A stretch of 39,333 bases of DNA from Agrococcus sp. HG114 (GTDB lineage: Bacteria > Actinomycetota > Actinomycetes > Actinomycetales > Microbacteriaceae). Every line of letters starts with the position of its first letter. The stretch's first letter is position 1. The stretch lies in NCBI RefSeq assembly GCF_024723325.1, contig NZ_JANQCH010000006.1, forward strand, positions 1 to 39,333, in the 5' to 3' direction. This document shows, piece after piece, positions 1 to 39,333 of this stretch. Made by a program: the position numbers and the translations under genes. The notes beneath the pieces are model-generated. The model saw nothing but the letters and a program-made list of their open reading frames with translations, ran no database searches and was not told where the DNA came from.

Positions 1-1579
1 GGGTCGCGCCGGCGTCGACCCGGGCAAGCGCGCGCGCGACGGCTAGGCGGCGCTGCTCGCCGGGGCTGAGCTCGGGCACCGCCGCGTCCGAGACGTGCGA
101 GAGCGCCAGCTCGGCGAGGGCGACCGCCGGGTCGGCGCCGTAGAGGGAGAGCTCCTCGCGCGGGGTCGCGGCGAAGGCGCGAGGGGCCTGCGGAGCCCAG
201 CCCACCGCATCCGCCCCCGCCCCCGTCACGCGACCCGACACCGCCGCGTCGGCCGGCAGCGCGCCCGCGAGCGCGCCGAGCAGCGTTGACTTGCCCGCGC
301 CCGAGGGGCCCGCGACCGACACGATCCCTGTCAGCTCGGCGGTGATGCCCGCGAGCGTCGGCACGTCGCGCCCCGCGTACTGCACCGTGAGGTCGTCGAT
401 GCGGATGCGGCGGGTCGCGCCCCGCGGGCCGGACCCGCTCGCGCGCTCCTCGGCATCGGCGGGGGAGGAGGCGACCGCGAGCAGCGACCCCCCGGTCGCG
501 TCGTCGGCCGGCGCGCCGGCGTGGGACGCCGGCGCCCTCCGCACATCGCCGCGCGCCGGCCGGCGCAGGATCTCCTGCGCGCGGTCGAGGGCGGAGAGCC
601 CGTCCTGCGACGCGTGGAACGCGGTGCCGACCTGGCGCAGCGCCGCGTACGCCTCGGGAGCGAGGATGAGCGCGACGAGGGCGGGCTCGAGCTCCATCGT
701 GCCGTTCAGGAGCCGCAGGCCCAGGAACACGGCGACGATCGCGACCGAGATCGTCGCGACGAGCTCGAGCGCGAGCGCCGAGAGGAACGCCCAGCGGAGC
801 GTCTCCTGCGTGCGCTCGCGGTAGCCGCGCTGCAGCTGCTCGAGCGCCGCCGCCTGCTCGTCGACGCGGCCGAGGCCGACGAGCACCGGCAGGCCGCGCG
901 CGAGCTCGGCGAGGTGGTCGGCGAGGCGCGTGAGGGCGGTGAGCGCCTCGTCGGTGCGCTGCTGCGTGTGCTTGCCGATGAGCACCATGAAGAAGGGGAT
1001 GAGCGGCACCGTGAGCACGATGATCGCGGCGCTCAGCCAGTCGGCGCCGAGCACGCGGACCCCGACGAGCAGCGGCACGACGGCGGCTGCGATCGTCGCG
1101 GGCAGCGACTGCACGTAGTAGTCGTCGAGGTCGTCGAGCCCGTCGGCCGCGAGCACCGCGGTGCCGCCGCCCGCGACGTCGCCCGCGGCGAGCTGCCGCC
1201 ACAGCCGCCCGCGGATCGACCGCTTCACCTCGGTCGCGACCCGGCGCGCGACGACCGACGTCGCCCACTCGGCCCCTGCCCGCAGCAGCGCGCCCGCGAT
1301 GCCGAGCACGACGATGAGCCGCGTGGTCTCGGCGGCGAGGTCGCCCGCCGCGAGCGCCGCGATGCCGCGCGCGATCGCCTCGGCGACGAGCACGAGGCCG
1401 GCGGCGCGGAGCGCGGCCATGAGCCCGAGCAGCACGACCGGCCCCTTCGGCACGGGCCCGAGCGCGGGGCGGCGGAAGCCGGGTGCGGATGCGCTGCGCT
1501 CGGCCTCGAGGACCCACGGGTCGACGCTCGCTCGCTCGCCGCTCGGGAGCTGCTGGGCGTCGGTCTCGCGGGCGGTCAC
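1..1579 (-). CDS. cydD: Thiol reductant ABC exporter subunit CydD, partial (C-terminus off the window)
   Basis: Half of the CydDC-type inner-membrane ABC exporter, which in characterised systems exports glutathione or cysteine and is needed to assemble cytochrome bd oxidase. Reading the reverse strand from GTG at 1579 gives about 526 codons without a stop. Residues about 40-330 are a six-helix transmembrane domain with the CydD-like stretch PLIPFFMVLIGKHTQQR. An ATPase domain follows, with Walker A GPSGAGKST near residue 423 and the signature LSPGEQRR near residue 500. Walker B and the rest lie beyond base 1. CydD and CydC are often neighbours or fused in actinobacteria, but the window cannot show which applies. 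The start is GTG because the ATG eight bases upstream meets a stop after three codons. The hexamer GAGAAT lies six bases before this GTG. CydC is the main alternative; the membrane-domain motifs favour CydD. Confidence 0.85.
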   Translation of the reverse strand, partial: MTARETDAQQLPSGERASVDPWVLEAERSASAPGFRRPALGPVPKGPVVLLGLMAALRAAGLVLVAEAIARGIAALAAGDLAAETTRLIVVLGIAGALLRAGAEWATSVVARRVATEVKRSIRGRLWRQLAAGDVAGGGTAVLAADGLDDLDDYYVQSLPATIAAAVVPLLVGVRVLGADWLSAAIIVLTVPLIPFFMVLIGKHTQQRTDEALTALTRLADHLAELARGLPVLVGLGRVDEQAAALEQLQRGYRERTQETLRWAFLSALALELVATISVAIVAVFLGLRLLNGTMELEPALVALILAPEAYAALRQVGTAFHASQDGLSALDRAQEILRRPARGDVRRAPASHAGAPADDATGGSLLAVASSPADAEERASGSGPRGATRRIRIDDLTVQYAGRDVPTLAGITAELTGIVSVAGPSGAGKSTLLGALAGALPADAAVSGRVTGAGADAVGWAPQAPRAFAATPREELSLYGADPAVALAELALSHVSDAAVPELSPGEQRRLAVARALARVDAGAT

Positions 1580-1585
1580 CCCTCC

Positions 1586-1591
1586 ATTCTC
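1586..1591 (-). promoter_or_regulatory. Possible -10 element of cydD (GAGAAT, six bases before GTG)
   Basis: The reverse strand reads GGGAGAAT, six bases, GTG. The same hexamer and spacing precede the hrpA GTG at 39285. A GGAGGG run also sits directly against the start, too close for a normal Shine-Dalgarno, so leaderless transcription is the better fit. Inferred from spacing only. Confidence 0.35.
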
Positions 1592-1663
1592 CCAGCCGCC
1601 CCGGCGCTGTTCGCCGTCGGAGGAGCCGTGCGGTGCCTGGCACGATTCGAGCGCCGGTCGCAG

Positions 1664-1701
1664 GGAAACGTCGTGTGGATTTGGCTACCCGCGACGTTTC
1701 C
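1664..1701. repeat. 10-base inverted repeat between divergent cydD and the phosphatase gene
   Basis: GGAAACGTCG (1664-1673) and its exact reverse complement CGACGTTTCC (1692-1701) are separated by 18 bases. The pair lies in the 188-base gap between two divergent genes, where an operator would be expected. No T-run follows, so a terminator is less likely. I recognise no regulator for it. Confidence 0.5.
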
Positions 1702-1755
1702 TCAGGAATCGCACAAGGGCCCCGGTTTCGCAGATCCGCCCCAGCGACCGCGACC

Positions 1756-1761
1756 TAGCCT
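1756..1761 (+). promoter_or_regulatory. Leaderless -10 element TAGCCT of the first phosphatase gene
   Basis: TAGCCT followed by exactly six bases and ATG at 1768; no Shine-Dalgarno is present. The same hexamer and spacing recur at 7059 and 34694. A convincing -35 is not visible. Confidence 0.55.
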
Positions 1762-1767
1762 CGCCAC

Positions 1768-2487
1768 ATGTCCCTCCCCAGCCGGCGCCCACGGTTCGCG
1801 CGCCCGCGCGACCGCGTGTTCCGCATCCTCGCGGTGTGCTCGGGCAACGTGTGCCGCTCGGCGCAGGCCGAGCAGCTGCTGCGGCTGCGGATCCCGCAGG
1901 CGTTCGGCCGCGCGGAGATCGAGGCGCTCGAGGTGACGAGCGCCGGCATCCGGGCGACCCCCGGCCAGCCGATGGACCCCAACGCGGCCGCCGAGGTGCG
2001 CCTGCTCGGCGTGACCGACAGCGACGAGCACCGCTCCCGCCGGCTGCAGCGCGGCCAGCTGCTGCAGGCCGACCTGATCCTCGGGCTCGCGCGCACGCAC
2101 CGGCAGGCCGCGATCGCGCGCCGCCCCTCGACCGTCGACCGCGCGTTCACGCTCGTGGAGTTCACGATGCTCGTGGAGGCGCTCGCCGCTCGCCGCGATG
2201 GCGGGGGAGTCGAGCCGCTCGGGAAGGACGGCTTCGCCGCGTTCATGCGGGGCGTGGTGCGGGCTGCCGCGGATGCGCGGGCGACGACGCCGATGCCGGC
2301 GCTCGAGGTGCTGCTCGACATCCGCGACCCCTACCGCCACGGCGCCGAGGTCTACCGGCGCTCGGCCGACTCGATCGACCGGAACGTCGCGCGCTTGAGC
2401 CTCGCGCTCACGGCGCTCGCGAGCCGCGAGGCCGCCGAGCCCGAGCTGATCGTGCCGCGCCCGCGGCGACTCCGCGCGGCGGTCTGA
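1768..2487 (+). CDS. Low-molecular-weight protein tyrosine phosphatase (first copy)
   Basis: Cytoplasmic phosphatase of the low-molecular-weight type, which in capsule systems removes phosphate from the BY-kinase tail. The phosphate loop CSGNVCRS begins at residue 24 (Cys24 nucleophile, Arg30), and the late DPY near residue 190 matches the family's general-acid Asp loop. At 239 residues it is longer than the usual 150-200: the extra sequence is a variable N-terminus and a middle insert around residues 120-165. The usual Pro after CRS is Ala here (CRSAQAE), whereas the paralogue at 7071 keeps Pro. Both share the segment FGRxEIxALE and the tail VYRRSAD. It stands alone between cydD and a nitroreductase-like gene, 2.4 kb from the acyltransferase, so its link to the polysaccharide genes is inferred from paralogy. 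ATG is chosen because TAGCCT lies six bases upstream. Confidence 0.85.
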   Translation: MSLPSRRPRFARPRDRVFRILAVCSGNVCRSAQAEQLLRLRIPQAFGRAEIEALEVTSAGIRATPGQPMDPNAAAEVRLLGVTDSDEHRSRRLQRGQLLQADLILGLARTHRQAAIARRPSTVDRAFTLVEFTMLVEALAARRDGGGVEPLGKDGFAAFMRGVVRAAADARATTPMPALEVLLDIRDPYRHGAEVYRRSADSIDRNVARLSLALTALASREAAEPELIVPRPRRLRAAV

Positions 2488-2556
2488 TGCGAACCCCGGG
2501 CGCGCCGCCGATCGCCCTGGGGGCCAGCCCCATTCCTCGGGCGCGCGGTGCGCGCC

Positions 2557-2562
2557 TACCGT
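2557..2562 (+). promoter_or_regulatory. Possible -10 element TACCGT upstream of the nitroreductase-like gene
   Basis: TACCGT would start transcription near 2569, giving a leader of about 30 bases that contains the strong ribosome site AGGAGG (2588-2593) before the GTG at 2600. The spacing is reasonable, but no -35 is evident. Confidence 0.3.
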
Positions 2563-2599
2563 CAGGGGACGCATCCGCCCGTGACCCAGGAGGCCAGCC

Positions 2600-3067
2600 G
2601 TGAGCACGCTCGAGTCGAAGCCGCCGAAGACGCCACCGCGGTGGTTCATCCGCGCCGCATGGGTCGTGCACCGCGCGCTCTACCGCGTCACGGGCGGCCG
2701 CTTCGGGCTGCGCACGCCCAGGCCCGGCACGTGGGGCATGCTGCGCCTGCACACGATCGGCCGCAGGAGCGGCGAGGAGCGCATCGCGATCCTCTCCTAC
2801 TTCGAGGACGGCCCGAACCTCGTCACCATCGCGATGAACGGCTGGATGGAGGGCCACCCCGCGTGGCTGCTGAACCTGCGCGCGCACCCCGACGCATCCG
2901 TCGACCTGCAGGGCGAGCGGCGCGCGGTGCGGGCGCGCGAGGCGCAGGGCGCCGAGCGGCAGCGGTTGTGGGATGCGTACGGCCGGTTCCAGAGCGGACC
3001 GTCGCTCGACGAGTTCCAGCGCGCGCGGCCGCTCGCGGCGCCGATCGTCGTGCTCGAGCCGCGCTGA
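2600..3067 (+). CDS. Nitroreductase/deazaflavin-dependent oxidoreductase family protein (Ddn-like)
   Basis: A 155-residue protein resembling the split beta-barrel family that includes mycobacterial Ddn, whose members bind F420 or flavin; the natural substrate is usually unknown. The family-like core is LHTIGRRSGEERIAIL (about residues 50-66), then FEDGPNLVTIAMNG and HPAWLLNLRAHPDASV, corresponding to the TxGRKSG and HPxWYxNL stretches of Ddn relatives. The GTG start has a perfect AGGAGG six bases upstream, one of the few clear Shine-Dalgarno sites in the window. Its end faces the end of the FMN reductase across about ten bases. F420 binding itself is inferred from the family. Confidence 0.8.
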   Translation: MSTLESKPPKTPPRWFIRAAWVVHRALYRVTGGRFGLRTPRPGTWGMLRLHTIGRRSGEERIAILSYFEDGPNLVTIAMNGWMEGHPAWLLNLRAHPDASVDLQGERRAVRAREAQGAERQRLWDAYGRFQSGPSLDEFQRARPLAAPIVVLEPR

Positions 3068-3077
3068 CGCGACCGGC

Positions 3078-3671
3078 TCAGCCGGCCTTCGGCACGACGG
3101 TGAGCACGCGGCGCACGAAGTCGTCGTACGCCTGCATGTACGTCGTCAGGAACTCCTTCGTCGACTCGACGGTGATGGTGTCGTCGTCGTCGACGAGGCC
3201 CTCCTTGTACTGGATGTAGCCCTCGACGTCGTTCATGAGCGGGGCGTTGCAGAACGACATGATCGACTTCAGGTGCTGCTGGCCGACGGCGGTGCCGATG
3301 CCGCCGGGGGAGGCGCCGATGATGCCGACGGGCTTCCGTGAGAGCGCGTTCTCGCCGTAGGGGCGGGACGCCCAGTCGATCGCGTTCTTGAGCGCGCCGG
3401 GGATCGACCGGTTGTACTCGGGCGTGACGATCAGGATGCCGTCGGCCTCGCTGATCGCGCGCTTGAGCTCGACCGCCTCGGGCGGGAAGTCGCCGTCGCG
3501 GTCGTGGTCGTAGAGGTCGAGCTTGTCGATCTCGATGAAGGAGCACTGCAGGTCGTCGGGCGCGATCTTCATGAGCGCCTTCGCGAGGCGGCGGTTGATC
3601 GACGAGGCGGAGATGCTGCCGCAGATCACGCCGATCGTGTACGGGGGCTCGTGGTGGTATGTCTCAGCCAT
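3078..3671 (-). CDS. NADPH-dependent FMN reductase / NAD(P)H quinone reductase family protein
   Basis: A 197-residue flavodoxin-fold reductase. The N-terminal GVICGSISASSINRRLAKAL (about residues 14-33) is the FMN phosphate-binding loop of this family, and the middle segment TPEYNRSIPGALKNAIDW is its characteristic TPEYNxSxPGxLKNAID motif. A following ASPGGIGTAVGQQHLK also fits. Such enzymes use NADPH to reduce FMN, quinones, azo dyes or chromate; the substrate cannot be told here. It is convergent with the nitroreductase-like gene. The ATG at 3671 is preceded six bases earlier by CATGCT, and 18 bases further by TCGACA, close to a -35 consensus, so leaderless transcription is plausible. Confidence 0.88.
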   Translation of the reverse strand: MAETYHHEPPYTIGVICGSISASSINRRLAKALMKIAPDDLQCSFIEIDKLDLYDHDRDGDFPPEAVELKRAISEADGILIVTPEYNRSIPGALKNAIDWASRPYGENALSRKPVGIIGASPGGIGTAVGQQHLKSIMSFCNAPLMNDVEGYIQYKEGLVDDDDTITVESTKEFLTTYMQAYDDFVRRVLTVVPKAG

Positions 3672-3677
3672 GCCGCC

Positions 3678-3707
3678 AGCATGCTCCGGTTGCGGCGACG
3701 CTGTCGA
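3678..3707 (-). promoter_or_regulatory. Predicted leaderless promoter of the FMN reductase gene
   Basis: On the reverse strand: TCGACA (3702-3707), an 18-base spacer, CATGCT (3678-3683), six bases, ATG at 3671. This is the only start in the set for which a recognisable -35 (five of six matches to TTGACA) also appears. Confidence 0.45.
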
Positions 3708-3812
3708 GGGTCCGATCCGCAGCTCGGGACGGTTTCCGCGATGAGCATGATGCCGTGCTCGGTGTGGTGAGCCTCAGGCTAGCGTCGGGCCTCGTCGCTC
3801 GCCTCGCTCGGC

Positions 3813-4778
3813 TCAGGGGATGAGCGGATCGATGGGGGAGTCGCCGCCGTTGCCCCCGCCGTTGCCGCCGCCGTTTCCGGGCGTCGTCGGCGTCGGCTCC
3901 GGAGCCGGCGCGGGGGCCGTGGTGGGCGCTGGCGCAGGCGCGGGCGCCGGTCGGGGCGGCGCTTGGGAGGGCGTCGTGCTGCTCTGCTCAGATTCGATCT
4001 CGCTCTGCCGGCCGAGGGAGGCGAGTGCGTGCGCGGTCAGCGCCTCGAGCGTCGAGACGGTGGCCGAGCCGCTTCGGTCCGCGCGCAGCGCGGCTGCGGC
4101 GGCCTCGAGGGGTTCCTGCGTCGCTCGGAGCCGGTTGACGTTGACGACGGCTTCCGAGCCCGCCAGCGTGGTGTCGGCCAGCTCGGCGACGGCCGCGTCG
4201 AATCGGTCGAGATGTGCGACATCGAGCGCATCCCCATCGTCGGGGAAGACCCGGGACTCGAGTTCCTCGACGACCGACTCCGTCAATGGCACCGGCGGCC
4301 GTGGCACCGCGGGGGAGGCCTGCTCGAGGCACGACGCGCGCACGTCTGCGACGCCCGAGTACTCCGCCGCGAGTGCCGCGTCGGCCTCGGTCGTGAAGCC
4401 CGCCGCGAACGCCTCGACCGCGGCGGCCCGGCCGCTCTCGAACGCTGCGCGATCCTCCGGCTCCATGATGAGCCAGGCGTCCTCGACCACGGTTGCGGCC
4501 TCGAGCGCTTCGGCGATGCGCTGCTCGAGCTCCACCGCCGTGACGGCTCGCACCGCGACCTCGCACGACTCCGCGAGTCGTCGTGCCTGCGACGCATCGA
4601 TGGCTTCCGCCGCCGACCGGTAGCGCTGCTCGAGCTCTGCGCTGTGGCTCCCTGAGCCGCGTGCGGCGCCCTCCCGGGTGTCGTTCACCACGGTGACCGC
4701 CACGACCGAGCCGACAGCGAAGAGCGCGCTCGCACCGAGGCCGATGAGCGCCCAGGGGCGAGAGCCTTCGGCGAGCAT
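3813..4778 (-). CDS. Membrane-anchored protein of unknown function with a Pro-Ala/Gly-rich tail
   Basis: I do not recognise this 321-residue protein. Residues about 8-31 form one hydrophobic segment (LIGLGASALFAVGSVVAVTVV) with little before it, which predicts a single anchor with the bulk outside the cell. Residues about 45-250 are rich in Ala, Glu and Arg and look helical, with isolated Cys residues near 72 and 150 that could form a disulphide. The tail after about residue 265 is low complexity: alternating Pro-Ala, then GGGNGG repeats, then DSPIDPLIP, as in wall-spanning linkers. It is divergent from the acyltransferase gene with about 125 bases between. On the reverse strand GGAAGGA precedes ATG by roughly ten bases. 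A role in the envelope is inference only. Confidence 0.75.
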   Translation of the reverse strand: MLAEGSRPWALIGLGASALFAVGSVVAVTVVNDTREGAARGSGSHSAELEQRYRSAAEAIDASQARRLAESCEVAVRAVTAVELEQRIAEALEAATVVEDAWLIMEPEDRAAFESGRAAAVEAFAAGFTTEADAALAAEYSGVADVRASCLEQASPAVPRPPVPLTESVVEELESRVFPDDGDALDVAHLDRFDAAVAELADTTLAGSEAVVNVNRLRATQEPLEAAAAALRADRSGSATVSTLEALTAHALASLGRQSEIESEQSSTTPSQAPPRPAPAPAPAPTTAPAPAPEPTPTTPGNGGGNGGGNGGDSPIDPLIP

Positions 4779-4890
4779 GCGGGGCGCGTCCTTCCGGGGG
4801 CTGGACAGTCGACAGCCAGGGTAGCGGGCGCGCGCAGGGCCATCATCCGTTCGCGCAGCACCGCCGACCGCTGGCGTCGTGCCGCTTCGC

Positions 4891-4896
4891 TAGCGT
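4891..4896 (+). promoter_or_regulatory. Leaderless -10 element TAGCGT of the acyltransferase gene
   Basis: TAGCGT, exactly six bases, then GTG at 4903. No Shine-Dalgarno is present. This supports the GTG over later in-frame starts. Confidence 0.5.
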
Positions 4897-4902
4897 GGGC
4901 GG

Positions 4903-7038
4903 GTGCTCAGTGGCGTGACCGCTCTGCGCCGCCCGTGGCCCGACCGCCGCGCTCGCGGCGTGCTGCCCCCCACCCGCCGCGCTGTCGCATCACCGAGCCA
5001 TCGAGCCGACATCCAGGCGCTCCGGGCGGTCGCGGTGGCCGCTGTGGTGGTCTGGCACCTCGATGCCGAGTGGCTGCCGTCCGGCTTCGCGGGCGTGGAC
5101 GTGTTCTTCGTGATCTCGGGCTACCTCATGACGCGCTCGCTCCTGCGCTCGGATCTCAGGTCTTCTGACCTGCTCGACTTCTGGGCGCGACGCTGCCGGC
5201 GCATCCTGCCTGCCGCCACGGTGGTCATCCTCGCCACCGTCGCTCTTGGGTGGTTCCTGCTGCCCGCGTCCGGCCGGGTGGCGCTGTCGACCCATGCGCT
5301 CTGGTCGTCGGTGTACCTCGAGAACTGGAGGCTGGCTCATGACGCGACCGACTACCTCGCGTCCCTAGAGCCGCCGTCCCCGTTCCAGCACTTCTGGTCG
5401 CTAGCGGTCGAGGAGCAGTTCTACCTGCTGTGGCCGGTGCTCCTCATGGCGGCCGCCGCGCTCGCGGCTCGTCTCGCCCAACCGCGCGTTCTCGTGGCGG
5501 CCATCGCAATCACCTCGGTGGTGGCGTCGTCGGCCCTGTGGTCGGTGCTGCTCGGATCGCATGATCCCGCTGGCTCCTACTTCGTCACCACGACTCGGCT
5601 CTGGCAGCTCGCCCTCGGTGGGCTGGTAGCAGTGCTGCCGGCGCTGCGCTCGGCGCACGCGGCCAGGGCCGTCTCCGCCGCAGGCGCCGTCGCGCTCGCG
5701 GCAGGGCTCGTGATGCTGCCGTCCGACCTGCCGTACCCCGGCTGGATCGCGTGGTGGCCGACGCTCGCCACAGCGCTCGTCGTCTGGGCCGCGTCGGCCG
5801 GCGAGCTCCCGGGTGTCGGCGCCATCATCCGGAGTCCCCTCGTGCAGCGGCTGGGCGACATCTCGTATTCGCTCTACCTCTGGCACTGGCCTGTCGCCGT
5901 GCTGCTGAACCCGTACCACCGGCCGATCGAGCTGCCCTCCGTCCACTCCCTCGTCGTGCTCGGCATCAGCCTCGCGTTGGCAGCGCTGACGTGGCGGTTC
6001 GTCGAGCAGCCGTTCCGTCAGACCACACCCGATCGGCCGTGGTCGTCGATGCGTGGCGGCTTGGTTCTTGCCTGCTGCTGCCTGTTCCTGGCGGTGGCGG
6101 TCAGCGGAGCAGGGCGACTCGTCGCGCCGTACGCACTGCAGCCTCAGGGTTACGAGGGCCCGCCCGACCAACTGCTCGGCGCGACGGCGATCCCCGCCGG
6201 CGCGACGGCGGCTGACATGCCGCTCGACGTGCCGGCGCGCTTCCTTCCGGCCCCGGCCGACATCGCCGCGGCGCTGCCGGAGAGCTACGGCGAGGGCTGC
6301 CATGCCGATGTCGCGACGGTCGTCCCGCGCGCGTGCGACTGGGGACGGGGTGACCGGGTGATCGCTGTCGTCGGCGACTCGCATGCGGCGCAATGGCTCC
6401 CGGCTGTGCAGCAGATCGGCGAATCCCGGGGTCTGCGCGTGGTCTCGCTGACGAAGTCGAACTGCCCTCTCACCGACTCGACGCCCGCGCTCGCCAGCGG
6501 TGGCGGCGCTTACCACCAGTGCAGTGCGTGGAACCGGGCCGTGATGGATCGGCTGCTGGAGGACCCGCCATCGCTCGTGCTGACGAGCAACGCAGACTTC
6601 GATCTCTGGATCGATGGCTCGGCAGTCGACGGCGCTGCGGATGAGACTGCCGTCGCTGCGGGCATGGCGTCTGCGTGGCGCGAGCTCGAGGATGCCGGCG
6701 TCGATGTGGTGGTGGTCCGAGACACACCCGCCCCGTCCTTCGCGATCGGAGCGTGCGTCGCGAACGAGGCGACTCGTCTCGAGCGATGCGCGATCGACCG
6801 GGCCCTGGCTCTGTCCGGAGCCGGGCGAGGGCAGCAGCTCGCCCTGCAGCGCGAGCCCCGCGCGACCGCGATCGACCTGAACGAGCACATCTGCGATGCC
6901 GACCGCTGCCCGGCCGTGATCGGCGGAGCGGTCGTGTACCGGGACCGCGGTCATCTGACGTCGACGTATGTGTCGACGCTCACAGGCGCGCTCGAGCAGG
7001 AGCTCGATCGGGTCGCACTGCTGCCCGCACGCTCCTGA
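4903..7038 (+). CDS. Acyltransferase-3 / SGNH fusion, polysaccharide O-acyltransferase (OafA-like)
   Basis: A 711-residue membrane enzyme that transfers an acyl group, usually acetyl, onto an envelope sugar. Residues about 30-400 are the acyltransferase-3 domain with roughly ten membrane helices. It opens with IQALRAVAVAAVVVWHL (catalytic-type His) and GVDVFFVISGYL, both typical of the family. From about residue 440 an extracytoplasmic SGNH hydrolase-like domain follows: block I is VVGDSHAAQW near residue 490 (nucleophile Ser), and the late RDRGHLTSTYV near residue 687 supplies the DxxH pair. The fusion matches known O-antigen acetylases, in which the SGNH domain completes transfer outside the membrane. 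It opens the plus-strand set leading into wzc and probably decorates the polymer encoded here. The acyl group and target sugar are inferred. Confidence 0.9.
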   Translation: MLSGVTALRRPWPDRRARGVLPPTRRAVASPSHRADIQALRAVAVAAVVVWHLDAEWLPSGFAGVDVFFVISGYLMTRSLLRSDLRSSDLLDFWARRCRRILPAATVVILATVALGWFLLPASGRVALSTHALWSSVYLENWRLAHDATDYLASLEPPSPFQHFWSLAVEEQFYLLWPVLLMAAAALAARLAQPRVLVAAIAITSVVASSALWSVLLGSHDPAGSYFVTTTRLWQLALGGLVAVLPALRSAHAARAVSAAGAVALAAGLVMLPSDLPYPGWIAWWPTLATALVVWAASAGELPGVGAIIRSPLVQRLGDISYSLYLWHWPVAVLLNPYHRPIELPSVHSLVVLGISLALAALTWRFVEQPFRQTTPDRPWSSMRGGLVLACCCLFLAVAVSGAGRLVAPYALQPQGYEGPPDQLLGATAIPAGATAADMPLDVPARFLPAPADIAAALPESYGEGCHADVATVVPRACDWGRGDRVIAVVGDSHAAQWLPAVQQIGESRGLRVVSLTKSNCPLTDSTPALASGGGAYHQCSAWNRAVMDRLLEDPPSLVLTSNADFDLWIDGSAVDGAADETAVAAGMASAWRELEDAGVDVVVVRDTPAPSFAIGACVANEATRLERCAIDRALALSGAGRGQQLALQREPRATAIDLNEHICDADRCPAVIGGAVVYRDRGHLTSTYVSTLTGALEQELDRVALLPARS

Positions 7039-7058
7039 GTCACGATCGCGGCTCCGGA

Positions 7059-7064
7059 TAGCCT
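7059..7064 (+). promoter_or_regulatory. Leaderless -10 element TAGCCT of the second phosphatase gene
   Basis: TAGCCT, six bases, ATG at 7071. The six bases include GGAGG, but it lies one base from the ATG, too close to act as an ordinary ribosome site. The gene may therefore have its own promoter as well as read-through from the acyltransferase gene, which ends 32 bases upstream. Confidence 0.5.
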
Positions 7065-7070
7065 GGAGGC

Positions 7071-7739
7071 ATGCCGCTACCGAGTCGAAGGAGCTCCTCC
7101 TCGTCGCCGAGCGCCGACGGAGTGTTCCGCGTGCTGACGGTGTGCTCGGGCAACCTCTGTCGCTCACCGCAGGCCGAGCAGCTGCTGCGCGCCCGCATCC
7201 CCGCCGCGTTCGGGCGCACCGAGATACCGGCTCTCGAGATCTCGAGCGCCGGGACGAAGGCGTTCGACGACGACCCGATGGACAGGCTCGCGGCGACCGA
7301 GGCGATGCGCCTCGGGATCGCGGAACCGCGCGCCCATCGTGCGCGCCGTCTGCGTGAACCTCACGTGGCGCAGGCTGACCTCGTCCTCGGCATGGGACGC
7401 GAGCATCGCGCGGCCGCCTCGAGCCTCGTGCCCTCGGCAGTTCGGCGCTCATTCACGCTCGTGGAGTTCGCGCGCATCCTCGAGGCGCTTGCGAACGGCA
7501 GTGTCGCCGCTTCGATCGCTCCGCTCGGCGCCGACGGTTTCGCGGCATTCATGCGGCGCGTCGTCGAAGCGGCAGTGACGGTGCGCGGGCTGATGCCCAC
7601 CCCAGAAGCTCCTGATGCCCTCGATGTCGAGGACCCGTACCGGCTCGAGCCGGACGTCTATCGGCGCTCGGCCGATGCGGTCGACGCGCTGGTCGCCAGC
7701 ATCGCGTCGGATCTCCGGGTGCTCGCCGACGGCCGCTGA
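7071..7739 (+). CDS. Low-molecular-weight protein tyrosine phosphatase (second copy, Wzb-like)
   Basis: A 222-residue phosphatase with loop CSGNLCRSP at residues 25-33 (Cys25, Arg31) and the late DPY motif in VEDPYRLEPDVYRRSAD. It is clearly paralogous to the 239-residue protein at 1768: similar middle insert, same FTLVEF and GADGFAAFM-type blocks. Its end is 34 bases before the BY-kinase start. That neighbourhood is the classic Wzb-Wzc pair, in which the phosphatase strips phosphotyrosines from the kinase tail and lets the polymerisation cycle continue. The substrate is therefore inferred with fair confidence. The first dozen residues are Ser-rich and probably disordered. Confidence 0.88.
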   Translation: MPLPSRRSSSSSPSADGVFRVLTVCSGNLCRSPQAEQLLRARIPAAFGRTEIPALEISSAGTKAFDDDPMDRLAATEAMRLGIAEPRAHRARRLREPHVAQADLVLGMGREHRAAASSLVPSAVRRSFTLVEFARILEALANGSVAASIAPLGADGFAAFMRRVVEAAVTVRGLMPTPEAPDALDVEDPYRLEPDVYRRSADAVDALVASIASDLRVLADGR

Positions 7740-7761
7740 TGCGACTACGCCGGTGTGAAAG

Positions 7762-7767
7762 GATGCT
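7762..7767 (+). promoter_or_regulatory. Weak -10-like hexamer GATGCT before the wzc-like gene
   Basis: GATGCT lies six bases before GTG at 7774, matching the spacing of the other candidate leaderless genes although it departs from TAG[C/G][C/G]T. A second in-frame GTG at 7813 would give a protein beginning MKLELSDYIR, closer to typical Wzz starts, so the true start is open. Confidence 0.25.
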
Positions 7768-7773
7768 TGCGGC

Positions 7774-9234
7774 GTGCCCGACCTTCTTGTCGCGCCGAGT
7801 CACGCACAGGGAGTGAAGTTGGAGCTGTCGGATTACATCCGCATCGTCAGGAAGTACTGGGTGCTCCTCGTCGCAGCCACGCTCGTCGGTGTCGGCATGG
7901 GCGCGATTGCCTCCCTGATGCAGAGGCCCGTGTACTCGGCGTCGACGCAGGTTTTCGTATCCCTTCAGGGCGGCGACACGACTGCTGAGCTCGCGCAGGG
8001 CAACACCTTCACGCTCTCGCGCGTCGCGACATATGCCAACCTCGTTGATTCGCAGCGCGTGCTCGACGGCGTGATTGAGTCGCTCGGCCTCGACGAGACG
8101 TTCTCGGCCCTCGACTCGCGCGTCAGCGCCACCACGGTGCCGGAGACCACGATCATCCAGATCACCGCGACGAGCAACGACCCGGCTGCGGCTGCGGCGC
8201 TCGCCGACGCCGCGGCTGCCAGCCTGTCGGAGACGGTCACGGCGATCGAGGCGCGACCTGATCAGACGAGCCCGGTGCAGCTCGCGGTCGTCGAACGCGC
8301 GTCGGTGCCGACATCGCCGATCAGCCCGCGCACGACCGTCAACATCGCCCTCGGTGCGCTGATCGCCCTCGGGCTCGCCGTGGGGTTCGCACTCCTCCGC
8401 GAGGTGCTCGACACTCGAATCCGCAACGAGCGCGACGTGCGCGCGGTGACTGCTGCCCCGATGCTCGGTGCGATCGCGTTCGACCCGAAGGCCAAGCAGC
8501 GGCCGCTCATCGTGCACGCCGACCCGCTGAGCCCGCGCTCCGAGCAGTTCCGCACGCTCCGTACGAACCTCCAGTTCATCGAGGTCGACGACGACTCACG
8601 CTCGATCGTTGTCACATCGGCGACGCCGGGTGAGGGCAAGAGCACGACGACGGCGAACCTGGCGCTCGCGATCGCGGACGCGGGGCAGACGGTCATCCTC
8701 ATCGACGCCGATCTGCGGAAGCCCAAGGTCGCCGAGTACATGAACCTCGACGGAGGTGTCGGCCTGACCGATGTGCTCATCGGCCGCGCTGAGCTCGTCG
8801 ACGCAGTGCAGCAGTGGGGCGCTAAGTCGCTCTACGTGCTGCCCGCTGGTCAGATCCCGCCGAACCCGTCCGAGCTCCTCGGATCCAAGGCCATGGCGAC
8901 GCTCTTGAAGGAGCTGCAGGCAGAGTTCGACTGGGTGCTGTTCGACGCACCACCGCTGCTGCCGGTCACCGATGCGGCGGTGCTCTCGAAGCACGTTGAG
9001 AGCGTGGTGATCGTCGCATCGGCGGGCAAGGCGACGAAGCACCAGCTCGAGACGGCGGTGCAGCTGCTCAACACCGTCGACTCGGACGTCAGTGGCGTCG
9101 TGCTGACAATGGTGCCCACGCGCGGCGCCGATGCGTACGCCTACGGGCACTACGGCTACGGCCACTATGGCTACATGGAGCGCAAGCAGCAGGAGCAGAA
9201 GGCGAAGCGCTTCGCGCTGCCCAAGGTGCGCTAA
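7774..9234 (+). CDS. Polysaccharide co-polymerase / BY-type tyrosine autokinase (Wzc-like)
   Basis: A 486-residue fusion of a Wzz chain-length domain and a cytoplasmic tyrosine kinase. Two membrane helices flank an external loop: WVLLVAATLVGVGMGAIA near residues 29-46 and IALGALIALGLAVGFALL near 191-208. The kinase has Walker A TPGEGKSTTT near residue 285, Walker A' VILIDADLRKP near 307 and Walker B WVLFDAPP near 388. The C-terminus carries a tyrosine cluster of alternating GHYGY units (six Tyr between about 451 and 465), the expected autophosphorylation tail. In characterised systems phosphorylation of this tail controls oligomerisation and chain length. The gene follows the phosphatase and overlaps the next gene by one base (TAATG). 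GTG at 7813 is a possible shorter start. Confidence 0.9.
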   Translation: MPDLLVAPSHAQGVKLELSDYIRIVRKYWVLLVAATLVGVGMGAIASLMQRPVYSASTQVFVSLQGGDTTAELAQGNTFTLSRVATYANLVDSQRVLDGVIESLGLDETFSALDSRVSATTVPETTIIQITATSNDPAAAAALADAAAASLSETVTAIEARPDQTSPVQLAVVERASVPTSPISPRTTVNIALGALIALGLAVGFALLREVLDTRIRNERDVRAVTAAPMLGAIAFDPKAKQRPLIVHADPLSPRSEQFRTLRTNLQFIEVDDDSRSIVVTSATPGEGKSTTTANLALAIADAGQTVILIDADLRKPKVAEYMNLDGGVGLTDVLIGRAELVDAVQQWGAKSLYVLPAGQIPPNPSELLGSKAMATLLKELQAEFDWVLFDAPPLLPVTDAAVLSKHVESVVIVASAGKATKHQLETAVQLLNTVDSDVSGVVLTMVPTRGADAYAYGHYGYGHYGYMERKQQEQKAKRFALPKVR

Positions 9235-10121
9235 TGCGGGCGATGTTCGGCGATCGTGCGAACGGCCGCCGACTCGCGCTCGGGCTCATCGCCGTGGCCG
9301 TGCTGCTCGTCGTCGATGTGATCCTCGTCGCCGTCGCGCTTCGAGCGCATGACGTGCCGCCGTCGGCCCCGGGGCCGACCGGCACTCAGCAGCCCCTCCT
9401 GCCGTCGGGCTCCCCGACGTCCTCGGGGGCACCGTCGCCCGATGCGACAGCGGCGGCCGAACCGACGGGCACCCGACTGCTCAGCGCCATCTCGAGCACA
9501 GTCGCGTGGAGGGCCGAGCAGGGCGCGTGCGGGGTGCCGGGTTCGATCGAGCTGACGACGGACGGCGGCCAGACGTGGACACCAGCCGACCTCGAGCTCG
9601 AAGGACCGGTGCTCGCGCTCGAGCCGAACGCCGACGGCAGGCGAGGCATCGTCGTCATGGCGGATGCGGCGTGCGAGCCCGTCGTGCAGCGTACGTTCAC
9701 CGGCGGGGTCGGGTGGGAGCTCGCGCCCGACCAGCGCCTCGGCAGCTACGTGGATGCGGACGGGACCGTGACGCTGGAAGGCGCCACTGTCGACGCTCCA
9801 TGTCAGCAGCCGCAGGCCGTGACGGCGAGCGGGGGCGGAGTCGTGCTGTGCGACGGCGTCGCGCAGGCGCGCTCGAGCAGCGGTCGTTGGGTAGGCGTCG
9901 CGCAAGATGTGGCCGCGATCGGCTCCGCCGAGGGAGGCGTCGCCGTCGTGCTGAGGAACGCCGAGGGCTGCGATGGGATGGCTGTCGGGATCATCCGCGC
10001 CGGTGCGCTGCAGTCGGCCTGCACGGCCATCCCCGCCGACGCTTCCGTCGCGCTGAGCGCGGGCGCGCCGGGCGACCTCTGGGTGTGGGTAGGGGACGCG
10101 CTCGAGATCGTCGAGCTCTGA
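9234..10121 (+). CDS. Membrane-anchored BNR-repeat protein of unknown function
   Basis: A 295-residue protein translated from an ATG that shares a base with the wzc stop codon, so the two are very likely co-translated. Residues about 13-36 (LALGLIAVAVLLVVDVILVAVAL) are a single membrane anchor, followed by about 45 Pro/Ser/Thr-rich residues. The rest is beta-rich and contains an Asp-box, LTTDGGQTWTP, near residue 107, with weaker copies later, as in BNR/sialidase-like propellers. Several spaced Cys residues suggest disulphides outside the cell. No sialidase active-site residues are evident, so I make no enzymatic claim. Coupling to wzc suggests an accessory role in export or length control of the polymer. 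Confidence 0.75.
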   Translation: MRAMFGDRANGRRLALGLIAVAVLLVVDVILVAVALRAHDVPPSAPGPTGTQQPLLPSGSPTSSGAPSPDATAAAEPTGTRLLSAISSTVAWRAEQGACGVPGSIELTTDGGQTWTPADLELEGPVLALEPNADGRRGIVVMADAACEPVVQRTFTGGVGWELAPDQRLGSYVDADGTVTLEGATVDAPCQQPQAVTASGGGVVLCDGVAQARSSSGRWVGVAQDVAAIGSAEGGVAVVLRNAEGCDGMAVGIIRAGALQSACTAIPADASVALSAGAPGDLWVWVGDALEIVEL

Positions 10122-10143
10122 GCGCGCCCACCCGGACCGTGAC

Positions 10144-11448
10144 TCAGTCCGTCGCCTGGCCCTTGCCGAGCACGATCCGCGGCGTGCCCTTCCAGAGGGC
10201 AGCGTCCGAGACGTTCCGACCGTCGACCAGGAGCTTGACGCCCGGGAGATCCCGCGCCGCAAGTGTGCGGTAGTCGGCGTGGTCGGTCTGGATGATCGCG
10301 AGATCGACTTCCTCGCCCGCTGCATAGGCCTCGAATCCGAGGTGTGCGAGCTCGTCATCGGAGTAGAGCGGATCGTGCACCTTCACCGAGGCACCTACGT
10401 TGCGCAGCGCTTCGGCGGTGGCGAAGACGCCCGAGAACGCCGTCTCCTTGACCCCGCCGCGATAGGCCGCGCCGAGCACGACGGCGCGCATGCCCTCCAG
10501 CCCCCCGAGGGTCGAGGCGGCGCGGGCGACGAGCCGCTCAGGCATCGAGGCGTTGAACTTGCGGGCGGTGCGCACGATCTCGGCGTCCGCGTCGGTCGAG
10601 AGGTACAGCCGGGGGTACACGGGGATGCAGTGGCCGCCGACCGCGATTCCGGGCCGGTGGATGTGGCTGTAGGGCTGCGAGTTGCAGGCCTCGATCACCT
10701 GGTACACGTCGACGCCGATCGAGTCGGCGTAGACCGCGAACTGGTTCGCGAGGCCGATGTTGACATCCCGATACGTCGTCTCGGCCAGCTTCGCCATCTC
10801 GGCGGCCTCCGCGCTGCCGAGGTCCCAGACGCCGTTCGGGCGCGCGAGGTCGGCTCGCTCGTCGAATGACAGCACCGCCTCGTAGAACTCGCGTGCCCGC
10901 TCCGCGCCGGCGGGGGAGAGTCCGCCGATCAGCTTGGGGTAGCGGCGCAGGTCCTGGAAGACCCGGCCGGTGAGCACCCGCTCAGGAGAGAACACGAGGT
11001 GGAAGTCCTCACCCTCGGTCAGGCCGGAGATCCGCTCGATCATCGGCTTCCACCGCGAACGAGTCGTGCCGACCGGCAGGGTCGTCTCGTAGGAGATGAG
11101 CGTGCCGGGCGTGAGGTGCTGAGCGAGTGAGGTCGTTGCGGCGTCCATCCACGCGAAGTCCGGCTCCCACGAGGCGTCGTCGACGAACAGTGGCACCACC
11201 AGCACGATCGCATCGGCTCCGGGGACCCCGTCCGCATAGTCGGTCGTCGCTCGCAGACGTCCTGCAGCGACGGCGTCCGACAGCTTCTCCTGCAGCTGCG
11301 CCTCACCGGGGAACGGCTCCCGACCAGCATTGATCAGCTCGACGGCGCGCTCGTTGATGTCGATGCCGACGACCTCGTGCCCTGCGTCGGCGAACTGGAC
11401 GGCGAGCGGGAGACCGATCTTCCCGAGGGCGATGACTGCGATGCGCAT
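10144..11448 (-). CDS. wbpA: Nucleotide sugar 6-dehydrogenase (UDP-GlcNAc dehydrogenase, WbpA-like)
   Basis: A 434-residue NAD-dependent dehydrogenase that oxidises C6 of a UDP-hexosamine to a carboxylate. The N-terminal Rossmann loop reads ALGKIGLPLA; the first Gly of the usual GxGxxG is Ala, which I believe is common in this actinobacterial subgroup. The active-site Cys lies in GGHCIPVYP near residue 261, and FSPERV and the C-terminal UDP-binding domain (GxAYRGGVKETAFS) are in place. An in-frame extension to 11703 exists, but ATG at 11448 begins the Rossmann fold directly and has GGGAGA upstream, so it is preferred. It is last in the minus-strand wbpD-E-B-A set, 26 bases after wbpB. That company points to UDP-GlcNAc as substrate rather than UDP-glucose or UDP-ManNAc. 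Confidence 0.85.
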   Translation of the reverse strand: MRIAVIALGKIGLPLAVQFADAGHEVVGIDINERAVELINAGREPFPGEAQLQEKLSDAVAAGRLRATTDYADGVPGADAIVLVVPLFVDDASWEPDFAWMDAATTSLAQHLTPGTLISYETTLPVGTTRSRWKPMIERISGLTEGEDFHLVFSPERVLTGRVFQDLRRYPKLIGGLSPAGAERAREFYEAVLSFDERADLARPNGVWDLGSAEAAEMAKLAETTYRDVNIGLANQFAVYADSIGVDVYQVIEACNSQPYSHIHRPGIAVGGHCIPVYPRLYLSTDADAEIVRTARKFNASMPERLVARAASTLGGLEGMRAVVLGAAYRGGVKETAFSGVFATAEALRNVGASVKVHDPLYSDDELAHLGFEAYAAGEEVDLAIIQTDHADYRTLAARDLPGVKLLVDGRNVSDAALWKGTPRIVLGKGQATD

Positions 11449-11474
11449 GCTTCTTCTGCTTCTCCCGTTTCGGT

Positions 11475-12470
11475 TCACTGCTGCTGGATGCGGACGGTCT
11501 CGCCGGTGCGAGCAGACTCGAGCGCAGCCTCGACGATCTCGAGCGTGTGGAGACCCTGCTCCATCGTGACAACGTCGCTCTCGAGGCCGAGCACCGCGTC
11601 CCGGAACGCCTCGTGCTCGACGCGCAACGGCTCGCGCTTCGGGAAGGCGAAGCGAGTGATGTCGCCCTCCGAGACGCCGCGGAACGATGAGATCGACTCC
11701 CACTCGACGTCTACGGTGCCGTTCGCGTAGAAGGTGAGATCACCCGCCATGGTGTCCGCGACGAAGGTCCCCTTCTCGCCGGTCACCGTAGTCAGTCGCT
11801 CCTTCATCGGGCTGAGCCAGTTGACCACGTGGTTGACGTTCACGCCGTTCTCGAGCTTGCCGGTGACCAGCACCATGTCCTCGTGCGGGCGCCCCGACTT
11901 CATCGCGGTCTGACCCGAGACACGCGCATACGAGCTGCCGGCGATCCAAGCGGTCAGGTCGATGTCGTGGGAGGCGAGATCCTTCCCGACTCCGACGTCG
12001 GCGATGCGCGCGGGAAACGGCCCTTGCCGTCGGGTTGCGATCTGGTAGACCGCGCCGAGCTCGTCGCCTTGAATGCGCTTGCGCAGCTGCTGGAGGGCAG
12101 GATTGAAGCGCTCGATGTGGCCGACCGCGCCGACGAGGCCCTTGGCGGCGAACGCATCGCGCATCCGCACACCTGCTTGGACGGAGTGCGCGATCGGCTT
12201 CTCGACGAGCGCGTGGACGCCGGCGTCGGCCAGTCGGAGCGCGACCTCCTCATGGAACTGGGTGGGCACCGCGACGACCGCCATGTCGACGCCCGTCTCG
12301 ATGAGGTCGTCCACTCCTTCGAGCACGGGGAGACCGCTCGCGGCGCCATGCGGATCGCCCATCGCGTCAGCGACAGCGACGAGCTCGACGCCGTCGAGGT
12401 CGCGCAGCACGCGCGCGTGATGCCTGCCCATCATGCCGAGCCCGATCAAGCCCGCCCGCAGCGCTGCCAT
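11475..12470 (-). CDS. wbpB: Gfo/Idh/MocA-family dehydrogenase (WbpB/WlbA-like, 3-oxidation of UDP-GlcNAcA)
   Basis: A 331-residue NAD(P)-dependent oxidoreductase. It opens with the Rossmann motif GLIGLGMMGRHHARVL (residues about 6-21) and has the family's catalytic-type EKP in VEKPIAHS near residue 92. Family members oxidise or reduce sugar hydroxyls. Next to a C6-dehydrogenase, an aminotransferase and a WbpD-type acetyltransferase, the expected reaction is oxidation of UDP-GlcNAcA at C3, feeding the 3-keto sugar to WbpE. Its ATG shares one base with the stop of wbpE (TGATG), so translation is coupled. Myo-inositol or other sugar dehydrogenase activity is possible in isolation, but the operon argues against it. 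Confidence 0.82.
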   Translation of the reverse strand: MAALRAGLIGLGMMGRHHARVLRDLDGVELVAVADAMGDPHGAASGLPVLEGVDDLIETGVDMAVVAVPTQFHEEVALRLADAGVHALVEKPIAHSVQAGVRMRDAFAAKGLVGAVGHIERFNPALQQLRKRIQGDELGAVYQIATRRQGPFPARIADVGVGKDLASHDIDLTAWIAGSSYARVSGQTAMKSGRPHEDMVLVTGKLENGVNVNHVVNWLSPMKERLTTVTGEKGTFVADTMAGDLTFYANGTVDVEWESISSFRGVSEGDITRFAFPKREPLRVEHEAFRDAVLGLESDVVTMEQGLHTLEIVEAALESARTGETVRIQQQ

Positions 12471-13567
12471 CAGGCGCCTGCCTTCGCGACGGCGTTCACG
12501 GCCTCGATGATCCGGTCGAGGTCGCCGTCGGTGAGCGAGGGATGCACCGGGATCGAGAGGACGGTGGCTGCGGCCGCTTCGGTGTTCGGCAGGTCCAGTC
12601 CGGGAGCGAAGGGCGCGAGCGACTCGAGACGGTGGTTGGGGATCGGGTAGTAGACGCCGTTGCCGATCCCGTGCTCCTCGCGGAGCGCCCGCGAGAAGCC
12701 GTCGCGGTCGTTCTCCACCCGAATCGTGTACTGGTGGTAGACGTGAGTCGCGCCGTCGGCGACCACCGGGGTCTGCACCCCTCGGAGCTCACGGTCGAGG
12801 CGGGCGGCATTGGCCTGTCGCTGAGCAGTCCAGCCGCTCAGCTTCGTCAGCTGCGCTCGCCCGATCGCGGCGTGGATGTCGGTCATCCGGGCGTTGAACC
12901 CGATCACCTCGTTGGCGTACTGGCGTTCCATGCCCTGATTGCGGAGCAGGCGAACAGCTCGCGCCATCGCCTGATCCTCGACCACCACCATGCCGCCTTC
13001 GCCGCTGGTCATGTTCTTCGTGGGGTAAAGGCTGAACATCGCGAAGCGGCCGAAGGTCCCGACCTGCGCACCGTCGAGCTGGGCGCCGTGCGCCTGGGCT
13101 GCGTCCTCGAAGATCACGAGCGCGTGGCGGTCGGCGACGGCTCGCAGCTCGCGCATCCGAGCCGGGTGCCCGTAGAGGTGCACAGGCATGATTGCCTTCG
13201 TCCGCGGAGTGATCGCTGCTTCGACGGCTGCCGGGTCGAGGGTGAACGTGTCGAGCTCGATGTCGGCGAAGACCGGCGTCGCGCCGGTAAGCGCCACGGA
13301 GTTGCCCGTCGCGGCGAAGGTGAACGAGGGCACGATCACTTCATCGCCCGAGCCGATGCCGGCAGCGAGAAGGCCGAGATGAAGCCCTGCAGTGCCGGAG
13401 TTGACCGCGACGGCGGTGCGGCCGCCCGCGAGCTGAGCGCCGAACTCCTCCTCGAAGGCGGCGACCTCCGGGCCCTGCGCGACCATGCCTGAGCGCAGCA
13501 CTCGGTCGACCGCGGCCCGCTCCTCGTCGCCGATGATCGGCTTGGCGGCGGGGATCAGTTCAGGCAC
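12470..13567 (-). CDS. wbpE: DegT/DnrJ/EryC1-type sugar aminotransferase (WbpE/WlbC-like)
   Basis: A 365-residue PLP enzyme expected to transfer the amino group of glutamate onto C3 of the keto-uronate made by WbpB. The cofactor Lys lies in SLYPTKNMTSGEGG near residue 180, and NSGTAGLHLGL near residue 55 and FEDAAQAHGA near 153 are standard family motifs. An in-frame ATG at 13600 exists, but the GTG at 13567 has AAGGAG nine bases upstream, gives the typical start PELIPAAKPIIG, and overlaps the upstream wbpD stop by eight bases, so it is preferred. A second, distinct DegT paralogue (19312-20439) serves the other sugar pathway. Confidence 0.87.
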   Translation of the reverse strand: MPELIPAAKPIIGDEERAAVDRVLRSGMVAQGPEVAAFEEEFGAQLAGGRTAVAVNSGTAGLHLGLLAAGIGSGDEVIVPSFTFAATGNSVALTGATPVFADIELDTFTLDPAAVEAAITPRTKAIMPVHLYGHPARMRELRAVADRHALVIFEDAAQAHGAQLDGAQVGTFGRFAMFSLYPTKNMTSGEGGMVVVEDQAMARAVRLLRNQGMERQYANEVIGFNARMTDIHAAIGRAQLTKLSGWTAQRQANAARLDRELRGVQTPVVADGATHVYHQYTIRVENDRDGFSRALREEHGIGNGVYYPIPNHRLESLAPFAPGLDLPNTEAAAATVLSIPVHPSLTDGDLDRIIEAVNAVAKAGA

Positions 13568-14159
13568 GTGCCAAAGCTCCTTCGTTCTCGAGGAATTCAT
13601 CGCCCGTCACCGGGCAGACGAAGCGATCGCCTCGGGCCTCGAGCCTCCGTCCTGCGGGACCGACCCAGCCAATCTGGCGGGCCGGCACGCCTGCCACGAG
13701 CGCGTAAGCCGGCACGTCGCGGATGACAACGGCGCCCGCAGCAATGGTCGCCCATTCGCCAATGGTGACTGGTGCCACGCAGACCGCGCGGGCCCCAATC
13801 GCCGCTCCGCGCCTGATGATGACTCCCACCGCCTCCCAGTCATCGGCGGACTTGACGGAACCGTCTTCGTTGATGGCGCGCGGATGCAAGTCGTTCGTGA
13901 GCACGGCCGAGGGGCCGATGAATACTCCGTCCTCGAGTGTCGCGGGTTCATATACGAGAGCCAGGTTCTGGATCTTGCAACGATCCCCGACCACAACGCC
14001 GGTGCCCACGTAGGCGCCGCGACCGATCGTGCACTGTTCGCCGATCACGGCGTACTCACGAACCTGCGCCAGATGCCAGACGATGGTCCCGGAGCCGACG
14101 CTGGCCCTCTCGTCGACATCCGCGGTGGGCAAGAATCTGGCCTGTACTGGAACGCTCAT
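13560..14159 (-). CDS. wbpD: UDP-3-amino-sugar N-acetyltransferase, left-handed beta-helix (WbpD/WlbB-like)
   Basis: A 199-residue acetyl-CoA-dependent enzyme of the hexapeptide type. The repeats begin at about residue 15 (SVGSGTIVWHLAQVREYAVIG). The segment FIGPSAVLTNDLHPRA near residue 80 closely resembles the WbpD/WlbB active-site stretch with its conserved Asn and Asp. A loop (EDGSVKSADDWE) follows, as in that family. It would acetylate the 3-amino group to complete UDP-GlcNAc(3NAc)A. The C-terminal 35 residues (after GVPARQIGWV) resemble the tail of family members, with one Cys. It is the first gene of the minus-strand set; TAGACT seven bases before ATG 14159 suggests a leaderless start. 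Confidence 0.87.
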   Translation of the reverse strand: MSVPVQARFLPTADVDERASVGSGTIVWHLAQVREYAVIGEQCTIGRGAYVGTGVVVGDRCKIQNLALVYEPATLEDGVFIGPSAVLTNDLHPRAINEDGSVKSADDWEAVGVIIRRGAAIGARAVCVAPVTIGEWATIAAGAVVIRDVPAYALVAGVPARQIGWVGPAGRRLEARGDRFVCPVTGDEFLENEGALARA

Positions 14160-14166
14160 CGCGTCA

Positions 14167-14172
14167 AGTCTA
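14167..14172 (-). promoter_or_regulatory. Probable -10 element TAGACT of the wbpD-E-B-A set
   Basis: On the reverse strand TAGACT is followed by seven bases and the wbpD ATG. There is no ribosome site. It is the only promoter-like sequence I see for the four-gene set. Confidence 0.4.
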
Positions 14173-14291
14173 GGCGTCTGGCAGTGTGACGGAGCTGCTC
14201 CGGCGCTGGGTTCAGGCGCTGTTCATCCCGCTTAGTGGTCTTCGGCTGCCAGTGATCCCGGCGGTCGCGCTTCGTGGCTCGGCACCGCGGG

Positions 14292-14297
14292 TAACCT
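14292..14297 (+). promoter_or_regulatory. Possible -10 element TAACCT for wzx-wzy
   Basis: TAACCT would start transcription near 14304, about 20 bases before ATG 14324. The leader shows no Shine-Dalgarno. It supports the shorter wzx start over GTG 14186, which is only 26 bases from the divergent wbpD start. Confidence 0.35.
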
Positions 14298-14323
14298 TGG
14301 GTGACTGGCTGATCACCGCGGTC

Positions 14324-15577
14324 ATGGCCCGAAGTCGACCGAAAATTCGAACGGAACTGAGTACCTTGACACTCCTTGCGGGGCGAGAGCCGTCGGCCGC
14401 CCGGGCGGCAGTGCTCCTGCTCTCGACGCAAGCGTTGACAGCGGCCTCTGCATTCGGAGTTAGCTTACTCGCGGCGACGGTTATGGCCCCGGCGGCTCGA
14501 GGCGAGCTGGCTCTCTGGTTGCAGATCGTCTATTTGTCCTCCACTCTCGCGCTCCTCGGGATCGAGAGGCCGATGGTCGCACATGCTCAAGGCTCGGCGC
14601 GGTCCGTCACAGCATTCGTGCTAGCACGACTCGCGTCCGCTCCCGCGACGCTGGCCGTGTTGTCTTTCGTGGCACTCGTGTGGTTGATCCTCTCGAGCGG
14701 CTCTCAATTGCCCCTCCTGCTGATGACCGCGCTTTCCTATGTGTTGACTAATGTGCAACTTCGAGCAGTTCGCATCGGCTATCTCGTCAGCCGCGATTGG
14801 AGACCGTTCGTTAGCATCACGATCGGCACCCACCTCGTGACAATCGCCGTCTCGCTGCTGCTCGCCCTTCTCGGAGCGGGAGACGTGCGTGTTTGGACAC
14901 TCGTGTACGTGGTGTCTGGCGTCGTGGTCCTCCTGTACCTGGGCAGGGATCGCGATGCGCCGGATGTATCGCTAGACGTCGATGTCCGTGAGCTCATGCG
15001 GACCTCGTACCGCCTCATCCCGGCCAGCATCGGGAACACTGCAATGCTCAGGTCTGACCGACTCCTGCTCCCGATGCTGAGTTCCAGCGCGCAGCTGGGC
15101 CTGTACGTGATGGTGGCCACCGCTACGGAGCTCGCTGCGTGGCCCGTGCAGCAGTACGTCGATGCGTCACTCCGCAAGTGGCGGCAGCAATCGCCGACTA
15201 TCTGGTCGATCCACGGCCGCACCGCCGTCGGTTTCGGGATCGGTGCTGGCTTCGCCGTCCTTGCGGGGACGTTGATGCATCACATCATCATGGCGTGGTT
15301 ACCGGCATACACGGACTCCCTTGGACTCGTGCCGCCGCTCGTGCTCGCCGCGGCCATCTACAGTGCGACGCGAGTTCAGCAAGGTCTGCTGGTCAGCCAG
15401 GCCCGGACGGGAATGGCTTCACTGGTGGAGACAGCGGGGATGGTGGCGTCGGTGCTGCTCTACCTCGCCCTAATACCTGGGTTGGGTGCCGTCGGCGCCG
15501 CTATAGGGTCCGTAATCGGGTACTCGGTAGGTCTGGTGATCGGCGCGGTGGCCTTGTCGACGAGGACCGTGCGATGA
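14324..15577 (+). CDS. wzx: Polysaccharide flippase, MATE/PST-like (Wzx)
   Basis: Predicted lipid-linked repeat-unit flippase of 417 residues with about 12 hydrophobic helices, the first at AAVLLLSTQALTAASAFGV and the last at GSVIGYSVGLVIGAVAL. Basic residues between helices follow the positive-inside rule. Wzx sequences diverge greatly, so the call rests on topology, size and context: the stop overlaps the next gene's start (ATGA) and all other parts of a Wzx/Wzy system surround it. The frame stays open to GTG 14186, adding 46 residues without a helix; ATG 14324 is preferred because of TAACCT upstream and because the first helix then lies close to the N-terminus. Third codon positions contain more A/T than in the flanking genes, suggesting acquired DNA. 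Confidence 0.8.
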   Translation: MARSRPKIRTELSTLTLLAGREPSAARAAVLLLSTQALTAASAFGVSLLAATVMAPAARGELALWLQIVYLSSTLALLGIERPMVAHAQGSARSVTAFVLARLASAPATLAVLSFVALVWLILSSGSQLPLLLMTALSYVLTNVQLRAVRIGYLVSRDWRPFVSITIGTHLVTIAVSLLLALLGAGDVRVWTLVYVVSGVVVLLYLGRDRDAPDVSLDVDVRELMRTSYRLIPASIGNTAMLRSDRLLLPMLSSSAQLGLYVMVATATELAAWPVQQYVDASLRKWRQQSPTIWSIHGRTAVGFGIGAGFAVLAGTLMHHIIMAWLPAYTDSLGLVPPLVLAAAIYSATRVQQGLLVSQARTGMASLVETAGMVASVLLYLALIPGLGAVGAAIGSVIGYSVGLVIGAVALSTRTVR

Positions 15578-16800
15578 AGGCTCTGAGCGGGGTGCGTCCC
15601 GCGTGGATCTCGATTGGCGTGGGCCTGCTCTTCGGGCTGTTCATCATGTGCTTGGCGGGGCGATTCACGCTCGACCGAATCTCGCCGGACCTGCCCGCCG
15701 TCGACCTGCGATGGGCAGGCATCAGCGCTCTGATCATCGCGTTCCTGTTCTGGGTGTCAGGCATGCCTCGGGATGCGCGCATGCGAATCCGATTCCCTCA
15801 TGGTTTGATCGCCCTGTACGTCTGGGCGAGCTGGACGTTGATCAGTGCTCTTTGGGCTCCGCAAGGCGCGCAGCTGGCCGAGGCTGCGGAGAATGTCGTT
15901 CTTCTCGTTGCGGTCGTGACATTGGCGAGTCTCGTCGCTTCTGTTCTGCCGGAGGAAGCACTTGCGCGCATCTGGCTGTGGTTCCTGCTGGCCGCGCTGC
16001 TATATCTTGCGGCCGCGCTCGTGGCTGGCCCCGGCGACCAAGGCCGCTACTCAGCGTTCGGCGGCGGCCCGAACGTGTTCGCTCGGATAATGGGCATCGG
16101 CGCTATCGCGGCACTCTTCTATGTCATGCAGCGCCGTCGCGTCTGGCCGCTCATCGTTGTCCCTCTGTTCGCACTGGGCGCCGTGCTGTCTGGCAGCCGC
16201 GGCGGTCTGCTTGCGGCGTCGGTCGCGATCCTTGTTTGCGCAGTCCCCTTGACGCGGCGGCTTGGGGCGGCAAAGTCCGCCCTGATCGGTTTCGCGATGC
16301 TGGCCGTCTTCGCTGTCGCGAACTCCCTCTCATCTGGGCGCTTGGGCGCGATCATATACGAACGGTTCTTCCAGCAGACGCTGGTCGAGGGCTACTCGTC
16401 GGGGCGTGACGTGATCGGTGAAGAGGCCTGGCGTCTCATCGGTGCTTCTCCGATCTTCGGCGTCGGGCTCGACGGCTTCGGGACGCTGAACCGACTCTCC
16501 TTCGAGGTCGACTATCCTCACAACCTCTTCTTGTCAGCGCTAGTTGAGGGAGGAGTGGTCTCCGTCACCCTCCTTGGGACCGCCATCGTTGCTCTGGCTG
16601 TTCCGCTCGTCAGAGTGCGGCCGGTCAGCCCATTTGTCTTGACCTGCCTCATGGCCGCGGTGCTGATCCTCGTCGCGGCGCAGTTCTCGGGCGACTACTA
16701 CGACTCGCGTCTCATGTGGCTCTTCCTGGTACTGCCGATCAGCCACTACGGCGCCAAGCGGCGGCCGAGCCATCCGCTCGTGCCCCTCAAGGCCCGGTGA
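15574..16800 (+). CDS. wzy: O-antigen ligase/polymerase family membrane protein (Wzy)
   Basis: A 408-residue protein with about 10-11 membrane helices, predicted to polymerise flipped repeat units outside the membrane. The late motif DYPHNLFLSALVEGG near residue 310 matches the PHNxxLxxxxExG stretch of the Wzy_C/O-antigen-ligase family, and a preceding Arg-containing loop (SSGRDVIGEEAWRLIG) is the expected large external loop. Its ATG overlaps the wzx stop by four bases. WaaL-type ligase is the alternative within the same family, but a Gram-positive background and adjacent wzx favour polymerase. Its TGA ends at 16800, immediately adjoining the stop codon of the convergent glycosyltransferase gene. 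Confidence 0.83.
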   Translation: MKALSGVRPAWISIGVGLLFGLFIMCLAGRFTLDRISPDLPAVDLRWAGISALIIAFLFWVSGMPRDARMRIRFPHGLIALYVWASWTLISALWAPQGAQLAEAAENVVLLVAVVTLASLVASVLPEEALARIWLWFLLAALLYLAAALVAGPGDQGRYSAFGGGPNVFARIMGIGAIAALFYVMQRRRVWPLIVVPLFALGAVLSGSRGGLLAASVAILVCAVPLTRRLGAAKSALIGFAMLAVFAVANSLSSGRLGAIIYERFFQQTLVEGYSSGRDVIGEEAWRLIGASPIFGVGLDGFGTLNRLSFEVDYPHNLFLSALVEGGVVSVTLLGTAIVALAVPLVRVRPVSPFVLTCLMAAVLILVAAQFSGDYYDSRLMWLFLVLPISHYGAKRRPSHPLVPLKAR

Positions 16801-18069
16801 TTACGCAATAAGGCGGTCGAGTGCTTCTGCAAGGTCGCTAGCTAGCGCTCCGTAAGAGTAGTTCTGAAGCACGTGCTCGCGTCCTCGTTGCCCCATCGCG
16901 TCGCGTTCAGAAGCGGGAAGCTCGGCCAGCTCGACGAGAGCTTCGGCCATCGCGTCGAGGTCGTCCGCTGGGACCACGATGCCTGCGTTCGCGTCGTCCA
17001 CCGGGTTGGCGTGGTTGACGCTCATAGCGATCGGACGACCCGCCAGGAGGTAGTCGAAGAGCTTGTTCGGACTGATTCCGAACCGATAGACCGGCTTGTC
17101 GGCCATTGCGATCACCAGCGCGTCGGCCTCTCGAGCAGTAGAGACCACTTGGGACCTCGGGATCTTGTCTTCGAAAGTGATCTGAGCCGCCGACGGCAGG
17201 CGCGCAGCCAACGCCTGCAGATCCTTCTTCAACGTGCCATCGCCGATGACGCGAAACCGCAGGTCTCTCTCCGGACGCATCGCGACCGCTCGATCGAAGG
17301 CATGCAGAAGATGATCGACGGCATTCGCCGGCCCCTGCGAGCCGAGATACATGAAGGTGAAGCTACCTGGCACACCGTCCGGCTCGGGTTCGTGATCGCT
17401 CGGAGAGGCTGACTCCGCGTCCTCAGCCTCGATACCGTTCGGTACCCAAAGGAACGCCTTCTCCGGTTCGCCGATGCTCTGCAGCCAAAGATCCAGGTTG
17501 CGCAGGGGAGACACGATCAACTGCGCATCTCGCGCGTTCTTCCGCATTACTCGCCGCAGCGTCCGCGCCAACGGGCCAGTCGGGCTGAGTTTTCCAAGGT
17601 CGATCAGATACTCCGGCCAGACGTCCCGCACTTCGAAGACGAAGGGCACGCCGTGGCGCTTGGCCAGTCGTGCACCCGCCCACGCTGCGAACGGGTGAAC
17701 AGTGCTGCCGATGACCACGTCGGGCTTGCGTACTCCTCGAGTCGCGGTCACCGAGAGGACGTGTGCGGCGAATGCAGTCATTCCGAGCAATCGCAGGCCC
17801 ATGGACGTGCCGTAGGCGTTGGTCCTCAAGATGACGGCGTCCACTCCGTTCTCTCGAACCTGCTGACGCCAGACGCCTCTTGGTAGGCGCTGGACGCCGT
17901 CCGGGTGGGAGGTGCTCGCAACGAACAGCGTGGTTTGCCAACCACGGCCGATCAGCTGTCTAGCGAGCCCAAGGTGTCGTCCTGCACGCCCGTCCTTCGA
18001 TGGAAGCGCCGCGTAGTGCTCAACGATCCACAACGAACGGGTCGAGTCAGCGGAGCGGTCGTGAATCAT
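16801..18069 (-). CDS. Glycosyltransferase family 4 protein (WbuB-like)
   Basis: A 422-residue GT-B enzyme with a single Rossmann-like acceptor domain, then a donor domain from about residue 225 (FTFMYLGSQGPANAVDHLLHAF). The donor-site signature reads FGISPNKLFDYLLAGRPI near residue 345, as in WbuB-type GT4 enzymes. VFEVRDVWPEYLIDLG near residue 144 is another motif of that branch. It is the only ordinary glycosyltransferase in the cluster and the last gene of the pgl-like chain, its ATG overlapping the pglD stop. It would add a sugar, perhaps the diacetamido uronic acid, to PglC-loaded bacillosamine; that donor assignment is inference. Confidence 0.87.
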   Translation of the reverse strand: MIHDRSADSTRSLWIVEHYAALPSKDGRAGRHLGLARQLIGRGWQTTLFVASTSHPDGVQRLPRGVWRQQVRENGVDAVILRTNAYGTSMGLRLLGMTAFAAHVLSVTATRGVRKPDVVIGSTVHPFAAWAGARLAKRHGVPFVFEVRDVWPEYLIDLGKLSPTGPLARTLRRVMRKNARDAQLIVSPLRNLDLWLQSIGEPEKAFLWVPNGIEAEDAESASPSDHEPEPDGVPGSFTFMYLGSQGPANAVDHLLHAFDRAVAMRPERDLRFRVIGDGTLKKDLQALAARLPSAAQITFEDKIPRSQVVSTAREADALVIAMADKPVYRFGISPNKLFDYLLAGRPIAMSVNHANPVDDANAGIVVPADDLDAMAEALVELAELPASERDAMGQRGREHVLQNYSYGALASDLAEALDRLIA

Positions 18070-18698
18070 CGTGCGGGCACTCCTCGTACGGTTGCTGCTT
18101 GGGCGACGTCTCTCGTCACACAGGCGGCTGCGCCGACGACAGCGCCTGCGCCAACGGTCAGGCCTTGGAGTACGACGGCGGCGGCACCGATCAATGCCTG
18201 CGCCTGGACGCAGACTTCGCCAGATATGACCGCCGCCGGGTTGATCGAGACGAAGTCGTCGAGCACCGCGTCGTGGCCGATCGTGGCATTGGGGTTGAGG
18301 TGCACATGGCGGCCGAGCCGCACGTTCGTCGACACCTGCACCCCGCTGCAGATCACGGTGCCCTCGCCGATTACGACCTGGCTGCCGAGCACAGCTGTGG
18401 GATGTACTACGACGGCGGGCGTATGGCCGCGTGCGAGCAGTCGTGCGTCGATCGCGGCGCGCGTGCGCGGGGCCCCGATAGCGACGAGGTATTCCACGCG
18501 CTCGTATCCTTCGAGCACGTCGACGCCGCCGAGATGCGACACACCCCGAGCCGCGAGCCGCTCCAGTGCCATGGAGGAGGGGGCGTCGTCGATCACGCCG
18601 AGCACCTGCCAGCGCGGCTCGACGCGGTTGGCGGCCTCGACGACGTCGAGTGCCTCACGACCGAAGCCGCCGGCGCCTATCACTACGAGGGGCCTCAC
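18066..18698 (-). CDS. pglD: Sugar N-acetyltransferase, NeuD/PglD family
   Basis: A 210-residue two-part enzyme. An N-terminal Rossmann-like UDP-sugar domain (VVIGAGGFGREALDVVEA, residues 4-21) is followed by a left-handed beta-helix from about residue 95, with HPTAVLGSQVVIGEGTVIC and the catalytic-type His in NPNATIGHDAVLDDFV. PglD enzymes acetylate the 4-amino group of UDP-4-amino-trideoxyglucose to finish UDP-di-N-acetylbacillosamine. GTG 18698 overlaps the stop of the preceding gene (GTGA) and puts the Rossmann motif right at the N-terminus, which decides the start against the longer open frame. NeuD-type sialic-acid O-acetyltransferase is the alternative, but no sialic-acid genes are present. 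Confidence 0.88.
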   Translation of the reverse strand: MRPLVVIGAGGFGREALDVVEAANRVEPRWQVLGVIDDAPSSMALERLAARGVSHLGGVDVLEGYERVEYLVAIGAPRTRAAIDARLLARGHTPAVVVHPTAVLGSQVVIGEGTVICSGVQVSTNVRLGRHVHLNPNATIGHDAVLDDFVSINPAAVISGEVCVQAQALIGAAAVVLQGLTVGAGAVVGAAACVTRDVAQAATVRGVPAR

Positions 18699-19315
18699 GC
18701 GGCACCCCGGCCCTGGAACTCCGGCATGGTCACGTGTCCCTGCGCCGAGACGCCGTCGCGGCGCAGCACGCCGACGACGGTCTCGAGCAGGATCCGGGCG
18801 TCGAGCACAAGACTGCGCTGTTCGACGTACTGCACATCGAGCGCGAATCGCTCCTCCCACGAGAGCGCATTGCGGCCGCGCGCCTGTGCGAGCCCGGTGA
18901 TGCCCGGCCGCACCTCGTGACGCCGGGCCTGCTCCGCCGTGTAACGCTCGAGGTAGGCCACAAGAAGCGGCCGCGGGCCGACGATACTCATGTCGCCCTT
19001 GAGCACATTCCATAGGCTCGGCAGCTCATCGAGGCTCGTGGCACGCAGCGCCTTGCCGAACGGCGTGAGGCGATCGGCGTCACTGATCAGCCCCCGCGCG
19101 GGGTCAGGGCTGCGCATCGAGCGAAACTTCGCCAACTCGAACACCCTGCCGTCCCGCCCCGGCCGAGACTGGCGGAACAGCACGGGCCTGCCGAGGTTCG
19201 CCGCCACCGCGATGCCGACGCCTGCGAGCACGGGGGAGAGCACGACGAGTGCCGAGCCTGCGGCAACGATGTCGAGCGCGCGCTTCAGGCGATCGTATGG
19301 GCGAGCGGGCGTCAT
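18695..19315 (-). CDS. pglC: Initiating monotopic phosphoglycosyl transferase (PglC-like)
   Basis: A 206-residue enzyme that moves sugar-1-phosphate from a UDP-sugar to undecaprenyl phosphate, beginning each repeat unit at the inner face of the membrane. It has the short form without the WbaP/WcaJ N-terminal helices. A basic N-terminus leads into a re-entrant hydrophobic segment (DIVAAGSALVVLSPVLAGVGI, a little over 20 residues with the conserved Ser-Pro). FRQSRPGRDG, the DE pair of TSLDELPSLWNVLKGDM near residue 93 and VGPRP follow. This compact form matches PglC, and its place between pglE and pglD supports di-N-acetylbacillosamine-1-phosphate as donor. Both ends overlap neighbours by four bases. 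Confidence 0.9.
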   Translation of the reverse strand: MTPARPYDRLKRALDIVAAGSALVVLSPVLAGVGIAVAANLGRPVLFRQSRPGRDGRVFELAKFRSMRSPDPARGLISDADRLTPFGKALRATSLDELPSLWNVLKGDMSIVGPRPLLVAYLERYTAEQARRHEVRPGITGLAQARGRNALSWEERFALDVQYVEQRSLVLDARILLETVVGVLRRDGVSAQGHVTMPEFQGRGAA

Positions 19316-20439
19316 CGGGCAGCGAGGAACTCGCGCACCGCGCCCGTCACGCGGGCGAACTGCTTGTCGGTGAGGGCCGACCCGGACGGCAATGTTAGGC
19401 CGGTCTCGAACAGGCGCTGCGCGTTGCCGTTGACAAAGGCGCGACGGTCGGCGAAGACCGGCTGCAGGTGCATGGGCTTCCAGAGCGCGCGGCTCTCGAT
19501 GCTGCGCTCGGCGAGGTAGGCCTGAAGCTCGGCCGGGGCGAAATGTGCGCGCTCGTCGACCACGATCGAGGTCAGCCAGCAGTTGTCTTCGGCGCCGTCG
19601 CCGCCGAAGATCTCCACGCCGCCGACATCGGCGAACAAGGCCGCATACTCCGCGCGGCGGGCACGGCGCCGCGCGATCATCTCATCGAGCCGCACGAGCT
19701 GGGCGCGGCCGAGCGCGGCCAGCAGGTTGGAGAGCCGGTAGTTGTAGCCGATGTCGACGTGCTCGTAGTGCGCGACCGGTTGCCGCGCCTGTGTTGCGAG
19801 GTAGCGCGTGCGCTGCGCGAGCGCCTCGTCGTCGGTGAGCAGCATGCCTCCACCCGACGTGGTCATGATCTTGTTGCCGTTGAACGACACGATCGAGGCA
19901 GCACCGAACGACCCGGCCGCACGGCCGCCGTGCGTCGCGCCAAGCGACTCCGCCGCATCCGCGAGCACCGGGATGCCGTGCTGGTGCGCGAGCGCCTCGA
20001 TAACCGTGTAGTCGACAGCCTTGCCGAGCAGATCGACGGGCACTATTGCTTTGGCGGGCGTGCCCTCGGCGGCGAGCGTGTTGAGGGCCTCGTTGAGGAG
20101 CGCGACATCCATATTGCCGGTAGCGAGGTCGCTGTCGATGAAGACCGGGGTGGCTCCTGTGTAGACGATCGCGTTGGCCGTTGCCGCGAACGTCATCGAC
20201 GACGTGACGACCACGTCGCCCGGGCCGACCCCTAGACCGAGGAGGCCGAGGTGGAGCGCTGCCGTGCCGCTCGATAGGGCGACGCCATGAGCCGCGCCGA
20301 CTCGCGCGGCGAGATCCTGCTCGAAGCCCTCGACGTCTGGGCCGAGCGGAGCGATCCATCCGGAATCCATTGCCGCGCGTACCGCAGCCTTCTCGGCCTC
20401 GCCGATGTCTGGCGAGGACATATAGATACGGTCGTTCAC
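19312..20439 (-). CDS. pglE: DegT/DnrJ/EryC1-type aminotransferase (PglE-like)
   Basis: A 375-residue PLP aminotransferase expected to convert the PglF product, a UDP-4-keto-6-deoxy sugar, to the 4-amino sugar. The N-terminus RIYMSSPDIGEAEKAAV, the cofactor Lys in SFNGNKIMTTSGGGML near residue 185 and LADAAESLGATHGG near residue 158 are those of the PglE/PseC/LegC-like subgroup. It differs clearly from the WbpE-like paralogue at 12470, whose Lys motif is YPTKN. The GTG start overlaps the pglF stop (GTGA), and its own stop overlaps the pglC start (ATGA). C4 specificity is inferred from the neighbours. Confidence 0.88.
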   Translation of the reverse strand: MNDRIYMSSPDIGEAEKAAVRAAMDSGWIAPLGPDVEGFEQDLAARVGAAHGVALSSGTAALHLGLLGLGVGPGDVVVTSSMTFAATANAIVYTGATPVFIDSDLATGNMDVALLNEALNTLAAEGTPAKAIVPVDLLGKAVDYTVIEALAHQHGIPVLADAAESLGATHGGRAAGSFGAASIVSFNGNKIMTTSGGGMLLTDDEALAQRTRYLATQARQPVAHYEHVDIGYNYRLSNLLAALGRAQLVRLDEMIARRRARRAEYAALFADVGGVEIFGGDGAEDNCWLTSIVVDERAHFAPAELQAYLAERSIESRALWKPMHLQPVFADRRAFVNGNAQRLFETGLTLPSGSALTDKQFARVTGAVREFLAAR

Positions 20440-22313
20440 CGAACCGCTCCTCTTCCGATCTGCATGTGCATGGACTGCTGCGCCGCACCGGTCAGGCTGT
20501 CGTCGTCGCTGTGGTCCTCGCGCAGGTTGCGCTCGTGCTCACGCGTCCAGTGGGCGTCCCAGCGGCCCTTGCTCAGCGCCGATGCGTCGAGCGGCTCGCC
20601 CCGAGCGTGGGTGATCTTCTCGTGGAACGGGCGATCGTCGTGCTCGCCGGCACCGATGAGCTCTTCGTGCAGCTTCTCGTGAGGGCGCAGCCCCGTGTAG
20701 ACGATCTCGATCGGCTTGCCCGACATGCGAATCATGCGCTTGGCCACGTCAAGGATCTTCACCGGCTCGCCCATGTCGAGGATGAGCACCTCGCCGGGAC
20801 GGCCGATGGCGCCGGCCTGCATCACGAGCTGGCACGCCTCGGGGATCGTCATGAAGTAGCGCGTGATGTCGGGGTGCGTGACCGTGAGTGGCCCGCCCGC
20901 GTCGATCAGTGCTTTGAAGGTGGGCAGCATCGAGCCTCGGCTGCCGAGCACGTTGCCAAAGCGGACTGACAGGTAACGGCCGACGCCGCGCTCCGCGTAT
21001 GAAGCAGTCAGCCGCTCGGCGAGGCGCTTCGAGTGGCCGAGCACGCTCGTCGGGTTGGCTGCCTTGTCGGTGGAGATGTTCACGAAGGTCTCGACCCCAG
21101 CGCGGAACGCGCCTTCCAGGACGTTCAGCGTGCCGAGCACGTTCGTCTTCCATGCCTCGTCGGGGTACTGCTCGAGCATCGGCAGGTGCTTGAGCGCCGC
21201 TGCGTGGAACACCACGTGGGGACGCCGCTCGGCCATCAGGTCGCGGATCGCCTCGGCATCGCGGATGTCCGCGAGCACGACGTCGTCAGTGTGAAGGAGA
21301 CCATGACCCGCGATCGAGATCTGCACCGCCTGCAATGCGGATTCGTCGCGATCGAGCATCATCAGCTCGGCGGGCCCGAAGCGCGAGATCTGCCGGCAGA
21401 GCTCGGCCCCGATGGACCCGCCGGCTCCCGTGACGAGCACTCGCTTGCCGGTGAGGTAGCTGGCGACGGATTCGATGTCGGTGTCGACGGGATGCCGCCC
21501 GATAATGTCTTCGATCGAGACGTCGCGCACGTCGCCCATCGCACTGCGCCCCTCGATGATGTCGTCGAGCGGAGGAAGCACGAGCACGCGCAGGTCAGCC
21601 TCGGCGGCCTGGTCGGAGATGCGCTGGAGCAGCGATGCGTCAGCACGAGCGATCGCGACGATGAGAGTCGTCGCGCCCGTCCTGCCCGCGATCTCGGCAA
21701 GTTGGTCGCCGGTACCCAGCACGTGGACGCCGGACCTCACGGCATTCGCGAGCTCCGGTGAGTCGTCGATGATGCCGACGGGGTTGAAGCGAGAGCGCGG
21801 ATCGGTCCTCATGCGCTTGATCAGGTTCGAGCCGACGAAGCCCGCTCCATAGACGAGGATCGGCACCGCGTCTCCATTGGGCCGGCTCGAGCGCTCCTGC
21901 ACGACACGACGGAAGTAGCGGGTGAGGGCCATCGCCAGGAACGCGAGCGGGGCCGCGATCAGCGCAGTGCTGCGCGGTACGCCGGCCTCGTTGCCAAAGA
22001 CCAGGATCGGGATGCCGATCAGCACCGTGGTGATGCCCACCGAGCCGGCGAGGCTGAGCACCTCGTCGAAGCTCGCGACGTGGTAGCGGCGGCGATAGAG
22101 CGACAGCATGAGGCCTGCCGCCAGCTGCGCGATCGCCGCAGCGAGCACCAGCACGAGCATTGCCACCCAGCTGGTGTTGTGGAAGCCGAACTCGAAGCGC
22201 AGCCAGACCGCTGCGACGAGAGCGACCATCCACGCGATGGCGTCGAAGATGAACTGGTGTACGCGCATCTTCGCGCGGAGTGCGCCCAGCGTCGTGCCGC
22301 TGCTCGCCGTCAC
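20436..22313 (-). CDS. pglF: UDP-GlcNAc 4,6-dehydratase, membrane type (PglF/WbpM/CapD family)
   Basis: A 625-residue enzyme. Four or so helices occupy residues 20-130, a first nucleotide-binding domain (VYGAGFVGSNLIKRM near 172) follows, then the catalytic SDR domain from about residue 292 (LVTGAGGSIGAELCRQI). HAAALKHLPMLE near 381 and NISTDKAANPTSVLGHSKR near 425 are family motifs. The usual SDR Tyr, Met in PglF/WbpM, is Leu here (VLGHSK); I believe this is common in actinobacterial members, with Asp and Lys of STDK doing the chemistry. It would remove water from UDP-GlcNAc to give the 4-keto-6-deoxy intermediate. GTG 22313 has GGAGGT four bases upstream. It heads the five-gene chain that ends with the GT4 gene. 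Confidence 0.9.
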   Translation of the reverse strand: MTASSGTTLGALRAKMRVHQFIFDAIAWMVALVAAVWLRFEFGFHNTSWVAMLVLVLAAAIAQLAAGLMLSLYRRRYHVASFDEVLSLAGSVGITTVLIGIPILVFGNEAGVPRSTALIAAPLAFLAMALTRYFRRVVQERSSRPNGDAVPILVYGAGFVGSNLIKRMRTDPRSRFNPVGIIDDSPELANAVRSGVHVLGTGDQLAEIAGRTGATTLIVAIARADASLLQRISDQAAEADLRVLVLPPLDDIIEGRSAMGDVRDVSIEDIIGRHPVDTDIESVASYLTGKRVLVTGAGGSIGAELCRQISRFGPAELMMLDRDESALQAVQISIAGHGLLHTDDVVLADIRDAEAIRDLMAERRPHVVFHAAALKHLPMLEQYPDEAWKTNVLGTLNVLEGAFRAGVETFVNISTDKAANPTSVLGHSKRLAERLTASYAERGVGRYLSVRFGNVLGSRGSMLPTFKALIDAGGPLTVTHPDITRYFMTIPEACQLVMQAGAIGRPGEVLILDMGEPVKILDVAKRMIRMSGKPIEIVYTGLRPHEKLHEELIGAGEHDDRPFHEKITHARGEPLDASALSKGRWDAHWTREHERNLREDHSDDDSLTGAAQQSMHMQIGRGAVR

Positions 22314-22477
22314 TGAGACCTCCGTTGTTGGCGTTGCGCCACAGGGAGTTCACACGCGCAACTGACCGATTCTTAAGCCTCCACGGTACCGCAGCCTGAG
22401 GTTGCGACCGGGCGAGGGCAGGGTGAACGGTCGGTGAAGCCTGCATCTTCGCGCGGTAGCCTCCGACGTGTGGGGGC

Positions 22478-22483
22478 TAGCGT
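22478..22483 (+). promoter_or_regulatory. Leaderless -10 element TAGCGT of galU
   Basis: TAGCGT, six bases (ATGCCC), then ATG at 22490. The spacing equals that of five other genes and selects the second of two in-frame ATGs. A further TAGCCT at 22457-22462 could give a short leader instead. Confidence 0.45.
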
Positions 22484-22489
22484 ATGCCC

Positions 22490-23407
22490 ATGCGGCACTC
22501 CGTCACCAAGGTCGTCATCCCGGCAGCCGGGCTCGGCACGCGATTCCTGCCCGCGACCAAAGCGCTGCCGAAGGAGATGCTGCCCGTCGTCGACAAGCCG
22601 GCGATCCAGTACGTCGTGGAAGAAGCGGTGCGCGTCGGGCTGCCGGATGTGCTGTTCGTGACCGGCCGCAACAAGAATGCGCTCGAGAACCACTTCGACC
22701 GTGCGACGGAGCTCGAGGCGATCCTCATGCGCAAAGGCGACGAGGAGCGGTTGCAGCGAGTCTCCGAATCGAGCGTCCTTGCGAATGTCCATTACGTCCG
22801 GCAGGGAGATCCGCTCGGACTCGGCCACGCCGTGCTGCGCGCGAAAGCGCACGTGGGGGACAATTCATTCGCCGTGCTGCTGGGCGACGATCTCATCGAT
22901 CCCCGCGACACCCTGCTCGAGCGAATGCTGCAGGTGCATGATCAGCGCGATACCTGCGTGGTCGCACTCATGGAAGTGGACGCGGCGCAAGCGCATCTCT
23001 ATGGCATCGCGACGGTCGAGCCGACCGACGAGGACGATGTCGTGCGAGTGCGCGGACTCGTCGAGAAGCCCGAGCCCGGCTCGGCCCCCTCGAACCTCGC
23101 GATCGTCGGCCGGTACGTGCTGAAGCCCGAGATCTTCCGTGTGCTCGAAGGCACCGCGCCAGGTCGCGGCGGAGAGATCCAGCTGACGGATGCGCTGCTC
23201 ACGATGGCCGAGGACGACGCCGCGGGCGGCGTCCACGGCGTCGTCTTCCGCGGCAGGCGCTATGACACGGGCGACAAGCTCGACTACATCAAGGCCAATG
23301 TGATGCTCGCGTGCGAGCGCGAGGATCTCGGCCCGGGTTTGCGCGAATGGCTCCGCGAGCACGTGCTCGAGATGGAGCGGCAGCCGGAAGTCGGACTCGC
23401 GACCTGA
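22490..23407 (+). CDS. galU: UTP--glucose-1-phosphate uridylyltransferase
   Basis: A 305-residue nucleotidyltransferase making UDP-glucose from UTP and glucose-1-phosphate, a general precursor for wall polymers and exopolysaccharide. KVVIPAAGLGTRFLPATKALPKEMLP is the complete GalU nucleotide-binding signature near residue 6. LLGDDLI, VEKPEPGSAPSNLAIVGRY and GRRYDTGDKLDYIKAN follow in the standard order, and the length is normal. ATG 22490 is chosen over ATG 22484 because TAGCGT lies exactly six bases upstream. Its place beside the capsule genes is typical, but neither special sugar pathway here needs UDP-glucose directly. Confidence 0.93.
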   Translation: MRHSVTKVVIPAAGLGTRFLPATKALPKEMLPVVDKPAIQYVVEEAVRVGLPDVLFVTGRNKNALENHFDRATELEAILMRKGDEERLQRVSESSVLANVHYVRQGDPLGLGHAVLRAKAHVGDNSFAVLLGDDLIDPRDTLLERMLQVHDQRDTCVVALMEVDAAQAHLYGIATVEPTDEDDVVRVRGLVEKPEPGSAPSNLAIVGRYVLKPEIFRVLEGTAPGRGGEIQLTDALLTMAEDDAAGGVHGVVFRGRRYDTGDKLDYIKANVMLACEREDLGPGLREWLREHVLEMERQPEVGLAT

Positions 23408-23461
23408 ACACGCGCAAACAGGTGTGCGAAACCCCAGGTGTAATGGGCTACCTTTCTCGCT

Positions 23462-23806
23462 ATGGCAAAGAAGACCTTCACCAAGCTCGTTGACGACTTC
23501 TCCGGTGAGCCGATCGACGAGGGCGCAGGTCGCACCGTCCGGTTCGCATTCGATGGGGCCGAGTACGAGATCGACCTCTCCAACGAGAACATCCAAGAAT
23601 TCACGGATGCGATCGAGCGCTACGTGCGCGCCTCCCGTCGTGTCTCCGGCCGTCGCGCATCTCGCGGGGGCAGCAGCAGCGGGCGTCGGAGCGGTGGCAG
23701 CAATGAGACCGCTGCCATTCGCGAGTGGGCCGAATCGCAGGGGCTGAAGGTCGCGACGCGCGGCCGCATCCCCTCGGACATCGTGGAGCGGTACCGCAAC
23801 CGCTGA
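23462..23806 (+). CDS. lsr2: Lsr2 nucleoid-associated protein / xenogeneic silencer
   Basis: A 114-residue histone-like protein that bridges DNA and silences A/T-rich acquired genes, the actinobacterial counterpart of H-NS. The N-terminal oligomerisation domain starts MAKKTFTKLVDDFSGEPID and contains VRFAFDGAEYEIDLS. A Ser/Gly/Arg linker covers residues about 58-80. The C-terminal DNA-binding domain ends with the AT-hook-like RGRIPSDIVERYRNR near residue 100. No ribosome site precedes the ATG; TACCTT seven bases upstream suggests leaderless transcription. A strong intrinsic terminator follows 13 bases after the stop. The wzx-wzy-GT region with its weaker GC bias is a natural candidate target, by inference. 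Confidence 0.95.
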   Translation: MAKKTFTKLVDDFSGEPIDEGAGRTVRFAFDGAEYEIDLSNENIQEFTDAIERYVRASRRVSGRRASRGGSSSGRRSGGSNETAAIREWAESQGLKVATRGRIPSDIVERYRNR

Positions 23807-23819
23807 GACCTCGAGTGAG

Positions 23820-23847
23820 AAGGCCGCCCGAAGGGGCGGCCTTCTTT
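23820..23847 (+). terminator. Intrinsic terminator of lsr2
   Basis: Perfect ten-base stem AAGGCCGCCC (23820-23829) and GGGCGGCCTT (23834-23843) with a GAAG loop, followed by CTTT. The leading A-run makes it potentially active for the convergent maltokinase transcript as well. Confidence 0.9.
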
Positions 23848-23860
23848 CGTGCCGCGGCTT

Positions 23861-23903
23861 GGTCTCGATGCGCCGCCCTGCGGGCGGCTGCTCAACCAAC
23901 GGG
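23861..23903 (+). repeat. Dispersed palindromic element, copy 1
   Basis: Reads GGTCTCGATGC, a seven-base stem (GCCGCCC, loop TGC, GGGCGGC), then TGCTCAACCAACGGG. It lies 37 bases past the stop codon of the minus-strand maltokinase gene. A partial second copy, GGCTACTCAGCCAGCGG, follows at 23917-23933. Confidence 0.75.
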
Positions 23904-23916
23904 GAATCGGCCGCGC

Positions 23917-23937
23917 GGCTACTCAGCCAGCGGAGCG
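23917..23937 (+). repeat. Partial dispersed element (tail half) after copy 1
   Basis: GGCTACTCAGCCAGCGG resembles the tail half (GCTGCTCGAC-n-AGCGG) of the dispersed element. The matching head is missing. It directly abuts the maltokinase stop codon region. Confidence 0.4.
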
Positions 23938-23940
23938 GAG

Positions 23941-25278
23941 CTACTCGCTGCTGTTCGAAGTGAGGAGAGCGCGGACCGCCTCGAGGGGGACGGGGAGCCA
24001 GTCGGGGCGATTGCGCAGCTCGTAGACGACCTCGTAGAGCGCCTTGTCGAGGAGCAGGGCGCGGAAGACCGGGTCCTGCGGGTCGACCGGACCGTACGTA
24101 TCCGCATAACCCGCCAGGAACTCCTGCTGCCGCTGCACGACCCAGTCGCCGGCGACCGCGGGGTCGGCGTCGGGCGACTCCTGCAGGGCGGAGCCCGCCG
24201 CGTAGTCGAACGAGCGCAGCATGCCGACGACGTCGCGCAGGCGCGGCTCGCGCACCGCGCGCTCGTGCATCGGCCGCAGCGGCTCGCCCTCGAAGTCGAG
24301 CAGCAGCCAGCCGCCGTCCGCCGCGCGCAGCACCTGGCCGAGGTGGAGGTCGCCGTGGATGTGCTGGAGCTCGCCGATCGAGTCGATCTCGCGCAGCTGC
24401 TCCTGCGCGTGGCCGAGCTCGTCGTCGAGCTCGGCGAGCACGTCGCCCGCCTGCTCGCGCGCCCACGCGAGGCGCTGCTCGAGCCCGCTGATGAAGCGCA
24501 GCGCGTCGGCCTCGGTCGCCTCGGCGGTGCCGAGCGCGGCGGCCAGGTCGCGGTGCACGGTCGCGACCGCGGCACCCAGCGCCCGCGCATCGGGGGCGGG
24601 GCGCTCCTCACCGCGCAGCGCGGCGAGCGCGTGCTGCCGGTGCAGCTCCCACGCGTCGTCGGCGCCGGCGACGAACTGCGAGACCGCGAGCAGGTGGCCG
24701 GTCACGAACGCATCGCCCGCGGGCCACGTGGCGGCGAGCGAGGCGAGCAGGTGGGGCACCCGGTCGCAGCCGGCGCGCGTGAGCGCTCCCGTGACGACGA
24801 CGTCGGGGTTGTCGCCGGGGGAGACCACGCGGAAGACCTTCGCGATCCAGCTGAGGTGCTCACCATCTGCGCCGCCGATGATCGACGTGTTCGACTGCTC
24901 GCCGGTGATGACGCGGATCGCTGCCGCCGTTGCCGGCTCGGCGGTCGCGTCGCCCGCGAGGCCCTCGGCCGCCCGCCTGCCTCCGGCGACGTCGAGGATC
25001 GCCTGCACCGCATCCGCATCACCGCACGCGTCGACGAGCCAGTGCTCGCCGAGCTGCCGGATGGGGGAGTCGCCCGGCTCATCGCGCCACGCGACCGGCA
25101 CCTGCAGCAGCGTGTCGCCCGCGCGCAGGAGCAGGATGGCGGCGTCGCCCAGGTCGTAGGCGTGCGCGAGCGTGACGTCGACCTGCTGGCCCTTCAGCGG
25201 GAACCAGCGGGTGCTCGGCATCCACGCGGCGATCGCGTCGGTGACCTCGGGAGCGTCGAAGGCGAGGGGAGCGCGCAT
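23941..25278 (-). CDS. mak: Maltokinase / aminoglycoside-phosphotransferase-fold sugar kinase (Mak/Pep2-like)
   Basis: A 445-residue ATP-dependent sugar kinase. The N-terminal cap has the actinobacterial Mak-like STRWFPLKGQ near residue 22. The kinase core contains the catalytic loop HGDLHLGQVLR near residue 305, then LLDFEGEPLRP near 325, whose Asp binds metal. Mak makes maltose-1-phosphate, which GlgE uses for alpha-glucan; some relatives phosphorylate glucosamine instead, and the sequence alone does not separate them. No treS, glgE or glgB lies in the window, so the gene is detached from its usual partners here. ATG 25278 is six bases after GACACT, a weak -10-like match. Confidence 0.83.
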   Translation of the reverse strand: MRAPLAFDAPEVTDAIAAWMPSTRWFPLKGQQVDVTLAHAYDLGDAAILLLRAGDTLLQVPVAWRDEPGDSPIRQLGEHWLVDACGDADAVQAILDVAGGRRAAEGLAGDATAEPATAAAIRVITGEQSNTSIIGGADGEHLSWIAKVFRVVSPGDNPDVVVTGALTRAGCDRVPHLLASLAATWPAGDAFVTGHLLAVSQFVAGADDAWELHRQHALAALRGEERPAPDARALGAAVATVHRDLAAALGTAEATEADALRFISGLEQRLAWAREQAGDVLAELDDELGHAQEQLREIDSIGELQHIHGDLHLGQVLRAADGGWLLLDFEGEPLRPMHERAVREPRLRDVVGMLRSFDYAAGSALQESPDADPAVAGDWVVQRQQEFLAGYADTYGPVDPQDPVFRALLLDKALYEVVYELRNRPDWLPVPLEAVRALLTSNSSE

Positions 25279-25330
25279 GGCGCCAGTGTCCCGCGCGGGC
25301 CTGAACGGACGGTGCGCGTCGGGCGCTCGG

Positions 25331-27034
25331 TCAGCGGCGGCCGAAGTCGAGCACGTAGTACCAGTAGCCGTTCGAGCCGTGCGCGATGCCGACGCCGACG
25401 TGCGTGAACGTCGAGCGGAGGATGTTCGCGCGGTGGTCGGTCGAGGCCATCCAGGCGTTCATGATGCCCGTGGGGTCGACGCTCGATCCGTAGGTGCGGC
25501 CGACGTTCTCGCCCCAGCCCGAGAGCGAGCACGCGCGGGCGTCCGCGTCGAGGTAGGGGTTGTGCGCGCCGCCGGCCAGGCCGCTGCCCGCCATCGAGCC
25601 CGCCCAGTCGGACGCCATCTCGTTCAGGCAGCCGTCCTGCGCGAGGGGCGCGAGGCCGGCGTTGCGGCGCTCGGTGTTCACGCGGTCGAGGATGGCCGCG
25701 GTCGCGGCGCTCGTGCTCTCGGGGTCGAGGGTGTGCAGCTGGAGGCCCGGCACGGTCGCCATCAGCTGCGACATCGGCGCGATGAGACCCTGCGTCGAGC
25801 ACGTGCCGTTCAGCGGGCTCTTGAGCCCCGACACGACGCCCATCGCGATCGCGCCGCTCGCCGTCGGCACGCTCACCACGGGGCCGCCCGAGTCGCCCTG
25901 GCAGAAGGCGTTGCCGCTCGAGGCGCGCACGATCTGCACGTGCATGCATTCGCTGCCGCCCGACTTGGCGTAGCACGTGACGTAGGCCTCGCCCGCTGTC
26001 ATGTTGCACTTCCAGCCCGTCACCTGGCCCGACGAGCACAGCTGGTACCCGGCGGGCGGGAACGCGAGCTGCGTGCCGGTGATGTTCACCGTCGAGGTCT
26101 CGTCCTTGTAGATGCGCGGGAGCGTGCGCGCGTCGTAGGAGGCGGCGATCACGCCGAGGTCGTACGGGCGGTCGCCGTCGTTGAGCTCGGTCACGAGGTC
26201 GCTGGTGCCGATGCGCGTGCCGGCGACGTTGCGCACGCCGCGGCCGTCCATGTAGTCGCTGCAGTGCGCGGCGGTGACGATGACGGGGCGGTGGCCGTGG
26301 AAGGCGCTGAAGCCGGAGGTGCAGTTGATCCACGCGCCGTTGCCGAACTGGGTCTGCACGCGCATGCCGCCCGAGAGCACCGACGTGTCGTTCGAGCGGC
26401 CGGCGGCGAGCGGCGCCGCGGCGGTGCCGAGCTGCTGCCCCTGCTCGATCGCGGGCGAGGCGGTCGTGAGCGGCACCGAGTCGGTCTCCTCGACCGTGAC
26501 CGTCGCGCCCAGCTGCTCGGCGGCCTGCTCGGTCTCGTCGATGACGTCGAGCACCTCGCCCTCGAGCGGGATCGCCTCGGCGCCGACCGCCTCCGCGGCC
26601 TCGGGCGTCGGCACCTCGACGGAGAGCGAGTCGGCCCCGATGCCGATCGCGAACGCGCCCTCGACGGGCATGGATGCGGCGAGGTCGTGGGCGAGCCCGA
26701 CCAGCTCGGCCTCGCTCGCCTCCTGCGGCACGAAGGTCACCTCGATGCCCTGCGCGGCGGCCTCGTCGGCCATCGCCCGGACCTCCGACGGGACGGGGCC
26801 GACCCATCCGATCTCGATCGTGCCGGCGACCGGGTCGCCCTCGACCGCGCCGATGCGGGGGGTCGGGGTGCGCGCGTCCCACAGCGCGATCTCGTCGATG
26901 ACCGCGAAGTGGCGCTCCTGCGTCTCGGCGATCTGCTCCGACGACATCGCAGCCGGCGCGCCGGGGGCGACGACGAGGGACGCCCCCACGCCGAATGCGG
27001 CCAGTGCGGTGATGAGCAGGGGACGTCTGCGCAA
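25331..27034 (-). CDS. Secreted trypsin-like serine protease fused to a CAP (SCP/PR-1) domain
   Basis: A protein of about 567 residues. A signal peptide (RRRPLLITALAAFGVGASLVV, then APGAPAAM) leads to an alpha/beta pro-region, residues about 30-190. Next is an S1 chymotrypsin-fold domain with His in VTAAHCSDY, Asp in RPYDLGVIAA and Ser in CQGDSGGPVV, all three triad residues plus cysteines for disulphides. The last 140 residues are a CAP domain: ILDRVNTERRNAGLAPL, then HNPY, GWGENVG, DHRANIL and GYWYYVLDFG. Known S1 proteases of this type are secreted and cleave their own pro-region; CAP domains often bind lipids or wall. The frame continues to TTG 27097, but TTG 27034 has GAGG six bases upstream and starts right before the signal peptide, so it is preferred. 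Confidence 0.85.
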   Translation of the reverse strand: MRRRPLLITALAAFGVGASLVVAPGAPAAMSSEQIAETQERHFAVIDEIALWDARTPTPRIGAVEGDPVAGTIEIGWVGPVPSEVRAMADEAAAQGIEVTFVPQEASEAELVGLAHDLAASMPVEGAFAIGIGADSLSVEVPTPEAAEAVGAEAIPLEGEVLDVIDETEQAAEQLGATVTVEETDSVPLTTASPAIEQGQQLGTAAAPLAAGRSNDTSVLSGGMRVQTQFGNGAWINCTSGFSAFHGHRPVIVTAAHCSDYMDGRGVRNVAGTRIGTSDLVTELNDGDRPYDLGVIAASYDARTLPRIYKDETSTVNITGTQLAFPPAGYQLCSSGQVTGWKCNMTAGEAYVTCYAKSGGSECMHVQIVRASSGNAFCQGDSGGPVVSVPTASGAIAMGVVSGLKSPLNGTCSTQGLIAPMSQLMATVPGLQLHTLDPESTSAATAAILDRVNTERRNAGLAPLAQDGCLNEMASDWAGSMAGSGLAGGAHNPYLDADARACSLSGWGENVGRTYGSSVDPTGIMNAWMASTDHRANILRSTFTHVGVGIAHGSNGYWYYVLDFGRR

Positions 27035-27081
27035 CGCGAACCTCGTGACGGTCGGGAGCGGGCGGGGGACCCTGATGAGCG

Positions 27082-27106
27082 TACCCCAGGGGTTCAATCT
27101 GGGGTA
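27082..27106. repeat. Eight-base inverted repeat at the protease promoter
   Basis: TACCCCAG (27082-27089) and CTGGGGTA (27099-27106) are exact reverse complements around nine bases. On the minus strand the inner arm runs into TACGCT (27078-27083), a possible -10 that would give a leader of about 37 bases before TTG 27034. The position suits a repressor operator. Confidence 0.4.
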
Positions 27107-27154
27107 GAACGTTCGGGTTCCCGGCGTCGGTCAGCGACTGTTGCTCGGCTGCGG

Positions 27155-27196
27155 GGGTCTCGATGCGCCGGTTTCGCCGGCTGCTCGACGAGCGGG
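27155..27196 (+). repeat. Dispersed palindromic element, copy 2
   Basis: GGGTCTCGATGC, stem GCCGG/CCGGC with loop TTTCG, then CTGCTCGACGAGCGGG. It lies 34 bases past the stop codon of the minus-strand DUF4349 lipoprotein gene. Confidence 0.8.
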
Positions 27197-27230
27197 TGGG
27201 TCACTCGACGCGCGCAGGGCGCCGCGCGCC

Positions 27231-28190
27231 TCACACGTCGGGCGTCGGCGCGGGCGTCGTCTGCGCGACCGGGTTGGCGACCGCGGTGCCCTCCGGCTGC
27301 GCCGCGCGCCGCGGCATCCGTCGCAGGATGCGCCGGACGACGAACCAGGCGAGGAGCGCGAGCAGCGCGAGGATCACGAGCGCCGGGATCGACTGCCCGA
27401 GGCCGAACAGGAACGCGGCGCCCCACGCGAGGAAGGCGGCCCAGCCGGCGACGAGGCCGTCCCAGAAGCTCGGCGTGCCCGTCGGGCCGGCGGCTGTCGT
27501 GGCGCGGATGCCCACGTCGATCGTCGACATCGCGACCTGATCGGCGAGGCTGCGCTGCTGCGAGAGCAGCTGCTCGAGCTCGGACGTGCGCTGCGTCAGC
27601 TGCGCCTCGACCTCGAGGAGCGTCTCCGTGTCCGCCGCCGTCGCGAGCAGCTCGGTGAGCCGCTCGACCGACGCGCGGGCGGCGTTCACGCGCACCTCGA
27701 GGTCGCGCACCTGGTCGGTGACGATCTGCTCGGAGGTGTCGACGGCCGTCACGTCGCCGAGCGCGCGGAGCGCCGTCAGGAGGTCCTCCACCTGCTCGGC
27801 GGGCACCCGCACGGTGAGCCGCGCCCACGCCGGCTCGAAGTCGGTGGATGCGCCCTCGGACCGTCGGTCGATCGACCCGCCACGGGCCTCGGCGGCGTCG
27901 GCCACCGCATCCGCCGTCGCGATCGGATCGGGCACTCGCATCGACACCTCGCCGGTGATGATCACGTCGCGGTCGCCGTCGGCGTCCTGCTCGGGCTGGT
28001 CGCCGCCCTCGGCACCGGAGTCGCCGCCCGCGGAGTCGTCGAAGCCGGGCATGGGCCCGGACTCGGGCTCGCCGCGCTCGCTCGTGGGCGTGAGCGGCGT
28101 GCCGGTCGGGGCGCCCAGGGCGCCGCAGCCGGTGAGCAGGACGGCGCCGGCGACGAGGATGCCGGCGATCTCGAGCGGTCTGCGGGTCAT
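27231..28190 (-). CDS. DUF4349 domain-containing lipoprotein
   Basis: A 319-residue lipoprotein. The signal sequence ends in the lipobox LLTGC with Cys22, predicting attachment to the outer face of the membrane. Residues about 25-75 are an acidic Gly/Asp/Glu-rich linker. The DUF4349 region follows: VIITGEVSMRVPDP near 76, ARLTVRVPAEQVEDLL and TSEQIVTDQVRDLEVR, then a coiled coil near 165-210. A C-terminal helix (IPALVILALLALLAWFVV near 270) and a basic tail would return the chain to the cytoplasm. Molecular function is unknown for the family. ATG is preceded by CACCCT six bases earlier and by GGAAG. It follows the TetR gene in the same direction. Confidence 0.87.
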   Translation of the reverse strand: MTRRPLEIAGILVAGAVLLTGCGALGAPTGTPLTPTSERGEPESGPMPGFDDSAGGDSGAEGGDQPEQDADGDRDVIITGEVSMRVPDPIATADAVADAAEARGGSIDRRSEGASTDFEPAWARLTVRVPAEQVEDLLTALRALGDVTAVDTSEQIVTDQVRDLEVRVNAARASVERLTELLATAADTETLLEVEAQLTQRTSELEQLLSQQRSLADQVAMSTIDVGIRATTAAGPTGTPSFWDGLVAGWAAFLAWGAAFLFGLGQSIPALVILALLALLAWFVVRRILRRMPRRAAQPEGTAVANPVAQTTPAPTPDV

Positions 28191-28254
28191 GCTTCCAGGG
28201 TGCGCCCGCCGCGGCGGAAGCGCAGCCCAACCTTTCGCGCGATTCGCGCGTCAG

Positions 28255-28299
28255 GGGTCTCGATGGCCGGCAGGCGGCCGGCTGCTCGACCCGCGGGGG
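28255..28299 (+). repeat. Dispersed palindromic element, copy 3
   Basis: GGGTCTCGATG, stem GCCGGC/GCCGGC around AGGCG, then TGCTCGACCCGCGGGG. It lies about 20 bases past the stop codon of the minus-strand TetR gene. Confidence 0.75.
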
Positions 28300-28319
28300 C
28301 GGCGGGGCGGCGTGCGCCG

Positions 28320-29288
28320 TCAGTCGCGCTTCGCGCGCTTCGCCTCGGCCTTCGCCGCCTTGAGGTCGGCCTTCGCGGCGGCGCGCGCCTCGGCCGCCTC
28401 GGTCTTGGCCTCGACGGCCCGGAGCCGCTCGGTCGCCTTCGCCACCGCATCCGCCGCCTTCGCCTCAGCCTGACGGAGCCGCTCGCGCGCCTCGGCGACC
28501 GCCTTCGCCGCATCGCGCACCTGCTTGTCGGCGACGATGGCCGCGGGCATGCGCTCGAACTCCTCGTCGGGCACGTTGCACTCGAGCCACCGCTCGATGC
28601 CGTCGAGCAGCCGCGACAGGCCGAAGCCGAAGCCGCGCCCGTCGTCGTCGGCCTCGCTGCGCGCGAACGCCCCGGCGCGCACGGCCGGGGCGAGCAGGGG
28701 GAAGCGGTCGTCGGTCACGAGCTGCGGCAGCGCCCGGCGCACCGCGTCGTCGACCGACTCGTCGCTCGACGCGCGCGAGTAGAGCGCGATGTAGCCGAGC
28801 AGCAGCAGGAGCGTCGGCAGCTTCATGCGGTCGGGGGCCGGCACGCCCTCGAGCGCCGCGAGGCCCGCCTCGATGATCGCGAGCCGGTTCGGCGTCGTCG
28901 GCGTCGCGCTCGGCGGCAGGTCGGCGAGCCACGGATGCGCGTCGTAGGTGGCGCGCACGAACCGCGCCCACTCCTTCACGCGCTCGCGCCAGGTCGTGCC
29001 GACGCCCGGCACCGCGACCTCGCTCGCCGCGTCGAACATGAGCAGCAGCAGGTCGTCCTTGCCCGTGACGTAGCGGTACAGCGACATCGGCGCCACCCCG
29101 ACGGCGGCCGCGACCTTGCCCATGCTCACCGCCTCGAGCCCGTCGGCGTCGGCGATCTCGATGGCCGCCTCGACGATGCGCTCGGTGCTCAGCTCGCGCT
29201 TCGGCCCGCGGTGCGGGAGCGCCGCGACGCCCCACGTGAGGGCGAGCGCGTGCGGCAGGTGCGGGGACTCGTCGTGCTCGGTGGTCAT
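28320..29288 (-). CDS. TetR/AcrR family regulator with a long C-terminal coiled-coil tail
   Basis: A 322-residue DNA-binding regulator. The helix-turn-helix domain spans about residues 30-80 (RELSTERIVEAAIEIADADG, then SMGKVAAAVGVAPMSLYRYV). Residues about 85-235 are a ligand-binding domain of the tetracycline-repressor C-terminal type. The last 75 residues are unusual: alternating Ala, Lys, Glu and Arg with no Pro or Gly, predicted as a highly charged coiled coil ending KAAKAEAKRAKRD. TetR proteins are normally about 190-230 residues. It lies 30 bases after the aldo/keto reductase stop and may regulate that gene or the MFS gene. The ligand is unknown. Confidence 0.88.
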   Translation of the reverse strand: MTTEHDESPHLPHALALTWGVAALPHRGPKRELSTERIVEAAIEIADADGLEAVSMGKVAAAVGVAPMSLYRYVTGKDDLLLLMFDAASEVAVPGVGTTWRERVKEWARFVRATYDAHPWLADLPPSATPTTPNRLAIIEAGLAALEGVPAPDRMKLPTLLLLLGYIALYSRASSDESVDDAVRRALPQLVTDDRFPLLAPAVRAGAFARSEADDDGRGFGFGLSRLLDGIERWLECNVPDEEFERMPAAIVADKQVRDAAKAVAEARERLRQAEAKAADAVAKATERLRAVEAKTEAAEARAAAKADLKAAKAEAKRAKRD

Positions 29289-29318
29289 GGCGGCGATCGT
29301 CGGCTCTCGGTCTCGGCG

Positions 29319-30146
29319 CTAGTTGCGCTCGTCGGGGTGCGTGCCGGTGCGCTCGCCGGTCTCGAGGGCGGCGATCGCGGCCATGTCGGCGTCGCTGAGG
29401 GCGAAGCGGTCGACGTCGAGGTTCTCGCGCAAGCGGTGCGGATGCGTCGACTTCGGCACGAGGGCACCACCGGTCTGCAGGTGCCAGCGGATGATCGCCT
29501 GCGCGGGGCTCACGCCCAGCCGCTCGGCGATCGCCCCGATCGTCGGGTCCTCCAGGACGCGCGAGCGGCCGAGCGGGCTCCACGCCTGCGTGACGATGCC
29601 GTGCCGGGCGTGGAAGGCACGGAGCTCGCGCTGCGGCAGCCACGGGTGCGACTCGACCTGGTTGACCGCCGGCGTGACGCCGGTCTCGCCGATGATGCGC
29701 TCGAGGTGCTGCTCGGTGAAGTTGCTTACGCCGATCGTGCGCACGCGCCCCTCGCGATGCAGCTCGACGAGCGCGCGCCACACGTCGACGTAGCGGTCCC
29801 GGGCGGGGCGCGGCCAGTGGATCATGTAGACGTCGATGCGCCCGACCGCGCGCTCGCTCGCGTCGAACGCCGCGCGCACGGCGGCCGGCTCCTGCGAGGC
29901 CTCGCCCCAGAACTTGCTCGTGACCGTGAGCGCCTCGCGGTCGAAGCCCGGCGCATCCGCCGCCCGGCGCAGCGCCTCGCCGAGCTCGCGCTCGTTGCCG
30001 TAGAGCTCGGCGCCGTCGATGAGCCGGTAGCCGGCCTCGAGCCCGGCCGCGACCACCGCGCCCGTCTCGTCGGGCGCGACCTTGTAGAGCCCGAAGCCGA
30101 GCGCGGGCAGGGCGCTGCCGTCGTTGAGGGGGAGGTCGGCGGGCAT
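29319..30146 (-). CDS. Aldo/keto reductase
   Basis: A 275-residue NADPH-dependent oxidoreductase with a TIM-barrel fold, close in form to 2,5-diketo-gluconate reductases. GFGLYKV near residue 17, LIDGAELYGNERELGEALR (Asp and Tyr of the catalytic tetrad) near 42, the Lys in VTSKFWGEA near 75 and MIHWPRP (His) near 109 complete the active site. IGVSNFTEQHL and VNQVESHPWLPQ follow. Substrate specificity is not readable. It probably forms a transcription unit with the TetR gene 30 bases downstream. ATG 30146 has CACAAT seven bases upstream and no well-spaced ribosome site. Confidence 0.92.
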   Translation of the reverse strand: MPADLPLNDGSALPALGFGLYKVAPDETGAVVAAGLEAGYRLIDGAELYGNERELGEALRRAADAPGFDREALTVTSKFWGEASQEPAAVRAAFDASERAVGRIDVYMIHWPRPARDRYVDVWRALVELHREGRVRTIGVSNFTEQHLERIIGETGVTPAVNQVESHPWLPQRELRAFHARHGIVTQAWSPLGRSRVLEDPTIGAIAERLGVSPAQAIIRWHLQTGGALVPKSTHPHRLRENLDVDRFALSDADMAAIAALETGERTGTHPDERN

Positions 30147-30228
30147 GCTCCCGATTGTGTCAGTCGGGCAGCGGTCGGGTGTCCTGCCCGAATCGCATCG
30201 ACGCGAGCTCGCCCAGACGAGTCAGGCT

Positions 30229-30285
30229 CGTTGTGCACGTTCGTGTCCGCTCCGGCGCCGTCGAGGGGCATGAGCGTGCACAACG
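30229..30285. repeat. 17-base imperfect inverted repeat upstream of the aldo/keto reductase gene
   Basis: CGTTGTGCACGTTCGTG (30229-30245) and CATGAGCGTGCACAACG (30269-30285) pair over 17 positions with two mismatches; the outer 11 pair perfectly around a 23-base loop. Each arm contains the palindrome GTGCAC. It lies between the MFS stop and the reductase start, so it could be a terminator for the former or an operator for the latter; there is no T-run. Confidence 0.55.
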
Positions 30286-30303
30286 CTCGCGCAGCTCGGC
30301 GGG

Positions 30304-31506
30304 TCAGCGGGGGAGCTCGACCGGCGCGGTGTCGGGCGGCTCGCCGATGCCGAGCCGGAGGTCGGGCTGGTGCCGGCGGAAGACCGCCGCGATGATCGCC
30401 GCGATCGCCGTCATGATGAGCGCGACCCACACGCCGCCGACGCCGCCGAGCGCGTCGATCGCGACGCCGGCGATCGCCGAGCCGACCGCGGCGCCGAGCA
30501 GCTGGCCGGTGCCGATCCACGCGTAGGCCTCGGGGGTGTCGGCGAACTTCACGGTGCCCGCGACGATCGCCGAGAAGGCGGCGAGCGCCGGCGCGGTGCC
30601 GAGGCCCGCGAGGAAGAGCGCAGCCGAGAGGCCGACGACCTCGGTCATCGGCAGCGCGATCGCCATGCCGACGGTGACGACGCCGAGGCGGGCGGCGACC
30701 GACCACGGCGAGATGCCGCGGCTGCCGACCGCGAAGCCGCCGATGAGCGAGCCGATCGCCGAGATCGCGAGCACGATGCCCGCCTCGAGCGCGCCCTCGC
30801 CGAAGGTCGCGACGACGCCGGCCTCCACGGCCGCGAAGCCGCCGATGAACATCGACGAGACGATCACCGAGAGCAGCACCGGGGGCTTCCGCAGCACGCG
30901 GCCGAGCTTGCGCGTCGTCGGCGGGATGCGCAGCCGGCGCACCTCGGGGGAGACGATGAACAGCAGCGCACCGCCTGCCTGGATCGCGATCGTCACGAGC
31001 AGCGTGGGCCCCGTGCCCATGATCGAGACGAGCAGCGTCAGCAGCACCGGGCCGAACACCCAGATGATCTCCTGCAGCGCCGCGTCGAGCGAGAAGAGCG
31101 GCGAGAGCAGCCGCTGCTGCACCATGCGCGGGTAGAGGGTGCGCACGGTCGGCACGATGGGCGGCATCGCGGCGCCCGCGACCGCGCCCGCGAGCACGTC
31201 GCCCCACAGCGGCAGCGCGAAGCTCGCGATCGCGAGCAGCGCGCTGATCGAGATGATCGCGGTGACGACGAGCACCGTGACGGTGCCGAAGCGGCTCATG
31301 AGCCGCGAGACGAACGGCCCGGCGATCGCCATGCCGACCGAGAACGCGGCGAGCACGAGCCCGGCCGCCGTGTAGGAGCCGTGCTGCTGCTCCATGTGCA
31401 TGAGGATGCCGAGCGAGTACATCCCCGCGGGGAAGCGCGCGATGAGCTGCGCGAGGATGATGCGCGCGAGGCCGGGGACCCTCAGGACCTCGGAGTACGC
31501 GCGCAC
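30304..31506 (-). CDS. Major facilitator superfamily transporter
   Basis: A 400-residue polytopic protein with about 12 membrane helices. The loop between helices 2 and 3 (FVSRLMSRFGTVTVLV, about residues 60-75) matches the MFS motif A region. The first helix opens LARIILAQLIARFPAGMYSLG. MFS permeases of this size export drugs or metabolites; the substrate cannot be told. The start is taken as the second of two adjacent GTG codons (31506) because TAGGCT lies exactly six bases before it; GTG 31509 would add one residue. It is divergent from the CWB2 gene and lies upstream of the reductase-TetR pair. Confidence 0.88.
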   Translation of the reverse strand: MRAYSEVLRVPGLARIILAQLIARFPAGMYSLGILMHMEQQHGSYTAAGLVLAAFSVGMAIAGPFVSRLMSRFGTVTVLVVTAIISISALLAIASFALPLWGDVLAGAVAGAAMPPIVPTVRTLYPRMVQQRLLSPLFSLDAALQEIIWVFGPVLLTLLVSIMGTGPTLLVTIAIQAGGALLFIVSPEVRRLRIPPTTRKLGRVLRKPPVLLSVIVSSMFIGGFAAVEAGVVATFGEGALEAGIVLAISAIGSLIGGFAVGSRGISPWSVAARLGVVTVGMAIALPMTEVVGLSAALFLAGLGTAPALAAFSAIVAGTVKFADTPEAYAWIGTGQLLGAAVGSAIAGVAIDALGGVGGVWVALIMTAIAAIIAAVFRRHQPDLRLGIGEPPDTAPVELPR

Positions 31507-31512
31507 CACGAC

Positions 31513-31518
31513 AGCCTA
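31513..31518 (-). promoter_or_regulatory. Leaderless -10 element TAGGCT of the MFS gene
   Basis: On the reverse strand TAGGCT, six bases (GTCGTG), then GTG at 31506. Same spacing as the other candidate leaderless genes. Confidence 0.45.
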
Positions 31519-31635
31519 GGCGCGACTGACCTCGGAGCCGTCCTGTCTCCGGGGCCGTGGCTGGCAGGGGGACCCGGCGCTCGACAACCTCAGCCGAAAC
31601 TGAGTATGACTTCGTTCATCCCTCCCCCGGGCTCA

Positions 31636-31641
31636 TAGCGT
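31636..31641 (+). promoter_or_regulatory. Possible -10 element TAGCGT of the CWB2 gene, with a leader and ribosome site
   Basis: TAGCGT would start transcription near 31648. The 23-base leader contains GAGGAG (31659-31664) six bases before ATG 31671. The hexamer is the same as at the leaderless genes, but here it drives an ordinary leader. Confidence 0.4.
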
Positions 31642-31670
31642 GACCAGGAGCCAACTCCGAGGAGTCAACG

Positions 31671-34118
31671 ATGACCGTCCCCGTCCGCCTTCCTCTTCCC
31701 GCGCGCCGCAGGCGGCGGTCGCGAGCCCTCAGCGCGTTGGCCACCGCGGTCGCGGTCGCCATCGGCATGCTGGCGCTGCCGGCCGCGCCGGCGGCCGCCG
31801 AGGCCGCCCCGCCCGCCGGGCACGGCACGCTGCAGGTCACCCTCACCGACCGGGCCACCGGAGCCCCGGTCGGCGGCCTGACGGTCCACGTCGACCCGGT
31901 CGAGCCCATCGACGGCTGGACGTGGATCTCCGTCACCACAGACGCGACCGGCACCTTCTCGGTCGATGTCCCTGCCGGCGAGTACCAGATCTACTCCCAT
32001 GGCGAGCTCGGTCGATACCTACCGGCGGCGTACCCGGACGCGTTCATCTACTACGACGCAGAGCCCGTGACGGTGTCCGACGGCGACACGCTCGCGCTGA
32101 CGCTCCCGATGACGGCGCCCGCCGCCGCTGCCCTCAGCGTCACGGCGGGCGGCGAGCCGGTCACGGCTGCGCACGCGGTGTTCTGGCGACTCGAGCCCGA
32201 CGGCTGGCTGACCCACGCCGCCGAGTGCTCCACGGACCGCAATGGCGGCTGCGAGGTGAACGACCTCATGCCGGGCGCCTACCAGGTCGAGGTCTCGCCT
32301 CCCTGGCAGCAGGATCCTCAGTGGGTGAGCGGGGTGTGGCCCGCACGGGGCGAGACGGTCTCCCTCTCGAGCGGCCAGCGCGTGGTCGGCTCCGTCGCAC
32401 TCCCTGCGGCGGCCCGCGTCACCGGTGAGGTGCGTCTCGACGTGGCGCACGCGACGGAGGAGGTCACCCTCTACGTCAGCGCCGTGCATCCGAGTGCTTC
32501 AGGCGACGAGCGGGGCCCCATCGACGTCGTGAGCGGTGCGCCGGGCGAGACGGTTCCCTTCGCTCTGGCCGTCGAGGCGGGCCGGCCGTTCCGCATCGTG
32601 CTCGATGGCTTCGACACCGAGGGCGAGCGCTACGACCGCATCATCGCGACCGAGGAGTGGACCTCGTCGGGCATGGCGCTGCTCGGTGAGACGGTCACGG
32701 TGCCCGTCGGCGAGACTCGCCACTTCACGCTCGACGCTCACCTCGGGGCGACGCTCGCGGGCACGCTGCGCGTGCAGGAGGGCTACGGCACGGCGGCGAG
32801 TGACCGCCCAGCCTCCGTGCCGACCGTCGAGCAGCCCGACCGGGTCGCTCGTCACGCCGTGGCCGCCGCCGCAAGCGACCAGCCGGCCGACACGGGCTGC
32901 GGAGGCTCGTGCGGCACGGTCGTCGCCGATCTCTACCAGCTGCGCGCCGACGGCTGGCGCCACTTCGACATGATCTACGTCGGCGACGAGACGGCCTACG
33001 GCGTCGAGCAGCCGTTCGAGTTCACCGGCCTCCCGCCGGCCACGTACCGACTCGGCTTCTGGGGCGACCACGTCTGCGGCGAGTACTGGCAGGACTCCGT
33101 CGAGTTCGACGGCGCGACGCAGTTCGAGGTGACCGCGGACGGGAACGCCGTGCCGATCGCCGCGCAGCTGCAGTCGACCGCGGGGGACTGCTCCGATGCA
33201 GGCCCGCGCGAGCTGCCGGTGCCCGACCGGCTCGCGGGCGACGACCGCTTCGCCACCTCGGTCGCGATCTCGCAGCGCTCCTTCCCGGGCACCGCATCCG
33301 TCGTCTACCTCGCGAGCGGCATGAACTACCCGGACGGCCTCGCCGCAGGCCCGGCCGCGGCGCACGAGGGCGGTCCCGTGCTGCTGACGCCGCCCGACTC
33401 GGTGCCCCAGTCGGTGCTCGCCGAGATCGGGCGGCTCGCGCCGCAGAAGATCGTCATCGTCGGCGGCACGCCGTCCGTGTCGGCGCAGGTCGAGGCGCAG
33501 GTGCGCGCCCTCGATCCGCAGACCCAGGTGGTGCGCCTCGGCGGCGCCGACCGCTTCGAGACCAGCCGGCTCATCGCCGAGCACGCGTTCGACAGCGCGC
33601 CCGCGGCGTTCCTCGCCACCGGCCTGAAGTTCCCGGATGCGCTCACCGCCGGGCCTGCGGCCGCGCTGTTCGGCGGGCCGGTGCTGCTCGTGAACGGCGG
33701 GCTCTCCGCGCCCGATGCCGCGACGCTGACGACGCTCGACGGGCTCGGCATCGCGTGGGTCGGTGTCGCTGGCGACCCGCAGTCGGTGTCCGTCGGATAC
33801 GAGGAGGGGCTCATGGCCGACGGCTTCGCGGTCGAGCGCTTCTCGGGCCGTGACCGCTTCGCCACCGCGGCGCAGATCGGCACCCTCTTCGACGGCGCGA
33901 GCACCGTCGTGGTCGCGAGCGGCGAGGGCTTCGCCGACGCGCTGCCCGGTGCGGCGGCGGCGGGCACGATCGGCGCGCCGATGGTGCTCTCGCGCAGCGG
34001 CTGCATGCCGGCCTTCACGACGACGGCGCTGGACCTGTGGATGCCGCAGGACGTGTGGCTGCTGGGAGGCGAGCCGACGCTGAGCGACGCGGTCGCGTCG
34101 TACACCGCCTGCCAGTAG
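31671..34118 (+). CDS. Secreted wall protein with three CWB2 cell-wall-binding repeats
   Basis: An 815-residue exported protein. A signal peptide (basic RRRRSRALS, hydrophobic stretch to about residue 40, AxA site in APAAAEAA) precedes several Ig- or carboxypeptidase-regulatory-like beta domains, residues about 50-500, such as LQVTLTDRATGAPVGGLTV and TGTFSVDVPAGEYQIY. The C-terminal 300 residues hold three CWB2 (Pfam 'cell wall binding repeat 2') units, starting RLAGDDRFATSVAIS near 522, RLGGADRFETSRLIA near 623 and RFSGRDRFATAAQIG near 722. Each continues with an A[ST]G or ATG motif and a YPDGLAAGPAA-like or equivalent segment. Such triplets anchor proteins non-covalently to wall glycopolymers. 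No catalytic domain is evident. The stop is followed by a strong hairpin. Confidence 0.9.
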   Translation: MTVPVRLPLPARRRRRSRALSALATAVAVAIGMLALPAAPAAAEAAPPAGHGTLQVTLTDRATGAPVGGLTVHVDPVEPIDGWTWISVTTDATGTFSVDVPAGEYQIYSHGELGRYLPAAYPDAFIYYDAEPVTVSDGDTLALTLPMTAPAAAALSVTAGGEPVTAAHAVFWRLEPDGWLTHAAECSTDRNGGCEVNDLMPGAYQVEVSPPWQQDPQWVSGVWPARGETVSLSSGQRVVGSVALPAAARVTGEVRLDVAHATEEVTLYVSAVHPSASGDERGPIDVVSGAPGETVPFALAVEAGRPFRIVLDGFDTEGERYDRIIATEEWTSSGMALLGETVTVPVGETRHFTLDAHLGATLAGTLRVQEGYGTAASDRPASVPTVEQPDRVARHAVAAAASDQPADTGCGGSCGTVVADLYQLRADGWRHFDMIYVGDETAYGVEQPFEFTGLPPATYRLGFWGDHVCGEYWQDSVEFDGATQFEVTADGNAVPIAAQLQSTAGDCSDAGPRELPVPDRLAGDDRFATSVAISQRSFPGTASVVYLASGMNYPDGLAAGPAAAHEGGPVLLTPPDSVPQSVLAEIGRLAPQKIVIVGGTPSVSAQVEAQVRALDPQTQVVRLGGADRFETSRLIAEHAFDSAPAAFLATGLKFPDALTAGPAAALFGGPVLLVNGGLSAPDAATLTTLDGLGIAWVGVAGDPQSVSVGYEEGLMADGFAVERFSGRDRFATAAQIGTLFDGASTVVVASGEGFADALPGAAAAGTIGAPMVLSRSGCMPAFTTTALDLWMPQDVWLLGGEPTLSDAVASYTACQ

Positions 34119-34129
34119 GCGAACGGGTC

Positions 34130-34160
34130 AAGCGGGGCGCGGAGGAGCCGCGCCCCGCTT
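34130..34160. terminator. Strong GC hairpin after the CWB2 gene
   Basis: Perfect 13-base stem AAGCGGGGCGCGG (34130-34142) and CCGCGCCCCGCTT (34148-34160) around AGGAG, extendable by GGG/CCC. It lacks a T-run but sits between two convergent genes, so it may end both transcripts. Confidence 0.75.
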
Positions 34161-34180
34161 GCCCGTGGACGCGGACCCGG

Positions 34181-34687
34181 TCAGGGGGCCGTGTCGACGA
34201 CGTACTGCACGAGCATGAGATCGCCGGCCCGGTGGCCCATGATCATCGCGTCGGGCGACGCCGAGAGCGACTCGGTGAGCACGAACGGGAAGCGGCCGCG
34301 GTCGGTCTCGATGTGCGGTGCGGCGGCTCGCGGGTGCACGGTGAGCCCGTCGGCGATCAGCGCATCGCTGAGCGCGGCGATCGCCTCCGGCGTCCTCGGG
34401 GCGATCGCGAGCGACTCGCGGTGGCCGCCGCCGACGACGACGGTGCTCGCGCACAGCACACCCATCTCGTCGAGCACGTCCGGTCCCAGCCACTGCACCG
34501 ACGCATCCGCCCTCGGCCGCTCGCCGACCGCCGAGCCGAGCATGTCGTCGAGATCGCACGGCGGGATGGATGCGCCCGGCTCGGGGAGGGCGAGCGGCGA
34601 ACCGCTGGGCACGGGCGGCGGCGAGCCGGGCGCGCAGCCCGAGAGCGCCACGGCGAGCGCCGCGAGCACGACGACCGGGCGGAGCAT
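34181..34687 (-). CDS. Small lipoprotein of unknown function
   Basis: A 168-residue protein with a lipobox signal (VVLAALAVALSGC, Cys18), then a Pro/Ser-rich linker (PGSPPPVPSGSPLALP) and a globular part from about residue 40. The globular part has two further Cys residues (PPCDLDD near 43 and LCAS near 79) that could form a disulphide. I recognise no family. TAGCCT exactly six bases before ATG 34687 supports the start and its own promoter. It is convergent with the CWB2 gene and downstream of the small membrane protein gene. Confidence 0.78.
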   Translation of the reverse strand: MLRPVVVLAALAVALSGCAPGSPPPVPSGSPLALPEPGASIPPCDLDDMLGSAVGERPRADASVQWLGPDVLDEMGVLCASTVVVGGGHRESLAIAPRTPEAIAALSDALIADGLTVHPRAAAPHIETDRGRFPFVLTESLSASPDAMIMGHRAGDLMLVQYVVDTAP

Positions 34688-34693
34688 GGCGGC

Positions 34694-34699
34694 AGGCTA
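34694..34699 (-). promoter_or_regulatory. Leaderless -10 element TAGCCT of the lipoprotein gene
   Basis: On the reverse strand TAGCCT, six bases (GCCGCC), ATG at 34687. Identical hexamer and spacing to both phosphatase genes. Confidence 0.5.
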
Positions 34700-34762
34700 C
34701 GCCGCGGGCGGGCGCTTGTCAGCGGGTGGTGGCGGATGCGCCCGCGGGCCGGGAAGGCCAGC

Positions 34763-35107
34763 TCAGCGGTCGTCGTCGGCGCGCGGGCTCTTGATGAGCA
34801 CGCCCGCGGCGATGAAGGCGAGCGCGGCGACCCAGTGCGCGCCCATCCAGAGCTGGCCCGAGAGGTCGAACGGCACGACGGGGTTCCACGCGACGGCGGT
34901 CGCGACGAAGATCGGCACCCACCACCAGTGGCGCGCCTGGATCGCGAACCACGCCACGATGAGCGCGAGGATCGAGACGACGTAGCGGATGAGCTCGAAC
35001 CAGTCGGAGCCGAGCAGGAGCTGCCCGACGATGAGCGCGAGCGCCGCGAGGATGCCGGGAGCGAGCGCGTTGCGCTGGAAGGCAGGGCCGTAGCGGTCGG
35101 AGTCCAT
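34763..35107 (-). CDS. Small integral membrane protein, possibly DUF6804-like
   Basis: A 114-residue protein with about four membrane helices: LAPGILAALALIVGQLLL, IRYVVSILALIVAWFAI, WVPIFVATAVAWNPVVP and AHWVAALAFIAAGVLI. The layout, with an aromatic RHWWW turn and a WNPVVPF segment before the last helix, recalls small DUF6804 proteins; the assignment is from memory of the family's pattern. Function is unknown. The frame is open further upstream, but ATG 35107 starts with a short hydrophilic stretch before helix 1 and has TACGGT seven bases upstream. Confidence 0.72.
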   Translation of the reverse strand: MDSDRYGPAFQRNALAPGILAALALIVGQLLLGSDWFELIRYVVSILALIVAWFAIQARHWWWVPIFVATAVAWNPVVPFDLSGQLWMGAHWVAALAFIAAGVLIKSPRADDDR

Positions 35108-35130
35108 CGCCTCCACCGTACGCTGTGGCG

Positions 35131-35174
35131 GCGTCCCGATGCGCCCGCCCTCGGCGGGCCGCTCGACGAACGGG
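35131..35174 (+). repeat. Dispersed palindromic element, copy 4
   Basis: GCGTCCCGATGC, stem GCCCGCC/GGCGGGC with loop CTC, then CGCTCGACGAACGGGC. It lies 22 bases past the hrpA stop codon, the same side and orientation as copies 1-3. Confidence 0.75.
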
Positions 35175-35196
35175 CGAGGCGCGGGCCGGCAGTGGC

Positions 35197-38100
35197 TCAG
35201 GATGCGAGCGCCTTCCTGATGCGCTGCAGGCTCACGGGGCCGGCGGTGCCGAGCTGCTGCGCGAACAGGCTCACGCGCAGCTCCTCCAGCAGCCAGCGGG
35301 CGGCGACCAGCCGCTCGGCCCTCGCCGACTCCGCGGAGCCCGGCACGGCATCCGTGACCGACGCCGGCAGCGGCAGCGTGCCGCCCGCCCCGGCGTAGAG
35401 CGCGGTGGCCTGCTCGACCTCGGTCATCCACGCGCGGTCGCGGTTCGCGGTCTCGGGCAGGCGCTTCACGCGGTGCTCGATCGCGCGCACGTAGACCTCG
35501 AGCCGCGGCAGCCGATCGAGGCCCGTGCGGCTGACGAAGCCGTCGAAGACGAGCTGGTCGAGGTTCGCGCGCGCGTCGGCGAGGGCCGCCATGTGCGCGA
35601 GGCTCGCGCCGTCGCGGATCGCGCGGTCGGCGAGCCGGGCGCTCGTCAGGATGCGCGCGACCTGGCTCGCGAGCGCGAACATGCGGTCGACGAGCCCGTC
35701 AGCGACGCGCGACCGCAGCGCCTCGAACTCGGCGACCGTCGCGGGCGGTGTCGCGCCCAGCTCGGCGTCGATGATCGCGAGCATGAGGTCGTCGAAGAGG
35801 CGGTCGGTCGACGCGTACGGGCTCGCGCCGAGCGCGAGCTTCTCGGCGCTCGTGAGGTTCGCCTGCACGTAGGGCGCGGGGCTCGGCACCTGCCGCAGCA
35901 GCAGCTGCCGCACCGCCGCCCGCTGGTCGCGCTGCTGCGCCTCGCGGGTCGCGGCGAGCCGGATGCCGACGGTCGCCCGGCCGGCTGCGCCCTTGCCTGC
36001 GCCTGTGCCTGTGCCTGTGCCCTTGCCTGTGCCCGCGGTGCCAGCGGCGGTCCCGCTCGTGCTGGCCCCCGCATCCGCCCCGCCCCTGCCGGTGATCGCG
36101 TAGCCGGGGTAGGCGCGCACCGTGTTGCCGCCCTCCCGCACGTCGATGTGCTCGGGCAGGTCGGTGTCGAACCCGGCGACCTCGTCGCGCTCGAGGTCGC
36201 TCGTCACCTTCACGGCGGCCTTCGCCACCTGGGTGCGCGCCTGCCCGGCGAAGCGGCGCTTGAGCGCCTCGAGATCCTTGCCCTGGCCGAGGCGGCGGCC
36301 GCGGGCGTCCTCGACCGCGAAGGTGGGCTTCAGGTGGTCGGGGATGCGTCCCCAGTCGACGTCCGTCGCGGTCGCCTGCACGTAGGCGGTGCGGGAGATG
36401 CGCGCCGCGAGCACCTCCGCGAGGGAGCGCGCCGCACCCGGGTCGCCGCCGGGCGCGGAGCCGGGCGGCACGTCGGGCAGCTCGGCGAGCATCCCGCGCG
36501 CCCAGTCGCCCGCCGGCACGACGTGCTTGCGCACGTGCTTCGGCAGGCTCTTGATCATCGCGGTCAGCAGCTCCTCGCGCATGCCCGGCACGAGCCAGTC
36601 GAAGCCCTGCTCGCCGAGCCTGGGCAGCACCGCGAGCGGCACGTGCACGGTGAGCCCGTCGTCGGCGGCGCCCGGCTCGAACCGGTAGCTGAGCCGCAGC
36701 CGCTGCTCGCCCTGGTGCCACTTCGTCGGGAACGCGCGGCTGTCGACCTCGGGCTCCTCGCCCGTGAGGTCGCGGCGCGTCATCGTGAGGAGCTCCGGCG
36801 TCTCCTCGCGCGCCCTGCGCCACCAGCCCTCGAAGCTGCGGGTCGAGGCGACGTCGGCGGGGATGCGCGCGTCGAAGAAGTCGAACACCGCCTCGTCGCC
36901 CACGAGCAGGTCGCGGCGGCGCTGGCGCTCCTCGAGCCGCTCGATCTCGCGGCGCAGCTCGCGGTTCCTGCGGTCGAACTCCTGCGGGCTGTCCCACTCG
37001 CCCTCGACGAGCGCGTGCCGGATGAAGAGCTCGCGCGCATGCTCGGGGTCGATGCGCGCGTACTGCACGCGCCGCCGCTCGACGATCGTGACGCCGAACA
37101 GCGTGACCTTCTCGTACGCGACGACCGCGCCCTGCTTGCGCTCCCAGTGCGGCTCGCTCACCTGCCGCTTCGCGAGGTCGCCGGCGAGCGGCTCGGCCCA
37201 GGCGAGGTCGACGGATGCGACGGTGCGGGCGAACAGGCGGCTCGTCTCCACGAGCTCCGCGGCCATGACGGCGCGGGGCGGGCTCTTCGCGAGGCCGGAG
37301 CCCGGGAAGATATGGAACCGCGCGCCGCGCGCGCCGATGTACTCGGGCCGCGGACGCATCCGCCGCTTGCCGCCCGGCTCGCCCGGGCGCGGCTGCTGCG
37401 CCTTCTGCGTCTCGTCGAGCCGGCCGATGCGGCCGAGCAGCCCCGAGAGCAGCGCCTTGTGGACGGCGTCGGCGTCGACCGCGACGGGCGCTCGCCCCTC
37501 CGTCGGTGGAGCAGCCGGCTCACCACCGCCCGTCGGTCGAGCAGGCGACGCCGTCGCCGCATCGAGACCACCGCCGTTCCTCGTCTCGATGCGGCGCTGC
37601 GCGCCTGCTCGACGAGCGGAGGGATCGGGCTTCAGCCCCAGCGACCTCGTCAGCTGCCGCACCACGTCCTGCCACTCGCGCACGCGCAGGAAGCTCAGGT
37701 GCTCCGCCTTGCACAGCTTGCGGAACTGGTTGCCCGAGAGCGTCGCCTGCTGCTCCTGCAGGTACCGCCACAGCGCGAGCAGCGTGATGAAGTCGCTCTT
37801 CGGGTCGACGAACCGCGCGTGCATGCGGTCCGCCTCCTCGCGGCGCTCGAGCGGCCGCTCCCGCGGGTCCTGGATCGTGAGCCCGGCGACGATCGCGATG
37901 ACCTCGTGGGCGACGTCCGCGTCGCGGCCGGCCACGGCCATCCGCCCGAACCGCGGGTCGACGGGGAGGCGCGCGAGCTCGCGCCCGATGCGCGTGATGC
38001 GGCCCTGCGCGTCGATCGCGCCGAGCTCGCGCAGCAGGTCATGGCCGTCCTTGATGCCGCGCGGGTCGGGCGGCTGCAGGAACGGGAACTCCTCGAGCGG

Positions 38101-39285
38101 GCCGAGGCCGAGCGACGCGGCCTGCAGGATGACCGCTGCGAGGTTCGTGCGCAGGATCTCGGGGTCGGTGAACTCGGGGCGGCGCTCGAAGTCCTCCTCG
38201 GAGTAGAGGCGGATCGCGATGCCCGGCGCGACGCGGCCCGCGCGGCCCGAGCGCTGGTTCGCGCTCGCCTGGCTGATCGCCTCGATCGGCAGGCGCTGCA
38301 CCTTCGAGCGCGCCGAGTAGCGCGAGATGCGGGCGGTGCCGGTGTCGATGACGTGGCGGATGCCCGGCACGGTCAGGGACGTCTCGGCCACGTTGGTCGC
38401 GAGCACGACACGGCGCCTCGTGCCGGGGCGGGTGCTGCGCTCGAACACGCGGTGCTGGTCGGCGGCGCTCAGGCGGCCGTAGAGCGGGAGGATCTCGGTC
38501 GCCTGGCCCAGCTTGCCCTGCAGCTGGTCCTGCGCGTCGCGGATGTCGGCCTCGCTCGGGAGGAAGACCAGCACGTCGCCCGCGTCGTCGTGCGCGATCT
38601 CCTTGAGCGCCGCCTCGATGCCGTCGATCGGGTCGAGGTCGACCGCGGGCTCGTCGGGCTCGCCGTCGTCGTCCGCATCCTGCTCGCCGACGCGCTGGGC
38701 CTCGGCGACGAGCGGTCGGTAGCGGATGTCGACGGGGAACGTGCGCCCCGACACCTCGATGATCGGCGCGCCGCCGAAGTGGCGGCTGAACGACTCCGGG
38801 TCGATCGTCGCGCTCGTGACGATCACCTTGAGGTCGGGGCGGCGGGGGAGCAGCCGCTGCAGGTAGCCGATGAGGAAGTCGATCGTGAGGGAGCGCTCGT
38901 GCGCCTCGTCGATGATGATCGTGTCGTAGGCCCGGAGGTCCTTGTCGCGGTGCATCTCGGCGAGCAGGATGCCGTCAGTCATGACCTTGATGCGGGTGTC
39001 GGCGCTCACCTGGTCGGTGAAGCGCACCTTGTAGCCGACCTCCTGGCCGAGCTCGGTGCCCAGCTCCTCCGCGATGCGCTCGGCGATCGTGCGGGCGGCG
39101 AGCCTGCGCGGCTGCGTGTGGCCGATGCGGGTGCGGCCGAGCTCGAGGCACATCTTCGGCAGCTGCGTGGTCTTGCCCGAGCCCGTCGCGCCCGCGACGA
39201 TCACCACCTGGTGGTCGCGGATCGCCGCCATGATCTCGTCGCGCGCGTCGCTGACGGGCAGGTCAGCCGGGTACTCGATGCGCAC
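35197..39285 (-). CDS. hrpA: ATP-dependent RNA helicase HrpA (DEAH box)
   Basis: A 1362-residue helicase, near the length of E. coli HrpA, which acts on translating mRNA and stalled ribosomes. Walker A GATGSGKTTQ is at residues 32-41, DEAH at 126-129, TSAT at 157-160, and QRSGRAGRV near 360. HA2/OB-fold regions and the large HrpA-specific C-terminal domain (DUF3418) follow. Two low-complexity insertions stand out. Residues about 555-597 are encoded by inverted copies of the dispersed element. Residues about 1083-1098 read GTGKGTGTGTGAGKG and come from a hexanucleotide repeat. GTG 39285 is chosen because GAGAAT lies six bases upstream, as at cydD; the frame stays open to the window edge, so a longer form cannot be excluded. 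Confidence 0.9.
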   Translation of the reverse strand: MRIEYPADLPVSDARDEIMAAIRDHQVVIVAGATGSGKTTQLPKMCLELGRTRIGHTQPRRLAARTIAERIAEELGTELGQEVGYKVRFTDQVSADTRIKVMTDGILLAEMHRDKDLRAYDTIIIDEAHERSLTIDFLIGYLQRLLPRRPDLKVIVTSATIDPESFSRHFGGAPIIEVSGRTFPVDIRYRPLVAEAQRVGEQDADDDGEPDEPAVDLDPIDGIEAALKEIAHDDAGDVLVFLPSEADIRDAQDQLQGKLGQATEILPLYGRLSAADQHRVFERSTRPGTRRRVVLATNVAETSLTVPGIRHVIDTGTARISRYSARSKVQRLPIEAISQASANQRSGRAGRVAPGIAIRLYSEEDFERRPEFTDPEILRTNLAAVILQAASLGLGPLEEFPFLQPPDPRGIKDGHDLLRELGAIDAQGRITRIGRELARLPVDPRFGRMAVAGRDADVAHEVIAIVAGLTIQDPRERPLERREEADRMHARFVDPKSDFITLLALWRYLQEQQATLSGNQFRKLCKAEHLSFLRVREWQDVVRQLTRSLGLKPDPSARRAGAQRRIETRNGGGLDAATASPARPTGGGEPAAPPTEGRAPVAVDADAVHKALLSGLLGRIGRLDETQKAQQPRPGEPGGKRRMRPRPEYIGARGARFHIFPGSGLAKSPPRAVMAAELVETSRLFARTVASVDLAWAEPLAGDLAKRQVSEPHWERKQGAVVAYEKVTLFGVTIVERRRVQYARIDPEHARELFIRHALVEGEWDSPQEFDRRNRELRREIERLEERQRRRDLLVGDEAVFDFFDARIPADVASTRSFEGWWRRAREETPELLTMTRRDLTGEEPEVDSRAFPTKWHQGEQRLRLSYRFEPGAADDGLTVHVPLAVLPRLGEQGFDWLVPGMREELLTAMIKSLPKHVRKHVVPAGDWARGMLAELPDVPPGSAPGGDPGAARSLAEVLAARISRTAYVQATATDVDWGRIPDHLKPTFAVEDARGRRLGQGKDLEALKRRFAGQARTQVAKAAVKVTSDLERDEVAGFDTDLPEHIDVREGGNTVRAYPGYAITGRGGADAGASTSGTAAGTAGTGKGTGTGTGAGKGAAGRATVGIRLAATREAQQRDQRAAVRQLLLRQVPSPAPYVQANLTSAEKLALGASPYASTDRLFDDLMLAIIDAELGATPPATVAEFEALRSRVADGLVDRMFALASQVARILTSARLADRAIRDGASLAHMAALADARANLDQLVFDGFVSRTGLDRLPRLEVYVRAIEHRVKRLPETANRDRAWMTEVEQATALYAGAGGTLPLPASVTDAVPGSAESARAERLVAARWLLEELRVSLFAQQLGTAGPVSLQRIRKALAS
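35989..36036. repeat. Hexanucleotide tandem repeat inside hrpA
   Basis: Eight consecutive hexamers of the form GCCTGT with variants GCCCTT, GCCTGC and GCCCGC, including three perfect units at 36001-36018. On the coding strand they give alternating Gly-Thr, Gly-Lys and Gly-Ala, a flexible linker. Unit-number changes would keep the frame. Confidence 0.85.
37499..37527 (-). repeat. Partial dispersed element (tail half) inside hrpA
   Basis: On the reverse strand GCCGGCTGCTCCACCGACGG matches the tail of the dispersed element but lacks the GTCTCGAT head. It abuts the inverted pair of full copies. Confidence 0.5.
37531..37569 (-). repeat. Dispersed palindromic element, copy 5 (inverted, in hrpA)
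   Basis: On the reverse strand GGTCTCGATGC, stem GGCGAC/GTCGCC with loop GGC, then TGCTCGACCGACG. It is head-to-head with copy 6, with heads 12 bases apart, and is translated as part of hrpA. Confidence 0.8.
37582..37620 (+). repeat. Dispersed palindromic element, copy 6 (in hrpA)
   Basis: CGTCTCGATGC, stem GGCGC/GCGCC with loop TGC, then TGCTCGACGAGCGG. With copy 5 it forms a larger inverted repeat. The reading frame runs through on the minus strand, giving an Arg/Gly/Ala-rich linker. Confidence 0.8.
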
Positions 39286-39291
39286 CCGCCC

Positions 39292-39297
39292 ATTCTC
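39292..39297 (-). promoter_or_regulatory. Possible -10 element of hrpA (GAGAAT, six bases before GTG)
   Basis: Reverse strand GGGAGAAT, six bases (GGGCGG), GTG at 39285. The cydD start at 1579 has the same GGGAGAAT and spacing. Confidence 0.35.
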
Positions 39298-39333
39298 CCG
39301 CAGTGCGCCTCCGCGCCCGGCGCGACCGCGCAT

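Follow-up and report, generated by a model that had tools for sequence, protein, structure and literature searches.

A gene locus of Agrococcus sp. HG114 probably directs the Wzx/Wzy-type synthesis of a surface polymer in which two rare sugars, di-N-acetylbacillosamine (diNAcBac) and the diacetamido uronic acid GlcNAc3NAcA, are joined in a teichuronic-acid-like chain of disaccharides. The locus occupies positions 4903–23407 of the 39,333-nucleotide stretch that was analysed (contig NZ_JANQCH010000006.1, hereafter the window). The gene families that it encodes, their linkage, their co-occurrence in related genomes and the lack of a match for two enzymes of competing branches were observed directly.

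In the pathway that we infer, including its substrates, repeat length, acylation target and wall attachment, PglF, PglE and PglD would produce UDP-diNAcBac, and PglC would transfer diNAcBac-1-phosphate to undecaprenyl phosphate (Und-P). WbpA, WbpB, WbpE and WbpD would form UDP-GlcNAc3NAcA in its gluco form, and Und-PP-diNAcBac is the predicted acceptor to which the GT4 enzyme would attach GlcNAc3NAcA. The resulting disaccharide would then be turned to the outside by the flippase and polymerised by Wzy under the control of Wzc and the phosphatase, and the AT3-SGNH protein could possibly O-acylate the product. The polymer is probably anchored to the wall by an LCP protein whose gene lies in another part of the genome, which would make it teichuronic-acid-like.

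Gene content of the locus

The locus comprises 16 open reading frames (Table 1), which encode PglF/E/D/C-like and WbpA/B/E/D-like enzymes, one GT4 glycosyltransferase, Wzy and Wzc; the others code for a phosphatase, an acyltransferase, GalU, a flippase-like protein and a protein with an Asp-box-like motif. Pfam and NCBIfam models and solved relatives confirm the enzyme families and the order described in the initial annotation and lend support to its two pathways, as well as to its proposal that both sugars are likely combined in one acidic polymer. G+C content is 63–71% over 7–24 kb, whereas it is 70–78% elsewhere in the window (1-kb steps).

Table 1. Open reading frames of the locus, with positions in the window, strand and main evidence
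Product	Position	Strand	Evidence
AT3-SGNH membrane O-acyltransferase	4903..7038	+	Acyl_transf_3 109.5 bits, SGNH 106.8 bits
Low-molecular-weight tyrosine phosphatase	7071..7739	+	LMWPc 61.6 bits; CSGNLCR motif
Wzc-like single-chain copolymerase/tyrosine kinase	7774..9234	+	TIGR01007 185.8 bits (cut-off 108); Wzz 44 bits
Uncharacterised one-TM protein, Asp-box-like motif	9234..10121	+	hydrophobic segment 18–36
WbpA-like UDP-sugar 6-dehydrogenase	10144..11448	-	TIGR03026 312 bits (cut-off 190); GGHCIP
WbpB-like UDP-sugar 3-dehydrogenase (Gfo/Idh/MocA)	11475..12470	-	nearer GnnA than WlbA by sequence
WbpE-like 3-aminotransferase (DegT family)	12470..13600	-	Pfam DegT 410.8 bits
WbpD/WlbB-like N-acetyltransferase	13560..14159	-	3mqg 146 bits, next 81
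Putative Wzx flippase	14186..15577	+	12 hydrophobic segments; position
Wzy-type polymerase	15574..16800	+	Wzy_C 50 bits (cut-off 31.7); 11 hydrophobic segments
GT4 glycosyltransferase	16801..18069	-	Pfam GT4 domains
PglD-like N-acetyltransferase	18066..18698	-	TIGR03570 189 bits (cut-off 161)
PglC-like phosphoglycosyltransferase	18695..19315	-	Campylobacter PglC match; SLDELP and PRP motifs
PglE/LegC-like 4-aminotransferase	19312..20439	-	TIGR04181 338 bits (below cut-off 420)
PglF-like full-length UDP-GlcNAc 4,6-dehydratase	20436..22313	-	Polysacc_synt_2 346 bits; CoA_binding_3
GalU UTP-glucose-1-phosphate uridylyltransferase	22484..23407	+	TIGR01099 333.5 bits (cut-off 326.8)

GalU and the one-TM protein were absent from the list of the initial annotation. 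The latter gave no Pfam or NCBIfam match and carries a motif that we take to be Asp-box-like; its relatives lie in six other loci, adjoining Wzc and the phosphatase (PTP).

Co-located cassettes in Microbacteriaceae and the length of the repeat

PglE and WbpB relatives lie within 25 kb of each other in at least 8 of 299 Microbacteriaceae genomes (own genome included; the set was drawn from a larger group), a count that may be low since the best 5–10 candidates per genome were scored. The combination is therefore not unique to Agrococcus sp. HG114. Relatives of PglF, PglE, PglC and PglD stand together in only three of the seven other co-located loci (G200, G143 and G074). The locus of G234, from another genus, encodes Wzc, PTP, PglF, PglE, PglC, one GT4, flippase-like and Wzy-like proteins and WbpA, D, E and B, with an LCP-like gene seen by eye beside Wzc.

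The GT4 enzyme belongs mainly to loci holding both cassettes. Relatives scoring above 200 bits were found in four of the seven other co-located loci, compared with 2/80 PglE loci (the best 80 of 578, with flanks of up to 10 kb; Fisher p = 2e-4) and 0/53 other WbpD loci (Fisher p = 7e-5), in which no PglE relative of at least 50% was seen. WbpD itself occurs in at least 79 family genomes, own included, and 59 stretches from 57 of the other genomes were analysed. The GT4 match is weak in the remaining three co-located loci and strong in two PglE loci with no Wbp cassette in view.

A disaccharide repeat, as the initial annotation had proposed from the single PGT and single GT4, is plausible on the gene content, and the nearly identical minimal set of G234 makes it a reasonable proposal; it is not provable from the locus, however, because 14 GT2 matches lie elsewhere in the genome, six of them on contig C187. 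It is possible, though rather unlikely, that both sugars are used in a longer repeat with at least one glycosyltransferase encoded elsewhere. Besides the GT2 matches, this would agree with the G200 locus, which by eye seems to carry additional glycosyltransferases, and with the Acinetobacter baumannii K15 capsule, which like the predicted polymer consists of exactly QuiNAc4NAc and GlcNAc3NAcA but has a tetrasaccharide repeat (PMC10715181). K15 is a Gram-negative capsule, and the likeness noted here is in sugar composition. Against a longer repeat, the cluster lies inside the 39-kb contig, flanked left and right by genes of different kinds, and the set of one PGT and one GT4 recurs in G234.

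Two predicted nucleotide sugars and their competing branches

The 6-dehydrogenase, 3-dehydrogenase, 3-aminotransferase and 3-N-acetyltransferase stand as one unit in the locus, and their likely product is UDP-GlcNAc3NAcA in the gluco form. In 29 class windows around WbpB, WbpE was present in all 29 and WbpD in 28. Among the 299 genomes WbpA occurs in at least 55, WbpB in at least 59 and both in at least 51. A comparison with proteins of solved structure, bearing on the search against characterised Pgl and Wbp proteins that the initial annotation had proposed, gave clear best matches to characterised enzymes for PglC, PglF and WbpD (47% identity to the WlbB-type 3mqg over 182 residues), but WbpB, WbpE and PglD lie nearest to other proteins. 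WbpE structures are among the matches of the 3-aminotransferase without being the best, and WbpB scores 108 bits with GnnA and 72 bits with WlbA, so that the order of oxidation may be of the GnnA or of the WlbA type. In fold searches, a predicted WbpB model (pLDDT 89.3) returns GnnA and WlbA side by side with numerous further sugar dehydrogenases.

The affinity of WbpB to GnnA, along with 208.6 bits to the archaeal UDP-GlcNAc 3-dehydrogenase model NF040723 (below its cut-off of 450), would fit an alternative in which WbpB, WbpE and WbpD make neutral UDP-GlcNAc3NAc and WbpA a separate uronic acid, e.g. UDP-GlcNAcA; a close WbpA is also missing in 6 of the 59 WbpB genomes. We consider this improbable: WbpA is present in 51 of the 59, or 53 counting split genes, WbpD is closest to the WlbB type, and a related locus shares its gene order with a cluster for NMR-proven diacetamido uronic acids (PMC13274773). 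This locus, L255 (in a 7.1-Mb genome), encodes WbpE, WbpB, a GT2 with a TarS linker, WbpA and a 4-epimerase, followed by divergent glycosyltransferases and a 2-epimerase, which is how the Streptomyces genes utrA-E and utrF-H are arranged (PMC13274773); no WbpD was found in the 20-kb stretch of L255. The HG114 genome also encodes a second UDP-sugar dehydrogenase outside the locus.

UDP-di-N-acetylbacillosamine is the likely product of PglF, PglE and PglD, the locus holding together a 4,6-dehydratase, a 4-aminotransferase, a PglD-type acetyltransferase and a PglC-type PGT. PglF has C. jejuni WlaL (PglF) as its best solved relative (271 bits), and PglC matches Campylobacter PglC with 199 bits (next protein 122) and 49% identity over 195 residues. 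The best solved relatives of PglE are 7b0m (246 bits) and then 1o61 (231 bits), which we take to be C. jejuni PglE. Of 30 short windows around PglE, including that of HG114, 29 show PglF, 23 PglC and 17 PglD. It is again improbable that synthesis starts from some other 4-amino sugar or from one with another N-acyl group. The LegC-family match of PglE falls below its cut-off, PglD is nearest VioB among solved structures (103 bits), and in G234 PglC is fused to a GNAT and a relative of PglD was not seen; yet PglC and PglF are closest to the Campylobacter diNAcBac enzymes, and PglD exceeds the cut-off of TIGR03570, the NeuD/PglB/VioB model.

No match to UDP-GlcNAc 2-epimerase (PF02350; control positive in 11/14) or to NeuB-type synthase (PF03102; control positive in 9/14) was detected in the HG114 genome, which is rated 99.4% complete. 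The manno form, ManNAc3NAcA (made via WbpI), was rejected on the former result, and legionaminic acid on the latter. A Tyr and a Trp position have been reported as changed for UDP-GlcNAc3NAcA 2-epimerase (PMC10622841). With these positions set by motif and spacing rather than by alignment to the Thermus protein, and with fragments counted (at least 200 aligned residues; L004/L036, L235/L267 and L028/L060 are pairs from one place each), both residues were present in 19 of 20 2-epimerases found with WbpB in other genomes, the exception being L070 (28% identity), and Arg replaced Trp in 18 of 20 found without it. The loci of the two Trp-bearing fragments in the latter set have WbpB on another fragment. 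The Ala change described in the same source (PMC10622841) is absent, Leu standing there in 18 of the 19 Tyr/Trp epimerases, with one not read. The missing 2-epimerase and NeuB, the Tyr/Trp epimerases and the utr-like order of L255 together point to UDP-diNAcBac and UDP-GlcNAc3NAcA as the two likely products.

Export, wall attachment and relation to known polymers

The Wzx/Wzy logic of the initial annotation is upheld by Wzy and Wzc, both above family cut-offs, and weakly for Wzx. The putative flippase has no Pfam or NCBIfam match; by profile it weakly matches a Polysacc_synt_3 protein (E = 7.7e-4, probability 25%) and, among solved structures, only pentatricopeptide chains over 22 columns, taken as spurious. 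A G234 protein in the same gene order is 38% identical to it. The Wzc-like protein has a P-loop and a Tyr-rich tail, and the AT3-SGNH protein falls far under the cut-off of the SucT-like model. No LCP match lies in the window; three are found elsewhere in the genome. A role of the Wzy_C protein as an O-oligosaccharyltransferase that transfers the oligosaccharide to proteins is very unlikely. It might be suggested by the TfpM match of this protein (O-linking oligosaccharyltransferase model; 29.5 bits, cut-off 600) and by the Neisseria elongata pgl glycan, which likewise contains DiNAcBac and a di-N-acetyl hexuronic acid but is a protein-linked tetrasaccharide rather than a polymer (PMC6959607). 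Against it stand a Wzy_C score above the Pfam cut-off and a Wzc copolymerase with a phosphatase in the locus, Wzc being present in the G223 and G234 loci too.

The view that diacetamido pathways are a Gram-negative speciality, implied in the initial annotation, is not supported. B. subtilis EPS begins with DiNAcBac, a PglC-like PGT of EpsA-O placing it first on Und-P and a GT4 acting second as in the predicted pathway, although the repeat has six sugars with pyruvate and no diacetamido uronic acid (PMC10653937, PMC11447030). The teichuronic acids of S. griseus and S. antibioticus, also Actinobacteria, contain O-acetylated diacetamido uronic acids (GlcNAc3NAcA and ManNAc3NAcA), and the utr polymer was solved by NMR (PMC13274773). 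The WbpE, B and A relatives of L255 stand in utr-like order. These polymers differ in that the second sugar is GalNAc or none, diNAcBac not being among the sugars in the available part of that report, and in that TarS/TarM-like transferases, instead of a Wzx/Wzy route, are predicted to build them on wall teichoic acid (PMC13274773). Nothing relevant was among the papers listed by literature searches on Propionibacterium and on Microbacteriaceae wall polymers, and no open-licence paper linking Microbacteriaceae with bacillosamine was found.

Each sugar, and their pairing, is thus already known elsewhere; the only new element is its recurrence within a single Gram-positive family. More tentatively, and with considerable doubt, the product may be a strictly alternating, O-acylated GlcNAc3NAcA/diNAcBac teichuronic acid made by Wzx/Wzy from two exchangeable cassettes and a dedicated GT4, repeatedly assembled in Microbacteriaceae. 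It would be the first Gram-positive polymer of both sugars and perhaps a wall ligand for CWB2 proteins, such as the CWB2-domain surface protein encoded at 31671–34118 of the window. The analysis thus yields a specific structural prediction for a polymer of the wall or capsule in a large family. It also provides a rule of two cassettes by which related loci can be read, and a small group of enzymes with which two rare diacetamido sugars could be built into a polymer. Since Streptomyces umbrella toxins use a diacetamido-uronic polymer as receptor (PMC13274773), the type of polymer may also decide which competitors can attack.

Gene content and sugar cassettes of the locus

Genes were predicted from open reading frames and from GC content by codon position, and their products were identified with NCBIfam, Pfam and comparison with solved structures. 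These matches bore out the families and gene order read by the initial annotation (a Wzx/Wzy system with PglF/E/D/C-like and WbpA/B/E/D-like cassettes), although its gene list lacked GalU and a one-TM protein. The motif of this protein is Asp-box-like. In three further Microbacteriaceae loci that also carry PglF, its relatives adjoin Wzc/PTP genes, as they do in the sibling genome G223 and in two loci of Corynebacterium (L141, L163); the protein may work with Wzc or bind the polymer. The least secure label is Wzx: the candidate has 12 hydrophobic segments and a weak profile match, with no family match in NCBIfam or Pfam. The whole genome comprises 2.59 Mb in 339 contigs (rated 99.4% complete), of which the window is one (C306). 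Another genome of the family set, G102, matches Leifsonia flava without a difference along 1133 bases around PglE; this assigns the set to Microbacteriaceae, the family of Leifsonia.

Features with coordinates, in the window or in fetched loci (L-numbers)
Feature	Location	Remark
Polymer locus	4903-23407	16 ORFs
Low-molecular-weight tyrosine phosphatase	7071-7739	
Second phosphatase of the same family	1768-2487	
One-TM protein	9234-10121	DGG-TW motif; no family match in NCBIfam or Pfam
Lsr2 gene	23462-23806	both Pfam domains
Trypsin-like and CAP domains in a single protein	25331-27055	
Surface protein	31671-34118	three CWB2 stretches
PglC-like transferase fused to GNAT acetyltransferase (G234)	L128:15818-17089	followed by ATP-grasp protein
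WbuX, HisH, AglZ/HisF2 acetamidino-modification genes (G200)	L064:11911-14506	adjoin WbpADEB cassette
2-epimerase (G223)	L036:8407-9462	adjoins same WbpADEB genes

Lsr2, a silencer of foreign, AT-richer DNA, is encoded directly beside the lower-GC polymer locus. A relative of the trypsin-like protein lies, as judged by eye, near PglF in G223 (L126).

The closest solved relatives of PglF and PglC are Campylobacter enzymes; PglC is 49% identical to Campylobacter PglC over 195 residues and carries two motifs, SLDELP and PRP. Among solved structures PglE matches 7b0m (246 bits) and then 1o61 (231 bits), and its match to the LegC family model falls under the cut-off; LegC and PglE yield the same UDP-4-amino sugar. 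VioB is the best solved match of PglD, and NeuB has no match in the genome. A PglE relative (E 1e-70) occurs in 34 of 299 Microbacteriaceae genomes (family-set counts here and below score the best 5-10 candidates per genome and may be low). Short windows around PglE (n=30, own genome included) contain PglF in 29, PglC in 23 and PglD in 17. Among the best 80 of 578 named PglE loci, the gene set spans many actinobacterial genera (Microbacterium, Corynebacterium, Micromonospora, Nocardioides, Brevibacterium and others) and beyond; none of these 80 has a WbpB relative of at least 50% identity within flanks of up to 10 kb, and one (L205) shows weaker WbpB (28%) and WbpE (46%) matches.

In the uronic cassette, WbpD scores 146 bits to 3mqg (WlbB) and 81 to the next structure. 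The name WlbB for 3mqg also stands in the reference list of PMC10622841. WbpB relatives were found in 59/299 family genomes and in 78/394 class genomes (37/137 genera), and WbpA in 55/299 family genomes, 51 of them shared with WbpB; the eight WbpB genomes lacking a close WbpA have a split gene (two), distant dehydrogenases only (three, 29-34%) or none at E 1e-20 (three). All 29 class windows around WbpB contain WbpE and 28 contain WbpD. Judged from profile scores, C3 may be oxidised before C6, because WbpB scores higher with GnnA (108 bits) than with WlbA (72 bits) and matches an archaeal UDP-GlcNAc 3-dehydrogenase model (208.6 bits, under cut-off). This order would leave the end product unchanged.

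Pairing of the cassettes and the GT4 enzyme

WbpB and PglE occur together in 18 family-set genomes, own included, against 6.7 expected (p 3.7e-6). By gene coordinates the two lie within 25 kb of each other in eight of these, from seven genera (own genome G000, G223, G200, G218, G234, G143, G285 and G074). Relatives of PglF, E, C and D are all present in G000, G200, G143 and G074; in the fetched stretches no PglF relative was seen for G218 and G285, and no PglD for G223 and G234. The PGT of G223 is only 48% identical. The G234 locus reads LCP (by eye), Wzc, PTP, PglF, PglE, PglC-GNAT, ATP-grasp, GT4, flippase-like, Wzy-like, WbpA, D, E, B, and the fused transferase without a visible PglD perhaps means that the N-acyl group of the 4-amino sugar differs there. 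In G200 the AglZ/HisF2 protein scores over its model cut-off; the three genes beside its uronic cassette encode modifiers known from Pseudomonas O antigens that contain diamino-uronic acids.

At more than 200 bits, relatives of the GT4 were found in four of the seven other co-located loci (G223, G234, G218, G200), in two of the best 80 of 578 named PglE loci (L142, L199) and in none of 53 other WbpD loci (Fisher test, p 2e-4 and 7e-5); G143, G285 and G074 gave weak matches only. As strong relatives concentrate in co-located loci, which is the best hint available, GT4 is predicted to join the two sugars.

Earlier work already places diNAcBac in Gram-positive EPS (PMC10653937, PMC11447030) and diacetamido uronic acids in Gram-positive bacteria (PMC13274773; a 1999 title cited in PMC5817068). 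The pairing is likewise described, as a single polymer of both sugars alone in A. baumannii K15 (PMC10715181) and within one protein glycan in Neisseria elongata (PMC6959607). Among open-licence papers we found no Gram-positive polymer with both.

Form of the uronic acid

The product of the uronic pathway was approached in two ways, through 2-epimerase residues and through the gene order of a related locus. The UDP-GlcNAc3NAcA epimerase is described in PMC10622841 as having Trp for a conserved Arg, Tyr for His/Gln and Ala for Leu/Met. Tyr and Trp are present in 19 of 20 fragments carrying both WbpB and a 2-epimerase, the exception (L070) being a 28% identical enzyme with His and Gln. Among 20 2-epimerase fragments without WbpB, 18 have Arg (one, L186, together with Tyr) and two have Tyr and Trp; for these two (L004, L134) the WbpB of the locus lies on another fragment (L036, L053). 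No Ala change was seen in the 19 WbpB-linked Tyr/Trp enzymes (Leu in 18, one not read), and shared ancestry may explain part of the Tyr/Trp versus Arg split.

PF02350, the 2-epimerase family, has no match in the own genome, and the gluco form is therefore expected. The epimerase gene of G223 predicts the manno form in that sibling and the gluco form here. A locus from a 7.1 Mb genome (L255) encodes WbpE (60%), WbpB (62%), a GT2 that carries a TarS linker domain, WbpA (64%) and a 4-epimerase, followed by glycosyltransferase genes in divergent orientation and a 2-epimerase; its 20 kb showed no WbpD. The order agrees with that of utrA-E and utrF-H in the Streptomyces teichuronic acid cluster, as implied by gene names in PMC13274773, which reports both ManNAc3NAcA and GlcNAc3NAcA in Streptomyces polymers.

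Repeat unit and polymer fate

The disaccharide repeat suggested by the initial annotation fits the single PGT and single GT4 of the locus, a content shared by G234, but is made less firm by 14 GT2 matches outside the locus, a second PGT locus (contig C283) and a second UDP-sugar dehydrogenase (contig C297) in the same genome. O-acylation of the polymer may be the task of the AT3-SGNH product; PMC13274773 reports O-acetylation of diacetamido uronic acids in Streptomyces. LCP matches of the genome lie outside the window. The window also encodes the CWB2 surface protein listed in the table; in C. difficile, according to PMC4973711, CWB2 is the module by which proteins are anchored to an anionic polymer of the wall.
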